DNA of 64,000 nucleotides. Origin: Thermoplasmata archaeon. GTDB taxonomy: Archaea > Thermoplasmatota > Thermoplasmata > RBG-16-68-12. The translations under genes were made by a program, and so were the position numbers. Numbering within the stretch: the stretch's first letter is position 1; every line of letters starts with the position of its first letter. Below, in pieces: positions 1-64,000 of this stretch. The notes under the pieces were generated by a model. The model was given only the letters and a program-made list of their open reading frames with translations, ran no database searches and had not been told where the DNA came from. The stretch is from NCBI GenBank assembly GCA_036395115.1, contig DASWDU010000005.1, positions 1 through 64,000 on the forward strand. Direction: 5' to 3'.

Positions 1-325
1 TGCCGATGTCGGCGACGATCGCCGAGCCGGTCACCGAGAGGATCGTCGCGCCTAAGAGCAGGACGCGGATGCCGAACGAGTGGGTGTTCGTGACCTGCAT
101 CGTGCCGACGATCGTGCCGCTCGGGCCGGAGAGGTGGACGACCTGGGAGACGCGCGCGACGATCGTCAGGCCGGCGTCCTGGTAGAGCAGGAAGTCCGTG
201 CGGAGGATGTCCGGCTTCGCGACGACGGTCGCGAGGAGGAGGACGGAGAGGATGGGCAGGGGCGCGTAGTAGCGCTTGCGGCCCCAGGGCGCCGGACGGA
301 AAGGGCTGCGTCGGATCTCACGCAT
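1..325 (-). CDS. Hypothetical membrane-anchored protein, 3' end cut off by window edge
   Basis: Reading the minus strand from ATG at 325-323 gives an open frame of 108 codons that runs off the window. The N-terminus is basic (MREIRRSPFRP) and is followed by a hydrophobic segment at about residues 23-36, consistent with a signal anchor. The visible part continues into a second hydrophobic stretch. A GAGGT ribosome-binding site lies 7 nt before the ATG. I do not recognise the family. It is divergent from the glycan cluster to its right. The start and reading frame are well supported, the function is unknown. Confidence 0.6.
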   Translation of the reverse strand, partial: MREIRRSPFRPAPWGRKRYYAPLPILSVLLLATVVAKPDILRTDFLLYQDAGLTIVARVSQVVHLSGPSGTIVGTMQVTNTHSFGIRVLLLGATILSVTGSAIVADIG

Positions 326-716
326 CTCAACAACCTCGGAGGTGGGACGCGTGCATCCGACGGTCCCACCCGCGGGTGCACGCCGGTCCGAGGACTTAAT
401 GCTTCCCAGGGGTCGAAATTTTGGTCTAGGCGGCGTAGAGCTGGATGGTCTTGGCATCTGGGTCGGGCGCTGGCTCTGGATGAGACGCATGTCCGAACAG
501 CACGACGGAGTGGTCTCTGTGGGCCGCGATCGACTTGGAGGCGAAGGAGGTCCTCGCCGTCCACCCACGACGACGCGGTCGCGCTTCGACGCGATGGTAT
601 TCTTCGCGAAGGTCTCCGCTGGTGTCGGAACCGGCGGCTCAGTCTCGATGGAGACGTGGTCCACTTCTACAATTGGGAGGCGTTAGGTTGACAGTCTCCG
701 AACCTTCCGGCGCAAC
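326..716. other. Intergenic region between divergent genes
   Basis: About 390 nt without a convincing gene. Short open frames on both strands are the usual GC-rich shadows without ribosome-binding sites. An AT-rich stretch around 393-402 (minus strand GCATTAAG) could be the box A of the minus-strand gene. Nothing else was seen. Confidence 0.4.
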
Positions 717-717
717 C

Positions 718-726
718 CTATTATAC
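718..726 (+). promoter_or_regulatory. Archaeal TATA box of the glycan cluster
   Basis: CTATTATAC sits about 45 nt before the GTG start at 767. A start site 25-28 nt downstream would give a leader of roughly 18 nt that contains GGAGA at 756-760. This suggests a short leadered transcript for the first glycosyltransferase. Confidence 0.5.
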
Positions 727-766
727 CCTGACGGAAACTGCGCCACCGCCACCATGGAGAGATTTC

Positions 767-1699
767 GTGGAAGTCATTGACGACGCCGAGGCGGCCGGCC
801 GGAGCCTCGAGGCCGAAGGCACGCGAACCGACTTCATTGTCGCGATTCCCGCGTTCAACGAGGGTCCGACGATTGGCTCGGTGGTCCTGAAGGCGAAGCA
901 ATACGCCGACGAAGTGGTGGTCGTCGACGACGGGTCCTCGGACGATACCGCGGAGGTGGCGGCCCTCGCGGGGGCGCACGTGATCCGCCATGCGAGGAAT
1001 TTGGGCAAGGGCATGGCCGTCCGCAGCGCGTGGCTCTACGCGCGGGAGGAGGACGCGGACGCGCTCGTCCTGTTGGACGGAGACCACCAGCACGAACCGA
1101 AGGACATCCCTCGACTCGTGGACCCGATCCGAGCGGGACGCGCGGACGTCGTGCTCGGCGTGCGATGGGGGAAGACCTCCGGGATGCCGATGTACCGTCG
1201 ATTTGGAAAGCGGGCCCTCGACTACGCGACGGCGGCCGCCGGGAAGAATGGCATGCTCACAGACTCCCAGTCCGGGTTCCGCGTCTTCTCCCGGCACGCC
1301 CTTGCATCGCTCGAACCGGCCGAAAACGGCCTCGCCATCGAGTCCCAAATGCTTCTGGAAGCTCAGGAGAAGAATCTTCGCATCGAGGAGGTTAGCATCG
1401 ATGCCCGATACGACGTCGGAGGGTCGACAATTTCTCCGGGAAGGCATGGCACGAGCGTCCTCGGGCGGATCATCACGCTGGTATCGGAGAAGAGGCCGCT
1501 TTTTTTCTTCGGCGTATTCGGCGCCATCCTCCTGTTGATTGCCGCAGCGCTCGGAGTCATCCTGCTCCAAATCTACTACACGAGCCGCGATTTCGCCATC
1601 GGCTACGCGTTCATCGTGGTGCTCTTCGGAACTGTAGGAATCGTCTCAATCTTCATCGGAATCACCCTTAACGCGCTGCGGCGGATATCCCCGAAATGA
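767..1699 (+). CDS. GT2 family glycosyltransferase, dolichol-phosphate mannosyltransferase type, with C-terminal membrane helices
   Basis: The 310-residue product has a GT-A fold signature: PAFNEG at residues 28-33, VVDDGSSDDT at about 51-60 and a DGDHQHEP metal-binding motif near residue 104. Two hydrophobic helices follow at about 245-268 and 280-302. This layout is typical of DPM1/DPMS-like enzymes that load a sugar on a polyprenyl phosphate at the cytoplasmic face. The GTG start is chosen because GGAGA lies 6 nt upstream and a TATA box lies at 718. It is the first gene of the + strand glycan cluster. The sugar donor cannot be read from the sequence. Confidence 0.85.
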   Translation: MEVIDDAEAAGRSLEAEGTRTDFIVAIPAFNEGPTIGSVVLKAKQYADEVVVVDDGSSDDTAEVAALAGAHVIRHARNLGKGMAVRSAWLYAREEDADALVLLDGDHQHEPKDIPRLVDPIRAGRADVVLGVRWGKTSGMPMYRRFGKRALDYATAAAGKNGMLTDSQSGFRVFSRHALASLEPAENGLAIESQMLLEAQEKNLRIEEVSIDARYDVGGSTISPGRHGTSVLGRIITLVSEKRPLFFFGVFGAILLLIAAALGVILLQIYYTSRDFAIGYAFIVVLFGTVGIVSIFIGITLNALRRISPK

Positions 1700-1725
1700 T
1701 TATTCCACTTTGAGGCAGGGACTTC

Positions 1726-2760
1726 TTGGCCAAAGAGAATGGGAAACGGGCGTTGGTCGCTGGCGCGGGCGGCTTCATTGGACACCATCTTGTGAAACAT
1801 CTGAAGACCAAGGGAATCTGGGTTCGCGGCGTGGATGTCAAGAAACCTGAATTTGAGCCGAGCCCGGCTGATGAATTCTTGGCTGCCGACCTAAGGGAGT
1901 ACGCCAACTGTCGTCAAGCGGTCCAAGGGGTCGAAGACGTGTACCAGCTCGCCGCAGACATGGGAGGCATCGGCTACATAACCTCGAACTTTGCCTCCCT
2001 GACGCGGAACAATGTCCTCATCAATTCCAACTTGCTGGAGGCGGCCCGCGAAGTGGGAGTCGCTCGGTATCTGTACGCGTCTTCTGCGTGCATCTACCCC
2101 GGCCATCTTCAGAAGAGCGAAGATGTGGCCCCTCTCAAGGAGAAGGACGCGATCCCCGCCGATCCCGAGCCCGGGTACGGATGGGAGAAACTCTTCACCG
2201 AACAGCTTGTGCAGTACTACCGTGATGACTACGAACTCGACACGCGAATCGTTCGCCTCCATAACGTCTACGGACCCCAGGCCACTTATGAGGGGGGGCG
2301 AGAGAAGGCGCCCGCCGCAATCTGCCGCAAGGTTGCGGAGGCCGAGGCAGAGTCGGCGATCGAGGTTTGGGGGGACGGTGAGCAGACCCGCAGCTTCTGC
2401 TATGTCGACGATTGCGTCGAAGGTCTCTCACGGCTCATGGACTCCGGCTTCCCGGAACCCCTCAACCTCGGAACCGATGAACTTGTCAGCGTGAACCAGC
2501 TCGTGGATATGGTTTGCGAGATCGCTAGAAAGCCCCTGAAGCGGGAATACGACCTGACCAAACCGCAGGGTGTTCGCGGCAGGAACAGCGACAACAGCCT
2601 CTTGCGGAAGGTGCTGAGGTGGGAGCCGAAAATCAGTCTGAGAGGAGGCCTGGGTGTCACGTACCCTTGGATCTGGGACCGACTTAACGAAAGAGGACGA
2701 GCCAAGCCACCTGCACCGGTTGGGGTTCGCCGAGAACCCAGCGTGCGGGTACGAGCATGA
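1726..2760 (+). CDS. NAD-dependent epimerase/dehydratase, GDP-mannose 3,5-epimerase-like
   Basis: This 344-residue extended SDR has the NAD-binding GAGGFIG motif at residues 13-19, a LAADMGG segment near 75, SSACIYP near 119 and the catalytic YGWEK (Tyr-x3-Lys) near 150. The LAADMGG-IGY and SSACIYP wording resembles GDP-mannose 3,5-epimerases, which interconvert GDP-mannose and GDP-galactose/gulose. The start is TTG, with no better ATG nearby. Its end overlaps the next gene by ATGA, which indicates translational coupling. The last 25 residues are a proline- and arginine-rich extension of unknown role. The exact substrate is inference. Confidence 0.8.
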   Translation: MAKENGKRALVAGAGGFIGHHLVKHLKTKGIWVRGVDVKKPEFEPSPADEFLAADLREYANCRQAVQGVEDVYQLAADMGGIGYITSNFASLTRNNVLINSNLLEAAREVGVARYLYASSACIYPGHLQKSEDVAPLKEKDAIPADPEPGYGWEKLFTEQLVQYYRDDYELDTRIVRLHNVYGPQATYEGGREKAPAAICRKVAEAEAESAIEVWGDGEQTRSFCYVDDCVEGLSRLMDSGFPEPLNLGTDELVSVNQLVDMVCEIARKPLKREYDLTKPQGVRGRNSDNSLLRKVLRWEPKISLRGGLGVTYPWIWDRLNERGRAKPPAPVGVRREPSVRVRA

Positions 2761-3917
2761 AGATACTCGCATTAGCCTCAACACTGGACTTGAAATACGG
2801 GTTGGGGTGCACCCCGTCGTGGTGGCAGCTGCTGAAGGGATTCCAAGAAACCGGCAACGAGGTCATCGCGATCCCGTACCTCGGAGACCCCGTGCAGAGC
2901 CTATGGTGGCGCACCTACGAGAATCCGTGCTCTTGGCAGAGCAAACTCTTCAATGCTCTCTCCAGGGTTCGGTCCGATCATCTCAACGGCAAAGTTGGGC
3001 CCTCTGCCGCCGTCTCTAAGTTCCTCGTGAAGAACCACATACGCCCTCGCTGGAAAAGACACCTGGACTACGTTCTCTCGAAGGAGAAGGATGTGGACTT
3101 CGTCTTCATGATGAACATCCCGGTCAATCACTTCACCGGCCTGCCGAGCCACATGAGGGACGAGTACGGCGTGAAGGTCGCGTACTATGAGGGCGACATG
3201 CCCACCATCTTGCCCCAGCACGCGCTGGCCCGGGAGTTCAAGTTCAGCTACTACGTGGATGCCGACCTGTCGGAATACGACGTCTTTTTCTCCAATTCCA
3301 AAGGCGCGATTCCTGCCATCAAGAACATGGGAGGGAGAGATGTTCGTCCGCTGTATTGGGCGGCCGACCCCGACCTTTGCAAACCGCTTGAGGCAGCGAA
3401 AGAGTACGACGTCTCCTTCTATGGCCACGGGTCCCAGTTGCGCGAGGAATGGCTGGCGAAGCTCATTGCGGAACCGAGCCAACGAAATCCGGAGATTCAC
3501 TTCGTCGTTGGCGGCAGAGACCTCCGCGTTCCCCTCGGGAAAGCAGAGTTTGTTGGGCCTGTCCCCTATTCCGAATTCGGTCGTTTTGTGAGCCGTTCGA
3601 GAATTAGTCTGAATATCACAAGAAGCAGTCATGCGACGGTCTACGCATCTGCGACTTCGCGGCCCTTCGAGCTTGCGGCGTTTGGGGCCTGCATGGTCTC
3701 CCAGCCGTACGAAGGCATCCAAGAGTGGTTCGAGGTCGGAAAGGAGCTGCTCGTTGTCGGAAGCGCGAACGAGGCTTCGGAAGTCTATGGCACACTCCTC
3801 GCGGACCGTGAGGCGGCGAACGAATTGGGCCGTCGAGCGCGGCGGCGAATCTTGACGGAGCATACATTCCACCATCGGGCCAAAGAGGTGGTTGCTGCGT
3901 TACGATCGGCGCCATGA
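2757..3917 (+). CDS. CgeB-like glycosyltransferase (GT-B, family 1-like)
   Basis: The 386-residue product has a variable N-terminal half. Its C-terminal half carries the pattern RPFELAAFGACMVSQ, then YEGIQEWFEVGKE, which matches the donor-binding region of CgeB/DUF3880-type glycosyltransferases. The ATG overlaps the stop of the epimerase gene (ATGA), so the two are probably made together. It likely transfers a nucleotide sugar to the growing surface glycan in the cytoplasm. About 280 nt without a gene follow, so it may end the first transcription unit. Confidence 0.75.
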   Translation: MKILALASTLDLKYGLGCTPSWWQLLKGFQETGNEVIAIPYLGDPVQSLWWRTYENPCSWQSKLFNALSRVRSDHLNGKVGPSAAVSKFLVKNHIRPRWKRHLDYVLSKEKDVDFVFMMNIPVNHFTGLPSHMRDEYGVKVAYYEGDMPTILPQHALAREFKFSYYVDADLSEYDVFFSNSKGAIPAIKNMGGRDVRPLYWAADPDLCKPLEAAKEYDVSFYGHGSQLREEWLAKLIAEPSQRNPEIHFVVGGRDLRVPLGKAEFVGPVPYSEFGRFVSRSRISLNITRSSHATVYASATSRPFELAAFGACMVSQPYEGIQEWFEVGKELLVVGSANEASEVYGTLLADREAANELGRRARRRILTEHTFHHRAKEVVAALRSAP

Positions 3918-4200
3918 AAGGGGTGTCACAAAGTGGGCCCTCGCAAGTGTGTCTCAGAGAGAGGGAAGAACCAGAGGCGTTGGAGTTCCCATCCATGCGC
4001 GTCAGAGCGGCAGAGATCGTCCCTTGGAACGTTCTCTTTCCAGACTGTATCCAATGAGACCCCACAAATACGTGAAGCCTACTCCGCGAGTCGCCAACGG
4101 ACTCCGTGCCGAAGTCCTACGAAAGTAATGCGCCTGCGGCATAGAAGGAGTACTCACACGATGTACGGTTCATTGCCACGTTTAGAAAGACGCGAATAGT

Positions 4201-5232
4201 ATGTCCCATTCCCTCGCCAAGAGGAGACTTCCAGCTAGCCTCCCGCCTGCAAAGAGCCGGGTTACGGGGTTCGAGTACATCCCAATGAGCTTTGTGGATG
4301 ATCTCAAGCAAGCGTTTGAAAGGCTCAACTGGAGAAAGTTCATCAAGCGTGATTCTCGTGTGTTTGTGAAACCGAACTTCACGCTGCCATTCTACAAGCC
4401 GGGCGTCACAACTACAGAGTCTGTGGTCGAGGCCACGCTTGAGATTCTGAAGGATCGAGCCTCAGAAGTATTTCTTGGAGAGTCCGATGGAGGAGCCAAT
4501 TCCTTCACGGCTGACTACTCGCTTCATGGCCACGGGATGCCGGAGATTTGCCGTCGTACCGGTGCGACTTTGCTGAACCTTTCAAGTGCGCAACGAAGGA
4601 GAGTTAAGGAAACCATCAACAGGATCCCGGTTGAGGTCACTCTACCAAAGCAGCTACTTGAAATTGATGAATCAGTTTCGATACCTGTCATGAAAGTCCA
4701 TGCCGTAACGGGCGTGTCCCTATCCTTGAAGAACATGTGGGGATGCCACCCCGATGGGATGCGGCTTGTCGATCACACGCATCTTTCGGAGCGACTCGCG
4801 CTAATCGCAAAGGTTGTTAACTTGAGATTCGCAGTAGTAGACGCCATCTACGGGCTCACCAGACGCGGTCCAATGCATGGCGACCCAATAAAAGTTGGAG
4901 CAGTCCTGGTCGGCGACAACCCGGTCGCTATCGATGCGACAGCAACACGGATGATGGGGTTTCGTGCCGAGGAAATCGATCACATAATTGGGGCAAATAG
5001 GGCGGGCCTTGGTCCTCACCGAGAAGGGGAAATTGATGTAGTCGGGGACTTGTCACCGTTCCAACAACACTTCAAGCTCAAGTCCACAATTGTTGACCGA
5101 CTGGGAAGCCTCACATTTCGCAGTGAGTATCTTACGAGACTGGTTTTCGATTCGGCGCTCTCTAGGCCGATATATGCGGCGGTAGGTCGCAAGTTTCGAA
5201 AGAAAATCCTAAAACCCGGAGACGAACTTTGA
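4201..5232 (+). CDS. DUF362 family protein
   Basis: The 343-residue product has DUF362 features: FVKPNFTLP near residue 56, VFLGESDGG near 95, SIPVMKVHAVTGVSLSLKN near 162, and VGDNPVAIDATATRMMGF near 240. DUF362 proteins often carry 4Fe-4S ferredoxin motifs, but no CxxCxxC cluster is seen here. The next gene starts directly after its stop (TGA then ATG), so the two form one unit. DUF362 genes do occur in glycan clusters, but the reaction is not established. The DNA here is clearly less GC-rich than the window average, a sign of transfer. Confidence 0.75.
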   Translation: MSHSLAKRRLPASLPPAKSRVTGFEYIPMSFVDDLKQAFERLNWRKFIKRDSRVFVKPNFTLPFYKPGVTTTESVVEATLEILKDRASEVFLGESDGGANSFTADYSLHGHGMPEICRRTGATLLNLSSAQRRRVKETINRIPVEVTLPKQLLEIDESVSIPVMKVHAVTGVSLSLKNMWGCHPDGMRLVDHTHLSERLALIAKVVNLRFAVVDAIYGLTRRGPMHGDPIKVGAVLVGDNPVAIDATATRMMGFRAEEIDHIIGANRAGLGPHREGEIDVVGDLSPFQQHFKLKSTIVDRLGSLTFRSEYLTRLVFDSALSRPIYAAVGRKFRKKILKPGDEL

Positions 5233-6471
5233 ATGCCGAGATCCCTCCGATTGCTCCAAGTTACCCCATACGCGGCGGCAGGTCCGAGGTTTGGAGGGAT
5301 ACCACTCTCGGTAAGGGTTACGTCTGACGCACTAGAGGAGAGAGGTCATCATGTTACGGTCTGGACGAGCGATTTGGGAGCGAATCCCGGAATCGACTCA
5401 GAGTCGACGAACACCGGGGTATGTATTCGTTACTTCCCTGCCAAGTGGAAATCGGTCGGGGAAAAGATCAATTCACCTATCGTTCCAGAGATCATGCTGG
5501 CAGGAAGAACTGGCTTGGCTGAGTTCGATCTCATTCACATGCATGGATATTGGAATCTCTTTGCGCCCAGCCTTGCACGAGTCGCCTCGATCGCGAAAGT
5601 TCCTTTTGTGGTCCAGCCACGAGGCTCACTATCGGAATACGCACTGCGTGGCTTCGCGAAACGAGTATTCGACTTCTTGTTTCGACGGACGATCGTGAGT
5701 CGTACGACACTGGCAATTGCTCTGACTCCAGCCGAGAAACGGGAGATGATCGCAAGGGGTTTCGAAGAGTCGCAGACTGAGGTTATCCCAAACTTCGTCA
5801 CCGGTCCTTCATTTGATTTACCCACTCGAAAGGCAGCCAGAAGGCATATTGGGCTGCCGCCGAATCGCCCAGTAATCCTGTTTCTTGGACGACTCCATGC
5901 TGCGAAAGGAATAGAACGTCTCATTTCGGCCTTCGCTGATGTTAGGCGGATCCTGCCAGAATCGATTCTTGTTGTCGCCGGTCCAGATGAAGGTCGGTTG
6001 GCAGATCTTCTCGGCCACTCCAGGTCACTGAATTTGCCAGATGTTCTTTTTCCGGGGCCTCTGCACTCCGACTTGAAATGGCTTGCTCTTCGTGCTGCTG
6101 ATGTCTTTTGCCTGCCCTCGCGCTCGGAAGGATTTCCGCGCGTGCTGCTGGAGGCGATGGTTGTTGGAACGCCTGTGGTGCTTTCGAATCAAGTGCACAT
6201 ACAGTATCTGGCGGAAGAAGGCGCTGCTCTATTCGTCAACCCGACACCAAAAGACCTCAGTGAGTCTCTTGTGACTGTATTGAGGGATAGTGGTTTGAGA
6301 TCCGAACTTGTGCGACACTCTCAAGAGTGCCTGGAGAAGCACTTTAGCAAGACTATCGTCACGAGCCATCTCGAAGAGGCTTATCTAAGAGCGATTGATA
6401 TTCGTCGAGGGGAGTCAGCCAGCCACTCTAGGAATCATTCCGGGAGAGTTGATGATGCCGCCTACTCCTGA
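5233..6471 (+). CDS. GT4 family glycosyltransferase (glycogen-synthase fold)
   Basis: The 412-residue GT-B enzyme starts with a glycine-rich acceptor loop (GPRFGGIPLSV near residue 17). It has FLGRLHAAKGIERLI near 217 and the retaining GT4 signature SRSEGFPRVLLEAM near 300, with Glu residues expected to bind the nucleotide sugar. It abuts the DUF362 gene with no spacer. It probably adds one sugar to a lipid-linked surface glycan. The 222 nt after it contain no supported gene. Confidence 0.85.
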   Translation: MPRSLRLLQVTPYAAAGPRFGGIPLSVRVTSDALEERGHHVTVWTSDLGANPGIDSESTNTGVCIRYFPAKWKSVGEKINSPIVPEIMLAGRTGLAEFDLIHMHGYWNLFAPSLARVASIAKVPFVVQPRGSLSEYALRGFAKRVFDFLFRRTIVSRTTLAIALTPAEKREMIARGFEESQTEVIPNFVTGPSFDLPTRKAARRHIGLPPNRPVILFLGRLHAAKGIERLISAFADVRRILPESILVVAGPDEGRLADLLGHSRSLNLPDVLFPGPLHSDLKWLALRAADVFCLPSRSEGFPRVLLEAMVVGTPVVLSNQVHIQYLAEEGAALFVNPTPKDLSESLVTVLRDSGLRSELVRHSQECLEKHFSKTIVTSHLEEAYLRAIDIRRGESASHSRNHSGRVDDAAYS

Positions 6472-6693
6472 ACCTCAAAGATCTGTGGAAAATCAGTTGG
6501 CTTTGGCTTTCGACCAAGACGGCCGAGTGCCCCAGGGTGCGCAGACGCAGGTGATTGACGGCCGCCTTAGGCAGGTCCAAGCAGCCCTCCGGGTTTCATC
6601 CGAAGAGACCAAACCAGATAACTTCGCCATCCATACAATCAGGATGCACCAGGCCAACCCATCCAAGCTCCTTCCTGAACCGTAGGTTCGGAC

Positions 6694-8523
6694 ATGTGCG
6701 GGATCGCCGGTTACGTCGGACCCGATTCCCGCGCAGCACTGAAGAAGACGATTGCGATGCTGTCGCACCGCGGACCTGATGACTTAGGAATCTATTTGTC
6801 CGATGGCATTGGACTCGCAAACGCCAGGTTGAGTATCATTGACATAGAAGGAGGGCACCAGCCGCTTGCGGGAGAGGATGACCTTGTCTGGGTCACTTTC
6901 AACGGGGAACTTTTCAACTTTCCCGCGGAAAGATCAAACCTAGAACGAAAGGGACACAGATTCCGAACCAATTCAGACACAGAGATTCTTGTTCACCTGT
7001 ACGAGGAACATGGACCGCTCTTCGCCGAGCGACTGAACGGCATGTTCGCGTTCGCCATTTGGGATGAACGCCTGCGAACTCTCTACCTAGCGAGAGATTA
7101 CGCCGGCATGAAACCTCTGTACTACACCTCAGCCAACAACAATACCTTTTGGTTCGCATCAGAAATCAAAGCTCTCCTCCCAACTCAGAGCCACCCCTCA
7201 CCGAATGTCGAAGCACTTTCAGACTTCCTCCGACTTGGCTACATTCCGGATCGTAGAACAATGTTTCGAGGTATATTCAAGCTGGGGGCGGGGCAAATCT
7301 TGAAGGTGTCATCCGAAGGTCAGCAACTGACATCTTACCACAAGTTCCACCCGGATCTGGGGGTGATGCTTGACGATCGGGCTTACGAGGCAAAGCTCCG
7401 TTTCGAACTCAATCGGGCTGCCGATGACTGGCTGATGTCAGACGTTCCGGTGGGATGCTTCCTTTCGGGTGGACTCGACTCGAGCCTCGTGGCCGCTTTG
7501 GTCGCGAAACGCGTTAGGGGGGAGATACGGTCTTACACAGCTTGGTTTGGCCCGGATTTTTCCAGCGAGTTGCGGGCGGCAAGAGCTGTCGCGGAAAAGC
7601 TGTCCCTTCTCTCAGAGGAGGTGCTGGTTGGTCCAAGCCAGGTAGTCAAGGATCTCCGATCAATTGCGTGGTCGCATGACGAGCCAGTGTCCGATCCCGC
7701 CGTAATACCCACTTTTTTCGTTTCAAAGGAAGCCGCGCGGAACGTCAAGGTCGTCTTCGCCGGAGAAGGTGCAGACGAGTTGTTCGGGGGATATCCTCAT
7801 CACCGATTCTTTGGGTACTGGATGGCGTTCAAGAGCGGGAGATTTCACCACCAAGCTGCCAGGATGCCGCAACCCACGAGTCACCTGGTGTCATTGGCCA
7901 GCAAGGTGGTAATCCCAGGTTACTCCTTCGCCGAGCGGTACCTAACTTTCCAGACGATCTTCGAACCGGAACTTGTCCGCAGGCTCGCTCCCAGCCTTCC
8001 TCCAGGAATTTCTGCTTCTCTTTTCGCTGGGATACTTCACGGGAACGGATTGCCTAGCCTGAACTTGATGCTCCTTTGCGATACGATGACGCGTCTAGCG
8101 GAAAGTTACATGATGAAAGCCGATAAAGCAACCATGGCCCACTCAGTTGAGGAACGATCGCCCTATCTGGACAAGCCTTTAATGGACTTCGCCTTCTCAG
8201 TTCCTGCCCGTCTCAAGATTACACCTCCTAGGGGGAAGCTTCTTCTGCGAAAGGTTGCGAAAGACCTGCTCCCTCGCTCGATCGTTCGACGACGGAAGGT
8301 TGGGTACGGCGTACCGGTTCGAGGATGGGTTCGGAGCGAGGTGGGCGAGTGTTTGGAGGCGCATATCTTTGAGAGCCAGTTGGTGAAGAGCTTGATGGAC
8401 CAGACGGTAGTTTCTCGAATAGTGCGGAGTCGTCAGATTAGGCCTTACCAATTTTGGCTCTTAGGCAGCTTGGCACTCTGGGACTCGGTTTTCTTCCGAG
8501 AGAGTCTTCCAAACTTCGCATAA
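6694..8523 (+). CDS. asnB: Glutamine-hydrolysing asparagine synthase family protein
   Basis: The 609-residue protein starts with MCGIAGYVG, leaving Cys2 as the glutaminase nucleophile after Met removal. Glutaminase motifs SHRGPDD and FNGEL follow. The ATP-pyrophosphatase loop SGGLDSS lies near residues 258-264, and EERSPYLDK lies in the synthase domain. Length fits AsnB. In polysaccharide clusters AsnB paralogs often amidate uronic acids or amino-sugar carboxylates rather than make asparagine, and the neighbours favour that. The sequence alone cannot separate the two roles. Confidence 0.85.
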   Translation: MCGIAGYVGPDSRAALKKTIAMLSHRGPDDLGIYLSDGIGLANARLSIIDIEGGHQPLAGEDDLVWVTFNGELFNFPAERSNLERKGHRFRTNSDTEILVHLYEEHGPLFAERLNGMFAFAIWDERLRTLYLARDYAGMKPLYYTSANNNTFWFASEIKALLPTQSHPSPNVEALSDFLRLGYIPDRRTMFRGIFKLGAGQILKVSSEGQQLTSYHKFHPDLGVMLDDRAYEAKLRFELNRAADDWLMSDVPVGCFLSGGLDSSLVAALVAKRVRGEIRSYTAWFGPDFSSELRAARAVAEKLSLLSEEVLVGPSQVVKDLRSIAWSHDEPVSDPAVIPTFFVSKEAARNVKVVFAGEGADELFGGYPHHRFFGYWMAFKSGRFHHQAARMPQPTSHLVSLASKVVIPGYSFAERYLTFQTIFEPELVRRLAPSLPPGISASLFAGILHGNGLPSLNLMLLCDTMTRLAESYMMKADKATMAHSVEERSPYLDKPLMDFAFSVPARLKITPPRGKLLLRKVAKDLLPRSIVRRRKVGYGVPVRGWVRSEVGECLEAHIFESQLVKSLMDQTVVSRIVRSRQIRPYQFWLLGSLALWDSVFFRESLPNFA

Positions 8524-8636
8524 CAATTCATCCTTGATGGTGAGGAGGGCAAAGATGAATCGTCTGATCGGAGTCCCGGTTGCGATCCTCTACGAGGTCT
8601 TCTGGACCAGATTTGTCCCTGTGAAATGCTTGTGAA

Positions 8637-9704
8637 GTGATTCAAATGGCTACGCTGGCGTTTGTAACTGACTGCCCTCCGGATTCCCAAAGCGCGGTAC
8701 ACCGAGTGAGCTACGTTGTTGAGGAACTCGCCAAACAGGGCCATCTGACTAAATCATTCTTCGGAAAACGGGGTGGCATCGCCGGTCATGTTTACTCTCG
8801 AATGACGCTCGGCGCCGCCGTGAAGTGCCTGAGTGCTATCCCCCAAGCGGACGTCCTAGTCGTACACAGGGCCGGAGATCCGATTACGGCACTTCTCATC
8901 AAAGTTCAAAAAAGGCTGGGTGGGATGTTGGTTTTTGATATCGACGACGCTGTCTACCTCCGATGGAACATCCTTACAATGTCCATCCCGCAAATTGTGA
9001 AGGCGAGCGACTTCGTAGTAGTCGGAAGTCACGAGATTGCGAACTACTGCCGACAGTGGAACAAGAACGTACATATCATTCCAAGCGGCGTTGATACTAA
9101 TCTCTTTCATCCAAGTTCTCGGGTGAGGAGTAAGCACAAGCCGGTCGTTGGATGGCTCGGAGATGGACGCGTCCATGGAAGGAACCTTGAGGTCCTCGTA
9201 GAGCCGCTTTTGGCTCTAGCGGACCGCTGCGATTTCAAGTTCAAGATGGTGAGCGCGCTCGGATCCTCGTATATTCGTGGAGCATTCTCCAAACTTGCCG
9301 CCCGCATCGAGATCGACTTCGGCCTTCGACGATGGGTAGACATTTCACTCATACCTGAAATGGTCAGCGATTTCGACGTTAGCGTTATGCCATTGATCGA
9401 TGATGACTTCAACCGCGCCAAAGGTGGTCAGAAGCTGCTCGAATCCATGTCGATGGAAATACCAGTGGTTGCGAGCGCTGTCGGCGAAAACAAGTATATC
9501 GTAAGTCACGGCTCTGACGGGCTTCTTGTCTCTTCAGCCGATGAGTGGGAGGCAGCGCTCGCGTCGCTTCTGAACGACCCAGAACGACGTCACACCTTTG
9601 GAAAAGCAGGCCGTCGAAAGATTCTCGAGCGCTATTCCAAGGACGTTTGTGCTTCTCACTTCGCGAGAATCTTGGAAGCCACGAGAACAAGGACGACAAC
9701 ATAG
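8637..9704 (+). CDS. GT4-like glycosyltransferase
   Basis: The 355-residue GT-B protein has an N-terminal Rossmann half, a hinge at IIPSGVDTNLFHP near residue 143, the donor-side GWLGDG near 165 and KGGQKLLESMSMEIPVVAS near 262, where the Glu would bind the nucleotide. The GTG start at 8637 is followed by an in-frame ATG at 8646, and either could be used. It belongs to the less GC-rich part of the glycan cluster. Its sugar is unknown. Confidence 0.75.
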   Translation: MIQMATLAFVTDCPPDSQSAVHRVSYVVEELAKQGHLTKSFFGKRGGIAGHVYSRMTLGAAVKCLSAIPQADVLVVHRAGDPITALLIKVQKRLGGMLVFDIDDAVYLRWNILTMSIPQIVKASDFVVVGSHEIANYCRQWNKNVHIIPSGVDTNLFHPSSRVRSKHKPVVGWLGDGRVHGRNLEVLVEPLLALADRCDFKFKMVSALGSSYIRGAFSKLAARIEIDFGLRRWVDISLIPEMVSDFDVSVMPLIDDDFNRAKGGQKLLESMSMEIPVVASAVGENKYIVSHGSDGLLVSSADEWEAALASLLNDPERRHTFGKAGRRKILERYSKDVCASHFARILEATRTRTTT

Positions 9705-9715
9705 GATGGACGGAA

Positions 9716-11395
9716 TTGAAGCGACTTAACGTCGTGCTCGCCTTCATACTACTGGGCATTCTCGGCTGGCTGATACGCGTATCCTCCTGGAGCGGTCTCT
9801 CTCCCGTTCGCGGAAGATACACTCCTGGAGTTGACTTCGCTGCCTTCTACACGATAACTCACGGCAGAATCCAGCCGCTCATCCCGTCAACGACTTACAC
9901 GGGCAACCTCGCCAACGGAATGATCTACCTCGGCGAATACGCAAGAGCGCTACTTAACGCTCCCTTACTGCTCGTGACCGGCCTCGGGTCGTTAGACCAG
10001 GGATTGCTGTTCTATGCTGTCACCCCTTGGCCTGCGATACTTGTCCTCCCTCTTACTATCATCCTGGGCGTCCATGCCACCATGCTCGCTAGCCGGGCAC
10101 CAGCGCAGGCTACTGCCAACGGGAAGGTTTACCTACTCGCGTATGGACTCGCGGTTCTTGGCTTTCCGTCGTTGATACTTCTTACGACCTCATCGGCGAC
10201 AATGGATTACTTCGGCTGGATCTTCGCTGGGCTGCTATTCTACGTGCTGGTGCGACAACGAACGATTCTTAGCGCACGCTCAAAGTTCGCTGCGATGGGC
10301 ATCTTGTTTCTTTTCAATCTTCAAGGCTATCACCATACCACGTCTCTCTTTGTCGCGCTGATGCTTGGGGGAGTGGTCGTTGTCCAGTACTATGTCCGGC
10401 CGCGAGTTAGAGTCCTAAGTCCCTCGCTTGTCGTCCTGTACGGGGTCGTGCTGGTCTCCTACATTCTCTACCTGACTCTCGCATTCAATGGATACTTCCT
10501 AGCCGTCACAGATTCGTTAGGAAACCTTCTGGATGGAATCCTCGGAATTGGCCGGTACGACCCTCTCGCAAGCATCAATGCCAGCAACCAATTTTCCCCG
10601 ACAAGAATCGTTCTGAGAATCGTAGACGTAACTCTGATCATTGTGGTATTGTCGACCGTTTCCGTCCGAATCGCAAGGAGAAGAGTCGCAGACCCGACAG
10701 GATTGACAGTGGCAGGATTCACAGTGGGCATGGCGGCTGCCGCCATCTTCGCAGTCGGATGGGGTGGATTTGGAGAATCCTTCCTTCGAATCTCAGCAAT
10801 CGCCGCGGTCGTATCGATACTCGGACTTGGCTGGCTGCTCGTCAACTCGGCTGAACGCCAGCGAAAAGCTCTTACCGTACTCGCTGTCTCGGTAATTATT
10901 GTTTCTCCGCTTGTCTTCCTGAGCGGCACACCGGCTCTTCGGCTAAACGAACACCAGTCCGAATGGTCAGCTATCGGATGGCTAGGTACGCGCGCGCCGA
11001 AGAACCTCACGGTTTTCTCTGACAGCAGACTTGCAAGTCCACTGATTTACTACGGAATTCGTACACCCATAGGTTTTGAGGACGAGGGGGTCTCCCTCGC
11101 GAATTCATCCGTCTTACTCGGCATCTACTACGACTTCTTCAGATCGGAAGGCCCCGACAACTCGACGCAAGCAATCTGTTCGATCAACAGATTGTACAGC
11201 AGCAACGTTGATTTCGTCCTCTACTCCAGGTACTTCGCCGACCCAAGAACCGGCGTAGTCGGCTATCTAGACACGTATGCGCCGGCGAACGATGACGCTC
11301 TTGCGCATCTTGAGAACTCAGCCACGTTCCAACTCGTTTACGACTCCGGTTCGACTTCGGCCTTCGCGTTATCCACCACCGCAAACATTTGCTAA
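9716..11395 (+). CDS. Polytopic integral membrane protein of glycan cluster
   Basis: From the TTG at 9716 the product is about 559 residues with roughly ten or more hydrophobic helices and a C-terminal soluble domain of about 150 residues. An SD-like GGATGG lies 7 nt upstream. The frame stays open back to 9545, but that part overlaps the preceding glycosyltransferase and lacks hydrophobic character. The layout resembles GT-C glycosyltransferases or polymerases that use polyprenyl-linked sugars, but I see no diagnostic motif. A flippase or polymerase role is inference from position. Confidence 0.65.
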   Translation: MKRLNVVLAFILLGILGWLIRVSSWSGLSPVRGRYTPGVDFAAFYTITHGRIQPLIPSTTYTGNLANGMIYLGEYARALLNAPLLLVTGLGSLDQGLLFYAVTPWPAILVLPLTIILGVHATMLASRAPAQATANGKVYLLAYGLAVLGFPSLILLTTSSATMDYFGWIFAGLLFYVLVRQRTILSARSKFAAMGILFLFNLQGYHHTTSLFVALMLGGVVVVQYYVRPRVRVLSPSLVVLYGVVLVSYILYLTLAFNGYFLAVTDSLGNLLDGILGIGRYDPLASINASNQFSPTRIVLRIVDVTLIIVVLSTVSVRIARRRVADPTGLTVAGFTVGMAAAAIFAVGWGGFGESFLRISAIAAVVSILGLGWLLVNSAERQRKALTVLAVSVIIVSPLVFLSGTPALRLNEHQSEWSAIGWLGTRAPKNLTVFSDSRLASPLIYYGIRTPIGFEDEGVSLANSSVLLGIYYDFFRSEGPDNSTQAICSINRLYSSNVDFVLYSRYFADPRTGVVGYLDTYAPANDDALAHLENSATFQLVYDSGSTSAFALSTTANIC

Positions 11396-11600
11396 TAGCT
11401 CGCGTAATGAATTCCCTTTCACCATAAACAGGTGACATCAATGCCGCTCGCGGACCCGACTTGATGAGATCCTGTGCCCATTGCTATATCCTAGGACGAC
11501 CGATTGATCACCCTACCAAGGTTCACCCTGGAGCGTGCGGTTGACAGTCACCGGAGGCACTGTGCGTCCCGGGCCTGGTTCGGCCAGGGGAACAACTTAC

Positions 11601-11609
11601 CTATAATAG
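11601..11609 (+). promoter_or_regulatory. TATA box of the epimerase gene (leaderless)
   Basis: CTATAATAG is centred about 29 nt before the TTG start at 11634. This spacing puts transcription start at or next to the start codon. It implies an essentially leaderless mRNA with a TTG start. Confidence 0.55.
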
Positions 11610-11633
11610 GCACGGCTCGTTTCCGCTGCTTCG

Positions 11634-12587
11634 TTGAAGTGCCTAGTGACCGGGTGCGCCGGTTTCATCGGAGCGCGTACCGCCATCCGTTTCCTATCCG
11701 AGGGCTCCGACGTAATTGGAATAGATAACTTTGATCCATACTACTCCCGGGAGGCGAAGGAGGCTAACCTATCGCGCCTGGAGCAGTACTCCGAGTTCAA
11801 GTTCGTGGAGGGGGATTTGAACGAAATCGAATTAGATCCCATTCTGGGCTCGACACACACAGTCATCCACCTCGCTGCACAGCCCGGAGTACGTGCAAGT
11901 TGGGGCGATGGCTTTTCCCGTTACTTGAGGAACAACGTGTTGACGACGCACCGACTCCTCGATCGATGCTCATCTATCCCCTTACGGAGTTTTGTCTATG
12001 CGAGCTCCGCCTCAGTTTACGGTCAGCCGTCCAAGTTGCCCGTCGAGGAAGACGATCCCACAGATCCGATTTCTCCTTACGGCCTCACAAAGCTTTTTGC
12101 GGAACACTTGTGCGTGATGTATCAAGGACGGTTTCGAGCACCGATAGCGAGACTCCGTTATTTCACCGTCTACGGTCCGGGACAGCGTCCCGACATGCTG
12201 ATACATCGAGCAATCGATTCGGCCCTCCGGGGGCTTACGCTAGAGATCTTTGGAGATGGGCGCCAGAAGCGCGACTTTACTTTTGTGGAAGATGTGGCTC
12301 AAGCGAACTGGCTGGCTGCGACCAAACTTTTAGGCCCCTTTGTTTCCAACATTGCAAGTGGCCGTCCCGTTAGTGTCAACAAGGTGTTGGACCTCATTGA
12401 GGAAGAAACAGGCGGGAAAATACAGGTGCGACACCTTCCCAGAGCAGAAGGGGATCCTCAAGAGACCGTCGCAGCTACCAAGCGCGCGAGTGCAACAATC
12501 GACTTTCGGGTGATGACACCTCTCAAGGACGGAATACACAAACAGGTTGAGTGGCAACGAGCGCTCGAGTTCAGCGGATGGCGTTGA
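11634..12587 (+). CDS. NAD-dependent UDP-sugar 4-epimerase family protein
   Basis: The 317-residue SDR has GCAGFIG at residues 7-13, an adenine-binding DNFDPYYS near 32, SSASVYG near 122 and the catalytic SPYGLTK near 144-150. YGPGQRPDM follows, as in UDP-glucuronate or UDP-glucose 4-epimerases. The PYYS segment favours the UDP-glucuronate epimerase side of the family. TTG is the only sensible start, placed just after a strong TATA box. The end overlaps the methyltransferase start by 10 nt. Confidence 0.8.
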   Translation: MKCLVTGCAGFIGARTAIRFLSEGSDVIGIDNFDPYYSREAKEANLSRLEQYSEFKFVEGDLNEIELDPILGSTHTVIHLAAQPGVRASWGDGFSRYLRNNVLTTHRLLDRCSSIPLRSFVYASSASVYGQPSKLPVEEDDPTDPISPYGLTKLFAEHLCVMYQGRFRAPIARLRYFTVYGPGQRPDMLIHRAIDSALRGLTLEIFGDGRQKRDFTFVEDVAQANWLAATKLLGPFVSNIASGRPVSVNKVLDLIEEETGGKIQVRHLPRAEGDPQETVAATKRASATIDFRVMTPLKDGIHKQVEWQRALEFSGWR

Positions 12588-13477
12588 GAAAAGGGTTACT
12601 TCTTGTCCGCGAATACGAGACAGACTGGATGGGCGCCCGTCATGGCCCATTCGGCGGCGTGGCTGACAGAATGAAGCACGAGAGTTTGGCTCTCCATGGT
12701 TCGGAAACCGCGAACCGGGCGATTCGTCGTGTGATTAGCTGGGCAGCCATCGCTCTTGGCCCGTACATGACCGCCCGGATTTCGCAGGAGCTTGCATCGC
12801 GCCGCGGCGTGGATGCCTGGGTACAATTCGCTTTCGATCCCAAAGTGGCAATCAGACCGGTGCTATTCCGGGTTCTCTTTTCCTTGCGTCCTCATCAGCG
12901 GCCGGCTGAGATACTCCAGCTACTTCGCCTGCTGGCCCCCGAACGGCCTCGGCGCGTACTAGAGGTCGGCAGTGCCGCTGGGGGAACCCTATTTCTTTTC
13001 GCTCGCGCCTCGGCACCGGATGCGCTTCTGATTGGGATGGATCTTGCGCCAAGACACGGTGGAGGGCTCTCAAACTGGAGGGCTGCATTTTTCGAAAAGA
13101 CGTTTCCACTCCCCCCTCAAATTGTACGCGTCGTACGCGGGGATTCGCACGATCGCGCCACTGTTGCCCGAGTCCGGGAGACGCTGGCCAACGAGCCCCT
13201 GGATTTCCTCTTCATCGATGGGGACCACTCCTACAACGGGGTCCGCCTCGACTTTGAGCTGTATTCACCCCTCGTGCGCACTGGTGGACTGATTGCCCTC
13301 CACGACATTATGCCTGACTCCTTGCATCGCTGTGGACGCCGAACGATTGCCGACACTGGAGACGTACCACGATTCTGGTCGGAGCTAGTCGGACGCCACC
13401 GAACTGACCACGAAATCATCGAAATTGTCGAGAATCCTGACCAGGACGGGTTCGGTATCGGAGTCTTGCGGGCGTGA
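12578..13477 (+). CDS. Class I SAM-dependent methyltransferase, cephalosporin-hydroxylase-like
   Basis: The product of about 299 residues has the SAM-binding loop LEVGSAAGGTL near residue 120 and FIDGDHSYNG near 205, followed by GGLIALHDI. This is typical of Methyltransf_24/CmcI-like enzymes common in polysaccharide loci. It could O-methylate a glycan sugar. ATG 12578 overlaps the epimerase stop. An in-frame ATG at 12671 is an alternative start, because the first 30 residues carry no recognisable motif. Confidence 0.75.
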   Translation: MALRKGLLLVREYETDWMGARHGPFGGVADRMKHESLALHGSETANRAIRRVISWAAIALGPYMTARISQELASRRGVDAWVQFAFDPKVAIRPVLFRVLFSLRPHQRPAEILQLLRLLAPERPRRVLEVGSAAGGTLFLFARASAPDALLIGMDLAPRHGGGLSNWRAAFFEKTFPLPPQIVRVVRGDSHDRATVARVRETLANEPLDFLFIDGDHSYNGVRLDFELYSPLVRTGGLIALHDIMPDSLHRCGRRTIADTGDVPRFWSELVGRHRTDHEIIEIVENPDQDGFGIGVLRA

Positions 13478-13585
13478 CCAGGAGTACCTCTCAGCCGAGC
13501 CTAAGGTGGACGTCGAACCGGCCCCTTCGAGGCGATACCTGTCGGGAAGAAGCGCCGGGGGGGAAAAACTAAACAAGGGCGATAC

Positions 13586-14500
13586 TTGTCCTTTCTCGAG
13601 AGGATTGCAGTGCGGCTGCACTTCCAAGCGAAGCCATGGGACCTGTACCTCTCCTTTGCCTATACGACCGTCATCTCGGTTGCCCTCCTCTCCATCGGCA
13701 TCGGCAATTACGTCGCGATATTCACCGTCATCTTTTTTCCCGGCTACGTCCTACTCTCGGCTCTCTTTCCAACGAGGAATGAGATTGATTGGATTGAGAG
13801 AATTGCCTTGTCCTTCGGTTTGAGCATCGCCGTCACTCCCTTGCTGACCCTCGTCCTAAACTTCACGCCCTGGGGCATCAACCTTGTCTCGGTGGTCGGC
13901 GCGATTGACCTGTTCATGGTTCTCGCAGGAATCCCTGCCTATCGGCGGAGGATGCGCCTTCCAGCAAGCGATCGCCTCTCAATGACCTTTGATGTAACGT
14001 GGCCCTCCTGGGGGGACTACACAACTAGTGACAAAATTCTAACGGCGTGCCTTACGATGAGCATTGGCATTGCAGGCGCCACGCTCGCCTACGTACTCAC
14101 GTCCCCGGAGCTCCGCGAACGCTTCACGGAGTTCTATCTCCTCGGCCCCGGTGGAAATGCCTCCGGCTACCCGACGGCCCTCAACATCTCCCAGCGTGGT
14201 TCCGTCATCCTCGGGATCGTAAACCACGAGGCCATGAGCGTGAGCTACACAGTCCGTATCGATCTCGTCGGTGTGAGGGTCTCCTTTAACGCCACGTCGG
14301 GCTCCAACGAGACCGTCGAGGTCAACCGCACGACCTGGTCCACGTTCAACGTCACCTTGGCCGACGGCCGGAACTGGACTCAACCCTACACGTTCCAAAT
14401 CAACGACACGGGCCTGTGGAAGGTCCAGTTCCTCCTCTTCAAGGACGGCGATGTCTCGAGCGCGTATCGGAAGCTCCACCTGTACGTCACTGTGACGTGA
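13586..14500 (+). CDS. DUF1616 family membrane protein
   Basis: The 304-residue product begins at TTG and has four hydrophobic segments (about residues 25-45, 48-66, 88-110 and 150-170). A C-terminal domain of about 130 residues follows that should face outside. That domain holds eight N-x-S/T sequons (NAS, NIS, NAT, NET, NRT, NVT, NWT, NDT), a dense set for N-glycosylation. DUF1616 proteins are archaeal and often lie beside glycan genes, but their role is unknown. Four relics of DUF1616 3' ends lie downstream between 20.7 and 26.9 kb. The toxin-antitoxin island starts 6 nt after this stop codon. Confidence 0.8.
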   Translation: MSFLERIAVRLHFQAKPWDLYLSFAYTTVISVALLSIGIGNYVAIFTVIFFPGYVLLSALFPTRNEIDWIERIALSFGLSIAVTPLLTLVLNFTPWGINLVSVVGAIDLFMVLAGIPAYRRRMRLPASDRLSMTFDVTWPSWGDYTTSDKILTACLTMSIGIAGATLAYVLTSPELRERFTEFYLLGPGGNASGYPTALNISQRGSVILGIVNHEAMSVSYTVRIDLVGVRVSFNATSGSNETVEVNRTTWSTFNVTLADGRNWTQPYTFQINDTGLWKVQFLLFKDGDVSSAYRKLHLYVTVT

Positions 14501-14506
14501 CGCCCT

Positions 14507-14860
14507 TCAGATCCCCATCGCCTCCCGGTCCTCCCTCGTCAGCGCGACCTTCCGCGCGTGGACGTCGGCTCGGAGATCCTCGAGCAGCGCCGCGACCCTC
14601 GCGGCGTCCTCCGTCCGCACGATCACCACGCCCCGGATCAGCCGCACGTGGGGCACCTCGTCCAGGAGGCCCTTCCTCCGGTACACGTACTTCCCGCCGT
14701 GGCTCGACGTCCGCTGCCCGTACAGGCGCTTCGCGAGCTCGCTCGCCCGGTCCCGGTCGTACCGCGCCAGCCGGAAAGCAATCAGGACCCACGACGCCAC
14801 CGAAGGCGTTGGCGAAGGAACCCGGACGAACGGCGCCTCTCCTCTCCGCCAGCCGGACAC
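14507..14860 (-). CDS. Conserved-looking hypothetical protein in AbiE operon
   Basis: This 117-residue basic protein has a compact core: ASWVLIAFRLARYDRD, then a Gly/Arg/Tyr-rich YGQRTSSHGGKYVYRRKG, then VRLIRGVVIVR. It looks like a folded domain, not a shadow. It lies 34 nt after the AbiEii gene on the same strand, so it may be a third gene of that operon. The start is uncertain, and an internal GTG at about 14806 would remove a proline-rich leader. I do not recognise the family. It converges on the DUF1616 gene with a 6-nt gap. Confidence 0.55.
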   Translation of the reverse strand: MSGWRRGEAPFVRVPSPTPSVASWVLIAFRLARYDRDRASELAKRLYGQRTSSHGGKYVYRRKGLLDEVPHVRLIRGVVIVRTEDAARVAALLEDLRADVHARKVALTREDREAMGI

Positions 14861-14894
14861 GGCCCATCGGCCCTTCGCCCACGGGCTGCTCGGT

Positions 14895-15668
14895 TCAATC
14901 CCCCTTCGCCCGGAGGGTCGGGCCGAGTCCGCGCGATACCGCGACCCGGGCTTCCTGAAGCCAGGCGGAGAGCGGCGGCAGCGGCTCCCGGGTCAGGCGC
15001 AGGAGCCCGGCACGGAGGAAGGGCGCCAGGGTGGCCTCCAGATCCTCGGGGAACAGCTGGTCCAGAGATCGCACGCGGACTCCTTTGAACCGGCACTTCG
15101 ACGGGAAGAGGCGGCGGACGACGCCCCAGTCGAGCCGCCGGGCCTTCGAAAGCCTCCAGACGTCGTAGTAGTCGCGGACGCGGCGACGCTCCGCCATCGC
15201 GCGCAGCTTCTCGGAGACCATGTTCTCGAGGGAGTAGACGCGCACCTTCGCGCGGGGGTAGTCGAACTCGGAGGCGGGCAAGCGCCTCGAACGCAGGGGC
15301 CCGACGGGATCCTCGCGCGAGGCTTCGATCTTGACCGTGCCCGCCCCGATGGGCCCGTCGAACCGGACGCGGGCCTGGAGGTCGTCCTCCCCGGCCACGT
15401 GCGGCGCGTCTCGCAGGGCGACGCGCAGCCCGGGGGCGGCCTCCCGCACGAGGGACGCCAGATCGGCCGCGAGGACGGCGGCGACGTCCCGGGGTGCCGC
15501 GGACTCGAGGAGGGTGAAGTCCAAGTCCTCCGACAGCCGCCATGCCCCGGGGAAGTAGACCTTCGAGAGGGCCGTCCCGCCCTTCAACGCGAGGCCGGGC
15601 CCGGCCCGGGAACGGCCGATCCCCACGAGGAGCCACCCGAGGACGTAGTCCTTCTCGATGACGTCCAC
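14895..15668 (-). CDS. AbiEii/AbiGii-type nucleotidyltransferase toxin (copy 1)
   Basis: The 257-residue protein has the AbiEii core: IEKDYVLGWLL, then KGGTALSKVYF near residue 29 and SEDLDF near 46, the nucleotidyltransferase GG...DxD elements. AbiEii toxins transfer nucleotides to tRNA acceptor ends, and AbiEi represses the operon. The listed GTG start leaves out about 16 residues (ELRSLARTRRFP region) that match the N-terminus of the second copy at 24.8 kb. The upstream frame has only CTG near the GGAGGG motif at about 15726. So the start is non-canonical or the 5' end is damaged. Confidence 0.8.
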   Translation of the reverse strand: MDVIEKDYVLGWLLVGIGRSRAGPGLALKGGTALSKVYFPGAWRLSEDLDFTLLESAAPRDVAAVLAADLASLVREAAPGLRVALRDAPHVAGEDDLQARVRFDGPIGAGTVKIEASREDPVGPLRSRRLPASEFDYPRAKVRVYSLENMVSEKLRAMAERRRVRDYYDVWRLSKARRLDWGVVRRLFPSKCRFKGVRVRSLDQLFPEDLEATLAPFLRAGLLRLTREPLPPLSAWLQEARVAVSRGLGPTLRAKGD

Positions 15669-15720
15669 GGGGAACCGCCGGGTGCGGGCGAGGGACCGGA
15701 GCTCTCCGGGACGCAGCGCG

Positions 15721-16533
15721 TCATCCCTCCATCAGCTCGCGCGGCACGTTGATGCGGAGCTTCCACCGTTCCGTGGTCGGCCCCCTCGCGGGCAGCGCGG
15801 GATCCAGCCTCGGGTAGCCCTCGCGGAGGGGCACCTTCCGCAGGCGCGCGGCCTCCGCGGTGTGGCCGGAGGCCTCAAGGAGGTACCCGAGCCGTTTGAG
15901 GACCGCGGAGTTCCGGATCCGGCGGGCGTAGCGCAGGACCGTGGGGGAGTCCAAGGAGGCCCACGCCTCCTGGAGGGCCGCCGCGACGAGGGGAATGCCC
16001 CCGGCGTGCTCCGGATGGTCGAGGCAGTCCACGACCGTCTTCTCCGGATCCGAGAAGGAGACCTCCTCGCCCTCGATCCGCGCGCTCGTGGTACCGAACA
16101 TTTTCCAGGGGCGCAGGGTGACGAAGACGATGGGCACGTCGAGCACCGTGCGCCGGCTCCGAGGCACGGTCGTCGCGACGAAGACGGCGGGTGGGGTGGC
16201 CTCCGTCATGCCATGGTAGTTGAGCGCGCTCCAGAACCCGATGTAGGAGGGGGACACGAGATGGGAGGCCAGGACGAGGCCATGGACGGTGTACGCCCGC
16301 GCGCCCTCGGGCCCGGCGTCGAGGGGCGCAATCAAATACAGGTTGCGCTTGACCCAAACCACCCAGCCCTTCTTCTCCAGCCGGTGCAGGAACCGCCTCG
16401 GGTCCACGCCGTAGGCATGGAGGTCGGCAGGCGTGAAGAAGGTCTTCCCTCGGAACGCCAGGTCCGCGAGGACCCGACTCTCGAGGCCTGACAGGCCCTT
16501 TCTATACTTGTTTCCCGTAAGGTGCCTGGACAT
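15721..16533 (-). CDS. AbiEi-type antitoxin and transcriptional regulator (copy 1)
   Basis: The 270-residue protein has an N-terminal winged helix (residues 15-70), ending at the YLIAPLDAGPEG segment. The AbiEi C-terminal domain follows with SYIGFWSALNYHGMTEA, FVTLRPWKMFG and SDPEKTVVDCLDHP. AbiEi represses its own operon and blocks the AbiEii toxin. ATG 16533 lies about 37 nt after a TATA box (minus strand). AbiEii follows after its stop. A diverged second copy is at 24811-25614. Confidence 0.85.
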   Translation of the reverse strand: MSRHLTGNKYRKGLSGLESRVLADLAFRGKTFFTPADLHAYGVDPRRFLHRLEKKGWVVWVKRNLYLIAPLDAGPEGARAYTVHGLVLASHLVSPSYIGFWSALNYHGMTEATPPAVFVATTVPRSRRTVLDVPIVFVTLRPWKMFGTTSARIEGEEVSFSDPEKTVVDCLDHPEHAGGIPLVAAALQEAWASLDSPTVLRYARRIRNSAVLKRLGYLLEASGHTAEAARLRKVPLREGYPRLDPALPARGPTTERWKLRINVPRELMEG

Positions 16534-16565
16534 GGTACGTTACGGAAAACGGATATCAGCCAACG

Positions 16566-16574
16566 CTATTATAG
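16566..16574 (-). promoter_or_regulatory. TATA box of the first AbiE operon
   Basis: CTATTATAG is centred 37 nt upstream of the AbiEi ATG at 16533. It is nearly symmetric and could also drive + strand transcription of the relic that follows. Confidence 0.5.
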
Positions 16575-16614
16575 ATTGCTGTGGGCGCCGCGACGATGGA
16601 GCGTCCCCCACGAC

Positions 16615-17022
16615 ATGTACTGCCCGGGCACCCCTTCCCTCGGACGCCTCCGCGACGACCTCGGGACCATCCTCGTCGTCTCGTGCGACGCGTGCCGCTC
16701 GATCCGGATCGATTCGGCGGACGGCCGCGGCTCGACGTGGAAGATCACCTACATCGATCCGGCGATACTCTAGGGCGAGACGGGCCTGCCGCCGGCCGGA
16801 GGCGCCTCCGCCAACGTCACGATGAAGATCCACGGGGTGCTTCAGGGTCCGGGCGGTTCCACGTCGCTGGACGGCACGCCGTACCTGCTCATCGGCATCG
16901 TGGGCACCGGCGCTGGCGCGGCCCTCGGCGTCGCATGGGTTCCTTCGGCGCAGGCGTCACCGACCGCCCGCTTCGCCGCCAGGCCCCCCGCCCTCCGACT
17001 GAGTTCGCCCCCGCGGACCTGA
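16615..17022 (+). pseudogene. Relic of secreted or membrane-anchored protein, in-frame TAG
   Basis: One frame runs from ATG 16615 to 17022, broken only by TAG at 16771-16773 (IDPAIL then stop then GETGLPPAGG). After the stop it reads into an Asn-containing segment (ASANVTMKIHG) and then a hydrophobic stretch (YLLIGIVGTGAGAALG) like a C-terminal membrane anchor. This looks like the 3' end of a surface-protein gene with a nonsense mutation. No good promoter or ribosome-binding site was seen beyond the shared TATA at 16566. A pyrrolysine reading of TAG is possible in some Thermoplasmata but is not supported here. Confidence 0.4.
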
Positions 17023-17111
17023 GGGTCGGTGGGATTCCACGCTCCGACCTCTCTCCAGTGTGGAAAGGTCCATATACCATGTCAGCAGTCTATTCTCTAG
17101 GGAACGGACGA

Positions 17112-17339
17112 ATGCTTAGCAAGACGAAGATTTCAAAGGGATTCCAGACCGTCATCCCGTCCGCGGTGCGCGACCGCTTCGACGTCGAGCCGGGAGACTA
17201 CGCGGAGTGGGAGGAGGGCCCCCAAGGCCTCGTGGTCCGCTTCCGGAAACGCAAGCGGCTTCGCGACCTCGCGGCGATCGGCACGGCCCTGGCCGACGCG
17301 GTCGAGGTCAAGAAACGCGTCCAGCGCGGGTTGCGATGA
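17112..17339 (+). CDS. vapB: AbrB-like (SpoVT-AbrB) antitoxin VapB
   Basis: This 75-residue swapped-hairpin protein starts MLSKTKISKGFQTVIPSAVR, the typical SpoVT-AbrB DNA-binding core. A basic C-terminus (VEVKKRVQRG) should bind the toxin. ATG 17112 is preferred over ATG 17079, because a TATA-like CATATACC at 17071-17078 lies about 38 nt upstream. The stop overlaps the PIN toxin start (ATGA). The last 30 nt of this gene recur as a relic at 33262. Confidence 0.85.
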   Translation: MLSKTKISKGFQTVIPSAVRDRFDVEPGDYAEWEEGPQGLVVRFRKRKRLRDLAAIGTALADAVEVKKRVQRGLR

Positions 17340-17725
17340 TCTTCGTAGACTCCTCCTACTTCATCGCGGTCGCAAACCGCGAAGACCGATGGCATGGAGA
17401 CGCAAAACGCCTCACGCGTCGGCTCGAGCGCGAAGACCTTCTCACGTCGGAGCTCGTGTTGTCGGAGGCGGTGACGGGTGTGGGCTCTGTCCTTGGAGGG
17501 AAGGCGGGCAAGGAGGCCTACGACGTCATCGTTGACAACTGCGCCATCGAACTTGCCACCCCCGAACGGTGCGCCCGGGCGATCACCGTGTTCCGCCACT
17601 ACGACGGGTCGCTCTCCTTCGCGGATGCGGTCTCGGTTGTCCTGATGCAGGAGCGGGGCGCGCAGACGATCGCCTCTTTCGATAGCGACTTCGACAAGGT
17701 TCGCGGCATCGAGCGTCTCGCATAG
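17336..17725 (+). CDS. vapC: PIN-domain toxin VapC
   Basis: The 129-residue PIN nuclease has the acidic residues D5 (MIFVDSS), E44, D97 (SFADAVSV) and D116 (SFDSDFD). VapC toxins cut tRNA or rRNA when freed from VapB. It overlaps VapB by ATGA, a coupled pair. Its 3' end is duplicated as a relic at 30207-30285 and its 5' end at 33306-33344, so this locus was a source or sibling of fragments in the island. Confidence 0.9.
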   Translation: MIFVDSSYFIAVANREDRWHGDAKRLTRRLEREDLLTSELVLSEAVTGVGSVLGGKAGKEAYDVIVDNCAIELATPERCARAITVFRHYDGSLSFADAVSVVLMQERGAQTIASFDSDFDKVRGIERLA

Positions 17726-17845
17726 CGGATGGGGATTCGGGTCGCGGGATTGTATCGGGACCGACTCGCTTCGGCCCGCCGCTGGCTTCATCCATCCGGT
17801 GGAAATCTATACAGCATGTACACAGCGTATGCCTAGAGGCGCGGG

Positions 17846-18349
17846 ATGGCTACGAAGACGATTGCCCTGGACCGCGAGGCCTACGAGCTTCTCCGGAAAC
17901 GCAAACGGAAAGGAGAGAGCTTCAGCGATGCCGTCAAGCGAATCGCCCGCGAGCCCCGACGCTTGTCGGACTTGCAGGTGCCTAGCGAAAGCACCTCTCC
18001 GGGAGCGAGATCCGGGAAAACGAGGGTGTCGAAGTCGGTTGCGATGAGCCCTCCGTTTCGTCGGTTTCTCGATCGGCTCGCCCGGGACCTTCGACCCGAG
18101 CGGGTCGTCCTGTACGGGAGCCGGGCTCGAGGGACCCATCGTCCGACCAGTGACTACGATATGCTCATCGTTGCGAGGCGGTTTCAGGGCGTCCCTTGGG
18201 TAGAACGCGCGGCCCTCGCGATTCGCCTTTGGGACCTTCCCGTGGACCTCGAGCCAATCTGCCTCACCCCGGAGGAGTTCCGCCGGCGGTCCAAGGAGAT
18301 CTCGATTGTTGGCGTGGCAGCGCGAGAGGGGATCGTAGTTTTCCCCTGA
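17846..18349 (+). CDS. RHH-type VapB remnant fused in frame to MNT-type nucleotidyltransferase
   Basis: Residues 1-43 are nearly the same as the VapB-like antitoxin at 18501 (TIALDREAYELLRKRKRKGESFSDAV). Residues 67-167 form an MNT nucleotidyltransferase domain with GSRARG at 91-96 and SDYD (D103, D105). DNA alignment with 18501 shows one T missing after the GACTT of codon 43, so the rest of the old vapB (ending GCC TAG in the old frame) is now read out of frame as the linker. An independent start at ATG 18044 would give the MNT domain alone. So this is either a chance fusion or a decayed vapB followed by an MNT gene. No HEPN partner follows. Confidence 0.65.
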   Translation: MATKTIALDREAYELLRKRKRKGESFSDAVKRIAREPRRLSDLQVPSESTSPGARSGKTRVSKSVAMSPPFRRFLDRLARDLRPERVVLYGSRARGTHRPTSDYDMLIVARRFQGVPWVERAALAIRLWDLPVDLEPICLTPEEFRRRSKEISIVGVAAREGIVVFP

Positions 18350-18500
18350 CGGGTCCGAGTTCGAGTCAAGAAAGGGAATCCCATCTCCCGGCGAGGAGGG
18401 AGCCGGGAGGACGTCCGCTTCCTCGGCGCATTCGCCCCGTTCACCGACCCGGCCGAAATCTGTATGTATCATCTACACGGCTCATGCGGACAGGCGCGAC

Positions 18501-18749
18501 ATGGAAACGAAGAAGATCGCCCTGGACCGGGAGGCATACGAGCTTCTCCGGAGACGCAAACGGAAGGGAGAGAGCTTGAGCGATGCCGTCAAGCGAATCG
18601 CCCGCGAGCCCCGACCCCTGTCGGACTTTGCGGGAGCCTGGCGGAAACATCTCTCCGAGCGCGACATCCGGGAAATCGAGGAGGCGATCGCGCGGGGCCG
18701 CGCCGCGGATCGGGAACGGATGCGCAAGAGAATACGGCGGCTGGGATGA
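18501..18749 (+). CDS. VapB-like antitoxin, toxin partner lost
   Basis: This 82-residue protein has an RHH-like N-terminus (KIALDREAYELLRRRK) followed by a charged toxin-binding helix (SERDIREIEEAIARGRAADRER), the DUF217/VapB pattern. The upstream 50 nt resemble those of the 17846 gene (AAATCT.TA, then CTACACGG), so the two are a tandem duplicate. Its stop overlaps ATG 18746, but only a gutted vapC follows. Confidence 0.75.
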   Translation: METKKIALDREAYELLRRRKRKGESLSDAVKRIAREPRPLSDFAGAWRKHLSERDIREIEEAIARGRAADRERMRKRIRRLG

Positions 18750-18808
18750 CCGGCGCGCTGGGACACGGACTTCGCGCGGATCCCCGGCTCGCGATCGAAG
18801 GCTACTGA
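18746..18808 (+). pseudogene. vapC remnant (start and last codons only)
   Basis: An ATG overlaps the vapB stop as in intact pairs. The next 60 nt encode pieces of a PIN C-terminus in two frames: DTDFARIPG in one and LAIEGY-stop in the other. Such WDTDFARIPG...EGY ends are common in VapC proteins. An internal deletion and a frameshift seem to have removed the toxin. Confidence 0.5.
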
Positions 18809-18989
18809 CTGCGGCCGGGGACAGGGACACGCAACGAAAAGTAAGCGTCGCCAGGATCCCAATCTTCGACGCGTCGACCGCGTGGCGGCACACGTGACAG
18901 CCCCTCTTGCTCGAGGCAACATCGGTTTGCAGGGTTCCAGGCGACGAGGAACAAACAAAAATAGCAGCCGACAGCTGCAGGTAGGGGCG

Positions 18990-19781
18990 ATGGAGGGGGC
19001 GAGTAACTCATCGAATCGCGCGGCGACGGCTCGCCTGTGGACGAGCGTGAGGATCGCGGCCCTCAGGCCGTGGCCCTGGTTCGTCGCGGCGGGGATCGCC
19101 GCGCTCGCCGTCTACGTCGCCAGCGTGCTCTCGACGGCTACATTCGGATGCATCGGATGCCCTGCCGAGGTCCCGCCGAATCCTTACAATAGCGCGTTCG
19201 TCGTCTTCCTGATCCCGGCCGCGACGTTCCCGTCCCTCGCCGTGCTGGTCTTCTGGCCGGTTCTCAAGCGCCTGACCGGCCGAGGCGCGGAGGACCTCTC
19301 CGTGGAGAGTCGACTCGTGACGCACCTGGGTTCCGTCCTCGTGTTCACGATCGCCGCGGCGATCACATGGCTTGCGTACTTCATCTATGCGGGCCTCCTC
19401 ACCGGGTCATTTTTGGCCGCGGTCTACGTGCTACCCCTCGTGCTCCTCACGATCCCGCTTGGCCTCATGTTCCAATTCCTCCTGGAGATGGCGAGCAGCG
19501 TCCTCAAGGGACAACGGCCTGCAGGGGCGGTCATCGTTGCGTACGCGCTCCTCGTCTCGCCGCCGCTCCTCGCCCGCTCGGGGGTATTCTCGCTCTTAGG
19601 ACCCGTCGGATTCCTGATATCCGGCCCTCCCTTCGCCTACTATCTTGCGACCGCGGCGTATGGCGGGAACTACGGCTACGTCGGCGGCGCCGGGCTGGCC
19701 CAAGCGATTTTCTTCGGATGGTTCGCAGTGATCTCGGCTTGGTGGGTGGCGTGGGCTCGACAGAAGCCGAAAGCCCGCTGA
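18990..19781 (+). CDS. Polytopic membrane protein, unknown function
   Basis: The product of about 263 residues has six or so hydrophobic helices and a short loop with GCIGC after the first helix. ATG 18990 is chosen because an AT-rich box A-like stretch (AAAAATAG, 18957-18964) lies about 30 nt upstream. The frame is open further back without features. I do not recognise the family. It stands alone between antitoxin genes and could be cargo of the island. Confidence 0.6.
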   Translation: MEGASNSSNRAATARLWTSVRIAALRPWPWFVAAGIAALAVYVASVLSTATFGCIGCPAEVPPNPYNSAFVVFLIPAATFPSLAVLVFWPVLKRLTGRGAEDLSVESRLVTHLGSVLVFTIAAAITWLAYFIYAGLLTGSFLAAVYVLPLVLLTIPLGLMFQFLLEMASSVLKGQRPAGAVIVAYALLVSPPLLARSGVFSLLGPVGFLISGPPFAYYLATAAYGGNYGYVGGAGLAQAIFFGWFAVISAWWVAWARQKPKAR

Positions 19782-19792
19782 GGCCCGCCGGG

Positions 19793-19895
19793 TCAGCCCG
19801 CTCCCGCAGTCCGGCGTGCGGACCGACGCGCCTTCCGGAGGGATCGGGACCGCCCCGCGAGGACGGCGAAGAACACCCAGGATTCCTGTGAGGGT
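19793..19895 (-). pseudogene. 3' relic of the small membrane-protein gene at 31871
   Basis: On the minus strand this reads VFFAVLAGRSRSLRKARRSAR and ends at TGA 19793. It matches the C-terminus of the 31871-32170 product (VFFAFLAGRALSVRKARR). The rest of the gene is missing. It is one of many gene-end relics in the island. Confidence 0.65.
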
Positions 19896-19908
19896 TTCCT
19901 CCCCGCGT

Positions 19909-19917
19909 CTATAAATA
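19909..19917 (+). promoter_or_regulatory. TATA box of RelBE-like pair (leaderless)
   Basis: CTATAAATAG is centred about 25 nt before ATG 19938, so transcription should start at the start codon. An AT-rich symmetric stretch lies between box and start and could be an operator. Confidence 0.6.
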
Positions 19918-19937
19918 GTTATGACTCATTATAACGA

Positions 19938-20126
19938 ATGATGAGCCTCACGACGATCCCGGTTTCCAAGGAAACCCGCGACCAGCTGAAGCGGCTCGCC
20001 TCCAAGGGAGAGACGTACGACGATCTGCTGCGCCGCCTCATCGAGGATGCGGGGGCCCGCCTCCTGTACGAGCGGGAGAAGCGCATCCTCGAGACCGAGG
20101 AGTTCGTCCCCCTTGACGAAGCGTAG
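19938..20126 (+). CDS. Small antitoxin of RelE-type pair
   Basis: This 62-residue protein has TIPVSKETRDQLKRLASKGETYDDLLRRL, an RHH-like DNA-binding start with the GETYDDLL segment found in many archaeal antitoxins. An acidic tail (ETEEFVPLDEA) should cap the toxin. ATG 19938 is followed at once by a second ATG. It overlaps the toxin gene by 14 nt. Confidence 0.8.
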   Translation: MMSLTTIPVSKETRDQLKRLASKGETYDDLLRRLIEDAGARLLYEREKRILETEEFVPLDEA

Positions 20127-20394
20127 GGTCCTCCTCTCCAAGACCGCCACGCGCCAGCTCGAGCGATTGCCCCGGGATGCCAATCGGCGAATCCGGGAAC
20201 GGCTCAAGGCCCTCGAGGACGACCCGGTTCGTCCCCGGCCCGGCGCGGACATCCGCCCCCTCTGGGCCCACGACGATCCTCCGCTATACCGGCTTCGAGT
20301 CGGCGACTACCGCGTGTTGTACTTCGTCCTACCGGAAGACGTCCGTGTCACGGAAATCGTCCATCGCTCGCAGGGATACCGCGGACTGGACTGA
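20113..20394 (+). CDS. RelE/ParE-family toxin
   Basis: The 93-residue basic protein starts at TTG 20113 and reads TKRRVLLSKTATRQLERLP. A central HDDPPLYRLRVGDYRVLYFV strand pair and IVHRSQGYRG at the end follow, the RelE fold pattern. RelE toxins cut mRNA on the ribosome. Its last 25 codons recur as a relic at 28016-28090. Confidence 0.8.
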   Translation: MTKRRVLLSKTATRQLERLPRDANRRIRERLKALEDDPVRPRPGADIRPLWAHDDPPLYRLRVGDYRVLYFVLPEDVRVTEIVHRSQGYRGLD

Positions 20395-20413
20395 GGCCCG
20401 AGGCCCTCGGACC

Positions 20414-20503
20414 GGTCGTGAAGAGGTCCGAATCCCGGGCCTTGAGCTCAAGCAACAGGCGGGTCTCATGGGGACCCAGACGAACTCTTTTTGTGACGGT
20501 CAT
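20414..20503 (-). pseudogene. Truncated abiEi (first 30 codons)
   Basis: From ATG 20503 the minus strand encodes MTVTKRVRLGPHETRLLLEL and ends near DLFTT. This matches the N-terminus of the intact AbiEi at 25614. The frame then continues into unrelated sequence. It is a 5' relic, so the break lies at the abiEi codon 30 side. Confidence 0.7.
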
Positions 20504-20690
20504 GACGTCTGACGTAATACTGTTACAAGATCGATAGATCTTCTCCCAGGAGCTGTGAATGGGGCGCTCGGGTCCTCGAGTCAACGCCACCGCGTGCCGC
20601 AATCCCCTCGATGCGCGAGGGCACGTCATCTCCACACCCTCTCGTTGGGCCCGGGAGCACTCGATCGGCGCGGAGGACACCGTCGACGGG

Positions 20691-20834
20691 CGGCTCGTCT
20701 ACAACGCCACATAGGGATTCAACGAGACCGTCGAGGTCGACCGCACGACCGGGTCCACGATCAGCGTCACCCGAGCCGACGGCCGGAACGGGACCCAGCC
20801 GTACACGTTCCGGATCAACGACACGGGCCTCTGG
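20691..20834 (+). pseudogene. DUF1616 3'-region relic 1
   Basis: Reads YNAT-stop-GFNETVEVDRTT, then SVTRADGRNGTQPYTFRINDTGLW, homologous to residues about 231-282 of the intact DUF1616 protein. A TAG and several changes show decay. It breaks off just before the TATA box of the next MNT/HEPN pair. GFNETVEV differs from the intact gene (GSNETVEV), so it derives from a paralog. Confidence 0.7.
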
Positions 20835-20867
20835 CCCCCGGAAGGGTTATATGTTCGGCAACCCATA

Positions 20868-20893
20868 CATATGTCCAGTCTATTGGACATATG
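20868..20893 (+). promoter_or_regulatory. Perfect 10-bp inverted repeat operator over start codon
   Basis: CATATGTCCA, a 6-nt spacer (GTCTAT), then TGGACATATG, with the right arm ending on the ATG of the MNT gene. A TATA box (TTATAT, 20847-20852) lies just upstream. The site is well placed for autorepression by the winged helix fused to the MNT protein. Confidence 0.6.
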
Positions 20894-21517
20894 ACCGGAC
20901 CTCCAGACACCCCCTTCGCCACGTTGCTTGCGGGCATCCTGAGCACCCGCGCGAGGCTCCGGGTCGCGATGCTCCTCGTGCGCCTGCCCGAGAAGGAGTT
21001 CACGGGGAGAGAGACCGCGAGGCTCCTTGGGCTGAGCCCCTCCACGGCCCTCGAGTCGCTGAGGATCCTCGTCTCCAGTGGACTCGCCCGCCAGCGGGCG
21101 ATCGGACGCGCCTACGTGTTCCAGGTGAATCGCGACTCCTACCTCTTCGCGATTCTGGACAACCTCCTCCGGTCCGAGGACCGCATCCGCGAGGAGATCC
21201 TCGAGATGGCTCGCTCCACACTGGGAGAAGGAGTCGTCTCCATCGTCCTCTTCGGGAGCTACGCCCGGGGGACGCCGGGGCCCTCCAGCGACCTGGACCT
21301 CCTCGTCGTCACAGAGGACCCGAAGAAGATCGGGGAGCGATTGGACAAGCTGGAGGCGCTGTTCCTTCGTCGCTACGGGCTGCACGTGGACGCCAAGGTC
21401 CTCACCCCCCGGGAACTGAGGGCACGGGCGTCCCTCCCGTACATCCGGATGGCGCGCTCGGAAGGCATCGTGGTGGGTGGCAAACCCCTGGAGCAGGTGA
21501 TCGGCCGTGGCTCGTAA
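20891..21517 (+). CDS. Winged-helix-MNT nucleotidyltransferase antitoxin (pair 1)
   Basis: The 208-residue protein has an N-terminal winged helix (about residues 12-85, EFTGRETARLLGLSPSTAL) and a C-terminal MNT domain with FGSYARG (GS at 122-123) and SDLD (D134, D136). MNT antitoxins of the MntA type modify and silence HEPN toxins with AMP groups. The fused DNA-binding domain suggests autoregulation through the inverted repeat at 20868. The HEPN gene overlaps its end by 11 nt. Confidence 0.85.
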   Translation: MTGPPDTPFATLLAGILSTRARLRVAMLLVRLPEKEFTGRETARLLGLSPSTALESLRILVSSGLARQRAIGRAYVFQVNRDSYLFAILDNLLRSEDRIREEILEMARSTLGEGVVSIVLFGSYARGTPGPSSDLDLLVVTEDPKKIGERLDKLEALFLRRYGLHVDAKVLTPRELRARASLPYIRMARSEGIVVGGKPLEQVIGRGS

Positions 21518-21917
21518 GACCCGTCCTGTCTCGAAGGCGAAGTATCTCAACTACCTCCGGAAGTCGGACGAGTTCCACCGATCGGCGAAGCAGGCCTTGG
21601 ACCGAGGGGATTGGAACGCGGCCGTGTCCCATGCCATCCACTCTGCCCTCTGCGCTTCCGACGCCGTCACCGTCTTCTATTCAGGGACTCGGTCGGCCGC
21701 GGAAGCACACGCCGAGATGCTCCGGCTGCTCGCGGGGCTCAAGCTCGACCGCAGGGAGCTCGATCGGAACCTCGCACATCTGCGGGCGCTCCTGCAGTTG
21801 AAGACGACCTCGGAATACGAGGACCGCCTACTCGGCGAGCGGGATGCGGCCGCAAGCGTGCAACATGCGGACCGCTTTCGCGAGTGGGCGCTGGCGAAGC
21901 TCGCGGCGAGTGGCTAG
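21507..21917 (+). CDS. HEPN-domain toxin (pair 1)
   Basis: The 136-residue helical protein has the HEPN RNase motif R-x5-H (RSAAEAH, R62-H68) after AIHSALCASDAVTVFYSG. HEPN toxins cut RNA. The start is GTG, overlapping the MNT gene. Unlike HepT with its R-x4-H-x-Y motif, no tyrosine stands two places after the histidine. Similar proteins are encoded at 23521 and 26913. Confidence 0.8.
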   Translation: MARKTRPVSKAKYLNYLRKSDEFHRSAKQALDRGDWNAAVSHAIHSALCASDAVTVFYSGTRSAAEAHAEMLRLLAGLKLDRRELDRNLAHLRALLQLKTTSEYEDRLLGERDAAASVQHADRFREWALAKLAASG

Positions 21918-21981
21918 GGATAGGCCAGCCGCGCGTGCTCCACCCCCCGGGCCCCGTTTGATCCGTCCTCCTGGCGTGGTG

Positions 21982-22141
21982 AACAGACGGTCCGCATCGA
22001 CCTCGTCGACGTACGGATCGTCCACAACGCGACGTCGGGATTCAACGAGACCGTCGAGGTCAACCGCACGACTTGGTCCCACTCGTAACGTCGGCCTCGC
22101 CGAAGACTCGATCTGGACCCAGCCCTACACGCTCCGCATCG
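21982..22141 (+). pseudogene. DUF1616 3'-region relic 2
   Basis: Reads VRIDLVDVRIVHNATSGFNETVEV then NRTTW, then breaks at TAA and a frameshift, and resumes in another frame with TWTQPYTLRI. It is homologous to about residues 222-275 of the intact DUF1616 protein. It lies between a HEPN gene and the end of the PemK-like gene. Confidence 0.7.
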
Positions 22142-22143
22142 GC

Positions 22144-22500
22144 CTACCCTCGTTGGGAACCCCTCCGGGCTTTCCCCGACCGCAAGGCGGATACGAGCAG
22201 ACGGACCGTTTCGTCCCGCGTCCTCTCGGAAACTCGGCCCACGACGGAGTGGATCAGGGCGCGATGGATCGTGAACAGCTTCAGCGGCCGAATCTCGCTC
22301 GGCTTCGGGAGGCGCCCCTCGACCATCCCGCGGTCCTCGAGCCGGACCGTGTCGGCGCCCCGGGAGAGCTTCGACGTGACCCCGCAGAGAACCACGTCCT
22401 CGCGATGCACGACCAGCACGAGGGCCGGGCGGCGCTTCACCGCGGACAGGTCCGTGAAGGGGAACGAGACCGTGACCAACGACCCCGCGAGGAGCCGCAT
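22144..22500 (-). CDS. MazF/PemK-like toxin
   Basis: The 118-residue protein begins LLAGSLVTVSFPFTDLSAVKRRPALVLV, the PemK/MazF signature start, followed by the VLCGVTSK strand and KLFTIHRALIHSVVG. MazF toxins are sequence-specific mRNA endonucleases. The ATG at 22500 has GGCGGAAGG just upstream and lies 12 nt after the antitoxin stop. Confidence 0.8.
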   Translation of the reverse strand: MRLLAGSLVTVSFPFTDLSAVKRRPALVLVVHREDVVLCGVTSKLSRGADTVRLEDRGMVEGRLPKPSEIRPLKLFTIHRALIHSVVGRVSERTRDETVRLLVSALRSGKARRGSQRG

Positions 22501-22512
22501 GGGCCTTCCGCC

Positions 22513-22758
22513 TCACGCGTCGTTCCAGACATCGTCCTCGGGGTTGTCCCACAGATCCTTCAGGGCCCGTTCCGAGGCACGGAGGAGCGGAACGAACTCG
22601 TCCTTCAGGATCCCCTCGACGTCCTTCTTCTTGCGCAGGATGAGCGCCTCTCCGGCCTCGAGGAGCACGAGATCCGCGTCCCGGCCCAAGCGGTGACGCT
22701 CGCGGACCTCCTTCGGGATCACGACCTGGCCTTTGCTGGACATCTTCACGACGTGCAC
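22513..22758 (-). CDS. AbrB-like antitoxin of MazF/PemK pair
   Basis: The 81-residue protein has KMSSKGQVVIPKEVRERHRL, the SpoVT-AbrB core, and an acidic C-terminus (DLWDNPEDDVWND) to hold the toxin. ATG 22758 would be close to leaderless from the TATA-like GGTTTATGAG (22781-22790). ATG 22743 (MSSKG) is an equal alternative. Confidence 0.8.
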   Translation of the reverse strand: MHVVKMSSKGQVVIPKEVRERHRLGRDADLVLLEAGEALILRKKKDVEGILKDEFVPLLRASERALKDLWDNPEDDVWNDA

Positions 22759-22764
22759 GAGCGA

Positions 22765-22780
22765 GTAAGTCCAGTCTTAC
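22765..22780 (-). promoter_or_regulatory. Inverted repeat operator of AbrB/MazF operon
   Basis: GTAAG, six nt (TCCAGT), CTTAC: a perfect 5-bp inverted repeat between the TATA-like element and the antitoxin start, where a bound AbrB dimer would block transcription. Confidence 0.45.
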
Positions 22781-22924
22781 CTCATAAACCTTGCGGGGGG
22801 TGCGAAGGCATGTTCTCGTCGACACGCGGCACCCGGCAGGCATCCGCTGGCGTCGAGGTCCTAGCAGCCATCTTCCTCAAAGCCCTCGGAAGATATATTA
22901 ATCTCTCGACGCATATGCTAACTA

Positions 22925-23524
22925 ATGTTCGCACATCCTCGCACGGGGACGGAGGCGCTGCTCGGTTCGACCCTGAAGATCCGGACCCTTCGCGTCCTCT
23001 CCCGCTACCCGACCCGGGAGTTCACCACGCGGGAGCTCGCCGGGGAGGCCGGTGCGAGCGACGTGGGCGTCGGCAAGGCCCTCGATGACTTGGAGGCCTA
23101 CGACGTCGTGCGGAGGCGGCGCATCGGTCGCGCGTACGCCGTCCGGGCCAACCCGGGCTCCGCCCTCTTCCAGGCGGCGCGGGAGCTCTTCGGGCGGGAG
23201 GAGGAGCGGGGCGCGCGGTTCCGGAGGGCCGTGCAGCGGTGGTGCGCCCGGGAGAACGTCGAGTACGCCGCCCTCTTCGGCAGCGCGGCGCGGGGCGAGA
23301 TGGGACCGGACAGCGACGTGGACCTCCTGGTCGTGTCGCGGACCCCGAAGGCGGTGTTCGACGCTCTGGCCGACCTCGCGGAGGAGACCCGCCGCTTGGT
23401 CGGACGGCCTCTCTCGCCTCTGGTCCTGGACCCGGAGGAGTTCCGCAAGGCGCGGTCCTCGAGCCTGGGCGAGGGCTTGCGTCGGGAGGGGATCCCCTTG
23501 TACGCGAGGAAAGGGAGACGGTGA
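22925..23524 (+). CDS. Winged-helix-MNT nucleotidyltransferase antitoxin (pair 2)
   Basis: The 199-residue protein has a winged helix (EFTTRELAGEAGASDVGVGKAL) and an MNT domain with FGSAARG (GS 119-120) and SDVD (D131, D133). A TATA box (GATATATTAA near 22895) is about 30 nt upstream, so the mRNA is nearly leaderless. A GCATATGC palindrome (22911-22918) lies between. Its TGA overlaps the GTG of the HEPN gene. Confidence 0.85.
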   Translation: MFAHPRTGTEALLGSTLKIRTLRVLSRYPTREFTTRELAGEAGASDVGVGKALDDLEAYDVVRRRRIGRAYAVRANPGSALFQAARELFGREEERGARFRRAVQRWCARENVEYAALFGSAARGEMGPDSDVDLLVVSRTPKAVFDALADLAEETRRLVGRPLSPLVLDPEEFRKARSSSLGEGLRREGIPLYARKGRR

Positions 23525-23925
23525 GGACCCGGTCCGTCGCGAGGGACCGGTTCAAGGTCTTCTTGGATCGGGCCACGGAGTTCATGGACTCTGCACACGG
23601 GAGCCTCTCCCGCCACCATCACCAGGCGGCCGCATCGAATGCTGCGCACGCCGCGATCGCGGCCGTGGATGCCGTCACGGTGTTCCATGCCGGAAAGAGG
23701 AGCGCCCCGCAGAGGCACGAGGATGCCGTGCATCTTCTCCAAACGTTGGGACTGCCTCGCTCGGAGGTCGAGCCGCGAGCGCGCCAGCTCATGCGGATCC
23801 TCGGGCTCAAAACGAAGGCGGAATACACCGATGAGCTCGTCACGGCTCGGGAGGCCGAAGACGCCGTCCGCACGGCCGAGCGCATCGTCGCCTGGGCACG
23901 GACTCAGCTCCCCCGCGTGACCTAG
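23521..23925 (+). CDS. HEPN-domain toxin (pair 2)
   Basis: The 134-residue protein starts at GTG 23521 (GTGA overlap with the MNT gene). It carries AAHAAIAAVDAVTVFHAGKR and the R-x5-H motif RSAPQRH (R60-H66). It is clearly related to the 21507 product (both end in ILGLKTKAEY or LLQLKTTSEY segments). The HxY tyrosine of HepT is absent. Confidence 0.8.
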   Translation: MRTRSVARDRFKVFLDRATEFMDSAHGSLSRHHHQAAASNAAHAAIAAVDAVTVFHAGKRSAPQRHEDAVHLLQTLGLPRSEVEPRARQLMRILGLKTKAEYTDELVTAREAEDAVRTAERIVAWARTQLPRVT

Positions 23926-24026
23926 CCGGGCGGAGGGTGCGCCCCGACGCCCCTCTCGCCCCCACCCGTGGCGCCGTCTCCGGGATCGCCGCCCGCGGGC
24001 CGCCTCCGAGGCTCCGCCGAGGGCCC

Positions 24027-24809
24027 TCAGGCCCGACCCGCACGGACCGTCCGCAAGCGTGCGCGCACTGTGTCCGCCACGGCTTCGAAGGGCGGGACCT
24101 GTCCGAGCAGCGGCTCGAGGTCTCGCCGCCACGTGGCGCCGATGCGATCGATCCGGGGCCTGAGTTCGTCCGGCCGGAAGGCCATCCCGTCCTTCCACCA
24201 GCCTAGCTTCGCCTCGACGACCTCCGAGTCCACGGCGACGCCCTCCCGCAGGAGGAACCACAGGTCGTACAGGTCCCGGGCCTGGCTGCGCATGAAGAGG
24301 GAGCGGATCTTCTCCGCCGCGATCTCACGCAGGTCCATCGTCGGCATCCGCGCGTCCCGCGGGACGACGCGGTACGGATCGTGGATCGGCCGAGGCTCCG
24401 CCGGGAGGAGGATCTTCTCCCGCAGGCTCAACTGCACGAGGACGTGGTTCGGGTGGAGGTTCATGTCCTCGTACCGGATCTTCAAGGTGCGCCCGCTCCT
24501 CCCGCCCGGCACGCGCTCGACCCGCACGAGGCGCACCCCCGCGCGCCGCCCGGCTTCCAAGAGGCGGGGTGCGGCGTCCGAGACATCGTCCGAGACGTCG
24601 CGCGCCGCGGTGAAGTCGAGGTCCTCGGAGAACCGGTAGCCCTCGAAGTACATCTTGGACAGCGCCGTACCGCCCTTGAACGCGAGGTCGCGCGCGCACG
24701 GTTCCCGCGCGAGGACCCCGAGGACGAGGGTGAGGACCTGATCCTTCTCCATGGTCCCGAGCGCGGTGCCCGTCCTCCCTGCGAGACGGCGCAGGTCCGT
24801 CGGGTCCAC
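24027..24809 (-). CDS. AbiEii-type nucleotidyltransferase toxin (copy 2)
   Basis: The 260-residue protein starts at GTG 24809 and has DLRRLAGRTG, MEKDQVL, KGGTALSKMYF near residue 43 and RFSEDLDF near 58, the AbiEii nucleotidyltransferase core. RSQARDLYDLWFLL follows in the C-terminal half. Its start lies 1 nt after the AbiEi stop. Compared with copy 1 the N-terminus is complete. Confidence 0.85.
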   Translation of the reverse strand: MDPTDLRRLAGRTGTALGTMEKDQVLTLVLGVLAREPCARDLAFKGGTALSKMYFEGYRFSEDLDFTAARDVSDDVSDAAPRLLEAGRRAGVRLVRVERVPGGRSGRTLKIRYEDMNLHPNHVLVQLSLREKILLPAEPRPIHDPYRVVPRDARMPTMDLREIAAEKIRSLFMRSQARDLYDLWFLLREGVAVDSEVVEAKLGWWKDGMAFRPDELRPRIDRIGATWRRDLEPLLGQVPPFEAVADTVRARLRTVRAGRA

Positions 24810-24810
24810 G

Positions 24811-25614
24811 CTAGACCCGCCTCCAGGCCAGCAGGTCTTCCCGGGCGACGTTGAGGAGCAGCCCCCACTCCTTCGAGACGCCCAGACTCCGGCGGGGGGC
24901 AGAGGGGTCGAGCCACCGGAAGCCGGTGAAGGCCCTCCGCCGGGGCCGGACGTCCATGCGGAGGACGCTCCGGAGATACCCCAGCCGCCGGGGGACCGCG
25001 TCGACGCCGAGCCGTCCCGCGTACGCCTCCACGCGGTTCCAGCTCACGTCGTGGCGCGCGGACCAGAGGGCTTTCGCCACCTCGGGGATCCCACCGGAGT
25101 AGCGGGGCTCGAGAAGGCCGTCGACGAGGGTCCTCTCCCGGTCCGAGATCCGGAAGGTGCCTTTCCCGAGCGGCTCCTCGGTCGCGCCGAAAATCCTCGC
25201 GGCTCGGAGGGTCACGAACCGCACGCGCTGCCCCTGGAACTCGAAGGGGCGGTGCCTCCGGGAGCTGACCACATGGACCGTCCGCGGGACCTGCTCCGTC
25301 ATGCCCCAGTAATTCATCGCGGACCAGAACCCGACGTAGTAGTCGCGGTCCACGACCGCGTCGATGACCCGGTAGACGCTCGCAGACCAACCGCCCTCGG
25401 GACCCGCCCGGGCGGGGACGAGGAGGTAGCGCCCCTTCCGGACTTCCGCGAGCCGGCCCTTCCGACGCAGGCGGTGGAGAACAGGCGCGACATCGCGCAG
25501 GCCAAGAGCTTTCCGAGCCTCGTCGGTCGTGAAGAAGTCCGACTCCCGGGCCTCGAGCTCCAGCAACAGGCGGGTCTCATGGGGACCGAGTCGAATTCCC
25601 TTTGTGACGGTCAT
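24811..25614 (-). CDS. AbiEi-type antitoxin and regulator (copy 2)
   Basis: From ATG 25614 the 267-residue protein has MTVTKGIRLGPHETRLLLEL, a winged helix ending at KGRYLLVPARAGPEG, and the AbiEi domain with YYVGFWSAMNYWGMTE, FVTLRAARIFG and SDRERTLVDGLL. It should repress its operon at the palindrome at 25621 and neutralise AbiEii. Its 5' end is repeated at 20503 and 30045 as relics. Confidence 0.85.
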   Translation of the reverse strand: MTVTKGIRLGPHETRLLLELEARESDFFTTDEARKALGLRDVAPVLHRLRRKGRLAEVRKGRYLLVPARAGPEGGWSASVYRVIDAVVDRDYYVGFWSAMNYWGMTEQVPRTVHVVSSRRHRPFEFQGQRVRFVTLRAARIFGATEEPLGKGTFRISDRERTLVDGLLEPRYSGGIPEVAKALWSARHDVSWNRVEAYAGRLGVDAVPRRLGYLRSVLRMDVRPRRRAFTGFRWLDPSAPRRSLGVSKEWGLLLNVAREDLLAWRRV

Positions 25615-25935
25615 GGCGTCTAACGTAATAATCGTTACAAAATAGATAAATCTTCTCCCGAGGGCTGTAAATAGGGGCGCTCGGGTCCGTGAGTCAGCGC
25701 CACCGTGTGTCGCGATCCCCTCGATGCGCGAGGGCACTTCATCTCCACACTCTCTTGATGGGCCCGGGAGCACCCGATGGACGCGGAGGACATCGTCGAC
25801 GGGCGGCCCCGTTTACAACGCCACCTCGCGGATACAACGAAACGGCCGAGGTAGCCGCACGACCTGGTCCACATTCAACGTCACCCTGGCCGACGGCCGG
25901 AACGGGACCCAGCCCTACACCTTCCGGATCAACGA
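25525..25935. repeat. Direct repeat copy B (intact abiEi 5' end, operator, spacer, DUF1616 piece)
   Basis: Similar to copy A at 20414-20834 over its whole length and to copy C at 29917-30190 over the abiEi, operator and spacer part. Here the repeat is continuous with a complete abiEi gene, so B is closest to the parent arrangement. Confidence 0.75.
25621..25637 (-). promoter_or_regulatory. AbiE operator palindrome
   Basis: TAACG, seven nt (TAATAAT), CGTTA: inverted repeat just upstream of the AbiEi ATG. The TATA-like ATTTATCTATTTT (minus strand, about 25638-25650) lies directly beyond it. The same palindrome is kept in copy C at 30041-30057. In copy A only part remains. Confidence 0.5.
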
Positions 25936-26027
25936 TGTCGGCCTGCGGAAGGTCCAATTCCTCCTCTTCAAGGACGGCGATCTCTCGAGCGCGTTTCGGG
26001 AGCTCCACCTGTACGTGCGCGTGACGT
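25806..26027 (+). pseudogene. DUF1616 3'-region relic 3 (reaches the old gene end)
   Basis: Reads YNATSR, then TTWSTFNVTLADGRNGTQPY, then INDVGLRKVQFLLFKDGDLSS and LHLYVRVT. This is homologous to the last 75 residues of the intact DUF1616 protein, but the old stop has been lost (GTGACGTTG). A frame break lies near 25850. It is the most complete of the relics. Confidence 0.75.
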
Positions 26028-26123
26028 TGCAGGCAAGCCCTCTAGCCTACATCCCCCGGCGTTCTCGCGGTAGGCGCGGGTATTCGAATCCGCCCAAGTG
26101 GGGCAGCGCCGTGCTCCTGCCGC

Positions 26124-26466
26124 CTACCGATATCCGAACAATCGATCGTAGTCCCTGTGGGACAGGATCTCCAAGATCAGGACCACCGTGCCAACCCCCG
26201 CTGCGGACTGAACCGTGTAGACTCCGCGGTAGGCAAGGGGCAGCTCGAATCGCCATGCGTTGGTCAAAGGAGAAGGGAGGCCGCTCCGCGCTGCGAGTCG
26301 CGCGGGAATTCATCCTTCGAAATCTGGTCTCCGGCAAATGCGTCTTGCTTCAGGCGCAAGACCCACCATTCGAGCTTCTTTCGCTGTTTGGGCCGAAGCT
26401 CCGCCTCCGCGGCTCTTGCGCGAGGTCCGAGCCGGACCTCGCTTGCCGAGAAACGAGCCAGGTCAC
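26124..26466 (-). pseudogene. RelE-like toxin gene broken by frameshift
   Basis: On the minus strand the first part reads RPKQRKKLEWWVLRLKQDAF and GDQISKDEF, then the frame is lost. In the next frame it goes on as LTNAWRFELPLAYRGVYTV and ends ILSHRDYDRLFGYR-stop at 26124. Together they give one RelE/YafQ-like toxin of about 110 residues. Restoring one base in the TTCCCG run near 26297 joins the frames. It follows a winged-helix gene that ends at 26463, like a normal pair. Real decay or a sequence error are both possible. Confidence 0.6.
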
Positions 26467-26741
26467 CGAGCCTCCCACGTCTCCACAACCTTCCAGAACG
26501 CGGGCTCGACGTTGAGCGTCCACATGACGCCTTTCGAGCCTTCGGTGACGCAGCCGAGGCGCTTGTAGTGGTCAATGGCCTCCCGGAGTGTGGCGTGCAT
26601 CATCTTCCGCGGCAGGAGCCCCTTGATTCGGTTGAGGCTCAGCGGTTCGTCGAACTTGCGGAGCACGGACTCAACCATGTGCAAGGTGTCGAGGGTCGGC
26701 CCCTTGTGTTCCAACCTGGGAGGCATGGGCGGCGCTCGCAT
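26463..26741 (-). CDS. Winged-helix antitoxin-like protein
   Basis: From ATG 26741 the 92-residue protein has a winged-helix core (LHMVESVLRKFDEPLSLNRI, then MHATLREAIDHYKRLGCV) and a short wing (GSKGVMWTL). A TATA element GATATACTAC (26764-26773, minus strand) lies about 28 nt upstream, which favours this ATG over the one at 26762. It precedes the broken RelE-like toxin gene. Confidence 0.65.
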   Translation of the reverse strand: MRAPPMPPRLEHKGPTLDTLHMVESVLRKFDEPLSLNRIKGLLPRKMMHATLREAIDHYKRLGCVTEGSKGVMWTLNVEPAFWKVVETWEAR

Positions 26742-26800
26742 CGGCAGTGGGTATGAGTTCATGTAGTATATCAACCTGTACCTGAGGTCCGCGAAGCACA

Positions 26801-26878
26801 GGAAAATCCCGTTCCTCCTCTTCAAGGACGGCGACGTCTCGAGCGCGTACCGGGAGCTCCACTGTGCGTGCGCGTCGC
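26801..26878 (+). pseudogene. DUF1616 3'-region relic 4
   Basis: Reads IPFLLFKDGDVSSAYRELH then a small deletion before CVRV, matching the last 25 codons of the DUF1616 gene. It ends just before the HEPN gene end at 26913. Confidence 0.65.
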
Positions 26879-26912
26879 CGAGCCGGGGAAGGATCGGGGG
26901 AGCGGCTCTACT

Positions 26913-27308
26913 TCACCCGTCCGGTCCGATTTTCCTTCGAACCCATTCCAAGAATCGCGCCGCGTCTCGGAGCACGCGTTCCGCCTGGGCCTTGGAAGCG
27001 GATATGCCTAGATAGCCAAAAACCGATCGTTGATCCAAATCGCGTTTCAGAAGGTCCCGTTGAGAGGCCCCGCCGAGGAGGCGGACGACGTCCGCATGCA
27101 GCCGCACCGCCTCTCGATGGTCCATGGAGGCCACCGCCCCGAGGAAGCGGGCGGTGAGGGCGTCGTTCGCGTTGATGAGAGATTGGACCGCGTCGAATCC
27201 TGCGGCATTGTACCGCTTCTCCTCGAAGTTCTTCCGCGCGGACTCCAGGAATTCCAGCGCCTGGCGGAGGAACCTCGCGGTCGCGTCCCGCCCTACCGTG
27301 CGAGCCAC
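26913..27308 (-). CDS. HEPN-domain toxin (pair 3)
   Basis: From GTG 27308 the product is 131 residues with FDAVQSLINANDALTARFLG and the R-x5-H motif REAVRLH (R65-H71). It overlaps the MNT gene by 16 nt. The tyrosine of the HepT R-x4-H-x-Y motif is again missing. It is more diverged from pairs 1 and 2 than they are from each other. Confidence 0.8.
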   Translation of the reverse strand: MARTVGRDATARFLRQALEFLESARKNFEEKRYNAAGFDAVQSLINANDALTARFLGAVASMDHREAVRLHADVVRLLGGASQRDLLKRDLDQRSVFGYLGISASKAQAERVLRDAARFLEWVRRKIGPDG

Positions 27309-27880
27309 GTCGCCTTCCCCCGAAGGAGCCGCCCCTCGGACGCGATCGTCTCGAGCAGGGGATCGAACGCCCCGAGGCGCCGAGCCACCTCGCCCCGCGT
27401 CAGGACCAAGGGCGACACGTTCGCGTCGGACCGGTCCAGCATCGACGCTGCGGCCTTCCGTACCTCGGCAACCTGGCGGCGCTCGCCCACGACGACGAGG
27501 ACATCGACATCGCTCCGGGCGCTCGGCTCGCCCCGCGCAACGGATCCGAAGAGGATCGCGGCGTCGACTCCCTGCCGGGGCAACGCGGAGGCGAACTCGC
27601 GGGCGACGTCGACGAGGGCCGACGTCTCGCTCCGGAACAGTGACGCCAACGCCTTGAACTGCGGATGGGAACGATTGATGCGAACGAGACGCGAGCGACC
27701 GACTCGGCGCGTGAGGACGATGCGAGTCGCGAGGAGCTGCCCGAGCGCGGGGTGAACGGATCCGAGGGACTGGCCGAGATGCAGACCAATCTCGCGGGTC
27801 GAGAACTCCCGAGCGGGATGGGCGCAGAGGACCCGGAGGATCCTCACCTTGGTTCGCGACCCCAGGATGCCTTCGAACAC
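27293..27880 (-). CDS. Winged-helix-MNT nucleotidyltransferase antitoxin (pair 3)
   Basis: From GTG 27880 the 195-residue protein has a winged helix (EFSTREIGLHLGQSLGSVH) and an MNT domain with FGSVARG (GS 112-113) and SDVD (D124, D126). GTG 27880 lies 26-27 nt after a TATA box (GATATATCAC, minus strand), so the mRNA should be leaderless. Two direct repeats at 27911-27940 lie just upstream of the box. Confidence 0.8.
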   Translation of the reverse strand: MFEGILGSRTKVRILRVLCAHPAREFSTREIGLHLGQSLGSVHPALGQLLATRIVLTRRVGRSRLVRINRSHPQFKALASLFRSETSALVDVAREFASALPRQGVDAAILFGSVARGEPSARSDVDVLVVVGERRQVAEVRKAAASMLDRSDANVSPLVLTRGEVARRLGAFDPLLETIASEGRLLRGKATWLAR

Positions 27881-27910
27881 GCGTCCGCCATGAAGGCGGG
27901 AGTGATATAT

Positions 27911-27940
27911 CGATTTTTCGATTGCATGTACGATTTTTCG
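27911..27940 (-). promoter_or_regulatory. Two identical 10-mers spaced exactly 20 bp
   Basis: CGATTTTTCG occurs at 27911-27920 and 27931-27940, two helical turns apart, directly upstream of the TATA box of the MNT/HEPN operon. Each 10-mer has CGA/TCG ends. This is a likely operator for the winged-helix MNT protein or another regulator. Confidence 0.55.
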
Positions 27941-28015
27941 AATCCAGGACAAACGAGGTGCCTCCCCATCCGCCGGTATCGGCATCGCCCTCCGTGGCCC
28001 GGTCGTCGTCCATCT

Positions 28016-28090
28016 TACTTCGTCCTCGCGGAAGGGGTCCGCGTCACGGAGATCGTGCACCGCTCGCAGGGCTACCGCGGGCTCGATTGA
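28016..28090 (+). pseudogene. relE 3' relic
   Basis: Reads YFVLAEGVRVTEIVHRSQGY and then RGLD-stop, nearly the same as the last 25 codons of the RelE-like toxin at 20113-20394. The rest of the gene is absent. The remaining parts of 27941-28252 show no gene. Confidence 0.75.
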
Positions 28091-28252
28091 CCGCGAACGG
28101 AGGAGCATGCGGCGACCGCGCGGCCGCGGAAGCGGCGGCTCTCCCTGGACCGGACCCTGGAGAAATCCGCGTCCACCGGAGGATGGCATCTTTATCCGGT
28201 AATGCTCAGATGGGTGGAAAGGCCTAAGTACGTCTGATGCCATGGGATCCCC

Positions 28253-28495
28253 ATGGCCCATGCGGCTCGAGGGAAGGTCGGCGCCAAGGGCGAGCTGTTC
28301 CCGCCGAAGAAACTCCGGGACGAGGTCGGCCTCCGACCCAGGGCCGACGTGCGGTACCGCGCCGAGGAAGGTCGCCTCATCGTTGAACCACTCCCCACCC
28401 TGCGCGAGGTACTGAGCGAACCGCCCGATGTCGTCGTCGCCCCCGCCGAGGTCCGCGCCGTGCGGTCCAAGCTGTCGCAGGAAGTGGAGCGATGA
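28253..28495 (+). CDS. AbrB-like antitoxin
   Basis: The 80-residue protein has KVGAKGELFPPKKLRDEVGL, a SpoVT-AbrB core, then RADVRYRAEEGRLIVEPL and a helical tail. Its stop overlaps the PIN gene start (ATGA). The 5' side has the weak box A-like CCTAAGTA near 28226. Confidence 0.75.
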   Translation: MAHAARGKVGAKGELFPPKKLRDEVGLRPRADVRYRAEEGRLIVEPLPTLREVLSEPPDVVVAPAEVRAVRSKLSQEVER

Positions 28496-29007
28496 AAGCC
28501 CTGCTCGACACGACATACCTGCTCCCCGCGATTGGCGTCGCGGTGTCCGGCGTGGCCCGGGATGCGGTCCTGCGGGTCCGGGAGGCGGGCCATCGGACCG
28601 TGGCCTCCGCGGTCTCCGTGCTCGAGGTCGCCGCGAAGGGCGGGAAGCTCGTCGCGGAACGGAGGCTCGACCGACGCCGCCTCGTGCGCGGCCTACGGGC
28701 GATCGCCGCGGACCGGGAGCTTGACGTGGTGCCCGTGGAGAGGGAGGACCTCCTCGTCGCCGCCGCGGACCTGAGGTCGCTCCATCCGGATTTCCTCGAC
28801 TGCGTCCTCCTCGCGACCGCCGCGGCGGAATCCGACGTGTTCCTCACCGAGGATCGAGGCTTGCTTCGACTCGCACGCAGCGAGGCCTTCCGTCGCATCG
28901 CTCGGCCCGTGGCCCGGGGGTTTGCGACCCAGCGGGCGGCCCAGCTCCTGCGGCCCGAGGAGGGACGTCGGGGTCCCGCCGGGGGCAAGTCCCGCGAACG
29001 CCGTTAG
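28492..29007 (+). CDS. PIN-domain toxin, VapC-like, with basic tail
   Basis: The 171-residue protein has D6 (MKALLDTTYL), a Glu in SVLEVAAKG, DFLDCVLLATA and FLTEDRGL, the PIN acidic set. About 35 residues after the PIN fold are rich in Arg and Gly and unusual for VapC. They may bind RNA or be read-through of lost sequence. Coupled to the AbrB antitoxin by ATGA. Confidence 0.8.
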   Translation: MKALLDTTYLLPAIGVAVSGVARDAVLRVREAGHRTVASAVSVLEVAAKGGKLVAERRLDRRRLVRGLRAIAADRELDVVPVEREDLLVAAADLRSLHPDFLDCVLLATAAAESDVFLTEDRGLLRLARSEAFRRIARPVARGFATQRAAQLLRPEEGRRGPAGGKSRERR

Positions 29008-29101
29008 TCGCGAGGACCCGGGTGCCCGACGGACGCAACGGGGAGCCAGGGGTACGATGTCTCGATCCTACTAGCCGGGCCAGGATTGAGGAAGCGGTTC
29101 T

Positions 29102-29125
29102 GTTCGTTCGATTTTCCGAACGAAC
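29102..29125. repeat. Perfect 9-bp inverted repeat between convergent genes
   Basis: GTTCGTTCG, ATTTTC, CGAACGAAC. It lies between the ends of a + strand PIN gene and a minus-strand MNT gene, so a shared terminator hairpin is possible. A binding site is the other option. Confidence 0.4.
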
Positions 29126-29217
29126 CCCGACGCGTCGCCCATGAGAGGCCCCTACTCCCCCGGAGTCACGCCGGACACTGGACATAACGCGCGCTGGCCG
29201 GCCAGGCTTCGGCCTCC

Positions 29218-29823
29218 TCAAGGTCGGTCATAGAGCACCTCTCCCGCACGGAGGATCCGGGCGAGTCGCGAGTCTCCTCCGAGCTCACCGGGGCTGACGG
29301 CGATCGGCACCAACCGCAGGCCCGCTTCATCCTGCACCTCCGCCGCCATCCGGAGGAGCCGGTCCATGGTCCGGTCCGTTCGCCGGTCCAAGACGACCGC
29401 GACGTCAACATCGCTCCCGGGACCCGAGGTCCCCCGCAAGGCGCTGCCGAAGAGGATGATCCGACGGACCTCGCGCAAGCGGGAAGCCCGACGGGCAAAG
29501 AGGAGCGCGGCGCCTCGGTGAGGCCGTAACCGGAGCGAGACGATGCGCTTCAGCTCGGGCAGCAGAGGAGACGTGGTGTTCAGGGAGACGACGCGAGCCG
29601 CACCCACACGCCTCTCGCGGAGCGCTCCCAGGGCCCGCAGACCGTTCACCGTCCGCCAGGTCGTGGCGTAAGGAACTCCGCTCTCCATGGAAAGTTCGCG
29701 GACCGTGAACTCCCTTCCCGGGGTGCGCAGGAGGCGCTCGAGGAGGCTCCGATGACGAAGCAGGCCCGCCACCTCGGGAGCGTCTGCAGAAGGCGGACCG
29801 CGGGGCGAGACGCTGTTATTCAT
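29218..29823 (-). CDS. Winged-helix-MNT nucleotidyltransferase, no HEPN partner
   Basis: The 201-residue protein has a winged helix (EFTVRELSMESGVPYATTW) and an MNT domain with FGSALRG (GS 126-127) and SDVD (D138, D140). Unlike the three other MNT genes, no HEPN gene follows: the 210 nt after it hold only the inverted repeat at 29102. So it is an orphan antitoxin or has another target. Strong inverted repeats lie just ahead of its ATG. Confidence 0.8.
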   Translation of the reverse strand: MNNSVSPRGPPSADAPEVAGLLRHRSLLERLLRTPGREFTVRELSMESGVPYATTWRTVNGLRALGALRERRVGAARVVSLNTTSPLLPELKRIVSLRLRPHRGAALLFARRASRLREVRRIILFGSALRGTSGPGSDVDVAVVLDRRTDRTMDRLLRMAAEVQDEAGLRLVPIAVSPGELGGDSRLARILRAGEVLYDRP

Positions 29824-29826
29824 CCG

Positions 29827-29852
29827 TGGATAGCGTTATCCATTCATGGATA
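29827..29852 (-). promoter_or_regulatory. Overlapping inverted repeats before orphan MNT gene
   Basis: TGGATA-GCGT-TATCCA (29827-29842) overlaps TATCCAT-TC-ATGGATA (29837-29852), giving three alternating TATCCA half-sites directly upstream of the ATG at 29823. This is a likely cooperative operator. Confidence 0.55.
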
Positions 29853-29916
29853 ATTAACCTTCGGTTCGGGTGGCTGAATTCGGGCAACAGGGCATCGACC
29901 AGATTCCGAGGTGACT

Positions 29917-30190
29917 ACACGCCAAGGATTTTCCGAGCGTCGTCGGTCGTGAAGAGGTCCGACTCTCGGGCCTCGAGCTCCAGCAACAGGGGGGTCTCAT
30001 GGGGACCGAGTCGAATTCTCTTTGTGACGTTCAGGGCGTCTAACGTAATAATCGTTACAAAATAGATAGATCTTCTCCAAGGGGCTGTGAATGGGGTCGA
30101 CGGGCCCATAAGTCGATGCCACCCGCACCGCAATCACTTCGATGTGCGAGCGGCGCTTCATCTCCACGCTCTCGTGATGCGGCCGGGAGA
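29917..30190 (-). pseudogene. Direct repeat copy C: abiEi 5' relic with promoter and spacer
   Basis: Minus strand reads NVTKRIRLGPHETPLLLELE, ending DDARKILGV-stop near 29917, so about 40 codons of abiEi remain. The ATG has become CTG (TTCAG on the + strand at 30031). The operator palindrome is intact at 30041-30057, and the spacer continues to about 30190. The rest of 29853-30308 holds only this and the vapC relic. Confidence 0.7.
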
Positions 30191-30206
30191 TTGAGCGCCG
30201 CATGGG

Positions 30207-30285
30207 CAGGAGCAGGGCGCACAGACGATCGCCTCCTTCGACCACGACTTCGACAAGATCCGCGGCATCGAGCGGCTCGCATAGC
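30207..30285 (+). pseudogene. vapC 3' relic
   Basis: Reads QEQGAQTIASFDHDFDKIRG and then IERLA-stop, nearly the same as the last 26 codons of VapC at 17336-17725, including several bases after the stop (GCCGATG against GCGGATG). Confidence 0.75.
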
Positions 30286-30308
30286 CGATGAGGAGGGAGC
30301 CACGGGGC

Positions 30309-30701
30309 TCAGTACGTCGCGACCTCAAGACCAGGGACCCGTTCGAAGTGCTTCGCGTTCCGCGTCAGCACCGGGAGTCGTTCCTCGAGCGCCATCCCTC
30401 CAATCTGGGCGTCTACGGGGTCCAGGGTCGTCCCGCGGCGAAGGAGCGCTCCCGAAAGCCGGCCGGCCCGCGCGGCGTGGGGGCGCTCGAACGCCAGCAC
30501 GGTGTAGCCCCCGAGCACAGTGTCGATCCTGCGCGCCTCCTCCTCCGGACGGTCGGCCCGCTCCACGCCTTCCCAAAGCTCGAACACGGCGGGGGTCGGA
30601 ACCCAGAGGAGGACGCCTTCGGATTCGAGACGACGCACCTCCCGCTGGGCCGCCTCCCTCCTTCGCAGCAAGTCCACGAGGAGGGTCGTGTCGGCGATCA
30701 C
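30309..30701 (-). CDS. vapC: PIN-domain toxin VapC
   Basis: The 130-residue PIN nuclease has D4 (MIADTTLLVD), E in PAVFELWEG, and LDPVDAQIGGMAL; the last acidic site is an Asn (LTRNAKHF). It overlaps the VapB gene by ATGA. The family cuts stable RNAs when not bound by VapB. Confidence 0.85.
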   Translation of the reverse strand: MIADTTLLVDLLRRREAAQREVRRLESEGVLLWVPTPAVFELWEGVERADRPEEEARRIDTVLGGYTVLAFERPHAARAGRLSGALLRRGTTLDPVDAQIGGMALEERLPVLTRNAKHFERVPGLEVATY

Positions 30702-30928
30702 GACAGGCCGAGCTCCTTGCGGCGACGGGCCAACCGGTCCCGGCGGTTCGCCTCGATGGCCTCGGCGATCGCGTCGGCCGCCTTTCGGTCCACGACGCCG
30801 GCCAAGTCCGTCAAGGACCGGCGGCGCGCGAGGCGCCGGACGACATCGCTGAACGATTCACCGGGTCGTTTCGACGCCGCGAGCGCCTGGTACGCGTCCT
30901 CGGAGAGGGAAATCGTCCGGGCACCCAT
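30698..30928 (-). CDS. vapB: RHH-type antitoxin VapB
   Basis: The 76-residue protein starts MGARTISLSEDAYQALAASK with the GESFSDVVRRLA segment of the DUF217/VapB family, then a charged toxin-binding helix. ATG 30928 lies about 29 nt after the TATA element CTATATAC, so the mRNA is close to leaderless. A palindrome lies between them. Confidence 0.85.
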   Translation of the reverse strand: MGARTISLSEDAYQALAASKRPGESFSDVVRRLARRRSLTDLAGVVDRKAADAIAEAIEANRRDRLARRRKELGLS

Positions 30929-30937
30929 AGAGTGTGT

Positions 30938-30962
30938 GTCTATAGACTCTGTGTATATAGAC
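30938..30962 (-). promoter_or_regulatory. VapB operator and TATA box
   Basis: GTCTATAGAC (30938-30947) is a perfect 10-bp palindrome. Its right half returns as TATAGAC at 30956-30962, overlapping the minus-strand TATA box (30953-30960). This is a typical autoregulatory layout for an RHH repressor. Confidence 0.55.
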
Positions 30963-31056
30963 CTTATGCATCCAAGGGTCGAGACCCAATCCTCTCAACC
31001 GCGCGGAGAGCTACTGATGGGCGACCGAACGAGGCCTTCTTGGGTCGCCGGCGATT

Positions 31057-31091
31057 TCCCACCGCAATACCTCCTGTGAGCGTCGTCCGGT
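31057..31091 (+). pseudogene. 3' relic of the aspartyl protease gene
   Basis: CACCGCAATACCTCCTGTGA and GCGTCGTCCGG match the end and the first bases after the stop of the protease gene at 33233 (ACGCAATACCTCCTGTGAGCGTCATCCGG). Only the last few codons remain. Confidence 0.5.
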
Positions 31092-31123
31092 TCCTTGGTT
31101 TCGCGGCAGGAATCACAGTAAGA

Positions 31124-31148
31124 TTGTAGACTACAAGATGCCTTATAC
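31124..31148 (+). promoter_or_regulatory. Palindrome and TATA box of AbrB/PIN pair
   Basis: TTGTAG-A-CTACAA (31124-31136) is a perfect palindrome just upstream of TTATAC (31143-31148). The TATA box is 25 nt before ATG 31170, so the mRNA should be leaderless. Confidence 0.5.
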
Positions 31149-31169
31149 GCCGACCGCGTTGCACAACGC

Positions 31170-31433
31170 ATGACCGTGACCACGACCAAGGTGAGCCGGA
31201 ACGGTCAGGTCGTCATCCCGAAGGAGATCCGCGACAGGCTGGGCCTCCGGCCCGGCGACTCCCTGGTCGCCGCGGACGTCGGCGGTAGGATCGTCCTCTC
31301 CCCCGCGCGAAAGGAGGCGCTCAAGGAAGAGTTCGATGGGCTGATGGCCGAGTTCGATCGAAAGCTCCGCGGGTTGCGTCTCCCCGAGGGGGAGGTCGTG
31401 CGGATCGTCCGCCGCGTGCGACGCGGTCGGTGA
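31170..31433 (+). CDS. AbrB-like antitoxin
   Basis: The 87-residue protein has KVSRNGQVVIPKEIRDRLGL, a textbook SpoVT-AbrB core, then a basic helical tail (FDRKLRGLRLPEGEVVRIVR). It is followed directly by a PIN-domain frame. Confidence 0.85.
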   Translation: MTVTTTKVSRNGQVVIPKEIRDRLGLRPGDSLVAADVGGRIVLSPARKEALKEEFDGLMAEFDRKLRGLRLPEGEVVRIVRRVRRGR

Positions 31434-31437
31434 TCGG

Positions 31438-31842
31438 ATCGCCTACCTGCTCGACACGAACGTCCTCGTCAGCGCAATCCTGGGCCCGGGCCACTCCCGA
31501 CGTCTCCTCGCCAGGGTCCTGGCCACTGCAGAGCTCGTCGTGAGCGACGCGATTCTCGCCGAGCTCGACGAGGTGCTGAGGACCGAACCCCGACTCGCTC
31601 GGAGGATCCCTGCGCGACTCCGAAGCGAATATGTGGCCCTCCTTGCCCGGGGCGCGCGCTTGGTTGCCCCGCGGCCGGTGAAAGGGCTGCGCGACTCCGG
31701 GGACGCGCCGATCGTGGGCACGGCCTTGGCGGCGGGGGCCACGCTCGTGACGGGAGACAAGGAGTTGCGAGAATCCGGGGGGACGATCCTTCGGACTCTC
31801 TCCGTCCGGGAAGCGCTCGTCGAACTCGGCTTGCGGCCGTAA
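31438..31842 (+). CDS. PIN-domain toxin without a canonical start codon
   Basis: The frame reads IAYLLDTNVLVSAILGPG, the PIN start with its first Asp, later SGDAPIVGTALAAGATLVTGD, the other acidic residues. No ATG, GTG or TTG precedes the Asp in this frame. The GTGA overlapping the antitoxin stop, where the start is expected, lies one frame off. The first canonical start (GTG 31540) would drop the catalytic Asp. So a one-base change near 31435 has disabled the gene, or the sequence has an error there. The start given is the first codon of the conserved frame. Confidence 0.55.
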   Translation: MAYLLDTNVLVSAILGPGHSRRLLARVLATAELVVSDAILAELDEVLRTEPRLARRIPARLRSEYVALLARGARLVAPRPVKGLRDSGDAPIVGTALAAGATLVTGDKELRESGGTILRTLSVREALVELGLRP

Positions 31843-31870
31843 GCGTCTTCGCACACGGACGACCGACGGC

Positions 31871-32170
31871 CTACGCCCGTGCCGTCCCGCGTGCGGCCCG
31901 ACGCGCCTTGCGGACGGAAAGCGCCCGTCCCGCAAGGAAGGCGAAGAACACGGCGAGCCCGCCGATGGTTTTCGCTTCGTCCGACGGCCACGACATCCAG
32001 AGACGGCTCAGGAACTCGACCCGGACGCCCTGATACGCGACGAGCACGAGGATCGCCATCAAGAGGGAGAGCACGCTCACGATGAAGAGAAAGAACGCGA
32101 ACAGATTCCTCGGGCCCAGTCCAACGAACGCCGCGAACCCTCCCCGCGCCACGCCCGGTAATCTTGCCAT
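31871..32170 (-). CDS. Small membrane protein, family with 35755
   Basis: From ATG 32170 the 99-residue protein has two hydrophobic helices (FAFFLFIVSVLSLLMAILVL and TIGGLAVFFAFLAG), joined by RLWMSWPSDEAK and closed by a basic tail. The W-PSD loop and helix pattern recur in the product at 35755 (LWRPWPSDPLK), so the two are paralogs. A 3' relic is at 19793. Function unknown. Confidence 0.65.
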   Translation of the reverse strand: MARLPGVARGGFAAFVGLGPRNLFAFFLFIVSVLSLLMAILVLVAYQGVRVEFLSRLWMSWPSDEAKTIGGLAVFFAFLAGRALSVRKARRAARGTARA

Positions 32171-32401
32171 CCCCCCAAGAAGGTTTTGCTTGCCCACGCG
32201 CCTTCTGCGCCCTGGGTCCGCGATCGGGCGGTCGGCGAATCCTTCGATTCGCATCGCCCGCGGGCTCTGGGCGCCTTCGGAGAAACGGATCACGCTCGCG
32301 AAAGGAGCGGATGTCGAAGAGGACCAAGCCCCGCCCTTCCGCCCCGATTCGCCAAGCCGGGAAGAAGGTATATTATGGGCGCCTTCCCTAGCATCCGTTC
32401 G

Positions 32402-32761
32402 ATGGGGCTCTTCCGGATTCGCGTGGCCGTCTACAGTCTTGAAGACGAGCGTCGCAGCGAGGAAATGGACCTCGTCGTGGACACCGGCGCCACCTATCCG
32501 GTCATCCCGTCTCCAGTAGCGGAACGCTTGGGGATTCGGCGGTCCGAGGAGATCACCTTCACGCTCGCGGACGGGACCCGCCGGCCTCGCAAGGTGGGCT
32601 GGGCGGGGCTCGCCTACGACGGGCGCAAGACCCACACCCGGATCGTCTTCGGCGAGGCCGAGGACGTCCCCCTCCTCGGCGCGTTCGCCCTCGAGGGCCT
32701 GGGCGTCGAGGTCGACCCCGTCGCGAAGACGTTGCGGCCCGCAACCCAGTATCTGCTCTGA
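32402..32761 (+). CDS. Retropepsin-like (clan AA) aspartyl protease, copy 1
   Basis: The 119-residue protein has MGLFRIRVAVYS, the catalytic DTGAT at residues 27-31, and a C-terminal half with EDVPLLGAFALEGLGVEVDP. One active-site motif in about 120 residues means it must act as a dimer, as retropepsins do. ATG 32402 is supported by the aligned start of copy 2. A TATA element (GTATATTATG, 32366-32375) lies about 30 nt upstream. It is a tandem duplicate with 32874. Confidence 0.8.
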   Translation: MGLFRIRVAVYSLEDERRSEEMDLVVDTGATYPVIPSPVAERLGIRRSEEITFTLADGTRRPRKVGWAGLAYDGRKTHTRIVFGEAEDVPLLGAFALEGLGVEVDPVAKTLRPATQYLL

Positions 32762-32873
32762 AAAGGGCATGTCGGCGGCACGGTGTCTCCGCCGTTCCTC
32801 CATGGAAGCGGCGATTCGCTTCTCCGCGCACAAACTCTAAGAGCGTCCCGCTCCATCGTTTGGATCGAGATCG

Positions 32874-33233
32874 ATGGGGCTCTTGCGCGTCCGCGTCCGA
32901 ATTTTCAGCCTCCGAGACGAGCAAGATTCCCGGGAGCTGGAGATGGTCGTGGACACCGGCGCCACGTATTCCGTGATCCCGGGGAAGGTCGCAGACGACC
33001 TCGGGATCCAGGCGACGCACGAACGCACGTTCACCCTCGCGAGCGGCCGGCAGATGTCCCGACGGCTGGGCCGAGCGGGGTTCGCGTACGACGGCCTCGA
33101 GGCGGCGAGCGTTGTCGTCATCGGCGAGCCCGACGATGTGGCGCTCCTCGGCGCGACCGCCCTCGAGGAGCTCGGGATGGAAGTGGACCCGGTCGCGAAG
33201 GCGCTCCGGCCCACGACGCAATACCTCCTGTGA
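32874..33233 (+). CDS. Retropepsin-like (clan AA) aspartyl protease, copy 2
   Basis: The 119-residue protein has MGLLRVRVRIFSL, DTGAT at residues 27-31 and DDVALLGATALEELGMEVDP, and aligns without gaps to copy 1 at 32402. Both end TQYLL. It is preceded by a weak box A-like stretch near 32834. A relic of its 3' end is at 31057. Substrate unknown. Confidence 0.8.
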   Translation: MGLLRVRVRIFSLRDEQDSRELEMVVDTGATYSVIPGKVADDLGIQATHERTFTLASGRQMSRRLGRAGFAYDGLEAASVVVIGEPDDVALLGATALEELGMEVDPVAKALRPTTQYLL

Positions 33234-33261
33234 GCGTCATCCGGCGAGCGGCGCGGCTTCC

Positions 33262-33344
33262 GCGGACGCGGTCGAGGTCAAGAAACGCGTCCAGCGCGGG
33301 ATCCGATGATCTTGGCGGACTCTTCCCTGTTCACCGACCGGTAG
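33262..33344 (+). pseudogene. vapB-vapC junction relic
   Basis: Reads ADAVEVKKRVQRGIR-stop with an overlapping MILADSSLF start, then TDR-stop. It matches the vapB end and vapC start at 17306-17365 almost base for base. The vapC part stops after 12 codons. It starts about 28 nt after the protease stop. Confidence 0.75.
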
Positions 33345-33350
33345 AAATGC

Positions 33351-33545
33351 CTATGAGGTCCCTCCACGACCTCGTGTGAGGCGCATGGGCTTTTCGACCC
33401 ACGCCTCCGCGGGCAACCCTTCGAGCACGAGACGGATCGTCCGGTAGGACCCGGTCCCGGCGACGAGCCACGGTCCGCGCATCCTGCGGCCTCGACATAC
33501 GAGGCGCTCGCCTCGAAGGCCGTCTCCCGGCTCGGTCCCGATCAT
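33351..33545 (-). CDS. Small basic protein coupled to RHH regulator (doubtful)
   Basis: A 64-residue frame whose ATG overlaps the stop of the preceding regulator gene (ATGA). It reads GPWLVAGTGSYRTIRLVLEG in the middle. I do not recognise it. The coupling and the position after a DNA-binding gene fit a toxin gene, but a chance frame in GC-rich DNA is possible. Confidence 0.3.
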   Translation of the reverse strand: MIGTEPGDGLRGERLVCRGRRMRGPWLVAGTGSYRTIRLVLEGLPAEAWVEKPMRLTRGRGGTS

Positions 33546-33853
33546 TTGATGCGCCCCTCCTCCACGAGCTCGCGAGTCGCGCGCATGGTCACGGCCAAGT
33601 CGAGGCCCCGCTCCGCGGCGATGTCGCTCGGATACGCCTCCTCGTTGTCCCGGAGATACCGAAGGATCTCCTTCTTGGCCTCTTTCAGGTCGGTGGGTCG
33701 TTCGACGATGAGGCGAATCTCCGAGAGCTTGTCCCGGACCGCAGCTCGTACGAAATCGGAGACGTTGAGGTAGTGCCCCGCCCGAACCAGTTTCTCAATC
33801 TGCTCGACCTCCTTCGGCGCCAACTTGGCTGAGATCGTGTCCACGTTCGGCAC
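33542..33853 (-). CDS. RHH-type regulator with C-terminal winged helix
   Basis: From GTG 33853 the 103-residue protein has an RHH-like part (ISAKLAPKEVEQIEKLVRAG, then NVSDFVRAAVRDKL) and a C-terminal winged-helix-like part (AYPSDIAAERGLDLAVTM). A TATA element (AAAGTATACC, minus strand, about 33871-33880) is about 24 nt upstream, so the mRNA is probably leaderless. GGTATA occurs twice with 10-bp spacing at that box and may be the operator. Confidence 0.7.
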   Translation of the reverse strand: MPNVDTISAKLAPKEVEQIEKLVRAGHYLNVSDFVRAAVRDKLSEIRLIVERPTDLKEAKKEILRYLRDNEEAYPSDIAAERGLDLAVTMRATRELVEEGRIK

Positions 33854-34012
33854 GATCCCTGGTATAGCATGGTATACTTTATTCCTTTCCCCTCGATGTG
33901 GTGTACATGTAACCAAGCGCCCTCCGGGTCCCGGCCTCCGTGAGATTCGAGCCGTGAAGCACCCATGCAGCCACGCGACGTAGGCGAGGGCAGCGTCCAA
34001 GGTTTGGGCGTT

Positions 34013-35032
34013 TCACTCGGCCGCAGGTTCCTCGCGAATCCGGAGGGCGATCCGGCCGAGCAGGCGACCCTGCACGACCCGAGTGTGGGCCGCGGCGGCC
34101 TGGTCGAGCGGGTAGACCGCCGCGAGCGGGACCTGGAGCCGGGCCTCGCCCGTCGCGCGCGCGAGCGCCGCGAACTCCGTCGGCCCGTATTCGCCATCGT
34201 ACGCGAGGACTCGAAGGCCCGGTCGTCGGCGCGGCTCCGGCTCGACTCCGTTTGGGTACCCAACACGACCACCCGGCCGAAGGAAGTCGATGCATCGCTC
34301 GAGCGATTCCCCGCCGGCCAGGGCCAAGATCGCGTCGATCCCGTCGGGCACCGCCGACTTCAAGCGGCCGACCAGGTCCGATGCGCGGGCGTCGATCGCC
34401 TCGTCCGCGCCAAGCCGTCGGACGAGCGCGGCGGACTCCGACGTGGAGGCCGTCCCGAGCACGCGCGCACCGCGACGCTTCGCGAACTGCACGGCGAGGG
34501 AGCCCACGCCCCCGGACGCCCCGAAGATGAGCACGGTCTCGCCTCGATGCAGCCGCAACGTGTCATCGATTCCTTGGAGGGCGGTCAAGCCCGTCGTCGG
34601 GGCGGCGCCTGCCTCCAGCAACGTCAGGTGCGCCGGCACCCGCCCGACGCTATCCGCCTCCACGGCGATGTACTCCGCGTAGAATCCGCCCTTCGGGTTC
34701 GAATAGTGGCACGCCCACACCCGATCGCCGATTCGGACCTTCCGCACGCGGGCGCCCGTCGCGACGACGATGCCCGCGCCATCGGTGCCCGGCACGATCG
34801 GGAACCGGGCCTTCTGCCCCCACGGCCGCCAGGACCCGTCGACCACGAGGGCGTCCCAACTGCCGACGCCGGCCGAATGGAGAGCGATGAGGACCTCCCG
34901 CGGGCCTGGCTCGGGGACGGGGAGTCGATGCGGCGTGAGCTCGGATGGCGGACCATATCGGTCGTTCGCCGCAGCCTTCATCATCGCCGGCACGTCCGGT
35001 CGTCCCGCGCTGGCGCCCCTTCGCTTCGTCAC
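34013..35032 (-). CDS. Zinc-less MDR/quinone oxidoreductase family dehydrogenase
   Basis: The product of about 340 residues is a medium-chain dehydrogenase: GVGSWDALVVDG near the start, PGTDGAGIVV, and the NAD(P)-binding FGASGGVGSLAVQFAK. The structural-zinc cysteines are absent, as in quinone oxidoreductases. GTG 35032 is chosen because GGGAGGG lies 6 nt upstream and a TATA box (CTTATATCG, about 35095-35103) lies 65 nt upstream. ATG 34984 is an alternative that removes 16 basic residues. It is an ordinary metabolic gene inside the toxin-antitoxin region. Confidence 0.8.
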   Translation of the reverse strand: MTKRRGASAGRPDVPAMMKAAANDRYGPPSELTPHRLPVPEPGPREVLIALHSAGVGSWDALVVDGSWRPWGQKARFPIVPGTDGAGIVVATGARVRKVRIGDRVWACHYSNPKGGFYAEYIAVEADSVGRVPAHLTLLEAGAAPTTGLTALQGIDDTLRLHRGETVLIFGASGGVGSLAVQFAKRRGARVLGTASTSESAALVRRLGADEAIDARASDLVGRLKSAVPDGIDAILALAGGESLERCIDFLRPGGRVGYPNGVEPEPRRRPGLRVLAYDGEYGPTEFAALARATGEARLQVPLAAVYPLDQAAAAHTRVVQGRLLGRIALRIREEPAAE

Positions 35033-35278
35033 GGTCTTCCCTCCCCTGCGTTCGAGCCGGCTCGATCCTCCGGCCTTGGGCGGGAACTCGAATCGCGATA
35101 TAAGGTTGCCCCGGGCCCCGTTTTCGTCGCCGCGGTCTCGCGCGAATCGGGCGTCCCGCGTTCGCGGGAGTTGGTCAGATCTTTCATGAGCCCATGCTGC
35201 CGGGATCGGGCAAGTCCGCCAAGGATTCGCCTCCCCATTCGATGCGTTGAAGTGCATGACAAATCATTACATCGTCAA

Positions 35279-35593
35279 ATGAAGAGCCTGCAGGTCCGGC
35301 TCGGCGAGGACGAAATCGAAGTCCTCGACGAACTCGCCGAGGAGATGCGGATCTCACGGTCCGAGCTCGCCCGGAATGCCTTGCGGGAGGGCGTGCGCAG
35401 GCTCCGGATGGAGAAAGCCCTCACGCGCTACGTGAACCTCGAGTTCACCTTGAGCCGGGCGGCCCAGTACGCGGGCGTGACAATCCAAGAGATGGCCGCG
35501 GCCGCCCGCGACCGCGGAATCCCGTACTTCCGCTACTCGCTCGAGGAGCTTCGGAGGGACCTAGATCGGGCGGCGAAGTGGATGAAAGGCTGA
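35279..35593 (+). CDS. UPF0175 antitoxin with RHH N-terminus
   Basis: The 104-residue protein has an RHH part (SLQVRLGEDEIEVLDELAEE, then ISRSELARNALREG) followed by the UPF0175 segment (LSRAAQYAGVTIQEMAAAARDRGIP). UPF0175 proteins are antitoxins for DUF3368 PIN toxins. The expected toxin gene follows 3 nt later but is cut short. Confidence 0.8.
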   Translation: MKSLQVRLGEDEIEVLDELAEEMRISRSELARNALREGVRRLRMEKALTRYVNLEFTLSRAAQYAGVTIQEMAAAARDRGIPYFRYSLEELRRDLDRAAKWMKG

Positions 35594-35596
35594 GGC

Positions 35597-35662
35597 ATGC
35601 GGACCTGGGCCGACGCCCCCGCGCTCATCGCGCTGGACGCATGCGGAGAACTGGACCCCTGA
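35597..35662 (+). pseudogene. Truncated DUF3368-type PIN toxin start
   Basis: ATG 35597 opens MRTWADAPALIALDACGELD then TGA. The DAxPLIAL-x-GEL pattern is the start of DUF3368 PIN toxins. After 21 codons the gene ends and the next 90 nt show no continuation. Confidence 0.55.
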
Positions 35663-35754
35663 GAGCTTCTTCGAACGGATCGGGCCGGTCCGTTCTCCTT
35701 AATGATTCTTTCGGCGCGGGCTTTATCGGCCTCAACCCTTCCTGGGCCGCGCCC

Positions 35755-36153
35755 ATGGTGGCGCCCGGGAGCCGGCACGTCCGCGAGAGGACGTGGGACC
35801 GGATCACACAGCCCAAGAAGCCGCGACCGACCGCCCTCGCGTGGATCCTGTTCCTCGTCATCGGCATGCCGCTCGGCGTCATGGCGGCGCTCGGCGTCCT
35901 CGCCGCGACGGGAATCTACGTCGACGTGCTCCGGCCGCTCTGGCGCCCGTGGCCGTCCGACCCTCTGAAGTCGTTCCTCGGCATCGCGGGGTTCGCCATG
36001 ACGCTCGCGTACCTGAGCTATCGGAAGGGGCGGGAGAGAGGATACAAGTCGGGCACCGTGACGGCGGTCGCCACGTTTCGGAACATCGCCGAAGGCCGCG
36101 ACGAGGCGTCCCCTGGATCGTCTCCGGGAAGCTCACTCCGGCCGCCGCTTTAG
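35755..36153 (+). CDS. Small membrane protein, paralog of 31871
   Basis: The 132-residue protein has two hydrophobic helices (ALAWILFLVIGMPLGVMAAL and FLGIAGFAMTLAYLS), the LWRPWPSD loop shared with the 31871 product, then a basic tail. Its end overlaps the end of the convergent membrane-protein gene by 21 nt. Function unknown. Confidence 0.65.
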   Translation: MVAPGSRHVRERTWDRITQPKKPRPTALAWILFLVIGMPLGVMAALGVLAATGIYVDVLRPLWRPWPSDPLKSFLGIAGFAMTLAYLSYRKGRERGYKSGTVTAVATFRNIAEGRDEASPGSSPGSSLRPPL

Positions 36154-37011
36154 CTGTCTCCGTGGGATCGGACGTCCGGCTTCACCGGCTCGGCGCGAGC
36201 GCCTCGACGGGAATCGCCGACCCGTGGCCGGAGGCACGGTCTCGCCCTCGACGCCTTCGGCCATCGTCTCCGGGATTCCAGGCGCGGACGGTTGGGACCG
36301 CTTCGACGGGGCGCGGGCGCCGAGCAGACCCACTCCCACGAGAGCCCAGGCGATGAGGCACGTCCATCCGTACGCGAGGAAGAGCACCGCCGCCGTGTTG
36401 AGCTGGGGGTGGGTGGTGGCGAAGCTTTCCGCGCCGGGGAGCATCGTCCCCGCGACGATCGCGAAGGTCAGGCAGCCGACGAGCGGGGCGGCGACGCTCT
36501 CCATGATCCGGGCATGGGCCGCGAGCGCGTCCCCGCGTTGCCGGATGACCTCCTTCAGCACCTCGCGCCGGGTCTTCGCCGACGTGATCGCCGTCGACAC
36601 GTCGACGAGCGTGCCGGCGACCTCGAACTCCTCGACGCCGCCTTCCGTCGGCACCGACTCGATCCGGTTCATGAAATCGTCGATCTCCGCGTCGCTCGGC
36701 GGCAGCAAGTCGACGTCCCCCGGGCTCGGCTCGTGGTCCTCGGGCAGCCGCATCGCCTCCGGGAGGCCGGCCAGGCGGAGGTCGAGGGACCGCACGATCT
36801 CATCGAGGCGCCCGGCGCGGCTCCCCGCCATCGAGACGAGGAACGCCGACAGGACGATCGCGCCGAGCAACGAGATGGAGTAGACTTGGGTCGACACGGC
36901 CGCCCCAAACCACGGCCCGGACGTGCCCAGGGCCGTCGCGGACGCCAAGGCCGCGACCACGCCGAGCATCGTCGCGAAGGCGCCGTGGAGCATCCACGCC
37001 CGCCAGATCAC
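36133..37011 (-). CDS. Four-helix membrane protein, paralog of 54482
   Basis: From GTG 37011 the product is about 292 residues. It has two N-terminal helices with ATALGTSGPWF between them, a cytosolic helical middle of about 110 residues, two C-terminal helices with GTMLPGAESFATTHPQLNTA and LFLAYGW, and a Pro/Arg-rich tail. The 54482 product shares TALGTGGEWF, MLPAVDGFA, QLNT and LFLAYGW in the same order. A TATA element (CTTTAAAAG, minus strand, about 37046-37055) supports this start. It is divergent from the small GTPase gene. Confidence 0.7.
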   Translation of the reverse strand: MIWRAWMLHGAFATMLGVVAALASATALGTSGPWFGAAVSTQVYSISLLGAIVLSAFLVSMAGSRAGRLDEIVRSLDLRLAGLPEAMRLPEDHEPSPGDVDLLPPSDAEIDDFMNRIESVPTEGGVEEFEVAGTLVDVSTAITSAKTRREVLKEVIRQRGDALAAHARIMESVAAPLVGCLTFAIVAGTMLPGAESFATTHPQLNTAAVLFLAYGWTCLIAWALVGVGLLGARAPSKRSQPSAPGIPETMAEGVEGETVPPATGRRFPSRRSRRAGEAGRPIPRRQLKRRPE

Positions 37012-37175
37012 GTCATGCCCTCTCGGTCCCCCGTGGCGCGGGTCCCTTTTAAAGCCAGAGACGCGGTTATCGTCCGCGACAATCTCCCGCCATACGCGTC
37101 TCGGTGCGCGCCGCGACGGCGACGCCGATGCGTTCATATGGCGGCCGGGAGTCTCCGACGACAGGGGGCGGCAGG

Positions 37176-37739
37176 GTGCGGTCCGAGGTCCTGAAGGCGA
37201 AGGTCTGCCTCGTCGGCGACCTCGCCGTCGGCAAGACGTCCCTGATCCGGAGGTACGTCCTCGACGCGTTCGAGGACCGCTACCAGACGACGCTCGGCGC
37301 CAAGGTGACGAAGAAGGTCCTGCAGATCCCGATGCCCGAACAGGACGTCGACGCGCACATGGACCTGACGATCTGGGACATCATGGGTCAGCCGGGATTC
37401 CAGGAGCTCCTGCGCGAGGCCTACTTCTACGGCGCCCGGGGCGTCCTCGCCGTCGCCGACCTGACGCGCCGCAGCACGCTGATCGACCTGGCGGGCTGGA
37501 TCGACGGCGTCGAGAAGGTCGTCGGCAAGGTGCCGGTGCTGATCGCGGTCAACAAGGCGGACCTCTCGGCCGATGCGGATTTCGGGGAGAGGGAGATCCG
37601 CAACGTCTCGGAGGCGTACGACGCCGACTTCATCCGGACGTCCGCGAAGACCGGCGCCGGCGTCGAAGCGGCGTTCGCGCGCCTCGGCGCCGTCGTCGCG
37701 CGGCACCAGCTGGAACGGGTGCCGGGAGAGGAGGAGTAG
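37176..37739 (+). CDS. Ras/Rab-like small GTPase
   Basis: From GTG 37176 the 187-residue protein has all G motifs: Walker A GDLAVGKTS (residues 14-22), switch I YQTTLG (36-41), WDIMGQ (67-72), NKAD (126-129) and TSAKTG (155-160). The catalytic Gln of Ras is kept in GQ. No C-terminal lipidation cysteine is present, the tail is acidic. Archaeal GTPases of this type often work with Roadblock/LC7 regulators; one is encoded at 53897. It is divergent from a membrane protein whose paralog sits beside that Roadblock gene. Confidence 0.85.
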   Translation: MRSEVLKAKVCLVGDLAVGKTSLIRRYVLDAFEDRYQTTLGAKVTKKVLQIPMPEQDVDAHMDLTIWDIMGQPGFQELLREAYFYGARGVLAVADLTRRSTLIDLAGWIDGVEKVVGKVPVLIAVNKADLSADADFGEREIRNVSEAYDADFIRTSAKTGAGVEAAFARLGAVVARHQLERVPGEEE

Positions 37740-37806
37740 GGCCCGTTTCGCTTCGCCGGATGGAAGGTTGATATATATGGACCTCTAATGTCCAATTGGC
37801 CATGAG

Positions 37807-38145
37807 ATGTCCAAGAGGAAGACCTACACGATCTTCCTATCCCTGGAGGACCGAATCGATGTCGATCTCGAGTTTGAAAGGAGGCCTCGCAACCAGCCAC
37901 GGCTGTCCCGGTTCGCGATCACGTACTCCGCGCGAATCGCCGATCGCTGGAGGGAGATCGTCCGATACGACAACTTCCACGGCTACCTCCATCGCCAGAG
38001 GCTCTGGCGTTCGTCCCGACCGGAACCTCTCTCCGAGATGGAGCGGTTGCCCGCAGGCGACATCCTGGCGACCTGTCGGGATGACCTACGGCGAAACCGG
38101 CGGAGGAACCGAGCCTTGATGGAATCGGCGATCGAGGAGGACTGA
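37807..38145 (+). CDS. Toxin candidate, TumE/DUF7718-like
   Basis: The 112-residue basic protein has RFAITYSARIADRWREIVRY and DNFHGYLHR in its core, a pattern seen in small proteins annotated as TumE-family (DUF6516) or DUF7718 toxins. A TATA element (GATATATATG, about 37769-37778) lies 34 nt upstream, and a GGAC-GTCC inverted repeat lies between. One nt separates it from a DNA-binding gene, as in toxin-antitoxin pairs. The family call is from memory of the pattern and is moderate. Confidence 0.6.
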   Translation: MSKRKTYTIFLSLEDRIDVDLEFERRPRNQPRLSRFAITYSARIADRWREIVRYDNFHGYLHRQRLWRSSRPEPLSEMERLPAGDILATCRDDLRRNRRRNRALMESAIEED

Positions 38146-38146
38146 C

Positions 38147-38545
38147 ATGGACAACACGGAGATGCAGCGTCGGATTGACGCCGCGTTCGAATTCATCGGC
38201 CGGGTGATGGAACGCCCCGATCGATTTCCCGATGAGGCGGTGCTGTTCCTCATGGATCCGGCCGAGGTCGCGTCCGTCATCACAAAGGAGCGGCTCCGCA
38301 TCCTGGGAAAACTCGAAGAGGAGGACTATCCGAGCATCGTGGCTCTCGCCGACGCCCTCGGTCGGGACGTGAGTCGGGTTCGGAAGGATCTTCTGAGCCT
38401 GGAGCGCCTAGGACTCGTCAAGCTCTCGAAGTCCGGGAACCGCATTCGCGCGCGGCCAACCGCAACCGGAATCTACATTCCCCTCTTCTCCTCGAAGACG
38501 CCACGTACGGGCCCCACGACCGTGACCAAGACGGCTTCCGCGTAG
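38147..38545 (+). CDS. Winged-helix antitoxin, HVO_A0114-like
   Basis: The 132-residue protein has a helical N-terminus (ITKERLRILGKLEEEDYPSI) and a winged helix with ALADALGRDVSRVRKDLLSLE and LGLVKLSKSGNR. Proteins of this type are regularly encoded beside TumE-like toxins. It likely represses the pair at the inverted repeat before 37807. Confidence 0.7.
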   Translation: MDNTEMQRRIDAAFEFIGRVMERPDRFPDEAVLFLMDPAEVASVITKERLRILGKLEEEDYPSIVALADALGRDVSRVRKDLLSLERLGLVKLSKSGNRIRARPTATGIYIPLFSSKTPRTGPTTVTKTASA

Positions 38546-38662
38546 CGAGCCTCCGGGTGGGTCCCAAGTGCGTCGCGGAACGAGGAGTATGGGTACGCTG
38601 GGATCGATTTGGCGCCCATCCCGACATGAAGCCTTTCCTGCACCAAGACTAAACGACCGCAT

Positions 38663-39031
38663 TTAGAAGCGGGTCGTAGGGAACGGGGTGCGCAGGAGCC
38701 TTTCTTCCGCCGTGTGAAGGAATCCCCCGCGACGGAATGCGTCGGCGAGGTCGACCGCATCGAACACGGTCGCGATCTCGCCGGAGTCGAGCGCCTCGGC
38801 CGCCGTGTAGAGGACGTCTCGACCCTCCAAGTCGAAATGGGCTTCCGTCGCCCCCAACGACTCGACGTAACCGAGCCGGAACCGCTTGGCAACGAACAGC
38901 AGCTCGAGGCCTACGGAGAACGGGACGAGGAGCCGAGGGCGCGTATGCAGGTGCCGAAGCGCCCGCGCTCGGAGGGCATCGACGGGCTTGATCACCGCGA
39001 GGACCAGGTTCAGGTCCGCAGTGTCCGTCAC
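38663..39031 (-). CDS. PIN-domain toxin, VapC-like
   Basis: From GTG 39031 the 122-residue protein starts TDTADLNLVLAVIKPVDALR with the first Asp, has FSVGLELLFVAK with the Glu and VFDAVDLADAF with later acidic residues. GTG overlaps the stop of the antitoxin frame (GTGA). The antitoxin gene before it has a frame break. Confidence 0.7.
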   Translation of the reverse strand: MTDTADLNLVLAVIKPVDALRARALRHLHTRPRLLVPFSVGLELLFVAKRFRLGYVESLGATEAHFDLEGRDVLYTAAEALDSGEIATVFDAVDLADAFRRGGFLHTAEERLLRTPFPTTRF

Positions 39032-39236
39032 CGACCCGCCTCGCGCTCCGCCTCGTCTTCCCCGGTGTCGTGAGCGCCGGGGGGAGCTTGCCTCGGTCCG
39101 GGAGCGTATCGGGCACCGGACGGAGGAGCACTCCATGCGGCGTCAGGATCTGGACGACCCGGTCCCGCAAGACCTTGCGGTAGGCCCGCCGAATCGTCAG
39201 CCGCCCGCGCTCATCCAAGCGCGTGCCATCGCCCAT
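39028..39236 (-). pseudogene. AbrB-like antitoxin gene with frame break
   Basis: From ATG 39236 the minus strand reads GDGTRLDERGRLTIRRAYRK and RPVPDTLPDRGKLPPALTT, an AbrB-like antitoxin. In a different frame it ends GEDEAEREAGR-stop at 39028, overlapping the PIN start as in intact pairs. Adding one G in the CCGGGGAAG run near 39063 would join both parts. The antitoxin is either dead, leaving a free toxin, or the sequence has an error. Confidence 0.6.
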
Positions 39237-39427
39237 GGCTACGCGTAGACGTGGGTCATTCTTACATCTTGCCCACAGGACCGTGGATCGGGGCCATCAC
39301 CGGGATGATTCAGGTTCGCTCCGAGCGAACGAGGCGACTGCGACGCCGAGTGGGATCGAATCGCTCTCTGCGAAACGAGAAGGAAAGGGTGGGCGTGCGC
39401 GATCGCACGCCCGTTGCCGCACACGTC

Positions 39428-42400
39428 TCACGGGCTGTCGCGGACCGTGAAGCTGACGGAAGCCGGCGAGCCGGCCGTGTCGAACGTCAGCGCGCCGTTC
39501 AGCGGCGTGTACGTCGACGCGAAGTCCGCGGTGATCGTCGAGCCGGCCGGAATGTCCGTGTACGTCACCTCGAGGACGAGCGTCACGGATTCTCCGGGCG
39601 CCAGGGCGATGCCCGACCAGGAGAGCGTGCAACCCACGAGGGTCGTGTCCGGAGACGACGTCGAACAGGCGATCGAGCCGCCGCCGAGGTTCGAGGCGCT
39701 CACGGCCAGGCTCCCGTAGACGAGGGCGTCCGCGGTGCCGAAGTTCTTCAGCGTCATCGTGTACGTCGCGATGCCCGATCCGAGGCCGTCGCCGTGGACG
39801 GTGTCCGTCGGCTCGTTCGAGAACCCGAACAGCGTCAGCTTGACGAACGGCCGGGTGATCTGCGTGTAGCACGTCGACTCCCCGAGGATGTGGTTCGTCA
39901 GGCCCGTCTCCGGGTCGATCTGCATGTCGACCGACACGGTGTTCGTGAGGGTGTCCGGATCGTTCGCGAGCACGACGCGCTGCGGGGTGACCTCGACGGT
40001 CGAGCCGATGCCCAGGGAGGCCGGGAACGTGCCCGTGATGTCGCCGAGCAGCGAGTCCTGGACCAAGTGGAAGTTCAGGGACACGTCGCCCGTGTTCACG
40101 ATTCCGATCGCGTACGTGATCGTGTCGCCGATCGCGGCCGTTCCCGTGCACTCCTTCGTCACGGCGAAGCGCGGGTGCAGGAGGGTCGTCGTGAAGGACG
40201 CCTCCCGCGGGAACCTGTTGTCCAGGCCGGTCGCCGGGTCGATCTGGTACACGACGAACACGGTGTTCGTCAGCGAGTCCCCGGCGCCTTCGTCCGGCGT
40301 CACGGTGTGGCTCGCGAAGATCGTGCACGACGCACCGACGTCGAGGAACCGGCACTCGTCCGGGACCAAGAGTTCGCCGATGAGCGGATCCTCGATCGAG
40401 ACGAGCATCAGCCCGACGTCCCCCTCGTTGCGGATCGTGATCACGTAGTCGATCGTGTCGCCCGTCTTGCCGAACGCGGAGCCGGTCTTCGTCACGGACA
40501 ACGCGGGCTGCAGCAGGATCGTGGTCCACGACGCCGACGACGTGATGTCGTTCGTGAAGCCGAGCGGGTGGTAGTGCACCTCGACGGTGTTCACGAGCGG
40601 GCTCGTGTCGGTCGGCTGCACGACGTACGAGAAGTCGAAGCTCTCGCACGCGCCGGGCGCGAGGCTCGTCGAGAACGGCGGGCTCAAGGGGCCGAGGAGG
40701 CTGTCCAGGAAGCTGTCCAGGATCAGGTCCGGGCTGTCGGATGAACCGACGTTGCAGACCCGGATGTGGTAGACGGCCGTGTCGCCGACCTTGCTGAACT
40801 CGGGGCCGGTCTTCGCCACGAGCACACCGGGCTGGAACAGGTTGACGATCCACGAGGCCCGGGCCATCAAGTCGTTCGGGAAGCCGACCGGGCGGTAGTG
40901 GACCTCGACCGTGTTCACGAGCGGATCGGGGTCGGTTCCTTGGACCGTGTACGGATACGAGTGCGTCTCGCATTCGCCGGGGGCGAGGCTCTGCGTGAAG
41001 TCCGACGTCTTGTCGCCGAGCAGGCTGTCGAAGACGGACGTCGCGACGAGGTCCGGGCTGTCGAACGAGCCGTCGTTGCACACGCGGATCGTGTACGTCA
41101 CGGTGTCGCCGGCCTTGCTGAGCTCGGGGCCCCTCTTCGTCACGCTGACGAGGGGCTGGAACAGGTTGACGGTCCACGAGTCCCGGTCCGCGATGTCGTT
41201 CGTGAAGCCGAACGGGTGGTAGTGCACCTCGACGATGTTCACGAGCGGATCCGGGTCGCCCGGTTGGACCGTGTAGTCGAACGAATGGGTCTCGCAGTCG
41301 GTCGGCGCGAGGCTCTGCGTGAACGAGGCGGTCAGATCCCCAAGCAAGCTGTCGTCGACGAGGTTCGGGATGAGCGCGGGGCTGTCGTCCGAGCCGGTGT
41401 TGCAGATCTGGATCGTGTATGTGACCGTGTCGCCGATCTTGCTCAGCGTCGGGCCGCTCTTCGTCACCGTGACGCGGGGCTGGAACAAGTTAACGGTCCA
41501 CGAGTCCCGGTCCGCGATGTCGTTCTTGAAGCCGAGCGGATGGTAGTGCACCTCGACGATGTTCACGAGCGGATCCGGGTCATTGGGCTGGACCGTGTAC
41601 GGGAACGTCCTCGTCTCGCAGGTTCCCGGAGCGAGGCTTGCCGAGAAGGAGCCCGAGAGGTCGCCGAGGAGGCTGTCCGCGAAGGAGTCCAACATCAGGT
41701 CCGGGCTGTCGCCCGAGCCATCGTCGCACACTCGGATCGTGTACGTCACGGTGTCGCCGGCCTTGCTGAGCTCGGGGCCCGTCTTGGTCACGCTGACGTG
41801 CGGCTGGAACAGGTTCACCGTGGCGAAGTCGGTGGCCATCAGGTTGTTGTCGAATCCTTCCGGATGGTAGTGCACCTCGACGATGTTCACGAGCGGATCC
41901 GCGTCGCCTTCGCGGACGACATACCGGTACGAGTGCGTCTCGCATTCGCCGGGGGCGAGGCTCATCGTGAAGTCCGCCGTCTTGTCGCCGAGGAGGCTGT
42001 CCATCACGGAGATCGCGACGATGTCCGGGCTATCGGCTGAGCCGGCGTTGCACACTTGGATCGTGTACACGATCGCGTCGCCGACCTTCGACAAGGTGAC
42101 ATCCGATGTCTTCTCGACGATCACGGCGGGCTGGAACAGGTTGACGCTCCATGAGTCTCGCGCCGTCAAGTCGTTCGGGAAGCCGAACGGGTGGTAGTGC
42201 ACCTCGACGATGTTCACGAGCGGATCGGGGTCGCCCGGCTGGATCGTGTAGTCGAACGAGTGCGTCTCACAGGCGATCGGAACGAGACTTTGCGTGAACG
42301 AAGCCGTCAGGTCGCCCAGGACGTCGTCGAAGACGCTGTTCGGCAGGATCGGTGGGCTGTCCAGAGATCCGATGTTGCACACCGTGATCGTGTACCGCAC

Positions 42401-45400
42401 CACGTCGCCGGCCTTGCTCAACGTAGGCCCGGTCTTCGTCACGCTGACGCGGGGCTGGAACAGGTTCACGGACCACGAGTCCCGGTCCGCGATGTCGTTC
42501 GTGAAGCCGAACGGGTGGTAGTGCACCTCGACGATGTTCACGAGCGGATCCGGGTCGCCCGGCTGGACCGTGTACGGGAAGTCGAAGGTCTCGCACGCGC
42601 CGGGCGCGAGGCTCGCCGAGAACGGCGGGCTCAGGCTGCCGAGCAGGCTGTCCGAGAACGAGTCCAGGATCAAGTCGGGGGTGTCGGACGATCCCGTGTT
42701 GCATACCGTGATCGTGTAGACAATTTCGTCGCCGGCCTTACTCAGCGTAGGCCCGGTCTTCGTCACCGTGACGCCGGGCGTGAACAGGTTCACGGACCAT
42801 GAGTCGGACCCGAAGATGTCGTTCGTGAAGCCGTTGGGGTGGTAGTGCACGGTGATCGTGTTCACGAGCGGGTCCGGGTCCCCGGCCCGGACAACGTAGT
42901 CGTAGCTGACGACATCGCACGTGCCGGGCGCAAGGCTCGCCGAGAAGAGCCCCGTCACGTCCACGAGGGTGTCGACCGCGCTGTCCAGGATGAGGACCGG
43001 GCTGTCGGCGGAGCCGACGTTGCACACCTCGACCCTGTACGTGACCGTGTCGCCGACCTTGGAGAGGGAGGGCCCGGTCTTGTCGACCGTGATCCTGGGC
43101 TGGAACAGCTCGACGACCCACCTGGACGAACCGAAGACGCGATTGTCGAATCCTTCCGGATGGTAGAGGAGTTCAATCGTGTTCACGAGCGGGTCCGGAG
43201 AGCCCGGCGGGATCAGATACGTGTACGTGACCGTCTCACAGACGCCGTGGCCCAGGGTCGGCGAGAAGAGGCCCGTCACGTCCACGAGGCTGTCCGTGGC
43301 GCTGACGAGGATCAGGTCTGGACTGTCGTCGGAGCCGACGTTGCACACCCGTACCGTGTACGTGACCGTGTCGCCGACCTTGCTCAGTTCCGGTCCGAAC
43401 TTCTCCACGGTGATTCCGACCGTGAACAGGTTCACGGACCATGAGTCGGACCCGAAGATGTCGTTTGTGAAGCCGTCGGGGTGATAGTGCACCGTGATCG
43501 TGTTCACGAGCGGGTCTCGGTCGCCGGCCTGCACGATGTAGTCGTATGTGACAATATCACAGGCGCCGGGCGCGAGGCTCAGCGCGAACAGGCCCGTCAC
43601 GTCCACGAGGGTGTCGACCGCGCTGTCCAGGATGAGGACCGGGCTGTCGGCGGAGCCGACGTTGCACACCTCGACCCGGTACGTGACGGTGTCGCCGACC
43701 TTCGACAGAGAGGAGCCGGTCTTGTCGACCGTGATGCCCGGGGTGAACAGGTTCACGAGCCACCTCGAGGAGTCGGTGATGTCGTTCTCGAATCCGTCGG
43801 GATGGTAGTGGATCTCGATCGTGTTCACGAGCGGATCCGGCGAGCCGGATGGAATCGTGAAGGCGTACGTGATCGTCTCGCAGACGCCGGACGGGAGGGT
43901 CGGGGAGAGCAGGCCGGAGACGTCGCCCACGAGGCTGTCGATCGCGCGGTCGAGGACGAGGTCCGGGGCGTCCGTACTGCCCGTGTTGCACACCTCGACG
44001 GTGTACACGACCGTGTCGCCGACCTTGCTCAGCGTGGGGCCGGTCTTCGTCACGGTCAGTCCGGGCTGGAACAGGTTCACCGTGGCGGAGGCGGTGGCCA
44101 TCAGGTTGTTGCTGAATCCCACCGGATGGTAGTGCACCGTGACCGTGTTCACGAGCGGGTCGGGATCGGCGGGTTGGACCGTGTACGCGTAGGTGTGGGA
44201 TTCGCACGGACCGAACGGCGCGAGGCTCTGCGTGAAGTCCGCCGTCTTGTCGCCGAGGAGGCTGTCGAAGACGGAAATCGCGACCAGGTCTGGGCTGTCC
44301 GACGAGCCGATGCTGCACACCGTGATCGTGTACAGAATCGTGTCGCCGACCTTGGACAGGTCCACGTTCGCGGACTTGTAAACAATCACCGCGGGCTGGA
44401 ACAGGTTCACGGACCACGAGGCCCGGGCCGTGATATCGTTCGGGAAGCCGAGCGGGTGATAGTGGACCGTCACGGTATTGTCGAGCGGGTCCGGATCGCC
44501 GATCTGAATCGTGTACGGGAAGTCGTGGCTCTCACACACGCCGGATGCGAGGCTCGAGGCGAAGGAGCTCGTCAGGGAGCCGAGGATGGTGTCCGCGACG
44601 CTGTCCAGAATCAGGATCGGACTGTCCGAAGATCCGATGTTGCACACTTGGATGGTGTACACGACCTCGTCGCCGGCCTTGCTCAGCCTCGGGCCCGTCT
44701 TCGTGAGGGTAATGGCGGGCTGGAAGAGGTTGATGCTCCACTGGGCGCGGTCCGTGATGTCGTTCGGGAAGCCGTCCGGGTGGTAGTGGACCTCGACGAC
44801 ATTCACGAGCGGATCGGGATCGCTCGGCTGGATCGTGTAGTCGAACGTGTGCGTCTCGCAATCGGTGGGCCCTAGGGATTCGGTGAAGGAGCTCGTCAGA
44901 TCCCCGAGGACGTTGTCGACCACGCTGACCGGGATGAGTGCGGGGCTGTTGGCCGAGCCCACGTTGCACACCATGATCGTGTACGTGACCGCGTCGCCGA
45001 CCTTGGACAGCGTCGGGCCGGACTTCGTCACGTCGATGGCTGGGTGGAACAGGTGGGTGACGTGGGTATCGGTGACGACCTTGGCCACTCCCGTGAGGTC
45101 GGCGTTCGCCTTGTACGTGGCCGTCACCTTGTTCGTGAGGGTGTCTTGGGCCCCCTCCGTCGGCGTGATGACGTGCTCGGCGACGATCGTACAGGAAGAG
45201 TGGGGCCCTAGGGAGGCACCGCAGGTGCTGCTGATGACCTCGGGGTTAGAGAGCTCGAGGATTCCGATCACATCGTCCACGATGCTCTGCTTGTAAAGGG
45301 TCGCCGTACCGTTGTTGCGGATCGTGAATGTGAAGACGGCCGTGTCGCCCGTCTTGCTGAGCTCCGGCCCGGTCTTTTCGATCGAAAGCTTGCAGACGTC

Positions 45401-46897
45401 GAACGGCTGGGGTCCCGCGAAGTCCTTCAGTTCCGCGGTGAACGACTGGGAGCTTCGAGTCTTGCCCATGATCGACGTGAGGCACGGCCGGTTACCGATG
45501 AGCCCTTGCACGTCGAGCCCGAACTCCGTGAAGGCGTTCGTTGGCAGGGTCGTGATGACGGCGCCGTGACGATCGTAGTTGGGCCAGGCGCCTCCGTCGA
45601 TCGGACCGCCGTTGTTGAAGGCGCACGCCGTGTCGGCGGTGTTGCAACCCTCCCCAGTGAGGGTGACGATGGGCGCGCCATACGAGGAGCCCAACCATTC
45701 GCGGACCGTCATGGAGCCGAACGATCCGCCGACCTTGAAGTCCATGGACACGATGACGTCACCAATTTCCCGGGCGCCAGAGAAGTGGCATCCGTTGTCC
45801 CTGTCGACGGTATTGTTCTGGCAGAGGCCCGTGGCATTGTTCCTGCCGTCGAGCCCGATCTGATCCTGAAACAATTCGACGTCGACGTGGCTGTCGCCGC
45901 TCGGGTCGAGGCGCTCGAAGCCTGCATAGATGATCAGGTGATTTGCGAATTGACCGGAAGTAGGCACGGTTGCGTACGCGTATACGTTGACCAGATCGTC
46001 CTTCGCCGGGACGTTGCCCTCATCCCAGTGCCAGGTGTCGCCAGGAGGCGCGATCTTGTCGTTGTTCTTGTTTGAGCCGCCGGCCCCGGAGAAGGTCGTG
46101 CGGTCGGTGGAGCCGCTCTGCGAGGTGTCGTCCTTGAGGAATGAAGCGGCGAGGCCACCGTAGGGGGCGAGGCTTTTATTGGATCCGTCCGCGTTGAAGA
46201 TGTCGTTCCAATCGGGTCCATTCGCCGCATCGCCGTCGCCCAGGATATTCGTCCTCCCCGATTCGTCGGTGGCCTTGCCGGGGCCGAGCTCGAAGTAACC
46301 GTCGTCATGAACCGCGGTGAGGATGGGCGCAAGGGGCGTGAGTGCCATGACGCCGATCAACACGACCGCGAATGCAATCGTGATCGCCGAGTGCCTCCGT
46401 CGAGCAGGCTGCGCGACGCCGCTAGGACGACTCGATCCGAGAGAGGGAGAAACAGGGCGGACCCCTCGAACCCGATGGACGGGACGGACGGCGGGCGTCG
46501 GCGCGACGGACGAAGTGCTTTCAACAGCTACTCCTCGGGCGGAGGACGCCGATTCTTCCACGGAGGGTGCGGAAGCGACTGGCGCCATCCCCGGATTCTC
46601 TCCCGTGTTTTCTCCCCTCGCGTCCGCGACGCCTGCGAGGACGCTCCGAAGGAGCTCGACCTCCAGTCGCCGCATCTCGGCGAGAGCCTCTTCATCCCGG
46701 CGCGCGGCTGCGAGCCAGCGCGTGCGCTGGATCCGAGCGAGGAGGGTGTCCGTGGGGACGTCATACACCGCCGAGGCCTGGTACAGCGATCGCACCCGCT
46801 TCGCCGTCTCGAGCAATCGTTCCCTCGACCGCAAGACGGCCGAGGCGTCGGTCAACCACGCGACACTGTCGTTCGATGGGACGTTTTCATCTGACAT
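39428..46897 (-). CDS. Giant tandem DUF11-repeat surface protein, 2489 residues
   Basis: N-terminal residues 1-95 form a charged helical cytosolic-looking domain, then a Ser/Pro linker and one membrane helix at about 170-193. Everything after that should lie outside. A head region (about 195-500) is rich in Asp, Gly and Asn. About 17-18 DUF11 repeats follow, each about 108 residues, with the marker TKTGPxLSKxGDxVxYTI. Repeats 2-15 each hold one Cys in VCN and one in GxCE, fit for a disulfide. The C-terminus has no anchor. ATG 46897 has GGAGG about 10 nt upstream. It is divergent from a large subtilase. Probably an adhesin or sheath fibre. Confidence 0.85.
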   Translation of the reverse strand: MSDENVPSNDSVAWLTDASAVLRSRERLLETAKRVRSLYQASAVYDVPTDTLLARIQRTRWLAAARRDEEALAEMRRLEVELLRSVLAGVADARGENTGENPGMAPVASAPSVEESASSARGVAVESTSSVAPTPAVRPVHRVRGVRPVSPSLGSSRPSGVAQPARRRHSAITIAFAVVLIGVMALTPLAPILTAVHDDGYFELGPGKATDESGRTNILGDGDAANGPDWNDIFNADGSNKSLAPYGGLAASFLKDDTSQSGSTDRTTFSGAGGSNKNNDKIAPPGDTWHWDEGNVPAKDDLVNVYAYATVPTSGQFANHLIIYAGFERLDPSGDSHVDVELFQDQIGLDGRNNATGLCQNNTVDRDNGCHFSGAREIGDVIVSMDFKVGGSFGSMTVREWLGSSYGAPIVTLTGEGCNTADTACAFNNGGPIDGGAWPNYDRHGAVITTLPTNAFTEFGLDVQGLIGNRPCLTSIMGKTRSSQSFTAELKDFAGPQPFDVCKLSIEKTGPELSKTGDTAVFTFTIRNNGTATLYKQSIVDDVIGILELSNPEVISSTCGASLGPHSSCTIVAEHVITPTEGAQDTLTNKVTATYKANADLTGVAKVVTDTHVTHLFHPAIDVTKSGPTLSKVGDAVTYTIMVCNVGSANSPALIPVSVVDNVLGDLTSSFTESLGPTDCETHTFDYTIQPSDPDPLVNVVEVHYHPDGFPNDITDRAQWSINLFQPAITLTKTGPRLSKAGDEVVYTIQVCNIGSSDSPILILDSVADTILGSLTSSFASSLASGVCESHDFPYTIQIGDPDPLDNTVTVHYHPLGFPNDITARASWSVNLFQPAVIVYKSANVDLSKVGDTILYTITVCSIGSSDSPDLVAISVFDSLLGDKTADFTQSLAPFGPCESHTYAYTVQPADPDPLVNTVTVHYHPVGFSNNLMATASATVNLFQPGLTVTKTGPTLSKVGDTVVYTVEVCNTGSTDAPDLVLDRAIDSLVGDVSGLLSPTLPSGVCETITYAFTIPSGSPDPLVNTIEIHYHPDGFENDITDSSRWLVNLFTPGITVDKTGSSLSKVGDTVTYRVEVCNVGSADSPVLILDSAVDTLVDVTGLFALSLAPGACDIVTYDYIVQAGDRDPLVNTITVHYHPDGFTNDIFGSDSWSVNLFTVGITVEKFGPELSKVGDTVTYTVRVCNVGSDDSPDLILVSATDSLVDVTGLFSPTLGHGVCETVTYTYLIPPGSPDPLVNTIELLYHPEGFDNRVFGSSRWVVELFQPRITVDKTGPSLSKVGDTVTYRVEVCNVGSADSPVLILDSAVDTLVDVTGLFSASLAPGTCDVVSYDYVVRAGDPDPLVNTITVHYHPNGFTNDIFGSDSWSVNLFTPGVTVTKTGPTLSKAGDEIVYTITVCNTGSSDTPDLILDSFSDSLLGSLSPPFSASLAPGACETFDFPYTVQPGDPDPLVNIVEVHYHPFGFTNDIADRDSWSVNLFQPRVSVTKTGPTLSKAGDVVRYTITVCNIGSLDSPPILPNSVFDDVLGDLTASFTQSLVPIACETHSFDYTIQPGDPDPLVNIVEVHYHPFGFPNDLTARDSWSVNLFQPAVIVEKTSDVTLSKVGDAIVYTIQVCNAGSADSPDIVAISVMDSLLGDKTADFTMSLAPGECETHSYRYVVREGDADPLVNIVEVHYHPEGFDNNLMATDFATVNLFQPHVSVTKTGPELSKAGDTVTYTIRVCDDGSGDSPDLMLDSFADSLLGDLSGSFSASLAPGTCETRTFPYTVQPNDPDPLVNIVEVHYHPLGFKNDIADRDSWTVNLFQPRVTVTKSGPTLSKIGDTVTYTIQICNTGSDDSPALIPNLVDDSLLGDLTASFTQSLAPTDCETHSFDYTVQPGDPDPLVNIVEVHYHPFGFTNDIADRDSWTVNLFQPLVSVTKRGPELSKAGDTVTYTIRVCNDGSFDSPDLVATSVFDSLLGDKTSDFTQSLAPGECETHSYPYTVQGTDPDPLVNTVEVHYRPVGFPNDLMARASWIVNLFQPGVLVAKTGPEFSKVGDTAVYHIRVCNVGSSDSPDLILDSFLDSLLGPLSPPFSTSLAPGACESFDFSYVVQPTDTSPLVNTVEVHYHPLGFTNDITSSASWTTILLQPALSVTKTGSAFGKTGDTIDYVITIRNEGDVGLMLVSIEDPLIGELLVPDECRFLDVGASCTIFASHTVTPDEGAGDSLTNTVFVVYQIDPATGLDNRFPREASFTTTLLHPRFAVTKECTGTAAIGDTITYAIGIVNTGDVSLNFHLVQDSLLGDITGTFPASLGIGSTVEVTPQRVVLANDPDTLTNTVSVDMQIDPETGLTNHILGESTCYTQITRPFVKLTLFGFSNEPTDTVHGDGLGSGIATYTMTLKNFGTADALVYGSLAVSASNLGGGSIACSTSSPDTTLVGCTLSWSGIALAPGESVTLVLEVTYTDIPAGSTITADFASTYTPLNGALTFDTAGSPASVSFTVRDSP
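40480..45400 (-). repeat. Tandem repeat array coding the DUF11 units (period about 325 bp)
   Basis: Landmarks such as GGCTGGAACAGGTTGAC recur about every 324 bp (for example 40840 and 41163). The best matched units are two apart: a stretch of about 85 bp from 42951 is identical to one starting near 43594. This points to a recent duplication of a two-repeat block. Such arrays can change length by recombination and are hard to assemble. Confidence 0.75.
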
Positions 46898-47324
46898 CCT
46901 AGAAAGCCTCCTTCAACCTGATGAGATGGGCAGAAGCCCTTCGCGACTCCGGATGTTGCATCGGCTATATTCCGGCTGTGGAACAGTTTTTGCGGAATTT
47001 TCAGCGGACTCGATTCGCCGCGCAACGGGCGACCTCTGCGCCAATTTCGGCGGCGGGAATTACACTCCGACGAAGCGACGATCGCGCTCCGTCCGACTCC
47101 CCGGAACGCCCGCTCGAAAAGGCCTTCGAAGCCAAACGCCAACGCAAGAATGCCCGCGCCATGACGCAGCTATGTAGCCCGACGACGCGCGAACGGTCTG
47201 CGGCGATTACGGTACCGTAATCGGCACAATTCCGGTATCGATTTCAGTTCTCAGCGCAACTGATTCTCACCGGCCGCGGGTTTGCTCCGACCCGTTAAGT
47301 TGTGGGACCAACGATGGTGACCGC
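46898..47324. promoter_or_regulatory. Divergent promoter region of DUF11 protein and subtilase
   Basis: About 430 nt without a gene. On the minus strand GGAATATAGCC (46968-46978) is a good TATA box 75 nt before the DUF11 start, giving a leader of about 48 nt with a GGAGG site. On the + strand the best candidate is GTTAAGTT (47294-47301). The middle holds several near-symmetric AT-rich words (for example GGTACCGTAATCGG near 47209) that might bind a shared regulator. Confidence 0.45.
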
Positions 47325-47352
47325 CTTGGGGCCCCCGAACGGGGCCCCCAAG
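47325..47352 (+). promoter_or_regulatory. Strong GC hairpin in the subtilase 5' leader
   Basis: CTTGGGGCCCCC, loop GAAC, GGGGCCCCCAAG: 11 of 12 bases pair. It lies 18 nt before the preferred ATG 47371 and after the likely transcription start. It could control translation or mRNA stability. Confidence 0.5.
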
Positions 47353-47370
47353 CCATGCCGGGCGCTGCCC

Positions 47371-50300
47371 ATGTACACCGTTCGTCGGTCCGCGGTGCGA
47401 GCATCCATCCTCGCGTTCATCGTGTGTGCCGGGGCACTGTTGGCCCCCCTGCTGGCCCGAGCGAGCGGGTCGGGGTCCATTCCTCCGACGTTCAGCGGGG
47501 ACCCTGCGGGCTCCTACATCAACGTGAACGGCTTTCACTTCGATCCGCTCCTCAGTCCGCCGGAATCTCCGGAAGCGCTTCGATATGAACGCGTGCCCCC
47601 CGGCGAATCGGCGTACTACCTGTTGCAACTCGAGCCTCCGATCACGGCCGCGATGAAGGCGAGGCTCGCCTCCGAAGGATTCGCCCTCCTCTACTACGTG
47701 AGCTTCAACGCATTCGTCGTCCGGGCGAGCCCGTCGGACGCGGTGAGGGCCCGCGACATCCCAGGAGTCCGATGGATCGGCCTGTACGAACCGGCGTTCA
47801 AGCTGAGCGCGCACCTCGCCGAGGTCGATTTCCAATCGACGTATGGCGAAACCGCCACCAGCGATGCGGCATCCGCGCCCGACGCGGCGTGGGTCGCATG
47901 GTCCGATCCATCCGCCGAGATCGCGGCGGGAGGGCCCCTGTCCGATGGGTCGACGTCGCCCCGGCTTCGCGTGACCGTCCTCCCGTTCGAGGTCTCCCGG
48001 GTGCTCCGGGTGGCGGCTGCGATCGACTCGCTCGGAGGGTCGCGCATCACGTGGTCCGATGCGTCGTCCGGCATCGTCCGCGCGGAGATCGGACGGGATG
48101 CGCTCGTGGCGCTCGCTCGAACCCCCGACGTCATGTGGATCGACCGGGAGCTCCGGCCGCGGACCCTCAATGACATCGCGCGATGGGTGATCGAGAGCGG
48201 GAACGGGACGTCGCATGCGGCGCCGCTCCACGACCACGGCCTCTTCGGCACGGGGGAGATCGTCACGGTGGGCGACACGGGCCTCGACTACCAGCACGAC
48301 GCCTTCGAGGACCCGTCCAACGCGACGCCCGGACCCGATCACCGCAAGGTCACCGCGTACTACACGCCCTCGGACGCGCGAGGCGACGGCACGGACAACG
48401 GGATCAACCACGGCACGCACGTGGCCGGCACCGTCGCCGGGGACGACGGCGTGTGGCACGTGTACGACGGCGACGCGACCGGATCCAACGGCACGGCGGG
48501 ACCGCACGACGGCCAGGCGTTCGACGCGACGTTGCAGATCCAGGACCTATCCACCGACGGCACGTTCATCTTCCCGCCGTCCGACCTCCACGACATGTAT
48601 CAAGCGGCGGCGGATCGCGGGTCCTACATCCACACGAACAGTTGGGGCTCGTGCTGCAGCGATTACATCGTGGAGGCGTCCGAGACGGACGACTTCGTCT
48701 GGACCCACCCGGACTTCGTCGTCCTGTACGCGGCGGGCAACTCGGGGCCGTCCTCCTCGACGATCAACCCGTACGCGGTCGCGAAGAACGCCATCGCGGT
48801 CGGCGCGAGCCAGAACGGTCCGAACCGGGAGAAGATGGCGTCCTTCAGCAGCCGAGGCCCCGCGGGCGACGGGCGCCTGAAGCCGGACGTCCTCGCGCCC
48901 GGCGTCGCGATCTGGTCGGCGCACGGGTGCGATCCGAGCGGGCAGTGCGACGATTACGCGCAACTGAGCGGCACGAGCATGGCGACGCCCACCGCCGCGG
49001 GGGCCGTCGCGCTCCTCCGGCAGTACTACGTGGACGGCTGGTATCCGACGGGCACGCGGCAGTCCGCCGACGGGTTCGTCCCGTCCGCCGCGCTCCTGAA
49101 GGCGACGTTGATCAACGGCGCGGCCGAGATCACGGGGACCGGCGCGTACGACAACGGCGAGGCGCGCTATCCGAACGACAACCAGGGATGGGGCCGCATC
49201 CTCCTCGATGATGGGATTTTCTTTCAGGGGGATTCGCGGCGGCTGTTCACCGACGACCACCGGATCGGCGTGAACACGGGCGATTCCGTGATGTATCAGC
49301 TCGCGATCGGGGATGCCTCGGTGCCCGTCGAGGTGACGCTCGTCTGGAGCGACTATCCCGGGGCGCCGATGTCGACCCCGAACCTCGTGAACGACCTCGA
49401 CCTCGTCGTCATCGCTCCGGACGGCACGATCTTCGCGGGGAACCAGTTCACCGGCTACAACCCGGGGGAATCGACGCCGAACCCGGGCGGCTCGGATCGC
49501 CTGAACAACGTCGAAGGCGTCCTCGTGCGGAGCGGTGTCCAAGCGGGCATCTGGACCGTCCGCGTCTCGGCGTACAACGTGCCGCAGGGACCGCAGCCCT
49601 ACGCCTTGGTCGTCACGGGCGGCATCTCGCAGCACCGCGGGTTCGTACGGATGGACCGGAACCACTACCAATCGACCGCCTGGGTCGGCATCGAGGTCAT
49701 CGACCCGGACCTGAACGTCGACCCGAACGCGCCGGACACCACCACGGCCTCGATGACGAGCACCACGGAGACGACGCCGGAGACCGTGACCTTGACCGAG
49801 ACGGGCGCGTCGACCGCGATCTTCACCGGATCGATCCAGCTGCAAAACAGCGGCCTACCGACGAACGACGGCCGGCTCCAAGTGCGCAACGGGGACACGA
49901 TCACGGCGGCGTACTACGACGCGGACGACGGGACGGGCGGAGCCGGCAACGTCTACGACGACGCGACGGTCGACGACACGCTGCCCGTCATCTCGGGCAT
50001 CGCCGCCGACGGCCTGCGGTTCTTCCGCGTGACGATCGGCTGGACGACCGACGAGGCGAGCGACTCCGTCGTCTACTGGGGCGCCGGCTCGCCGTCGATC
50101 CGTCAAGCGGACGCCGCACGCGTGACGAACCACTCGCTCGTCCTCGCGGGGCTCACGCAATCGACGACGTACTCGTATTACGTTCTGTCCACGGACGAAG
50201 CGGGCAACACGGCGCGGGCGGATAACGGGAGCGCGTACTACACGTTCCGCACACCGGCGAGGCCGCCCGACTCGCCGCCCTCGGCGGAGTGGCCGCAGTT

Positions 50301-52656
50301 CCACGCGAACCGCGAGCGGGGTGGCGTGAATCCGACGCCGTACGCGTTGCCGCTGACGGCCCGATGGAACACGACGGCCGGCGGCTCCCGGATCCACTGG
50401 AGCGCCCCCGTCATCGACGATCACACAGTCTTCTATACGGAAAGGGAAGGGACGGTGACCGCGCTCGACCTCGGGACCGGCGCGGTCGCATGGCGGGTGT
50501 TCCTGGGGGATTTCGGCTACGTGCACGGCACGCCGGCGCTCGATGGGGGCACGGTGTACGTCGCCCTCGTCACGGGAAGCGGGGCGGCCGTGACGTTGTA
50601 CGCGCTCGATGAGGCGAGCGGCGCGGTCCTCTGGAAACGCACCGCCCCGGCCGTCGGCGCGTCCGCCTTCACGACGCCGGCCGTGGATGGGACGTCCGTC
50701 TATTGGACGGACAACAGCGGGAAGAAACTCCATGCGACCGATGTGGCGACCGGGACCGACCGCTGGACGTACGCGATGCCCGACAAGGGATTCCAGGGCC
50801 CGACCGTCTGGGCGGGCATCGTCTTCGTCACGGATGCCCTCGGGGACATCATCGCGGTCGACGGGTCGACGGGGATGGAGTTCTGGCGGTCGCGGGTCGG
50901 CTCCCCGATCACATCGGCGCCGACCCTGGCGGACGGCGTCCTGTACGTCGGCGACTACTCGGGATCCGTGTACGCGTTCGACCCGCTGACCGGGGCGCGG
51001 CTGTGGAAGGCCCCGCAACTGGGGAAGGTCGTCGACGTCGCGTCGCCCGTCGTCGCCGCGGGGCGTGTCTACGTGGGCGTGTTCGCGAATGAGACGGGCG
51101 CGGGACGGATGTACGCGCTCGATGCCGCGACGGGGCGCGTGGTCTGGCAATCCTTCATGGCGAAAGGCCCGGTCGGCGCTTCGGCAGCGTACGACAACGG
51201 CACCGTCTTCCTCGCGGCATGGGATGGGAAGCTATACGCATGGGACGGCGCGACCGGGCGGCTCCTCCAGCAGTCGCTCGTCTCCCCGGCGGGCAGCACG
51301 TCGTCCGTCGCCATCGGGGACGGCTATCTCGTCGTGGGCGATGAATCCGGGAAGGTGAGCGCCTACGGATTCGTCGGGGGCGGTTCGGTCCGTCGCGTGG
51401 ACGTCACGCCCGCCTCCGTGGACGTCGCCATAGGCGGATCCGCCGCGCTGACCGCACGCGCATATGACGCCTTCGAGAATCTCGTCGGGGGCGCTTCGTT
51501 CGCTTGGTCCAGCGAGGCCGGACTGGGTACCGTAACGCCGGCCACGCCGTCGGGCGATGCGGCGGTCTACGGAGCCGGCATGACCTCGGGGACGGACACG
51601 GCCGCCGCGACGACCGCCGGATTCACCGGACGAGCGACGGTGAACATCGTGCCGGGAAGCCTCGCCGAAATCGAGGTGAGCCCGGCGACCGTCTCGGTAT
51701 CGGCCGGAGGAACCGCACAGTTCACCGCGACGGGTCGCGACCGTTACGGCAATGCGGTGGCGCTCTCCGCCGTCACGTGGGCGGTCGGCGGCGGCATCGG
51801 CACGGTCGACGCGGCCGGGCGATTCACCGCCGGGATGAGCGTCGGCAACGGTACCCTAACGGCGATGAGCGGAGGCCTCTCCGGCACCGCCACGGTGCGC
51901 GTGGTCTCGGCGGCGCTCGCGTCGATCGCCCTCTCGCCACCAACGATCGACGTCGAGGCGGGCGCCACGGTGGTGTTGCACGCCCTCCCCGAAGACGCAT
52001 TCGGGAATCCCGTCGAGGACGTCACGATCGTTTGGACCCCTACCGCGGGGGACGTCTCGCCGATCGACGGTCGCGGGATGTATGCGACGTACCGTGCGCC
52101 CGTCTCCGCGATGACGGCCTCCGTGACCCTCGCCTCGGGATCCGTCTCGAACACGTTCCCGATCCGCGTCGTCAGCGGCACATTGGAACGGGTCATCGTC
52201 ATGCCGGCGCCGGTCACGGTCCGGCTCGGAAGTGCCGTCGAACTGGAGGCGCTCGCACTCGACCGGTACGGCAACGTCCTGGGCAACGTGACGTTTGCCT
52301 GGTCGTCGACGATCGGCTCGCTCGAAATCTCGCCGGACGGCCGGAGCGCCACCCTCACGAGCGGCGACCACACGGGGAGCGGGACGCTGACCGTCGTCGC
52401 GGGCCCGAGGTCCGCGACGGTCGACGTGACGGTCGTCGAGGCGGGATTCCCACCCGAGCGGATCCTCGGGATGCCGACGGCGCTGCTCTTGCTCGTCGTG
52501 GCGGCTCTCCTGGCCGCCACGGTGCTCGTGCTGACGTCGAAGAACCGGCGGCTCGCGCGACGCCTCGAGCAGGGCGCGCCCGCCCAAGCCGCGGAACCGG
52601 AGAAAGCGTCGGGGGACGAAGAACTCGACGAGCCCATCGAAGACTATCCGACGTAG
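47371..52656 (+). CDS. Large membrane-anchored subtilisin-like protease (S8) with PQQ-type propeller and Ig-like domains
   Basis: From ATG 47371 the 1761-residue protein has a signal peptide (ASILAFIVCAGALLAPLLARA), a pro-region, and an S8 domain with the triad D302 (GDTGLDY), H347 (HGTHVAG) and S536 (SGTSMATP). A jelly-roll domain, an FN3-like domain (about 885-965), a PQQ-like beta-propeller (about 970-1335, with repeated GxVYxxDxxTG motifs), three or four Big-type Ig domains (1340-1695), a membrane helix (1702-1724) and an acidic cytosolic tail follow. The GTG at 47302 would add residues before the signal peptide and is less likely. It should process or bind surface proteins such as the divergent DUF11 protein. 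Confidence 0.85.
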   Translation: MYTVRRSAVRASILAFIVCAGALLAPLLARASGSGSIPPTFSGDPAGSYINVNGFHFDPLLSPPESPEALRYERVPPGESAYYLLQLEPPITAAMKARLASEGFALLYYVSFNAFVVRASPSDAVRARDIPGVRWIGLYEPAFKLSAHLAEVDFQSTYGETATSDAASAPDAAWVAWSDPSAEIAAGGPLSDGSTSPRLRVTVLPFEVSRVLRVAAAIDSLGGSRITWSDASSGIVRAEIGRDALVALARTPDVMWIDRELRPRTLNDIARWVIESGNGTSHAAPLHDHGLFGTGEIVTVGDTGLDYQHDAFEDPSNATPGPDHRKVTAYYTPSDARGDGTDNGINHGTHVAGTVAGDDGVWHVYDGDATGSNGTAGPHDGQAFDATLQIQDLSTDGTFIFPPSDLHDMYQAAADRGSYIHTNSWGSCCSDYIVEASETDDFVWTHPDFVVLYAAGNSGPSSSTINPYAVAKNAIAVGASQNGPNREKMASFSSRGPAGDGRLKPDVLAPGVAIWSAHGCDPSGQCDDYAQLSGTSMATPTAAGAVALLRQYYVDGWYPTGTRQSADGFVPSAALLKATLINGAAEITGTGAYDNGEARYPNDNQGWGRILLDDGIFFQGDSRRLFTDDHRIGVNTGDSVMYQLAIGDASVPVEVTLVWSDYPGAPMSTPNLVNDLDLVVIAPDGTIFAGNQFTGYNPGESTPNPGGSDRLNNVEGVLVRSGVQAGIWTVRVSAYNVPQGPQPYALVVTGGISQHRGFVRMDRNHYQSTAWVGIEVIDPDLNVDPNAPDTTTASMTSTTETTPETVTLTETGASTAIFTGSIQLQNSGLPTNDGRLQVRNGDTITAAYYDADDGTGGAGNVYDDATVDDTLPVISGIAADGLRFFRVTIGWTTDEASDSVVYWGAGSPSIRQADAARVTNHSLVLAGLTQSTTYSYYVLSTDEAGNTARADNGSAYYTFRTPARPPDSPPSAEWPQFHANRERGGVNPTPYALPLTARWNTTAGGSRIHWSAPVIDDHTVFYTEREGTVTALDLGTGAVAWRVFLGDFGYVHGTPALDGGTVYVALVTGSGAAVTLYALDEASGAVLWKRTAPAVGASAFTTPAVDGTSVYWTDNSGKKLHATDVATGTDRWTYAMPDKGFQGPTVWAGIVFVTDALGDIIAVDGSTGMEFWRSRVGSPITSAPTLADGVLYVGDYSGSVYAFDPLTGARLWKAPQLGKVVDVASPVVAAGRVYVGVFANETGAGRMYALDAATGRVVWQSFMAKGPVGASAAYDNGTVFLAAWDGKLYAWDGATGRLLQQSLVSPAGSTSSVAIGDGYLVVGDESGKVSAYGFVGGGSVRRVDVTPASVDVAIGGSAALTARAYDAFENLVGGASFAWSSEAGLGTVTPATPSGDAAVYGAGMTSGTDTAAATTAGFTGRATVNIVPGSLAEIEVSPATVSVSAGGTAQFTATGRDRYGNAVALSAVTWAVGGGIGTVDAAGRFTAGMSVGNGTLTAMSGGLSGTATVRVVSAALASIALSPPTIDVEAGATVVLHALPEDAFGNPVEDVTIVWTPTAGDVSPIDGRGMYATYRAPVSAMTASVTLASGSVSNTFPIRVVSGTLERVIVMPAPVTVRLGSAVELEALALDRYGNVLGNVTFAWSSTIGSLEISPDGRSATLTSGDHTGSGTLTVVAGPRSATVDVTVVEAGFPPERILGMPTALLLLVVAALLAATVLVLTSKNRRLARRLEQGAPAQAAEPEKASGDEELDEPIEDYPT

Positions 52657-52857
52657 GGTTCCGTCCGCGGAAACCGGTAGGTTTACGGTACCCTGAACGC
52701 ATCCCTATCCACGGCAACTCACGCGGTTTGTCCACTCTGCGGCAAGTCCTCGAGCCTCCAATCGTTCCCCTCCGGGAGCGGCACCGATATCTCGCTCCAG
52801 TCGTTCCGCGGGAAAGGACGCGGGCTCGGATTCGAGGCGATCCGCGAGGGCTCGGGT

Positions 52858-53361
52858 ATGGACGACCCGATGTTGGCGATGGCGGTCCGCGACAAGCTCC
52901 AAACGATTGCGCGGGAGTTGGATGCGCACGGATTCCCGGTCGTGGATCCTTCCCTGGCGGACGCGCGCTCCGAGGCGGTGGCCCTCCGCGATCGCACCGC
53001 GACCCTCGAGCAGGAACTGGATTTTGAGCGGAAGTCCCGCGACCCGCTCGAGGTCCGCGTCAAGGAGCTTACCGCCGAACTGGAGCGGGACCGTCAGTGG
53101 CGGCTCAACACGCTCGCGCGCGTCCTCAAACTGTCGGCGCAGCTCGACCGGGCGAAGGCGACGCAGGAACAGCTGTTCGCGGCGTCGCGTCAGTGCATCG
53201 TGAGCTTGCGCGCGATGCGGCAGCAGCTGAGGGGCGTGCCGTTCGCGGCGCGGTCGATGTCTCCCCTCGTGCACGATGTAAAAGGGCTCGTCGACCTGAT
53301 TCAGGAGTTGCGCTCTCTCTCGTCGATCCGCTCCGCGGCGGACGATTTCGTCACCCGGTAG
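52858..53361 (+). CDS. Coiled-coil protein, possibly with an upstream zinc knuckle
   Basis: From ATG 52858 the 167-residue product is mostly charged helix with heptad-like stretches (ATLEQELDFERKSRDPLEVR, then VKELTAELERDR). The same frame is open upstream to 52679 and encodes VCPLCGKSSSLQSF and SLQSFRGKGRGLGFEAIREG, which looks like real protein with half a zinc ribbon. That part has no ATG, GTG or TTG. The true start may be non-canonical, or the 5' end is damaged. It overlaps the end of the convergent regulator gene by 61 nt. Confidence 0.5.
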   Translation: MDDPMLAMAVRDKLQTIARELDAHGFPVVDPSLADARSEAVALRDRTATLEQELDFERKSRDPLEVRVKELTAELERDRQWRLNTLARVLKLSAQLDRAKATQEQLFAASRQCIVSLRAMRQQLRGVPFAARSMSPLVHDVKGLVDLIQELRSLSSIRSAADDFVTR

Positions 53362-53876
53362 CGGCGATTTTGCGACGAGACGAGCCCTTTCTGCTCCAGG
53401 CGGCGGAGATGATAGGCCGCGAGCTGTCGCGTGATCCCGAGGGCCGACGCGATCCGCGTCGCCGTGCTCTCGCCGCTGCGGTTCAACGCGCTCCAAATGC
53501 GGAGTCGCAGGTCGCGGAAGCCCCAGTGCTTCCCGAACAGGTCGTTCTTCGCGAGCTGTTCCGGATTTCCCGCGACGTAGTAGCGGGACCGGCCGTCCGC
53601 CTTTCGCTCGTACACGAGGCCGTCCCGCACCATGATCTGGAGGTGATGGCGCGCCGTCCCCACGCCGATGCCGAGGGAGCGCACGATCGAGCGGAAGTGG
53701 TCCCCCGGGAGGAGGAGCAGGTGCTCGTACACCCGGCGGCGCGTGCCCTGCTCGAGTCGCCGACGGGCCCCGACTTGGCGGGACGATGCGGTCCCCTTGG
53801 TCGAACGTGCCGGATTCGCGGCCGTCTCCCTGCCGGCGGAAGCTCCGTGGCGCCGGACCGGTGGATTTCCCTGCAT
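53301..53876 (-). CDS. Transcriptional regulator with two winged helices
   Basis: The 191-residue protein has a first winged helix (RRVYEHLLLLPGDHFRSIVR, RSLGIGVGTARHHLQIMVRDGLVY) and a second (STATRIASALGITRQLAAYHLRRLEQKGLV). This double-wHTH plan is common in Thermoplasmata and halophile regulators of surface or membrane genes. The first 45 residues are basic and disordered. It lies next to the Roadblock gene on the same strand. Confidence 0.8.
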   Translation of the reverse strand: MQGNPPVRRHGASAGRETAANPARSTKGTASSRQVGARRRLEQGTRRRVYEHLLLLPGDHFRSIVRSLGIGVGTARHHLQIMVRDGLVYERKADGRSRYYVAGNPEQLAKNDLFGKHWGFRDLRLRIWSALNRSGESTATRIASALGITRQLAAYHLRRLEQKGLVSSQNRRYRVTKSSAAERIDERERNS

Positions 53877-53896
53877 GCTCTGCGCTTACCCCGGGG

Positions 53897-54301
53897 TCAC
53901 TCCCTGACGACGATCGACGCGCGGGACCGCGGTTCTGCGGACGCACGCTGGGACTCCTTCCGCACGATCCTCCGAGCCACCTGCCGCAGGAACCCCTCGG
54001 TCGCGGACTTGGGGGCCACGAGGATGAGTTCGTCGATCCCGAACTTCGTCGCCAGGAGGCGCCGGGACTCCGTCTCCACGACGACCTCTGATGGGCTCGG
54101 GTCTCCGAGCGTCTCGGCGATCGTCTGGATCGAGGCGAACATCGTCGCCGCCATCACCGTGATCACGTTGTGCGGCACGGCGGTCCGCGTCCAGCCTGCG
54201 ACGAGCACTCCGGTCTGACGCAACAGCAGTGCGGCGTCGAGCGGACCGTCCGGATCGACGATCGACAAGATGGATGCACCACGCTCTTCCAAATGGCCCA
54301 T
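53897..54301 (-). CDS. Roadblock/LC7 domain protein
   Basis: The 134-residue protein has the alpha/beta pattern of Roadblock/LC7: GASILSIVDPDG, then TGVLVAGWTR, NVITVMAATMFASIQTIAET, EVVVETESRRLLATKFGIDE and LILVAPKSATEGFLRQVAR. Such proteins dimerise and act on small GTPases. No GTPase gene is adjacent, but one is at 37176. A TATA-like TTTTTATCC (minus strand, about 54364-54372) lies 65 nt upstream. Confidence 0.75.
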   Translation of the reverse strand: MGHLEERGASILSIVDPDGPLDAALLLRQTGVLVAGWTRTAVPHNVITVMAATMFASIQTIAETLGDPSPSEVVVETESRRLLATKFGIDELILVAPKSATEGFLRQVARRIVRKESQRASAEPRSRASIVVRE

Positions 54302-54481
54302 GACTCAGAACCCTCCCCTAGACGGCTTCCCCGACGACTTCCCGGAGTGGTATTGAGAAGGATGGATAAAAAGAATTTGTTCATTCGACTGCGAACCGCG
54401 TCGCGAGGCGGCGCGGTCCCGTCGTCGCATTACCCTCGATTTTGAACAGACGACGCGACCTCTCGGCCCCGTCGAGGTTTC

Positions 54482-55168
54482 CTACAGAGGCTTGATCGGC
54501 CTCGATATCGCGATCGCCGTGACGGTCCAGGCGACCAAGACCGGCCAGCCGTAGGCCAAGAACAGGATGAGCGTCGTGTTGAGCTGGTAGTTCCACCTCG
54601 CGAAGCCGTCCACGGCCGGGAGCATCACCGAAGCGATCGCCCCGAAGACGATCGCGGCAGCGACGGCGGGGGCGATGGCCCACCGGACCCCGGCGAGGCT
54701 TTGCCGCACCGCGAATCGCTCGCTCACGAGCTCCCGGATGAGGCTGCGGGCCTCCTGCATCGTCGGCACGCCCGGTCGCCGAGTCACCGGCATCGGTGTA
54801 CGTACCTCCACGACGGCGACGTCGCGCTCCATCGTGCCCAGCGTCGCGTCGAGCTCGGCATCGACATCCCGGTCGGCCACGGCGGAGAACCTCATCTCGG
54901 CTCGAGCGGATCCGCGGACCACGGCGATCCGTTCGTCCAGCCTCGCGACCTCACGGCCGATCGAGGCGACGTGGAGCGATGCGGCGATCGCCAAGCCGAG
55001 GACGAGCAGGACCGAGCCGATGAGCGTGACCACGTACGACTGTGACGCGACGGAGGGCGTGAACCATTCACCGCCAGTCCCGAGCGCCGTCGCCAACGCG
55101 AGGACTGCGATCAAGACCAGGGTGGCGACGAACGCAATCGTCACTACTGCTACACGCTTCCCGGCCAA
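54482..55168 (-). CDS. Four-helix membrane protein, paralog of 36133
   Basis: From TTG 55168 (GAGAGGG 6 nt upstream) the 228-residue protein has two N-terminal helices (VAVVTIAFVATLVLIAVLAL, YVVTLIGSVLLVLGLAIAAS), a charged middle and two C-terminal helices. TALGTGGEWF, MLPAVDGFA, QLNT and LFLAYGW match the 36133 product in order and spacing. It sits upstream of the Roadblock and regulator genes on the same strand, while its paralog sits by a small GTPase gene. Confidence 0.7.
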   Translation of the reverse strand: MAGKRVAVVTIAFVATLVLIAVLALATALGTGGEWFTPSVASQSYVVTLIGSVLLVLGLAIAASLHVASIGREVARLDERIAVVRGSARAEMRFSAVADRDVDAELDATLGTMERDVAVVEVRTPMPVTRRPGVPTMQEARSLIRELVSERFAVRQSLAGVRWAIAPAVAAAIVFGAIASVMLPAVDGFARWNYQLNTTLILFLAYGWPVLVAWTVTAIAISRPIKPL

Positions 55169-55364
55169 CGCGACCCTCTCCCCTGCGTGAGCAGTAGGCT
55201 CTTGCTACATGATAGTCCTTTCGGCGATGGACGGGCCCTCTCGCCCCTCGCTGTTGAGGGGTCGACCCCGCACCAAAATAAGGGTCCGGATCGGGAATCC
55301 GGTCATTCTGGGGAACCTATTTAGCCCGTGCCACCTCTCCCTATCCGCAACGGGGGCAGGGAGC

Positions 55365-58300
55365 GTGGGGGGTACCTTTCGTTCATTGAGTGCGTTGTGC
55401 CTTGCGATCGTCATGGTCGGCGCGATCGGCGTCGTGCCGGTCGCCTCGCTCTCGCAGGCCGTTGGACGAGCGGTCAATTCCGACGCGCTGGCGCTCGCGA
55501 GCGCGGATGCGGCCGCGGCCTTGCGCGGCCCGCAACGGTGGGATGGCGGGCCCGTCGCGGTCCGTCCGGTCTTCTCGGACGTGAATCGACCGATCGAAGT
55601 CATCATCGAAGTGGGCGGCCGTTCATTGGCGGCCGAGCAGTCGTACCGCGCGTCGCGGGGGATGCCTTCCCTCGACGGTGCCGCGCAGCGAGCGTACGTC
55701 GCGTCGGTGCGCGCGTCCCACGCGGACGTCCGCGCGGCAATCGCCGCGGCGGGCGGGACAGTCCGCTACGAGTACGCGATCGTCTACAACGGGATCGCCG
55801 CCGTCCTGGATCATGCGGCGCTCCTCCAGATTGCCGGCATGCCGGGAATCGTCCACATCTCCCCGACGCAGGTCGCCACGATCGCCCTCGATCAGAGCGT
55901 GCCGTTCATCCTCGGCGGCAAGACGTACGAGGAGCTCGGTGCGGACGGCACGGGCGTGCGCATCGCGGTCATCGACACCGGGATTGATTACACGCACGCG
56001 GCGTTCGGCGGGAGCGGAGACCCGGCTGATTACGCATCGAACGACCCGAGTGTCATCGAGGACGGATCCTTCCCGACGGCGAAGGTGATCGGCGGGACGG
56101 ACCTCGTCGGCGAGGCGTACGACGCCCGCGGCGCGAGCGCCCCCGGCGGCGCTTGCAGCGCGACTCCTCACCCCGACCCCGATCCGCTCGACGTCAACGG
56201 CCACGGGACGCACTCGTCCGACACGGCCGCGGGCATGACGGTCGAGGACGGGGATGGGAACGTTCTGACGCCTCACGGCGTGGCCCCGGGCGCCTCCTTG
56301 TACATGATCAAGATCTTCAGCGCCTGCGCCGCCGACGGGAGCGCGAGCACCTCGAATGCGAACGTCATTGCGGCGATCGAGTGGGCGACGGACCCGAACC
56401 AGGACGGCGACACCTCCGACCACGCGGACGTCATCAACATGTCCCTCGGCGGCGCCTTCGGACGCGACACGGAGGCAGGCGCCCAAGCGTCGGATGCGGC
56501 GGTGGACGTGGGCGTCATCGTCGTCGCGTCCGCCGGCAACTCCGGCAACATCCCGTACATCACGGGAGCGCCCGCGGCGGCGACCGAGGCGATCAGCGTC
56601 GCGGCGGGGAACGACCCCGGCATCAAGCTCCAACTCCTGACCGTGGCGAACAGCGCCGGCGCGGACGGCGACAAGGAGTCCGTCGAGGGCGCGTTCACGC
56701 CGCCCCTCGCGGAGACGGGGACGAAGTCCGGCCTCGCGGCGAGGCTTGGTGACTTCCTCTCGCCCGCGGCGCAGCTGTGCACCGCCCTTCCCGCCGGGAG
56801 CCTCGCGGGGAAGATTCCACTCGTGTCGCGCGGCACGTGCACGTTCCAGCTGAAAGTCGAGAACGCGCAGGCCGCCGGCGCGATCGCCGTCGTCGTGTAC
56901 AACAGCGTCGGCGGAGACCCGATCGTCATGGGAGGCGTGGGAGGCGTCTCGATTCCCGCGGTCATGGTGAGCATGGCGGACGGAAGCGCCCTCACGAACG
57001 CGATCGACGCCGACACGACGTTCACACTGGACCCGGCGAACCAGAAGCCGATCCCGGACCGACTCGCCCCGTTCACATCGCGCGGTCCGCGCTTCAACGA
57101 CGCCTCGATCAAGCCGGACGTCACCGCGCCGGGCGTGTCGATCCTGTCCGCTCTCGTCGGTTCGGGCACCGGAGCGACTTCGGTGTCCGGGACGTCGTTC
57201 TCCTCTCCGCACGTCGCCGGAGCGGCCGCGATCCTCCGCCAGCTCCATCCCGATTGGAGCGTCGAAGAGATCAAGTCGCTCCTCATGAACACCGCGACGG
57301 ACGCGAAGCCCGGCACGACGACCCCGTACGCGACCTCGCTCATGGGCGCCGGCCGCGTCCGCGTCGACGTCGCGGCGACGACCGAATCCCTCGTGGTCCC
57401 GGGGAGCGCCTCGTTCGGCGTCGCGGAGTCGAGCGCTTCCGGGACACAGCAGTACGACGTGAATCTGGAACTGCGCAACAAGGGAGACGCGTCCAAGTCG
57501 TTCGCCCTGAGCTCGGCGTTCCGGGTGCCGGGGGACGTCGGCGGGGCGATCACCCTCGTCCATCCCGCCACCCTGTCCGTCGACGCGGGCGGCTCGACCG
57601 ACTTCACCCTGAGCTTGGTCGTAAACTACAACACCCTCGCAGGGTCGCTGTTCGAGAAGGACGGTTTCCTCACCCTCACGGAATCGGGGGGCGGGGACAT
57701 CCTGCGCGTGCCGTTCCTCTTGATTCCGATCGCCAGGTCCGCGGCCCACGCATCCGCGGCGGACATCGCCCTCGGCTCGTCGTTCATGGTGCAGAACCCG
57801 GGGGTCCGCGCGACGCGCGTCGACGTGTATCAGCTCGGCGCGACCTCGCCGAACGAGGACTTGATCGCGGAGCCCAACGGCCTGCCGAACGATCCGGACG
57901 ACTGGTTCGACATCCGCGCGACCGGTGTGCGGTCGTTCGGCAAGGATCCGGTCGGCTCGAAGGCGGACCAGGTCCTCGAATGGGGCATCTCCGTGTGGGG
58001 CCGCCGGAGCGCGCCAAGCCTCCTGGTCACGGACATCGTGATCGACGTGGACGGGGGCGGGCCGGACTACCTCGTCGAGGTCGCCGACCTCGGCCTCCTG
58101 ACGACGGGATCCTTCAACGGCGCGATGGCGTCCGCCGTGTTCAGCCTGAACCCGAAGCCCGGGAAGCCGTCGGGATTCCTCGAGTTCATCGTGCCGAACA
58201 CCTTGCACGCGTCGTGGCAGAGCGCACCGCTCTTCCTCGCGGACCTGAACACGCTCGCGCGGGCGAACAACCAGCCCAAGATCGGCCTCGCGAACGAGCC

Positions 58301-58541
58301 GTTCTCGTACGTCGTCATGACGACGGACCTCGAGACGGGATCGTTCGACGTGTCCCCCGTCGGGATGTTCAACGCGAAGCAGGTCCAGCTCAATGCGGTC
58401 CCGAACACCGTCGCGATCCTCGCGGCCGGGGGCAGCGCGGGAATCACCGCGGTCGGCGCCACCCCGGGCGGACTCCTCCTGATCTACCGCAACAACGTCG
58501 CGGGCGCGGACCAGAGCGAGGTCGTCACGGTCCACGCGTAG
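55365..58541 (+). CDS. Secreted subtilisin-like protease (S8) with PA insert
   Basis: From GTG 55365 the 1058-residue protein has a signal peptide (LSALCLAIVMVGAIGVVPVA), an I9-like pro-domain, and an S8 domain with D204 (VIDTGIDY), H280 (NGHGTHSSD) and S611 (SGTSFSSPH). A PA domain lies between His and Ser (LVSRGTCTFQLKVENAQAAG). The C-terminal 380 residues are beta-rich and have no anchor. A TATA element (CTATTTAGC, 55317-55325) supports this start over ATG 55209. It may be freely secreted, for peptide use or surface maturation. Confidence 0.85.
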   Translation: MGGTFRSLSALCLAIVMVGAIGVVPVASLSQAVGRAVNSDALALASADAAAALRGPQRWDGGPVAVRPVFSDVNRPIEVIIEVGGRSLAAEQSYRASRGMPSLDGAAQRAYVASVRASHADVRAAIAAAGGTVRYEYAIVYNGIAAVLDHAALLQIAGMPGIVHISPTQVATIALDQSVPFILGGKTYEELGADGTGVRIAVIDTGIDYTHAAFGGSGDPADYASNDPSVIEDGSFPTAKVIGGTDLVGEAYDARGASAPGGACSATPHPDPDPLDVNGHGTHSSDTAAGMTVEDGDGNVLTPHGVAPGASLYMIKIFSACAADGSASTSNANVIAAIEWATDPNQDGDTSDHADVINMSLGGAFGRDTEAGAQASDAAVDVGVIVVASAGNSGNIPYITGAPAAATEAISVAAGNDPGIKLQLLTVANSAGADGDKESVEGAFTPPLAETGTKSGLAARLGDFLSPAAQLCTALPAGSLAGKIPLVSRGTCTFQLKVENAQAAGAIAVVVYNSVGGDPIVMGGVGGVSIPAVMVSMADGSALTNAIDADTTFTLDPANQKPIPDRLAPFTSRGPRFNDASIKPDVTAPGVSILSALVGSGTGATSVSGTSFSSPHVAGAAAILRQLHPDWSVEEIKSLLMNTATDAKPGTTTPYATSLMGAGRVRVDVAATTESLVVPGSASFGVAESSASGTQQYDVNLELRNKGDASKSFALSSAFRVPGDVGGAITLVHPATLSVDAGGSTDFTLSLVVNYNTLAGSLFEKDGFLTLTESGGGDILRVPFLLIPIARSAAHASAADIALGSSFMVQNPGVRATRVDVYQLGATSPNEDLIAEPNGLPNDPDDWFDIRATGVRSFGKDPVGSKADQVLEWGISVWGRRSAPSLLVTDIVIDVDGGGPDYLVEVADLGLLTTGSFNGAMASAVFSLNPKPGKPSGFLEFIVPNTLHASWQSAPLFLADLNTLARANNQPKIGLANEPFSYVVMTTDLETGSFDVSPVGMFNAKQVQLNAVPNTVAILAAGGSAGITAVGATPGGLLLIYRNNVAGADQSEVVTVHA

Positions 58542-58603
58542 CCCGCCCGCGTGCCGCGGAAGGGATCCGACAAGGCGACCTCGGCGGGAGCCGCCTCGAA
58601 TAA

Positions 58604-58613
58604 CGTACAAATA
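58604..58613 (+). promoter_or_regulatory. TATA-like box of serS
   Basis: TACAAATAGG is centred about 28 nt before TTG 58637, so serS is probably leaderless with a TTG start. Confidence 0.45.
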
Positions 58614-58636
58614 GGGTCCGCTCCATCGAGTCCGCC

Positions 58637-59932
58637 TTGCTCGACATCCGGCTCGTCCGCGAGAGCCCGGAGGTCATCCGGCGCGACCTCGCGAAACGCA
58701 ACGTTCCGGAGAAGGCGAAGCTCCTCGACGACGTCATCCGATGGGACAAGGAATGGCGGGAGGCGCTCGCGGGCGCGGACGCGCTGAAGCGGCAGAGAAA
58801 CGAAATCACGCGGCAGATCGCGGACGCCAAGAAGGCCGGCAAGGCGACGGAGAAGCTGCGGAAGGAAGCGGCCGACCTGCCGAAGAGAATCGAGGCGCTC
58901 GACGCGAAGAGCGAGGCGCTCGCGGCGAAAGTCCGGGAGGGCCTCCTGCGTTTGCCGAACCTGCTCCACGAGAGCGTCCCGGTCGGGAAGGACGACACGG
59001 AGAACGTCGAGATCGCGAAGTGGGGGACGCCGCGGAAACTCGAGTTCGAACTGAAGTCCCACGGCGAGCTGCTCGAGGCGCTGCGGCTCGCGGACTTCGA
59101 GCGCGCGCGGAAGATCGCCGGCGCGGGGTTCGTGTACCTCCTCGGAGACCTGGTCCGGCTGGACCAGGCGCTCCTCGCTTTCGCCCTCGACCACATGGTG
59201 AAACAAGGCTTCACGCCGGTCTTCCCGCCGTTCATGATGCGCCGCGCGGCGTATCAGGGCGTCGTCGACCTCGGGGATTTCGAGACGGTCATGTACAAGA
59301 TCGACGGAGAGGACCTCTTCCTGATCGCGACGTCGGAACATCCGATGGGCGCGATGTACATGGACGAAATCATCGACGAGGCGGATCTCCCGATCGCCCT
59401 CACGGGCATCGCGACCCAGTTCCGGCGGGAGATCGGCGGGCACGGGGTCGACACGAAGGGCCTCTTCCGGATGCACCAGTTCAACAAGGTCGAGCAGTTC
59501 GTCTTCTGCCGTCCGGAGGACAGCTGGACGTGGCACGAGAAGCTCCGCGCGAACGGTGAGGCGATCTACCGCGCCCTGGAGATCCCGTACCGCGTCGTGA
59601 ACTGCTGCACCGGGGACATCGGGACCATCGCGGCGAAGAAGTACGACGTCGAAGCGTGGTATCCGCGGCAGAAGAAATACGGCGAAGTGATCAGCTGCAG
59701 CAACTGCACCGATTACCAAGCGCGGCGGCTGAACATCCGCGCAGGGAAAGTCGGCGGTGACAAGTTCATCCCGCACACGCTGAACGCGACCGCGATGGCG
59801 ACCTCTCGCGGCCTCGTCGCGGTCCTCGAAAACTACCAGCGGGAGGACGGGAGCGTCGAGGTGCCGAAGGTCCTGCGACCGTTCATGGGCGGGGAAGAGA
59901 CGATCGGGCGCGTCGGCCGAGACCGTGAGTGA
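58637..59932 (+). CDS. serS: Seryl-tRNA synthetase
   Basis: The 431-residue class II synthetase has an N-terminal antiparallel coiled-coil arm (residues 25-110) that grips the long variable arm of tRNA-Ser. The catalytic core has TSEHPMGAMY, motif 2 FRREIGGHG, and motif 3 NATAMATSRGLVAVLENYQR. It is the common bacterial/eukaryotic-like SerRS type, not the rare methanogen type. The TTG start fits the TATA box spacing and the conserved MLDIRLVRESPE beginning. Confidence 0.95.
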   Translation: MLDIRLVRESPEVIRRDLAKRNVPEKAKLLDDVIRWDKEWREALAGADALKRQRNEITRQIADAKKAGKATEKLRKEAADLPKRIEALDAKSEALAAKVREGLLRLPNLLHESVPVGKDDTENVEIAKWGTPRKLEFELKSHGELLEALRLADFERARKIAGAGFVYLLGDLVRLDQALLAFALDHMVKQGFTPVFPPFMMRRAAYQGVVDLGDFETVMYKIDGEDLFLIATSEHPMGAMYMDEIIDEADLPIALTGIATQFRREIGGHGVDTKGLFRMHQFNKVEQFVFCRPEDSWTWHEKLRANGEAIYRALEIPYRVVNCCTGDIGTIAAKKYDVEAWYPRQKKYGEVISCSNCTDYQARRLNIRAGKVGGDKFIPHTLNATAMATSRGLVAVLENYQREDGSVEVPKVLRPFMGGEETIGRVGRDRE

Positions 59933-60001
59933 CGCGCGGTGGCCTTCTGCCGGTCCGATCACCGCAACGTTCATCCCTACGTCCCACGCTTCGACGATCC
60001 C

Positions 60002-60752
60002 GTGGCGGATGCGCTCGCGGTGCGAGGGATGCGGAAGCGCTTCGGGAAAGTCGTCGCGGTCGACGACCTGTCGCTGTCGATTGCCCACGGCGAGATCCTT
60101 GGGCTCGTCGGCCCGAACGGGGCGGGCAAGACCACGGCGCTCCGATGCCTCTGCGGCCTCCTCCGGACGGATGCGGGACAGGCCTGGATCGAAGGCCACG
60201 ACATCGTCGCGGATCCGCTCCCCGGCCCGACACGCGCTCGCTTTCATCCCGGAAGTCCCGCACCCGTTCCCGTTCCTCACCGCGAAGGAGCATCTGATCT
60301 TTGTAGCGCGGACGTACGGCCTTTCGGACGGCTGGGAGGCGCGGGCGGACCGCATCCTCCACGCGCTCGACCTCGATGAGAAAGCGGACAGCATCGCGAT
60401 GGAGCTGTCGAAAGGCCAGAAGCAGAAGATCCATCTCGCGATGGCGATGGTCCGCGATGCCACGGCCCTCGTGCTCGACGAACCGCTGATCGGGATTGAC
60501 CCGAAAGGCGCCCGCGTCCTGAAGGAATGGATCCGCGAGCGCGCGCGTTCGGGGGCCGGAGGGATCGTGAGTTCCCACAGCCTACCACTAATCGAGGCCG
60601 TGTGCGAACGGGTTGCGATCATGGACCACGGGAGGATCGTCGCCCAGGGGACGATCGACCAGCTGCGGGAACAAGCGGCGGCCGAGCGCGGGACGTCATT
60701 CGAGGACGTCTTCTTGCGGATCACGGAGGGCGCGGAATATCGAGCGACGTGA
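60002..60752 (+). CDS. ABC transporter ATP-binding subunit, frame break near 60220
   Basis: The first frame (from GTG 60002) encodes [20 protein letters not shown] and Walker [10 protein letters not shown]. The second frame holds [21 protein letters not shown], signature LSKGQKQK, Walker B ALVLDEP and H-loop SSHSL. Removing one C in the CTCCCCGGCC run near 60220 joins them smoothly ([14 protein letters not shown]). All catalytic motifs are otherwise intact and a permease gene follows. So either a recent one-base insertion or a sequence error. Substrate unknown. Confidence 0.75.
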
Positions 60753-60822
60753 CGAGTTCGCGATCCTCCGGTGGATCTCGGCGCGCACAATCCGGAACTG
60801 GCTGCGGTGGGCGAGCCGCAAG

Positions 60823-62316
60823 GTGTGGTTCTGGGCGACGATCGTCCTCTACAGCTTCCTCGCGATCCCGGTCCTCGTCGGGTTGATCGGCTCCAACGCT
60901 CGCCCCGAGACCCTCGGAGCGATCCCGTTCTCCTCCGGCCTGCTGGCGGTGCTCGTGCCGGGCGCGTACGCCTTGGTCGGCGTCGCGGTCGGCGCGTTGA
61001 GCCTCATCATCCGTCCTCCGGTCGCCGAGATCGTGTTCCCGGCACCGATTCGGCGGGCCTCGGTCGTCCAGGCCCGCGTCCGTCGGGCGTTCGTGCGGAC
61101 GACGGGGGCGACCGGGGTCATGGCCCTGCTCGCGGGGCTCGTGATCGGGAAGTTCTTCACGGTCCCCGGGTGGCTCGAGGCATCACGGATCTTCGCGGTC
61201 TTTGCCCCGCTCGTCGGCACGATGTGGACGGGGGGCCTCCTCGTCGCGTACGGCCTGAATCGGTCGAAGGAGAAGACCCAGGTTTTGGTGGGCCTCACCG
61301 CCCTCGGCGTGTTCCTGCTGAGCGTCCCATCCGTCACCTTCCTGGACGGGAACCTATGGGACGATCCGCTCCTCATTCTGCTCGTGTCCCTGGCCATCCC
61401 GCCGGCGAAACTCCTGCTGGATTTCCCGCTCGGAGCCGCCGATATCCTCGCAATCTCCCTCGGGTGGGTCCTCTTCGCGGCGCTCCTGTTCCTGGCGCAT
61501 GAGTGGCCCTACCAGGTCTACGAAGACTTCGGAGGGAGGCGAATGGGGTCCTTCGAGGCGCTGTCCCGCGAGCGAGCGCCGAGCTCGGAACTCGTCCGAC
61601 GCATCGCCCTCCGATTGCGCGCGCGATACCGCGACGTCGGATCAGGCATGTGGGCCCTCGTCGGCCGGAACCTCACCGCCCTCCTGCGATTCCCATACGT
61701 CGTCGTGAACGGCGTGTTGGTCGGAACGGTCCTCTTTGTCGTGGCACCGGTGGGCGTCGCCGCGGACGCGGGCGGCATCCACGCCGCGGGGACCGTCGTC
61801 ATGTTAGGCGTGATCTTCGCGGTCCTCCTGCAGATCGGCTCGCTCAGTCCGTCGAGCGAGATGCCCCAGCTCGAGACGATTCGCCTCCTCCCGCTTCGGC
61901 CTTCGCAGGTGATCGGCGGGTACCTGATTGCCGGCGCTGTCCTGCCGGCGGCCTTCGCGTCGGCAGTTGGTTTGGTCGCTGGATTCGTGGCGTCCTCGCC
62001 GCTCCTCGGCCTCCTCGGGTTCGGCGTCGTCGAATCCGTGGCGCTTGCGTCAATTAGCTGGGCCATCCTCGCGGGCACATTCGCACCGCCCCTATCCGTC
62101 GGGGAAATGGGTCTCCGGCAGGGAGGGATGATCTTCTCGCCGTGGGCACTCGTCATCGCGTTGTCAATCTCGATGGAGGGCTTTCCGCTGCTCGCCGTGT
62201 GGGGCGACCCGTCGACCTTCCTGATCGGAGGCATCATCATTGGGTTGAACGGATTCCTCGCGGGAATCGCTCTCGCCGCGGCCGCGGCTCGATTCGCACG
62301 GCCGCCACGCAAGTGA
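60823..62316 (+). CDS. ABC transporter permease, ABC-2-like
   Basis: From GTG 60823 the product is about 497 residues with some ten or more hydrophobic helices and a large polar loop in the middle (YQVYEDFGGRRMGSFEALSR). The same frame is open and protein-like further upstream (FAILRWISARTIRNWLRWAS, from about 60748) but has no canonical start there. So the true start may be non-canonical or masked by another one-base change. Partner of the ATP-binding gene before it. Confidence 0.7.
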   Translation: MWFWATIVLYSFLAIPVLVGLIGSNARPETLGAIPFSSGLLAVLVPGAYALVGVAVGALSLIIRPPVAEIVFPAPIRRASVVQARVRRAFVRTTGATGVMALLAGLVIGKFFTVPGWLEASRIFAVFAPLVGTMWTGGLLVAYGLNRSKEKTQVLVGLTALGVFLLSVPSVTFLDGNLWDDPLLILLVSLAIPPAKLLLDFPLGAADILAISLGWVLFAALLFLAHEWPYQVYEDFGGRRMGSFEALSRERAPSSELVRRIALRLRARYRDVGSGMWALVGRNLTALLRFPYVVVNGVLVGTVLFVVAPVGVAADAGGIHAAGTVVMLGVIFAVLLQIGSLSPSSEMPQLETIRLLPLRPSQVIGGYLIAGAVLPAAFASAVGLVAGFVASSPLLGLLGFGVVESVALASISWAILAGTFAPPLSVGEMGLRQGGMIFSPWALVIALSISMEGFPLLAVWGDPSTFLIGGIIIGLNGFLAGIALAAAAARFARPPRK

Positions 62317-62383
62317 CCATGGTCCGCAATCGGCCCCGCCAAAAGTTCCTTAATGATTCGGGTCCTTGCCCTCGTTGGTCCCC

Positions 62384-63724
62384 ATGTCCCTCCTGTGCCC
62401 GATCGACTTTCGCTATGGGAGGCCGAAGATGCGGGGCATCTTCGAAGAAGACGCGCGGTTGCAGCGGCTCCTGTACGTCGAGGCGGCGCTCGCTCGGGCA
62501 GAGGCGAAGGTTGGGCTGATCCCGAAAGAGGCAGCGGCGGAAATCGCGAAGAAGGCCACGACGAAGAACGTCACGGTGAAGCGCGTCGAGGAACTCGAGA
62601 AGGATACCCGGCACGACCTCATGGCGGTCGTCCTCGCCCTCACGGAGGCTTGCGACGGCGACGCGCGGAAGTACGTCCACCTCGGCGCGACGAGCAGCGA
62701 CATCCTCGATACCGCCACCGCGCTCCAGCTGGGCGACGCGATCCGACTCATCGACGACGACCTCGATGGCTTGATCGACGTCTTCGCATCGCTCGCCTCG
62801 AAGCACAAGCGCACGATCATGCTCGGCCGCACACACGGTCAGGCCGCCGTGCCGATCACGTTCGGATTGAAGATGGCCGTGTTCGCTTCGGAAGTCGCGC
62901 GGCAGCGCGAGCGGCTCCGGCAGGCGACCCCGCGGATCGTCGTGGGCAAGATGTCCGGGGCTGTCGGCACGGGCGCTGCGTTCGGGCCGCACGCCGCCGA
63001 GATCCAGAGGGCCGTCCTGGGCGACCTCGGCGTCGGCGTGGAGGACGCCGCGACCCAGGTCGTCGGCCGCGATCGCCACGCGGAGTTCGTCGGCGTGATT
63101 GCGAACCTCGCCGCCTCCCTGGAGAAGTTCTGCACGGAGGTGCGCAACCTCCAGCGCACGGAGATTGGGGAAGTCGCCGAGGCGTTCGAGGCGAAACAGG
63201 TCGGCAGCTCGACGATGGCGCAGAAGGAGAATCCGGTCGCCTCGGAGAACGTGTGCAGTCTCGCCCGGATCGTCCGCTCGCTCGTGACGCCGGCCCTCGA
63301 GAACGTGCCGCTGTGGCACGAGCGGGACCTGACGAACAGCGCGGCGGAACGAATCCTCCTGCCGCACGCCTGCGTCCTGATCGACGAGATGCTCGCGCGC
63401 ACGACGGAGATCTTTCGCACGCTGCGCGCCTATCCGGACCGCATGAAGACGAACCTCGAGGCGACGAAAGGACAAGTCATGGCGGAGTCGGTGATGATCG
63501 CCCTCGTGGGTAAGGGGCTCGGACGGCAAGAGGCCCACAAGCTCGTCCGCGAGACGGCGCAGATGGCGCGATCGAAGGGAATCGATCTGCGGGACGCGCT
63601 CCTCGCGGAGCCGAAGGCGACGAAGCTACTCTCGAAGAAGGAGATCGATGTGGCAATGGACCCGGCCGCATACCTCGGGGACAGCGTGGCGATCGTTGAC
63701 GCGGTCGTGAAGCGAGTGCACTAG
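62384..63724 (+). CDS. purB: Adenylosuccinate lyase
   Basis: The 446-residue fumarase/aspartase-family enzyme has GATSSDILDTA near residue 105, the catalytic GRTHGQ near 147-152 and the family signature SSTMAQKENP near 274. It removes fumarate from SAICAR and adenylosuccinate in purine synthesis. ATG 62384 is preferred over upstream in-frame codons because it lies about 32 nt after the box A-like CCTTAATG (62348-62355) and starts MSLLCPIDFRYG. Confidence 0.92.
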   Translation: MSLLCPIDFRYGRPKMRGIFEEDARLQRLLYVEAALARAEAKVGLIPKEAAAEIAKKATTKNVTVKRVEELEKDTRHDLMAVVLALTEACDGDARKYVHLGATSSDILDTATALQLGDAIRLIDDDLDGLIDVFASLASKHKRTIMLGRTHGQAAVPITFGLKMAVFASEVARQRERLRQATPRIVVGKMSGAVGTGAAFGPHAAEIQRAVLGDLGVGVEDAATQVVGRDRHAEFVGVIANLAASLEKFCTEVRNLQRTEIGEVAEAFEAKQVGSSTMAQKENPVASENVCSLARIVRSLVTPALENVPLWHERDLTNSAAERILLPHACVLIDEMLARTTEIFRTLRAYPDRMKTNLEATKGQVMAESVMIALVGKGLGRQEAHKLVRETAQMARSKGIDLRDALLAEPKATKLLSKKEIDVAMDPAAYLGDSVAIVDAVVKRVH

Positions 63725-63804
63725 TCCGTTCAAGGACGGAGCCACGCAATCCGCACTGGGCTAGGGATTGCCGCGGGATCCCCAATCGCGGTTGTCCCGC
63801 GAAC

Positions 63805-63812
63805 CCTTAAGA
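63805..63812 (+). promoter_or_regulatory. Box A of the DNA ligase gene (leaderless)
   Basis: CCTTAAGA is centred about 27 nt before ATG 63836, so the ligase mRNA should start at its start codon. Confidence 0.45.
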
Positions 63813-63835
63813 ATCATCCGAGGCTTTCGAACGCG

Positions 63836-64000
63836 ATGCAGTTCGCCCGTGTCGTCGAAGCGTACGAGAAGATCGAGGCGACGACGAAACGGCTCGAGAT
63901 GACGGACCTCCTCGTCGGTCTCTTGCGGGAGATCCCGAAGGAGGATCTCGACAAGGTCGTGTATCTCACGCAAGGGCGGATCCATCCCGACTACGAAGGC
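63836..64000 (+). CDS. lig: ATP-dependent DNA ligase, N-terminus only (cut by window edge)
   Basis: The visible 55 codons read MQFARVVEAYEKIEATTKRL, then MTDLLVGLLREIP and VVYLTQGRIHPDYEG. This is the start of the N-terminal DNA-binding domain of archaeal ATP-dependent DNA ligases, which seal Okazaki nicks. The catalytic KxDG lies beyond the window. Confidence 0.85.
   Translation, partial: MQFARVVEAYEKIEATTKRLEMTDLLVGLLREIPKEDLDKVVYLTQGRIHPDYEG

Follow-up and report, generated by a model that had tools for sequence, protein, structure and literature searches.

Background

Integrons carry cassette arrays rich in toxin-antitoxin (TA) genes, together with IntI and attC sites. The spread between chromosomes of TA modules without mobility genes is a long-standing question. 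Insertion with long target duplication has been described for restriction-modification genes (Nobusato et al. 2000, as cited in PMC3874152, PMC1643837 and PMC3031569). In E. coli, linear DNA carrying the 3' end of lacZ produced duplications of the lacZ end, 109-950 bp in size, by single crossover after recircularisation (PMC3240628). In Vibrio cholerae, type VI effector-immunity modules are subject to sequential displacement, for which homology-facilitated illegitimate recombination has been proposed (PMC5361080). Here a TA island is analysed in which 3' ends of a DUF1616 gene recur; these are probably scars of gene insertion through homology arms.

Limits of the island

The window, i.e. the whole stretch of 64,000 nucleotides analysed, covers positions 1 to 64,000 of contig DASWDU010000005.1 (assembly GCA_036395115.1, Thermoplasmata archaeon). 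The island and its neighbours are:

13586-14500, + strand: intact DUF1616 gene (PF07760, E 5.4e-73), the anchor at the left edge of the island
14507-34009, no strand: TA island, 19.5 kb of extra DNA relative to G011 (C67, 18501-18789 then 18795-19767)
34013-34984, - strand: zinc-type dehydrogenase (PF00107/PF08240), right neighbour of the island

The stop codon of the next gene (14507-14800, - strand) is found 6 nt past that of the intact DUF1616 gene, confirming where the initial annotation had let the island begin. Its right end had been placed at 26878, and was moved to near 34009 by comparison with the congener G011, the only island-free DUF1616 locus for comparison and itself 5'-truncated, in which 16 nt separate a DUF1616 3' end from an orthologue of the dehydrogenase (79.5%) beyond it. 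Homology among three genomes stops at the stop codon of this dehydrogenase, and no direct repeats of at least 8 nt were reported between the two island junctions.

In the intact gene, GC3 rises from 0.70 in the first 55% to 0.85 in the last 45% (p=0.003), a break absent in six orthologues and suggestive, as far as base composition tells, of a mosaic gene.

Partial copies of DUF1616

A search of the genome with DUF1616 identified four partial copies in the island:

20676-20852, + strand: relic r20.7, residues 214-286, one internal TAG, 3' truncated (E 2.3e-19, 59% aa)
21981-22140, + strand: relic r22.0, residues 220-272, frameshifted, 3' truncated (E 2.7e-9)
25778-26027, + strand: relic r25.8, residues 218-304, frameshifts, extending to the old stop (E 7.3e-29, 69% aa)
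26785-26875, + strand: relic r26.8, residues 273-299 (E 9.9e-5, 63% aa)

All four had been annotated as 3' relics in + orientation, and the search bears this out: all are confined to the 3' third of the gene, within residues 214-304, and their decay is even across codon positions. Since their scores (113, 76, 53 and 42 bits) are far above the best one obtained in 50 shuffled islands (26.9), chance is excluded. The same search revealed no further C-terminal pieces beyond the intact gene and the four relics, and no N-terminal relics; a sixth match, at C30, is weak and N-terminal. The rightmost relic, r26.8, is separated from the dehydrogenase, so that further events must have taken place later.

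Three of the relics had been attributed to paralogs, on the basis of the motifs GFNETVEV or GTQPY; the argument from GFNETVEV is wrong. GFNETVEV is found in the intact DUF1616 orthologue of G003, to which r22.0 is 78% similar over 155 nt, and is therefore the ancestral state rather than the mark of a paralog. NGTQPY is common only to r20.7 and r25.8, which are contained within one duplicated block (20413-20821 and 25524-25935, 86.7% over 413 nt, including an AbiEi 5' end) and are thus copies of one junction, not independent. The relic phylogeny suggested for separating a worn-down array from travelling modules was computed, but the sequences are too short for this purpose and the AU test rejected no topology. 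When the relics were extended upstream, the AbiEi leader gave no signal above shuffles.

The DUF1616 3' end had also been pointed out as an insertion hotspot, which the flanks in related genomes do not support: a TA module is found beside the 3' end in 0 of 11 DUF1616 genes. A small convergent gene of similar kind adjoins the DUF1616 3' end in four genomes of the same order. A scan of the genome collection returned only two DUF1616 loci, both distant, and the relatives inspected showed no DUF1616 genes in tandem. The decayed DUF1616 3' end of G011 has no adjoining module, which corresponds in part to what the initial annotation held to be contrary to its proposal, namely the same relics in genomes without a module at these borders.

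Modules and other partial genes in the island

The island is made up of the following modules and partial genes, in addition to the DUF1616 relics:

14507-14800, - strand: 97-aa ORF, family unassigned (no Pfam or NCBIfam match)
14895-16533, - strand: AbiEii-AbiEi module 1 (PF08843, PF09407, PF13338; 79% identical unit in G012:C34)
17112-17725, + strand: VapBC, AbrB-type antitoxin and PIN toxin; the 3' ends of both genes recur as relics
17846: VapB 5' relic
19806-19876: 3'-end relic of the 31871 gene
19938-20394, + strand: antitoxin (DUF7557) and ParE/RelE toxin; 3' end recurs at 28007-28087
20413-20657, - strand: AbiEi 5'-end and upstream relic, fused to r20.7 (86.7% over 413 nt with 25524-25935)
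20891-21917, + strand: MNT nucleotidyltransferase and HEPN module (PF01909, PF05168)
22144-22758, - strand: MazEF-like module, convergent with r22.0 (PF02452, PF04014)
22925-23925, + strand: MNT-HEPN module
24027-25614, - strand: AbiEii-AbiEi module 2 (PF08843, PF13338, PF09407)
26127-26738, - strand: RelE-like toxin remnant and wHTH-like gene, convergent with r25.8 (homologous to G003:C33 8304-8953)
26913-27880, - strand: HEPN-MNT module, convergent with r26.8
28007-28090, + strand: ParE 3'-end relic, residues 89-115 of 115 (85% aa)
29918-30189, - strand: third AbiEi 5'-end copy (85% to 25498-25770)
30206-30294, + strand: VapC 3'-end relic, residues 105-129 of 129 (87.6% nt)
30309-30928, - strand: VapBC, convergent with the VapC 3' relic
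33242-33326, + strand: VapB 3'-end/VapC 5'-end relic, VapB residues 55-75 of 75

DUF1616 is not the sole source of relics, which also derive from the 3' ends of VapC at 30207-30281, ParE at 28007-28087, VapB at 33244-33306 and the 31871 gene, and from the 5' ends of AbiEi (two) and VapB; by a binomial estimate, the 3' bias among all island relics, 8 vs 3, does not reach significance. It is the VapC 3' relic, not a DUF1616 relic, which the third AbiEi 5' copy adjoins. No match to recombinase families was found among the island ORFs scanned.

Some of these elements have counterparts in other genomes. An 84% homologue of the MNT-HEPN module at 20891-21917 is found in G012:C34, its similarity starting at window position 20834, the end of r20.7. 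The homologue of the HEPN-MNT module at 26913-27880 is located, in G003:C33, between an N-acetyltransferase (NAT) gene and a copy of the 3' end of that gene. In G012, G010 and G003, MNT-HEPN modules are bracketed by copies of the 97-aa ORF, a gene which may belong to the modules rather than serve as an anchor.

Filled and empty sites at the L40e gene

Gene-end relics are present at 5 of 13 L40e loci, seven relics in all, around cargo which is mostly non-TA; in the genome of the window two relics are found in tandem, the outer one being more decayed (64.5% vs 86%). The flanks of L40e are 93% identical between G016, where the site is empty, and G001, where it is filled by an 896-nt insert and nt 7-149 of L40e are present a second time. 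The intact L40e of G001 matches G016 at 100 of its 103 first bases and at 36 of its 52 last ones, while agreement with G016 is found at 46 of the 50 last bases of the far copy, which runs on into the native downstream DNA. By this comparison the intact gene is a hybrid, with a native 5' part and a foreign 3' part, and the native 3' end persists past the 0.9-kb insert. The mirror image, involving the 5' end, is seen in G002, with the sister genome G009 as the empty allele: the promoter of the intact gene is 48% identical to G009 and 75% to G000, that of the relic 81% to G009. Since the intact gene carries the foreign copy in both genomes, this copy was brought in, not copied from the target. 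Both inserts are about 0.9 kb long and contain one ORF each. The strongest direct proof of an imported arm involves non-TA cargo.

Rhodanese and other anchors

At the rhodanese gene, a convergent module of ParDE/RelBE or VapBC type directly follows the gene in 9 genomes, and a rhodanese 3' relic then mostly follows; C37 of the genome of the window contains eight rhodanese 3' ends, all in + orientation. An arm-VapBC-arm unit of 973 nt at this gene is 91.7% identical in G017 (two species), and the arm-VapBC unit recurs in G008 and G006 and, more diverged, in G016 and G001. Rhodanese 3' ends did not cluster significantly by module once gene relatedness was accounted for (residual identity, permutation p 0.19). 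Judged by eye only, the ending of rhodanese seems to follow the adjoining module. A distinction between relics ending in EK and intact genes ending in EKP, as native and imported ends, respectively, failed in G000 and G017.

Direct repeats around cargo measure 66-143 nt at L40e, 80-145 nt at rhodanese, 379 nt at NAT and up to 250 nt at DUF1616; the cargo consists of TA, SnoaL-like, cupin, NAD-binding or unknown genes, with no restriction-modification system. In sampled genome stretches, with repeat classes assigned by hand, gene-end or intergenic direct repeats were found at 9 of 22 TA loci and at 4 of 44 background stretches (p=0.006). MNT-HEPN modules at C20 and C48 are surrounded by two pairs of repeats, which were discarded as arm brackets, being better read as paralogous gene arrays.

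Alternative explanations

The DUF1616 3' ends might be debris which guided no insertion, copied and trimmed by local duplications and deletions in a TA-rich region. The location of r20.7 and r25.8 within one duplicated block, the recurrence of many other gene pieces, 5' ends included, and the lack of TA modules at the 3' sides of the 11 related DUF1616 genes all speak for this explanation, which is nevertheless unlikely, since an identical bracket anatomy is found at independent anchors, and L40e hybrids with displaced native ends are impossible to obtain by local duplication. Several same-orientation relics close to an intact copy would also be left by a tandem DUF1616 array, invaded by modules and then worn down, as alternatively proposed in the initial annotation. 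That origin is not supported and is very improbable: what recurs, four times, is the last third of the gene alone, with no N-terminal relic found, and no tandem array was seen in the relatives inspected.

An imported end accompanied by a displaced native end, as at L40e in G001, is also the expected product of a site-specific integrase inserting at gene ends, where the element's own copy of the end restores the gene, as phage-type elements do. Such an enzyme deserves hardly any credit here: the island ORFs scanned match no recombinase family, the G001 and G002 inserts hold a single ORF in about 0.9 kb, and the anchors vary, with both 5' and 3' ends used and no common core noticed. Literal insertion with long target duplication, in which the insertion event copies the recipient's gene end, agrees with the direct repeats of ~100 nt or longer which flank the cargo, one copy completing the intact gene, as in restriction-modification genes (PMC3874152, PMC1643837), but is very unlikely, the copy at the intact gene being foreign in G001 and G002.

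Proposed route of insertion

Insertion through gene-end homology arms would start from a small DNA piece, composed of a TA module and a short stretch copied from the end of its neighbouring gene in the donor; this piece would recombine with that gene's counterpart in the recipient. In the simplest route the fragment would circularise and integrate by one crossover; circles and single crossover are the intermediate which, we infer, fits best. The anchor gene would be kept whole, while acquiring an imported end, with the module beside it, and the native end of the recipient would be pushed to the far side, there to decay. Repeated insertion, at the same anchor and at the ends of resident modules, would generate arrays of modules separated by 3'-end relics. 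In the island, later local duplication, as of the AbiEi-DUF1616 block, and decay would have obscured the order of events.

Direct support for this route comes from the relics, from empty and filled loci, from the L40e hybrids and displaced native ends, with non-TA cargo, and from the recurrent rhodanese arm-module units. The initial proposal that modules travel with a gene 3' end as homology arm is supported in the genus for other anchors, above all rhodanese and L40e. The island exhibits the same anatomy, i.e. intact gene, convergent module and 3' relic in the orientation of the anchor, and by this analogy DUF1616 would have taken the same route, its scars in the window looking like a decayed case of arm-borne insertion. 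More tentatively, with chances somewhat short of even, a recombinase-free cassette system may operate, in which a TA module and a housekeeping-gene end form a standing transfer unit, added serially by homologous recombination, with gene ends such as that of rhodanese acting as attachment sites and DUF1616 representing a decayed array.

The scars are readable, in that filled and empty alleles reveal imported gene end, cargo and displaced native end. The simple route suggested needs neither transposase nor integrase, predicts the landing places of new modules and would account for puzzling partial gene copies in TA islands, advising caution against calling them paralog arrays.

Comparison with known systems

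A recurring sequence between small TA modules is reminiscent of integron arrays; here, however, no integrase match was found among the scanned ORFs, no attC site was noticed, and the recurring sequence is coding, corresponding to a protein gene's end. Insertion with long target duplication, as far as the citing papers describe it, shares with the present loci empty alleles in relatives and cargo between direct repeats of ~100 bp or longer. The present cases are archaeal, their cargo consists of TA modules and other single genes and, where testable, the repeat at the intact gene is imported and so does not duplicate the target. In the V. cholerae type VI loci (PMC5361080) entry similarly occurs at a conserved anchor, with older parts moved downstream into leftover arrays, but in V. 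cholerae the module lies downstream of its anchor and it is the effector that gets replaced, whereas here the end of any neighbouring housekeeping gene may serve, and the anchor is kept whole. As in the E. coli lacZ experiments (PMC3240628), a fragment carrying a gene 3' end would integrate and leave a duplicate end (109-950 bp there); those were laboratory constructs, while the events described here are natural, interspecies and repeated, and concern an archaeal genus represented by assembled genomes.

DUF1616 relics and extent of the island

The search confirmed that an intact DUF1616 gene is followed by four 3' relics (decayed partial copies), with scores far above chance. The features concerned are:

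13586-14500: intact DUF1616 gene
near 20.7, 22.0, 25.8 and 26.8 kb, + strand (4/4): DUF1616 3' relics, all four confined to residues 214-304
29918-30189: third copy of the AbiEi start, its end adjoining a VapC 3' relic
34013-34984: dehydrogenase

Searching the genome of the window revealed no further DUF1616 C-terminal pieces elsewhere in it. Relic-specific changes are evenly spread over the codon positions (4/6/3, 6/7/8, 4/9/9 and 2/1/2 in the four relics) and, since a stop codon and frameshifts are also found, the relics decayed as non-coding DNA. GFNETVEV had been taken in the initial annotation as a change absent from the intact gene and marking paralogs; a full-length orthologue in the related genome G003 carries it, so that GFNETVEV is the ancestral state and the intact window gene the changed one. 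NGTQPY is common only to the 20.7 and 25.8 relics, contained in one duplicated block which includes the AbiEi start (86.7% over 413 nt). One local duplication within the island is certain, and insertions are therefore fewer than relics. A phylogeny of the relics resolved no branching order. GC3 shifts from 0.70 to 0.85 within the DUF1616 gene (p=0.003), with no such shift in six orthologues, a hint, only suggestive, of a hybrid gene. Region 4000-14000, carrying sugar-nucleotide epimerase-like and membrane genes, has a G+C content of 53-57% versus 65-70% in the remaining window, the change falling in or near DUF1616.

In the congener G011, 16 nt separate a DUF1616 3' end, which is itself decaying and truncated on its 5' side, from the orthologue of the dehydrogenase that comes after it; this sets the extra window DNA at about 14507-34009. 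This island contains AbiE, VapBC, ParE/RelE, MazEF and MNT-HEPN genes and pieces thereof, including both AbiEii genes of the genome, 5 of its 12 NTP_transf_2 matches and 4 of its 17 PIN matches. Other 3'-end relics derive from VapC, ParE, VapB and the 31871 gene, and 5' relics from AbiEi and VapB; DUF1616 is thus only one among several genes with recurring ends. The proposal that its 3' side is an insertion hotspot was not borne out, as a toxin-antitoxin (TA) module adjoins that side in none of 11 DUF1616 genes of related genomes.

The nucleotidyltransferase at 18025-18387 shares 91% identity with the MNT from an intact HEPN-MNT pair (G018:C60) but lacks its own HEPN partner and has a VapB start fused in front (ORF 17846-18349). 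The 97-aa ORF at 14507-14800 belongs to a family without Pfam or NCBIfam match, whose members recur in several species next to AbiE and MNT-HEPN modules. At 32375-33233, within the island, lie two tandem genes resembling aspartyl proteases of the retroviral type (PF13975; mutual identity about 61%), and a surface-protein-like product of 2489 aa, with many internal repeats (70% identical as DNA), is encoded at 39428-46897.

Bracketed modules in related genomes

Searches of TA loci of the genus revealed modules placed between direct repeats of other genes' ends. The G003:C33 homologue of the MNT-HEPN module at 26915-27942 is flanked by an N-acetyltransferase 3' end and its second copy (379 nt, 87%). 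In G012:C27, L40e, a ribosomal protein gene, has a HEPN gene upstream and two additional copies of its own 5' end. Copies of the 97-aa gene, in the same orientation, bracket an MNT-HEPN module in G012, G010 and G003, at loci differing in their outer flanks. Gene-end or intergenic direct repeats were found, in classes assigned by hand, at 9 of 22 TA loci outside the window versus 4 of 44 background stretches (Fisher p=0.006); these and the other counts are approximate, because each species is represented by a single, fragmented assembly and ORFs beyond curated families were called by a simple codon-score script.

In nine genomes a convergent module of the ParDE/RelBE or VapBC type comes after a rhodanese gene of two domains, and on the module's far side there is usually a 3' relic of that gene; no module follows the gene in G007 and G012. 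On contig C37 of the window's genome, eight 3' ends of rhodanese, all on the + strand, are spread along 33 kb, with several VapBC modules interspersed. One unit, a VapBC between two such ends (39689-40659), is 91.7% identical to G017 over 973 nt; another, with one end (41563-42405), is also found in G008 (86%), G006 (85%), and G016 and G001 (77.5%). At the rhodanese locus G006 and G008 are 93-95% identical and have the same VapBC, next to which one of the two shows an additional bracketed module. RHS-repeat proteins and truncated copies also occur among these ends and modules (C37 5000-43000; L182, L183).

Elsewhere in the same genome, copies of the 3' end of a PIN gene (57 nt, 96% identical) flank a gene for a subtilase of 1561 aa (C42, L107 8380-8436 and 13601-13657), and a serine-recombinase-like gene lies between 329-nt direct repeats (78%; C18, L143 11208-13913).

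Empty and filled sites at L40e

Relics lie beside L40e in 5 of 13 genomes, seven altogether, and the events can be polarised because the gene is single-copy and syntenic. G001 and G016 are 93% identical on either side of the locus, where G001 has a surplus of 896 nt and carries L40e nt 7-149 a second time. Compared with G016, the intact G001 gene matches at 100 of its first 103 bases but at 36 of its last 52. Of the final 50 bases of the far copy, 46 match, and this copy continues into DNA like the native downstream region. This pattern of base matches indicates that the insert brought a foreign L40e 3' end and displaced the native one.

A mirror image of this, affecting the 5' end, is seen in G002 against G009, where a SnoaL-like gene separates the copies: the G002 relic retains the native promoter (81% to G009), whereas the promoter of the intact gene resembles that of other species (48% to G009, 75% to G000, the window's genome). 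G000 itself has two 5' relics in series upstream of L40e, the outer more decayed, in an arrangement spanning a contig joint deduced from a 141-nt identical overlap. Its contig C15 (L140, 1-7786) also has 141 identical bases at both ends, and could thus represent a small circular replicon, or else reflect an assembly overlap equal in size to that of C39/C12. The L40e cargo is mostly non-TA; the route is therefore general, TA modules being one kind of passenger among others.

Possible mechanism and known systems

The data require incoming DNA holding the cargo and one gene end. A circularised fragment entering by a single crossover would yield a hybrid whole gene, the cargo and the displaced end. 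Insertion driven by an integrase is unlikely, since the inserts are about 0.9 kb with one ORF, anchors (the genes whose ends are copied) are varied and both gene ends are used. As to literal target duplication, reported for restriction-modification genes (PMC3874152, PMC1643837), the foreign origin of the copied end rules it out in G001 and G002. In E. coli, linear DNA was recircularised and integrated, producing duplicated lacZ ends of 109-950 bp (PMC3240628). Homology-facilitated illegitimate recombination, proposed for Vibrio cholerae effector-immunity arrays (PMC5361080), comes close, but is expected to cause a deletion.
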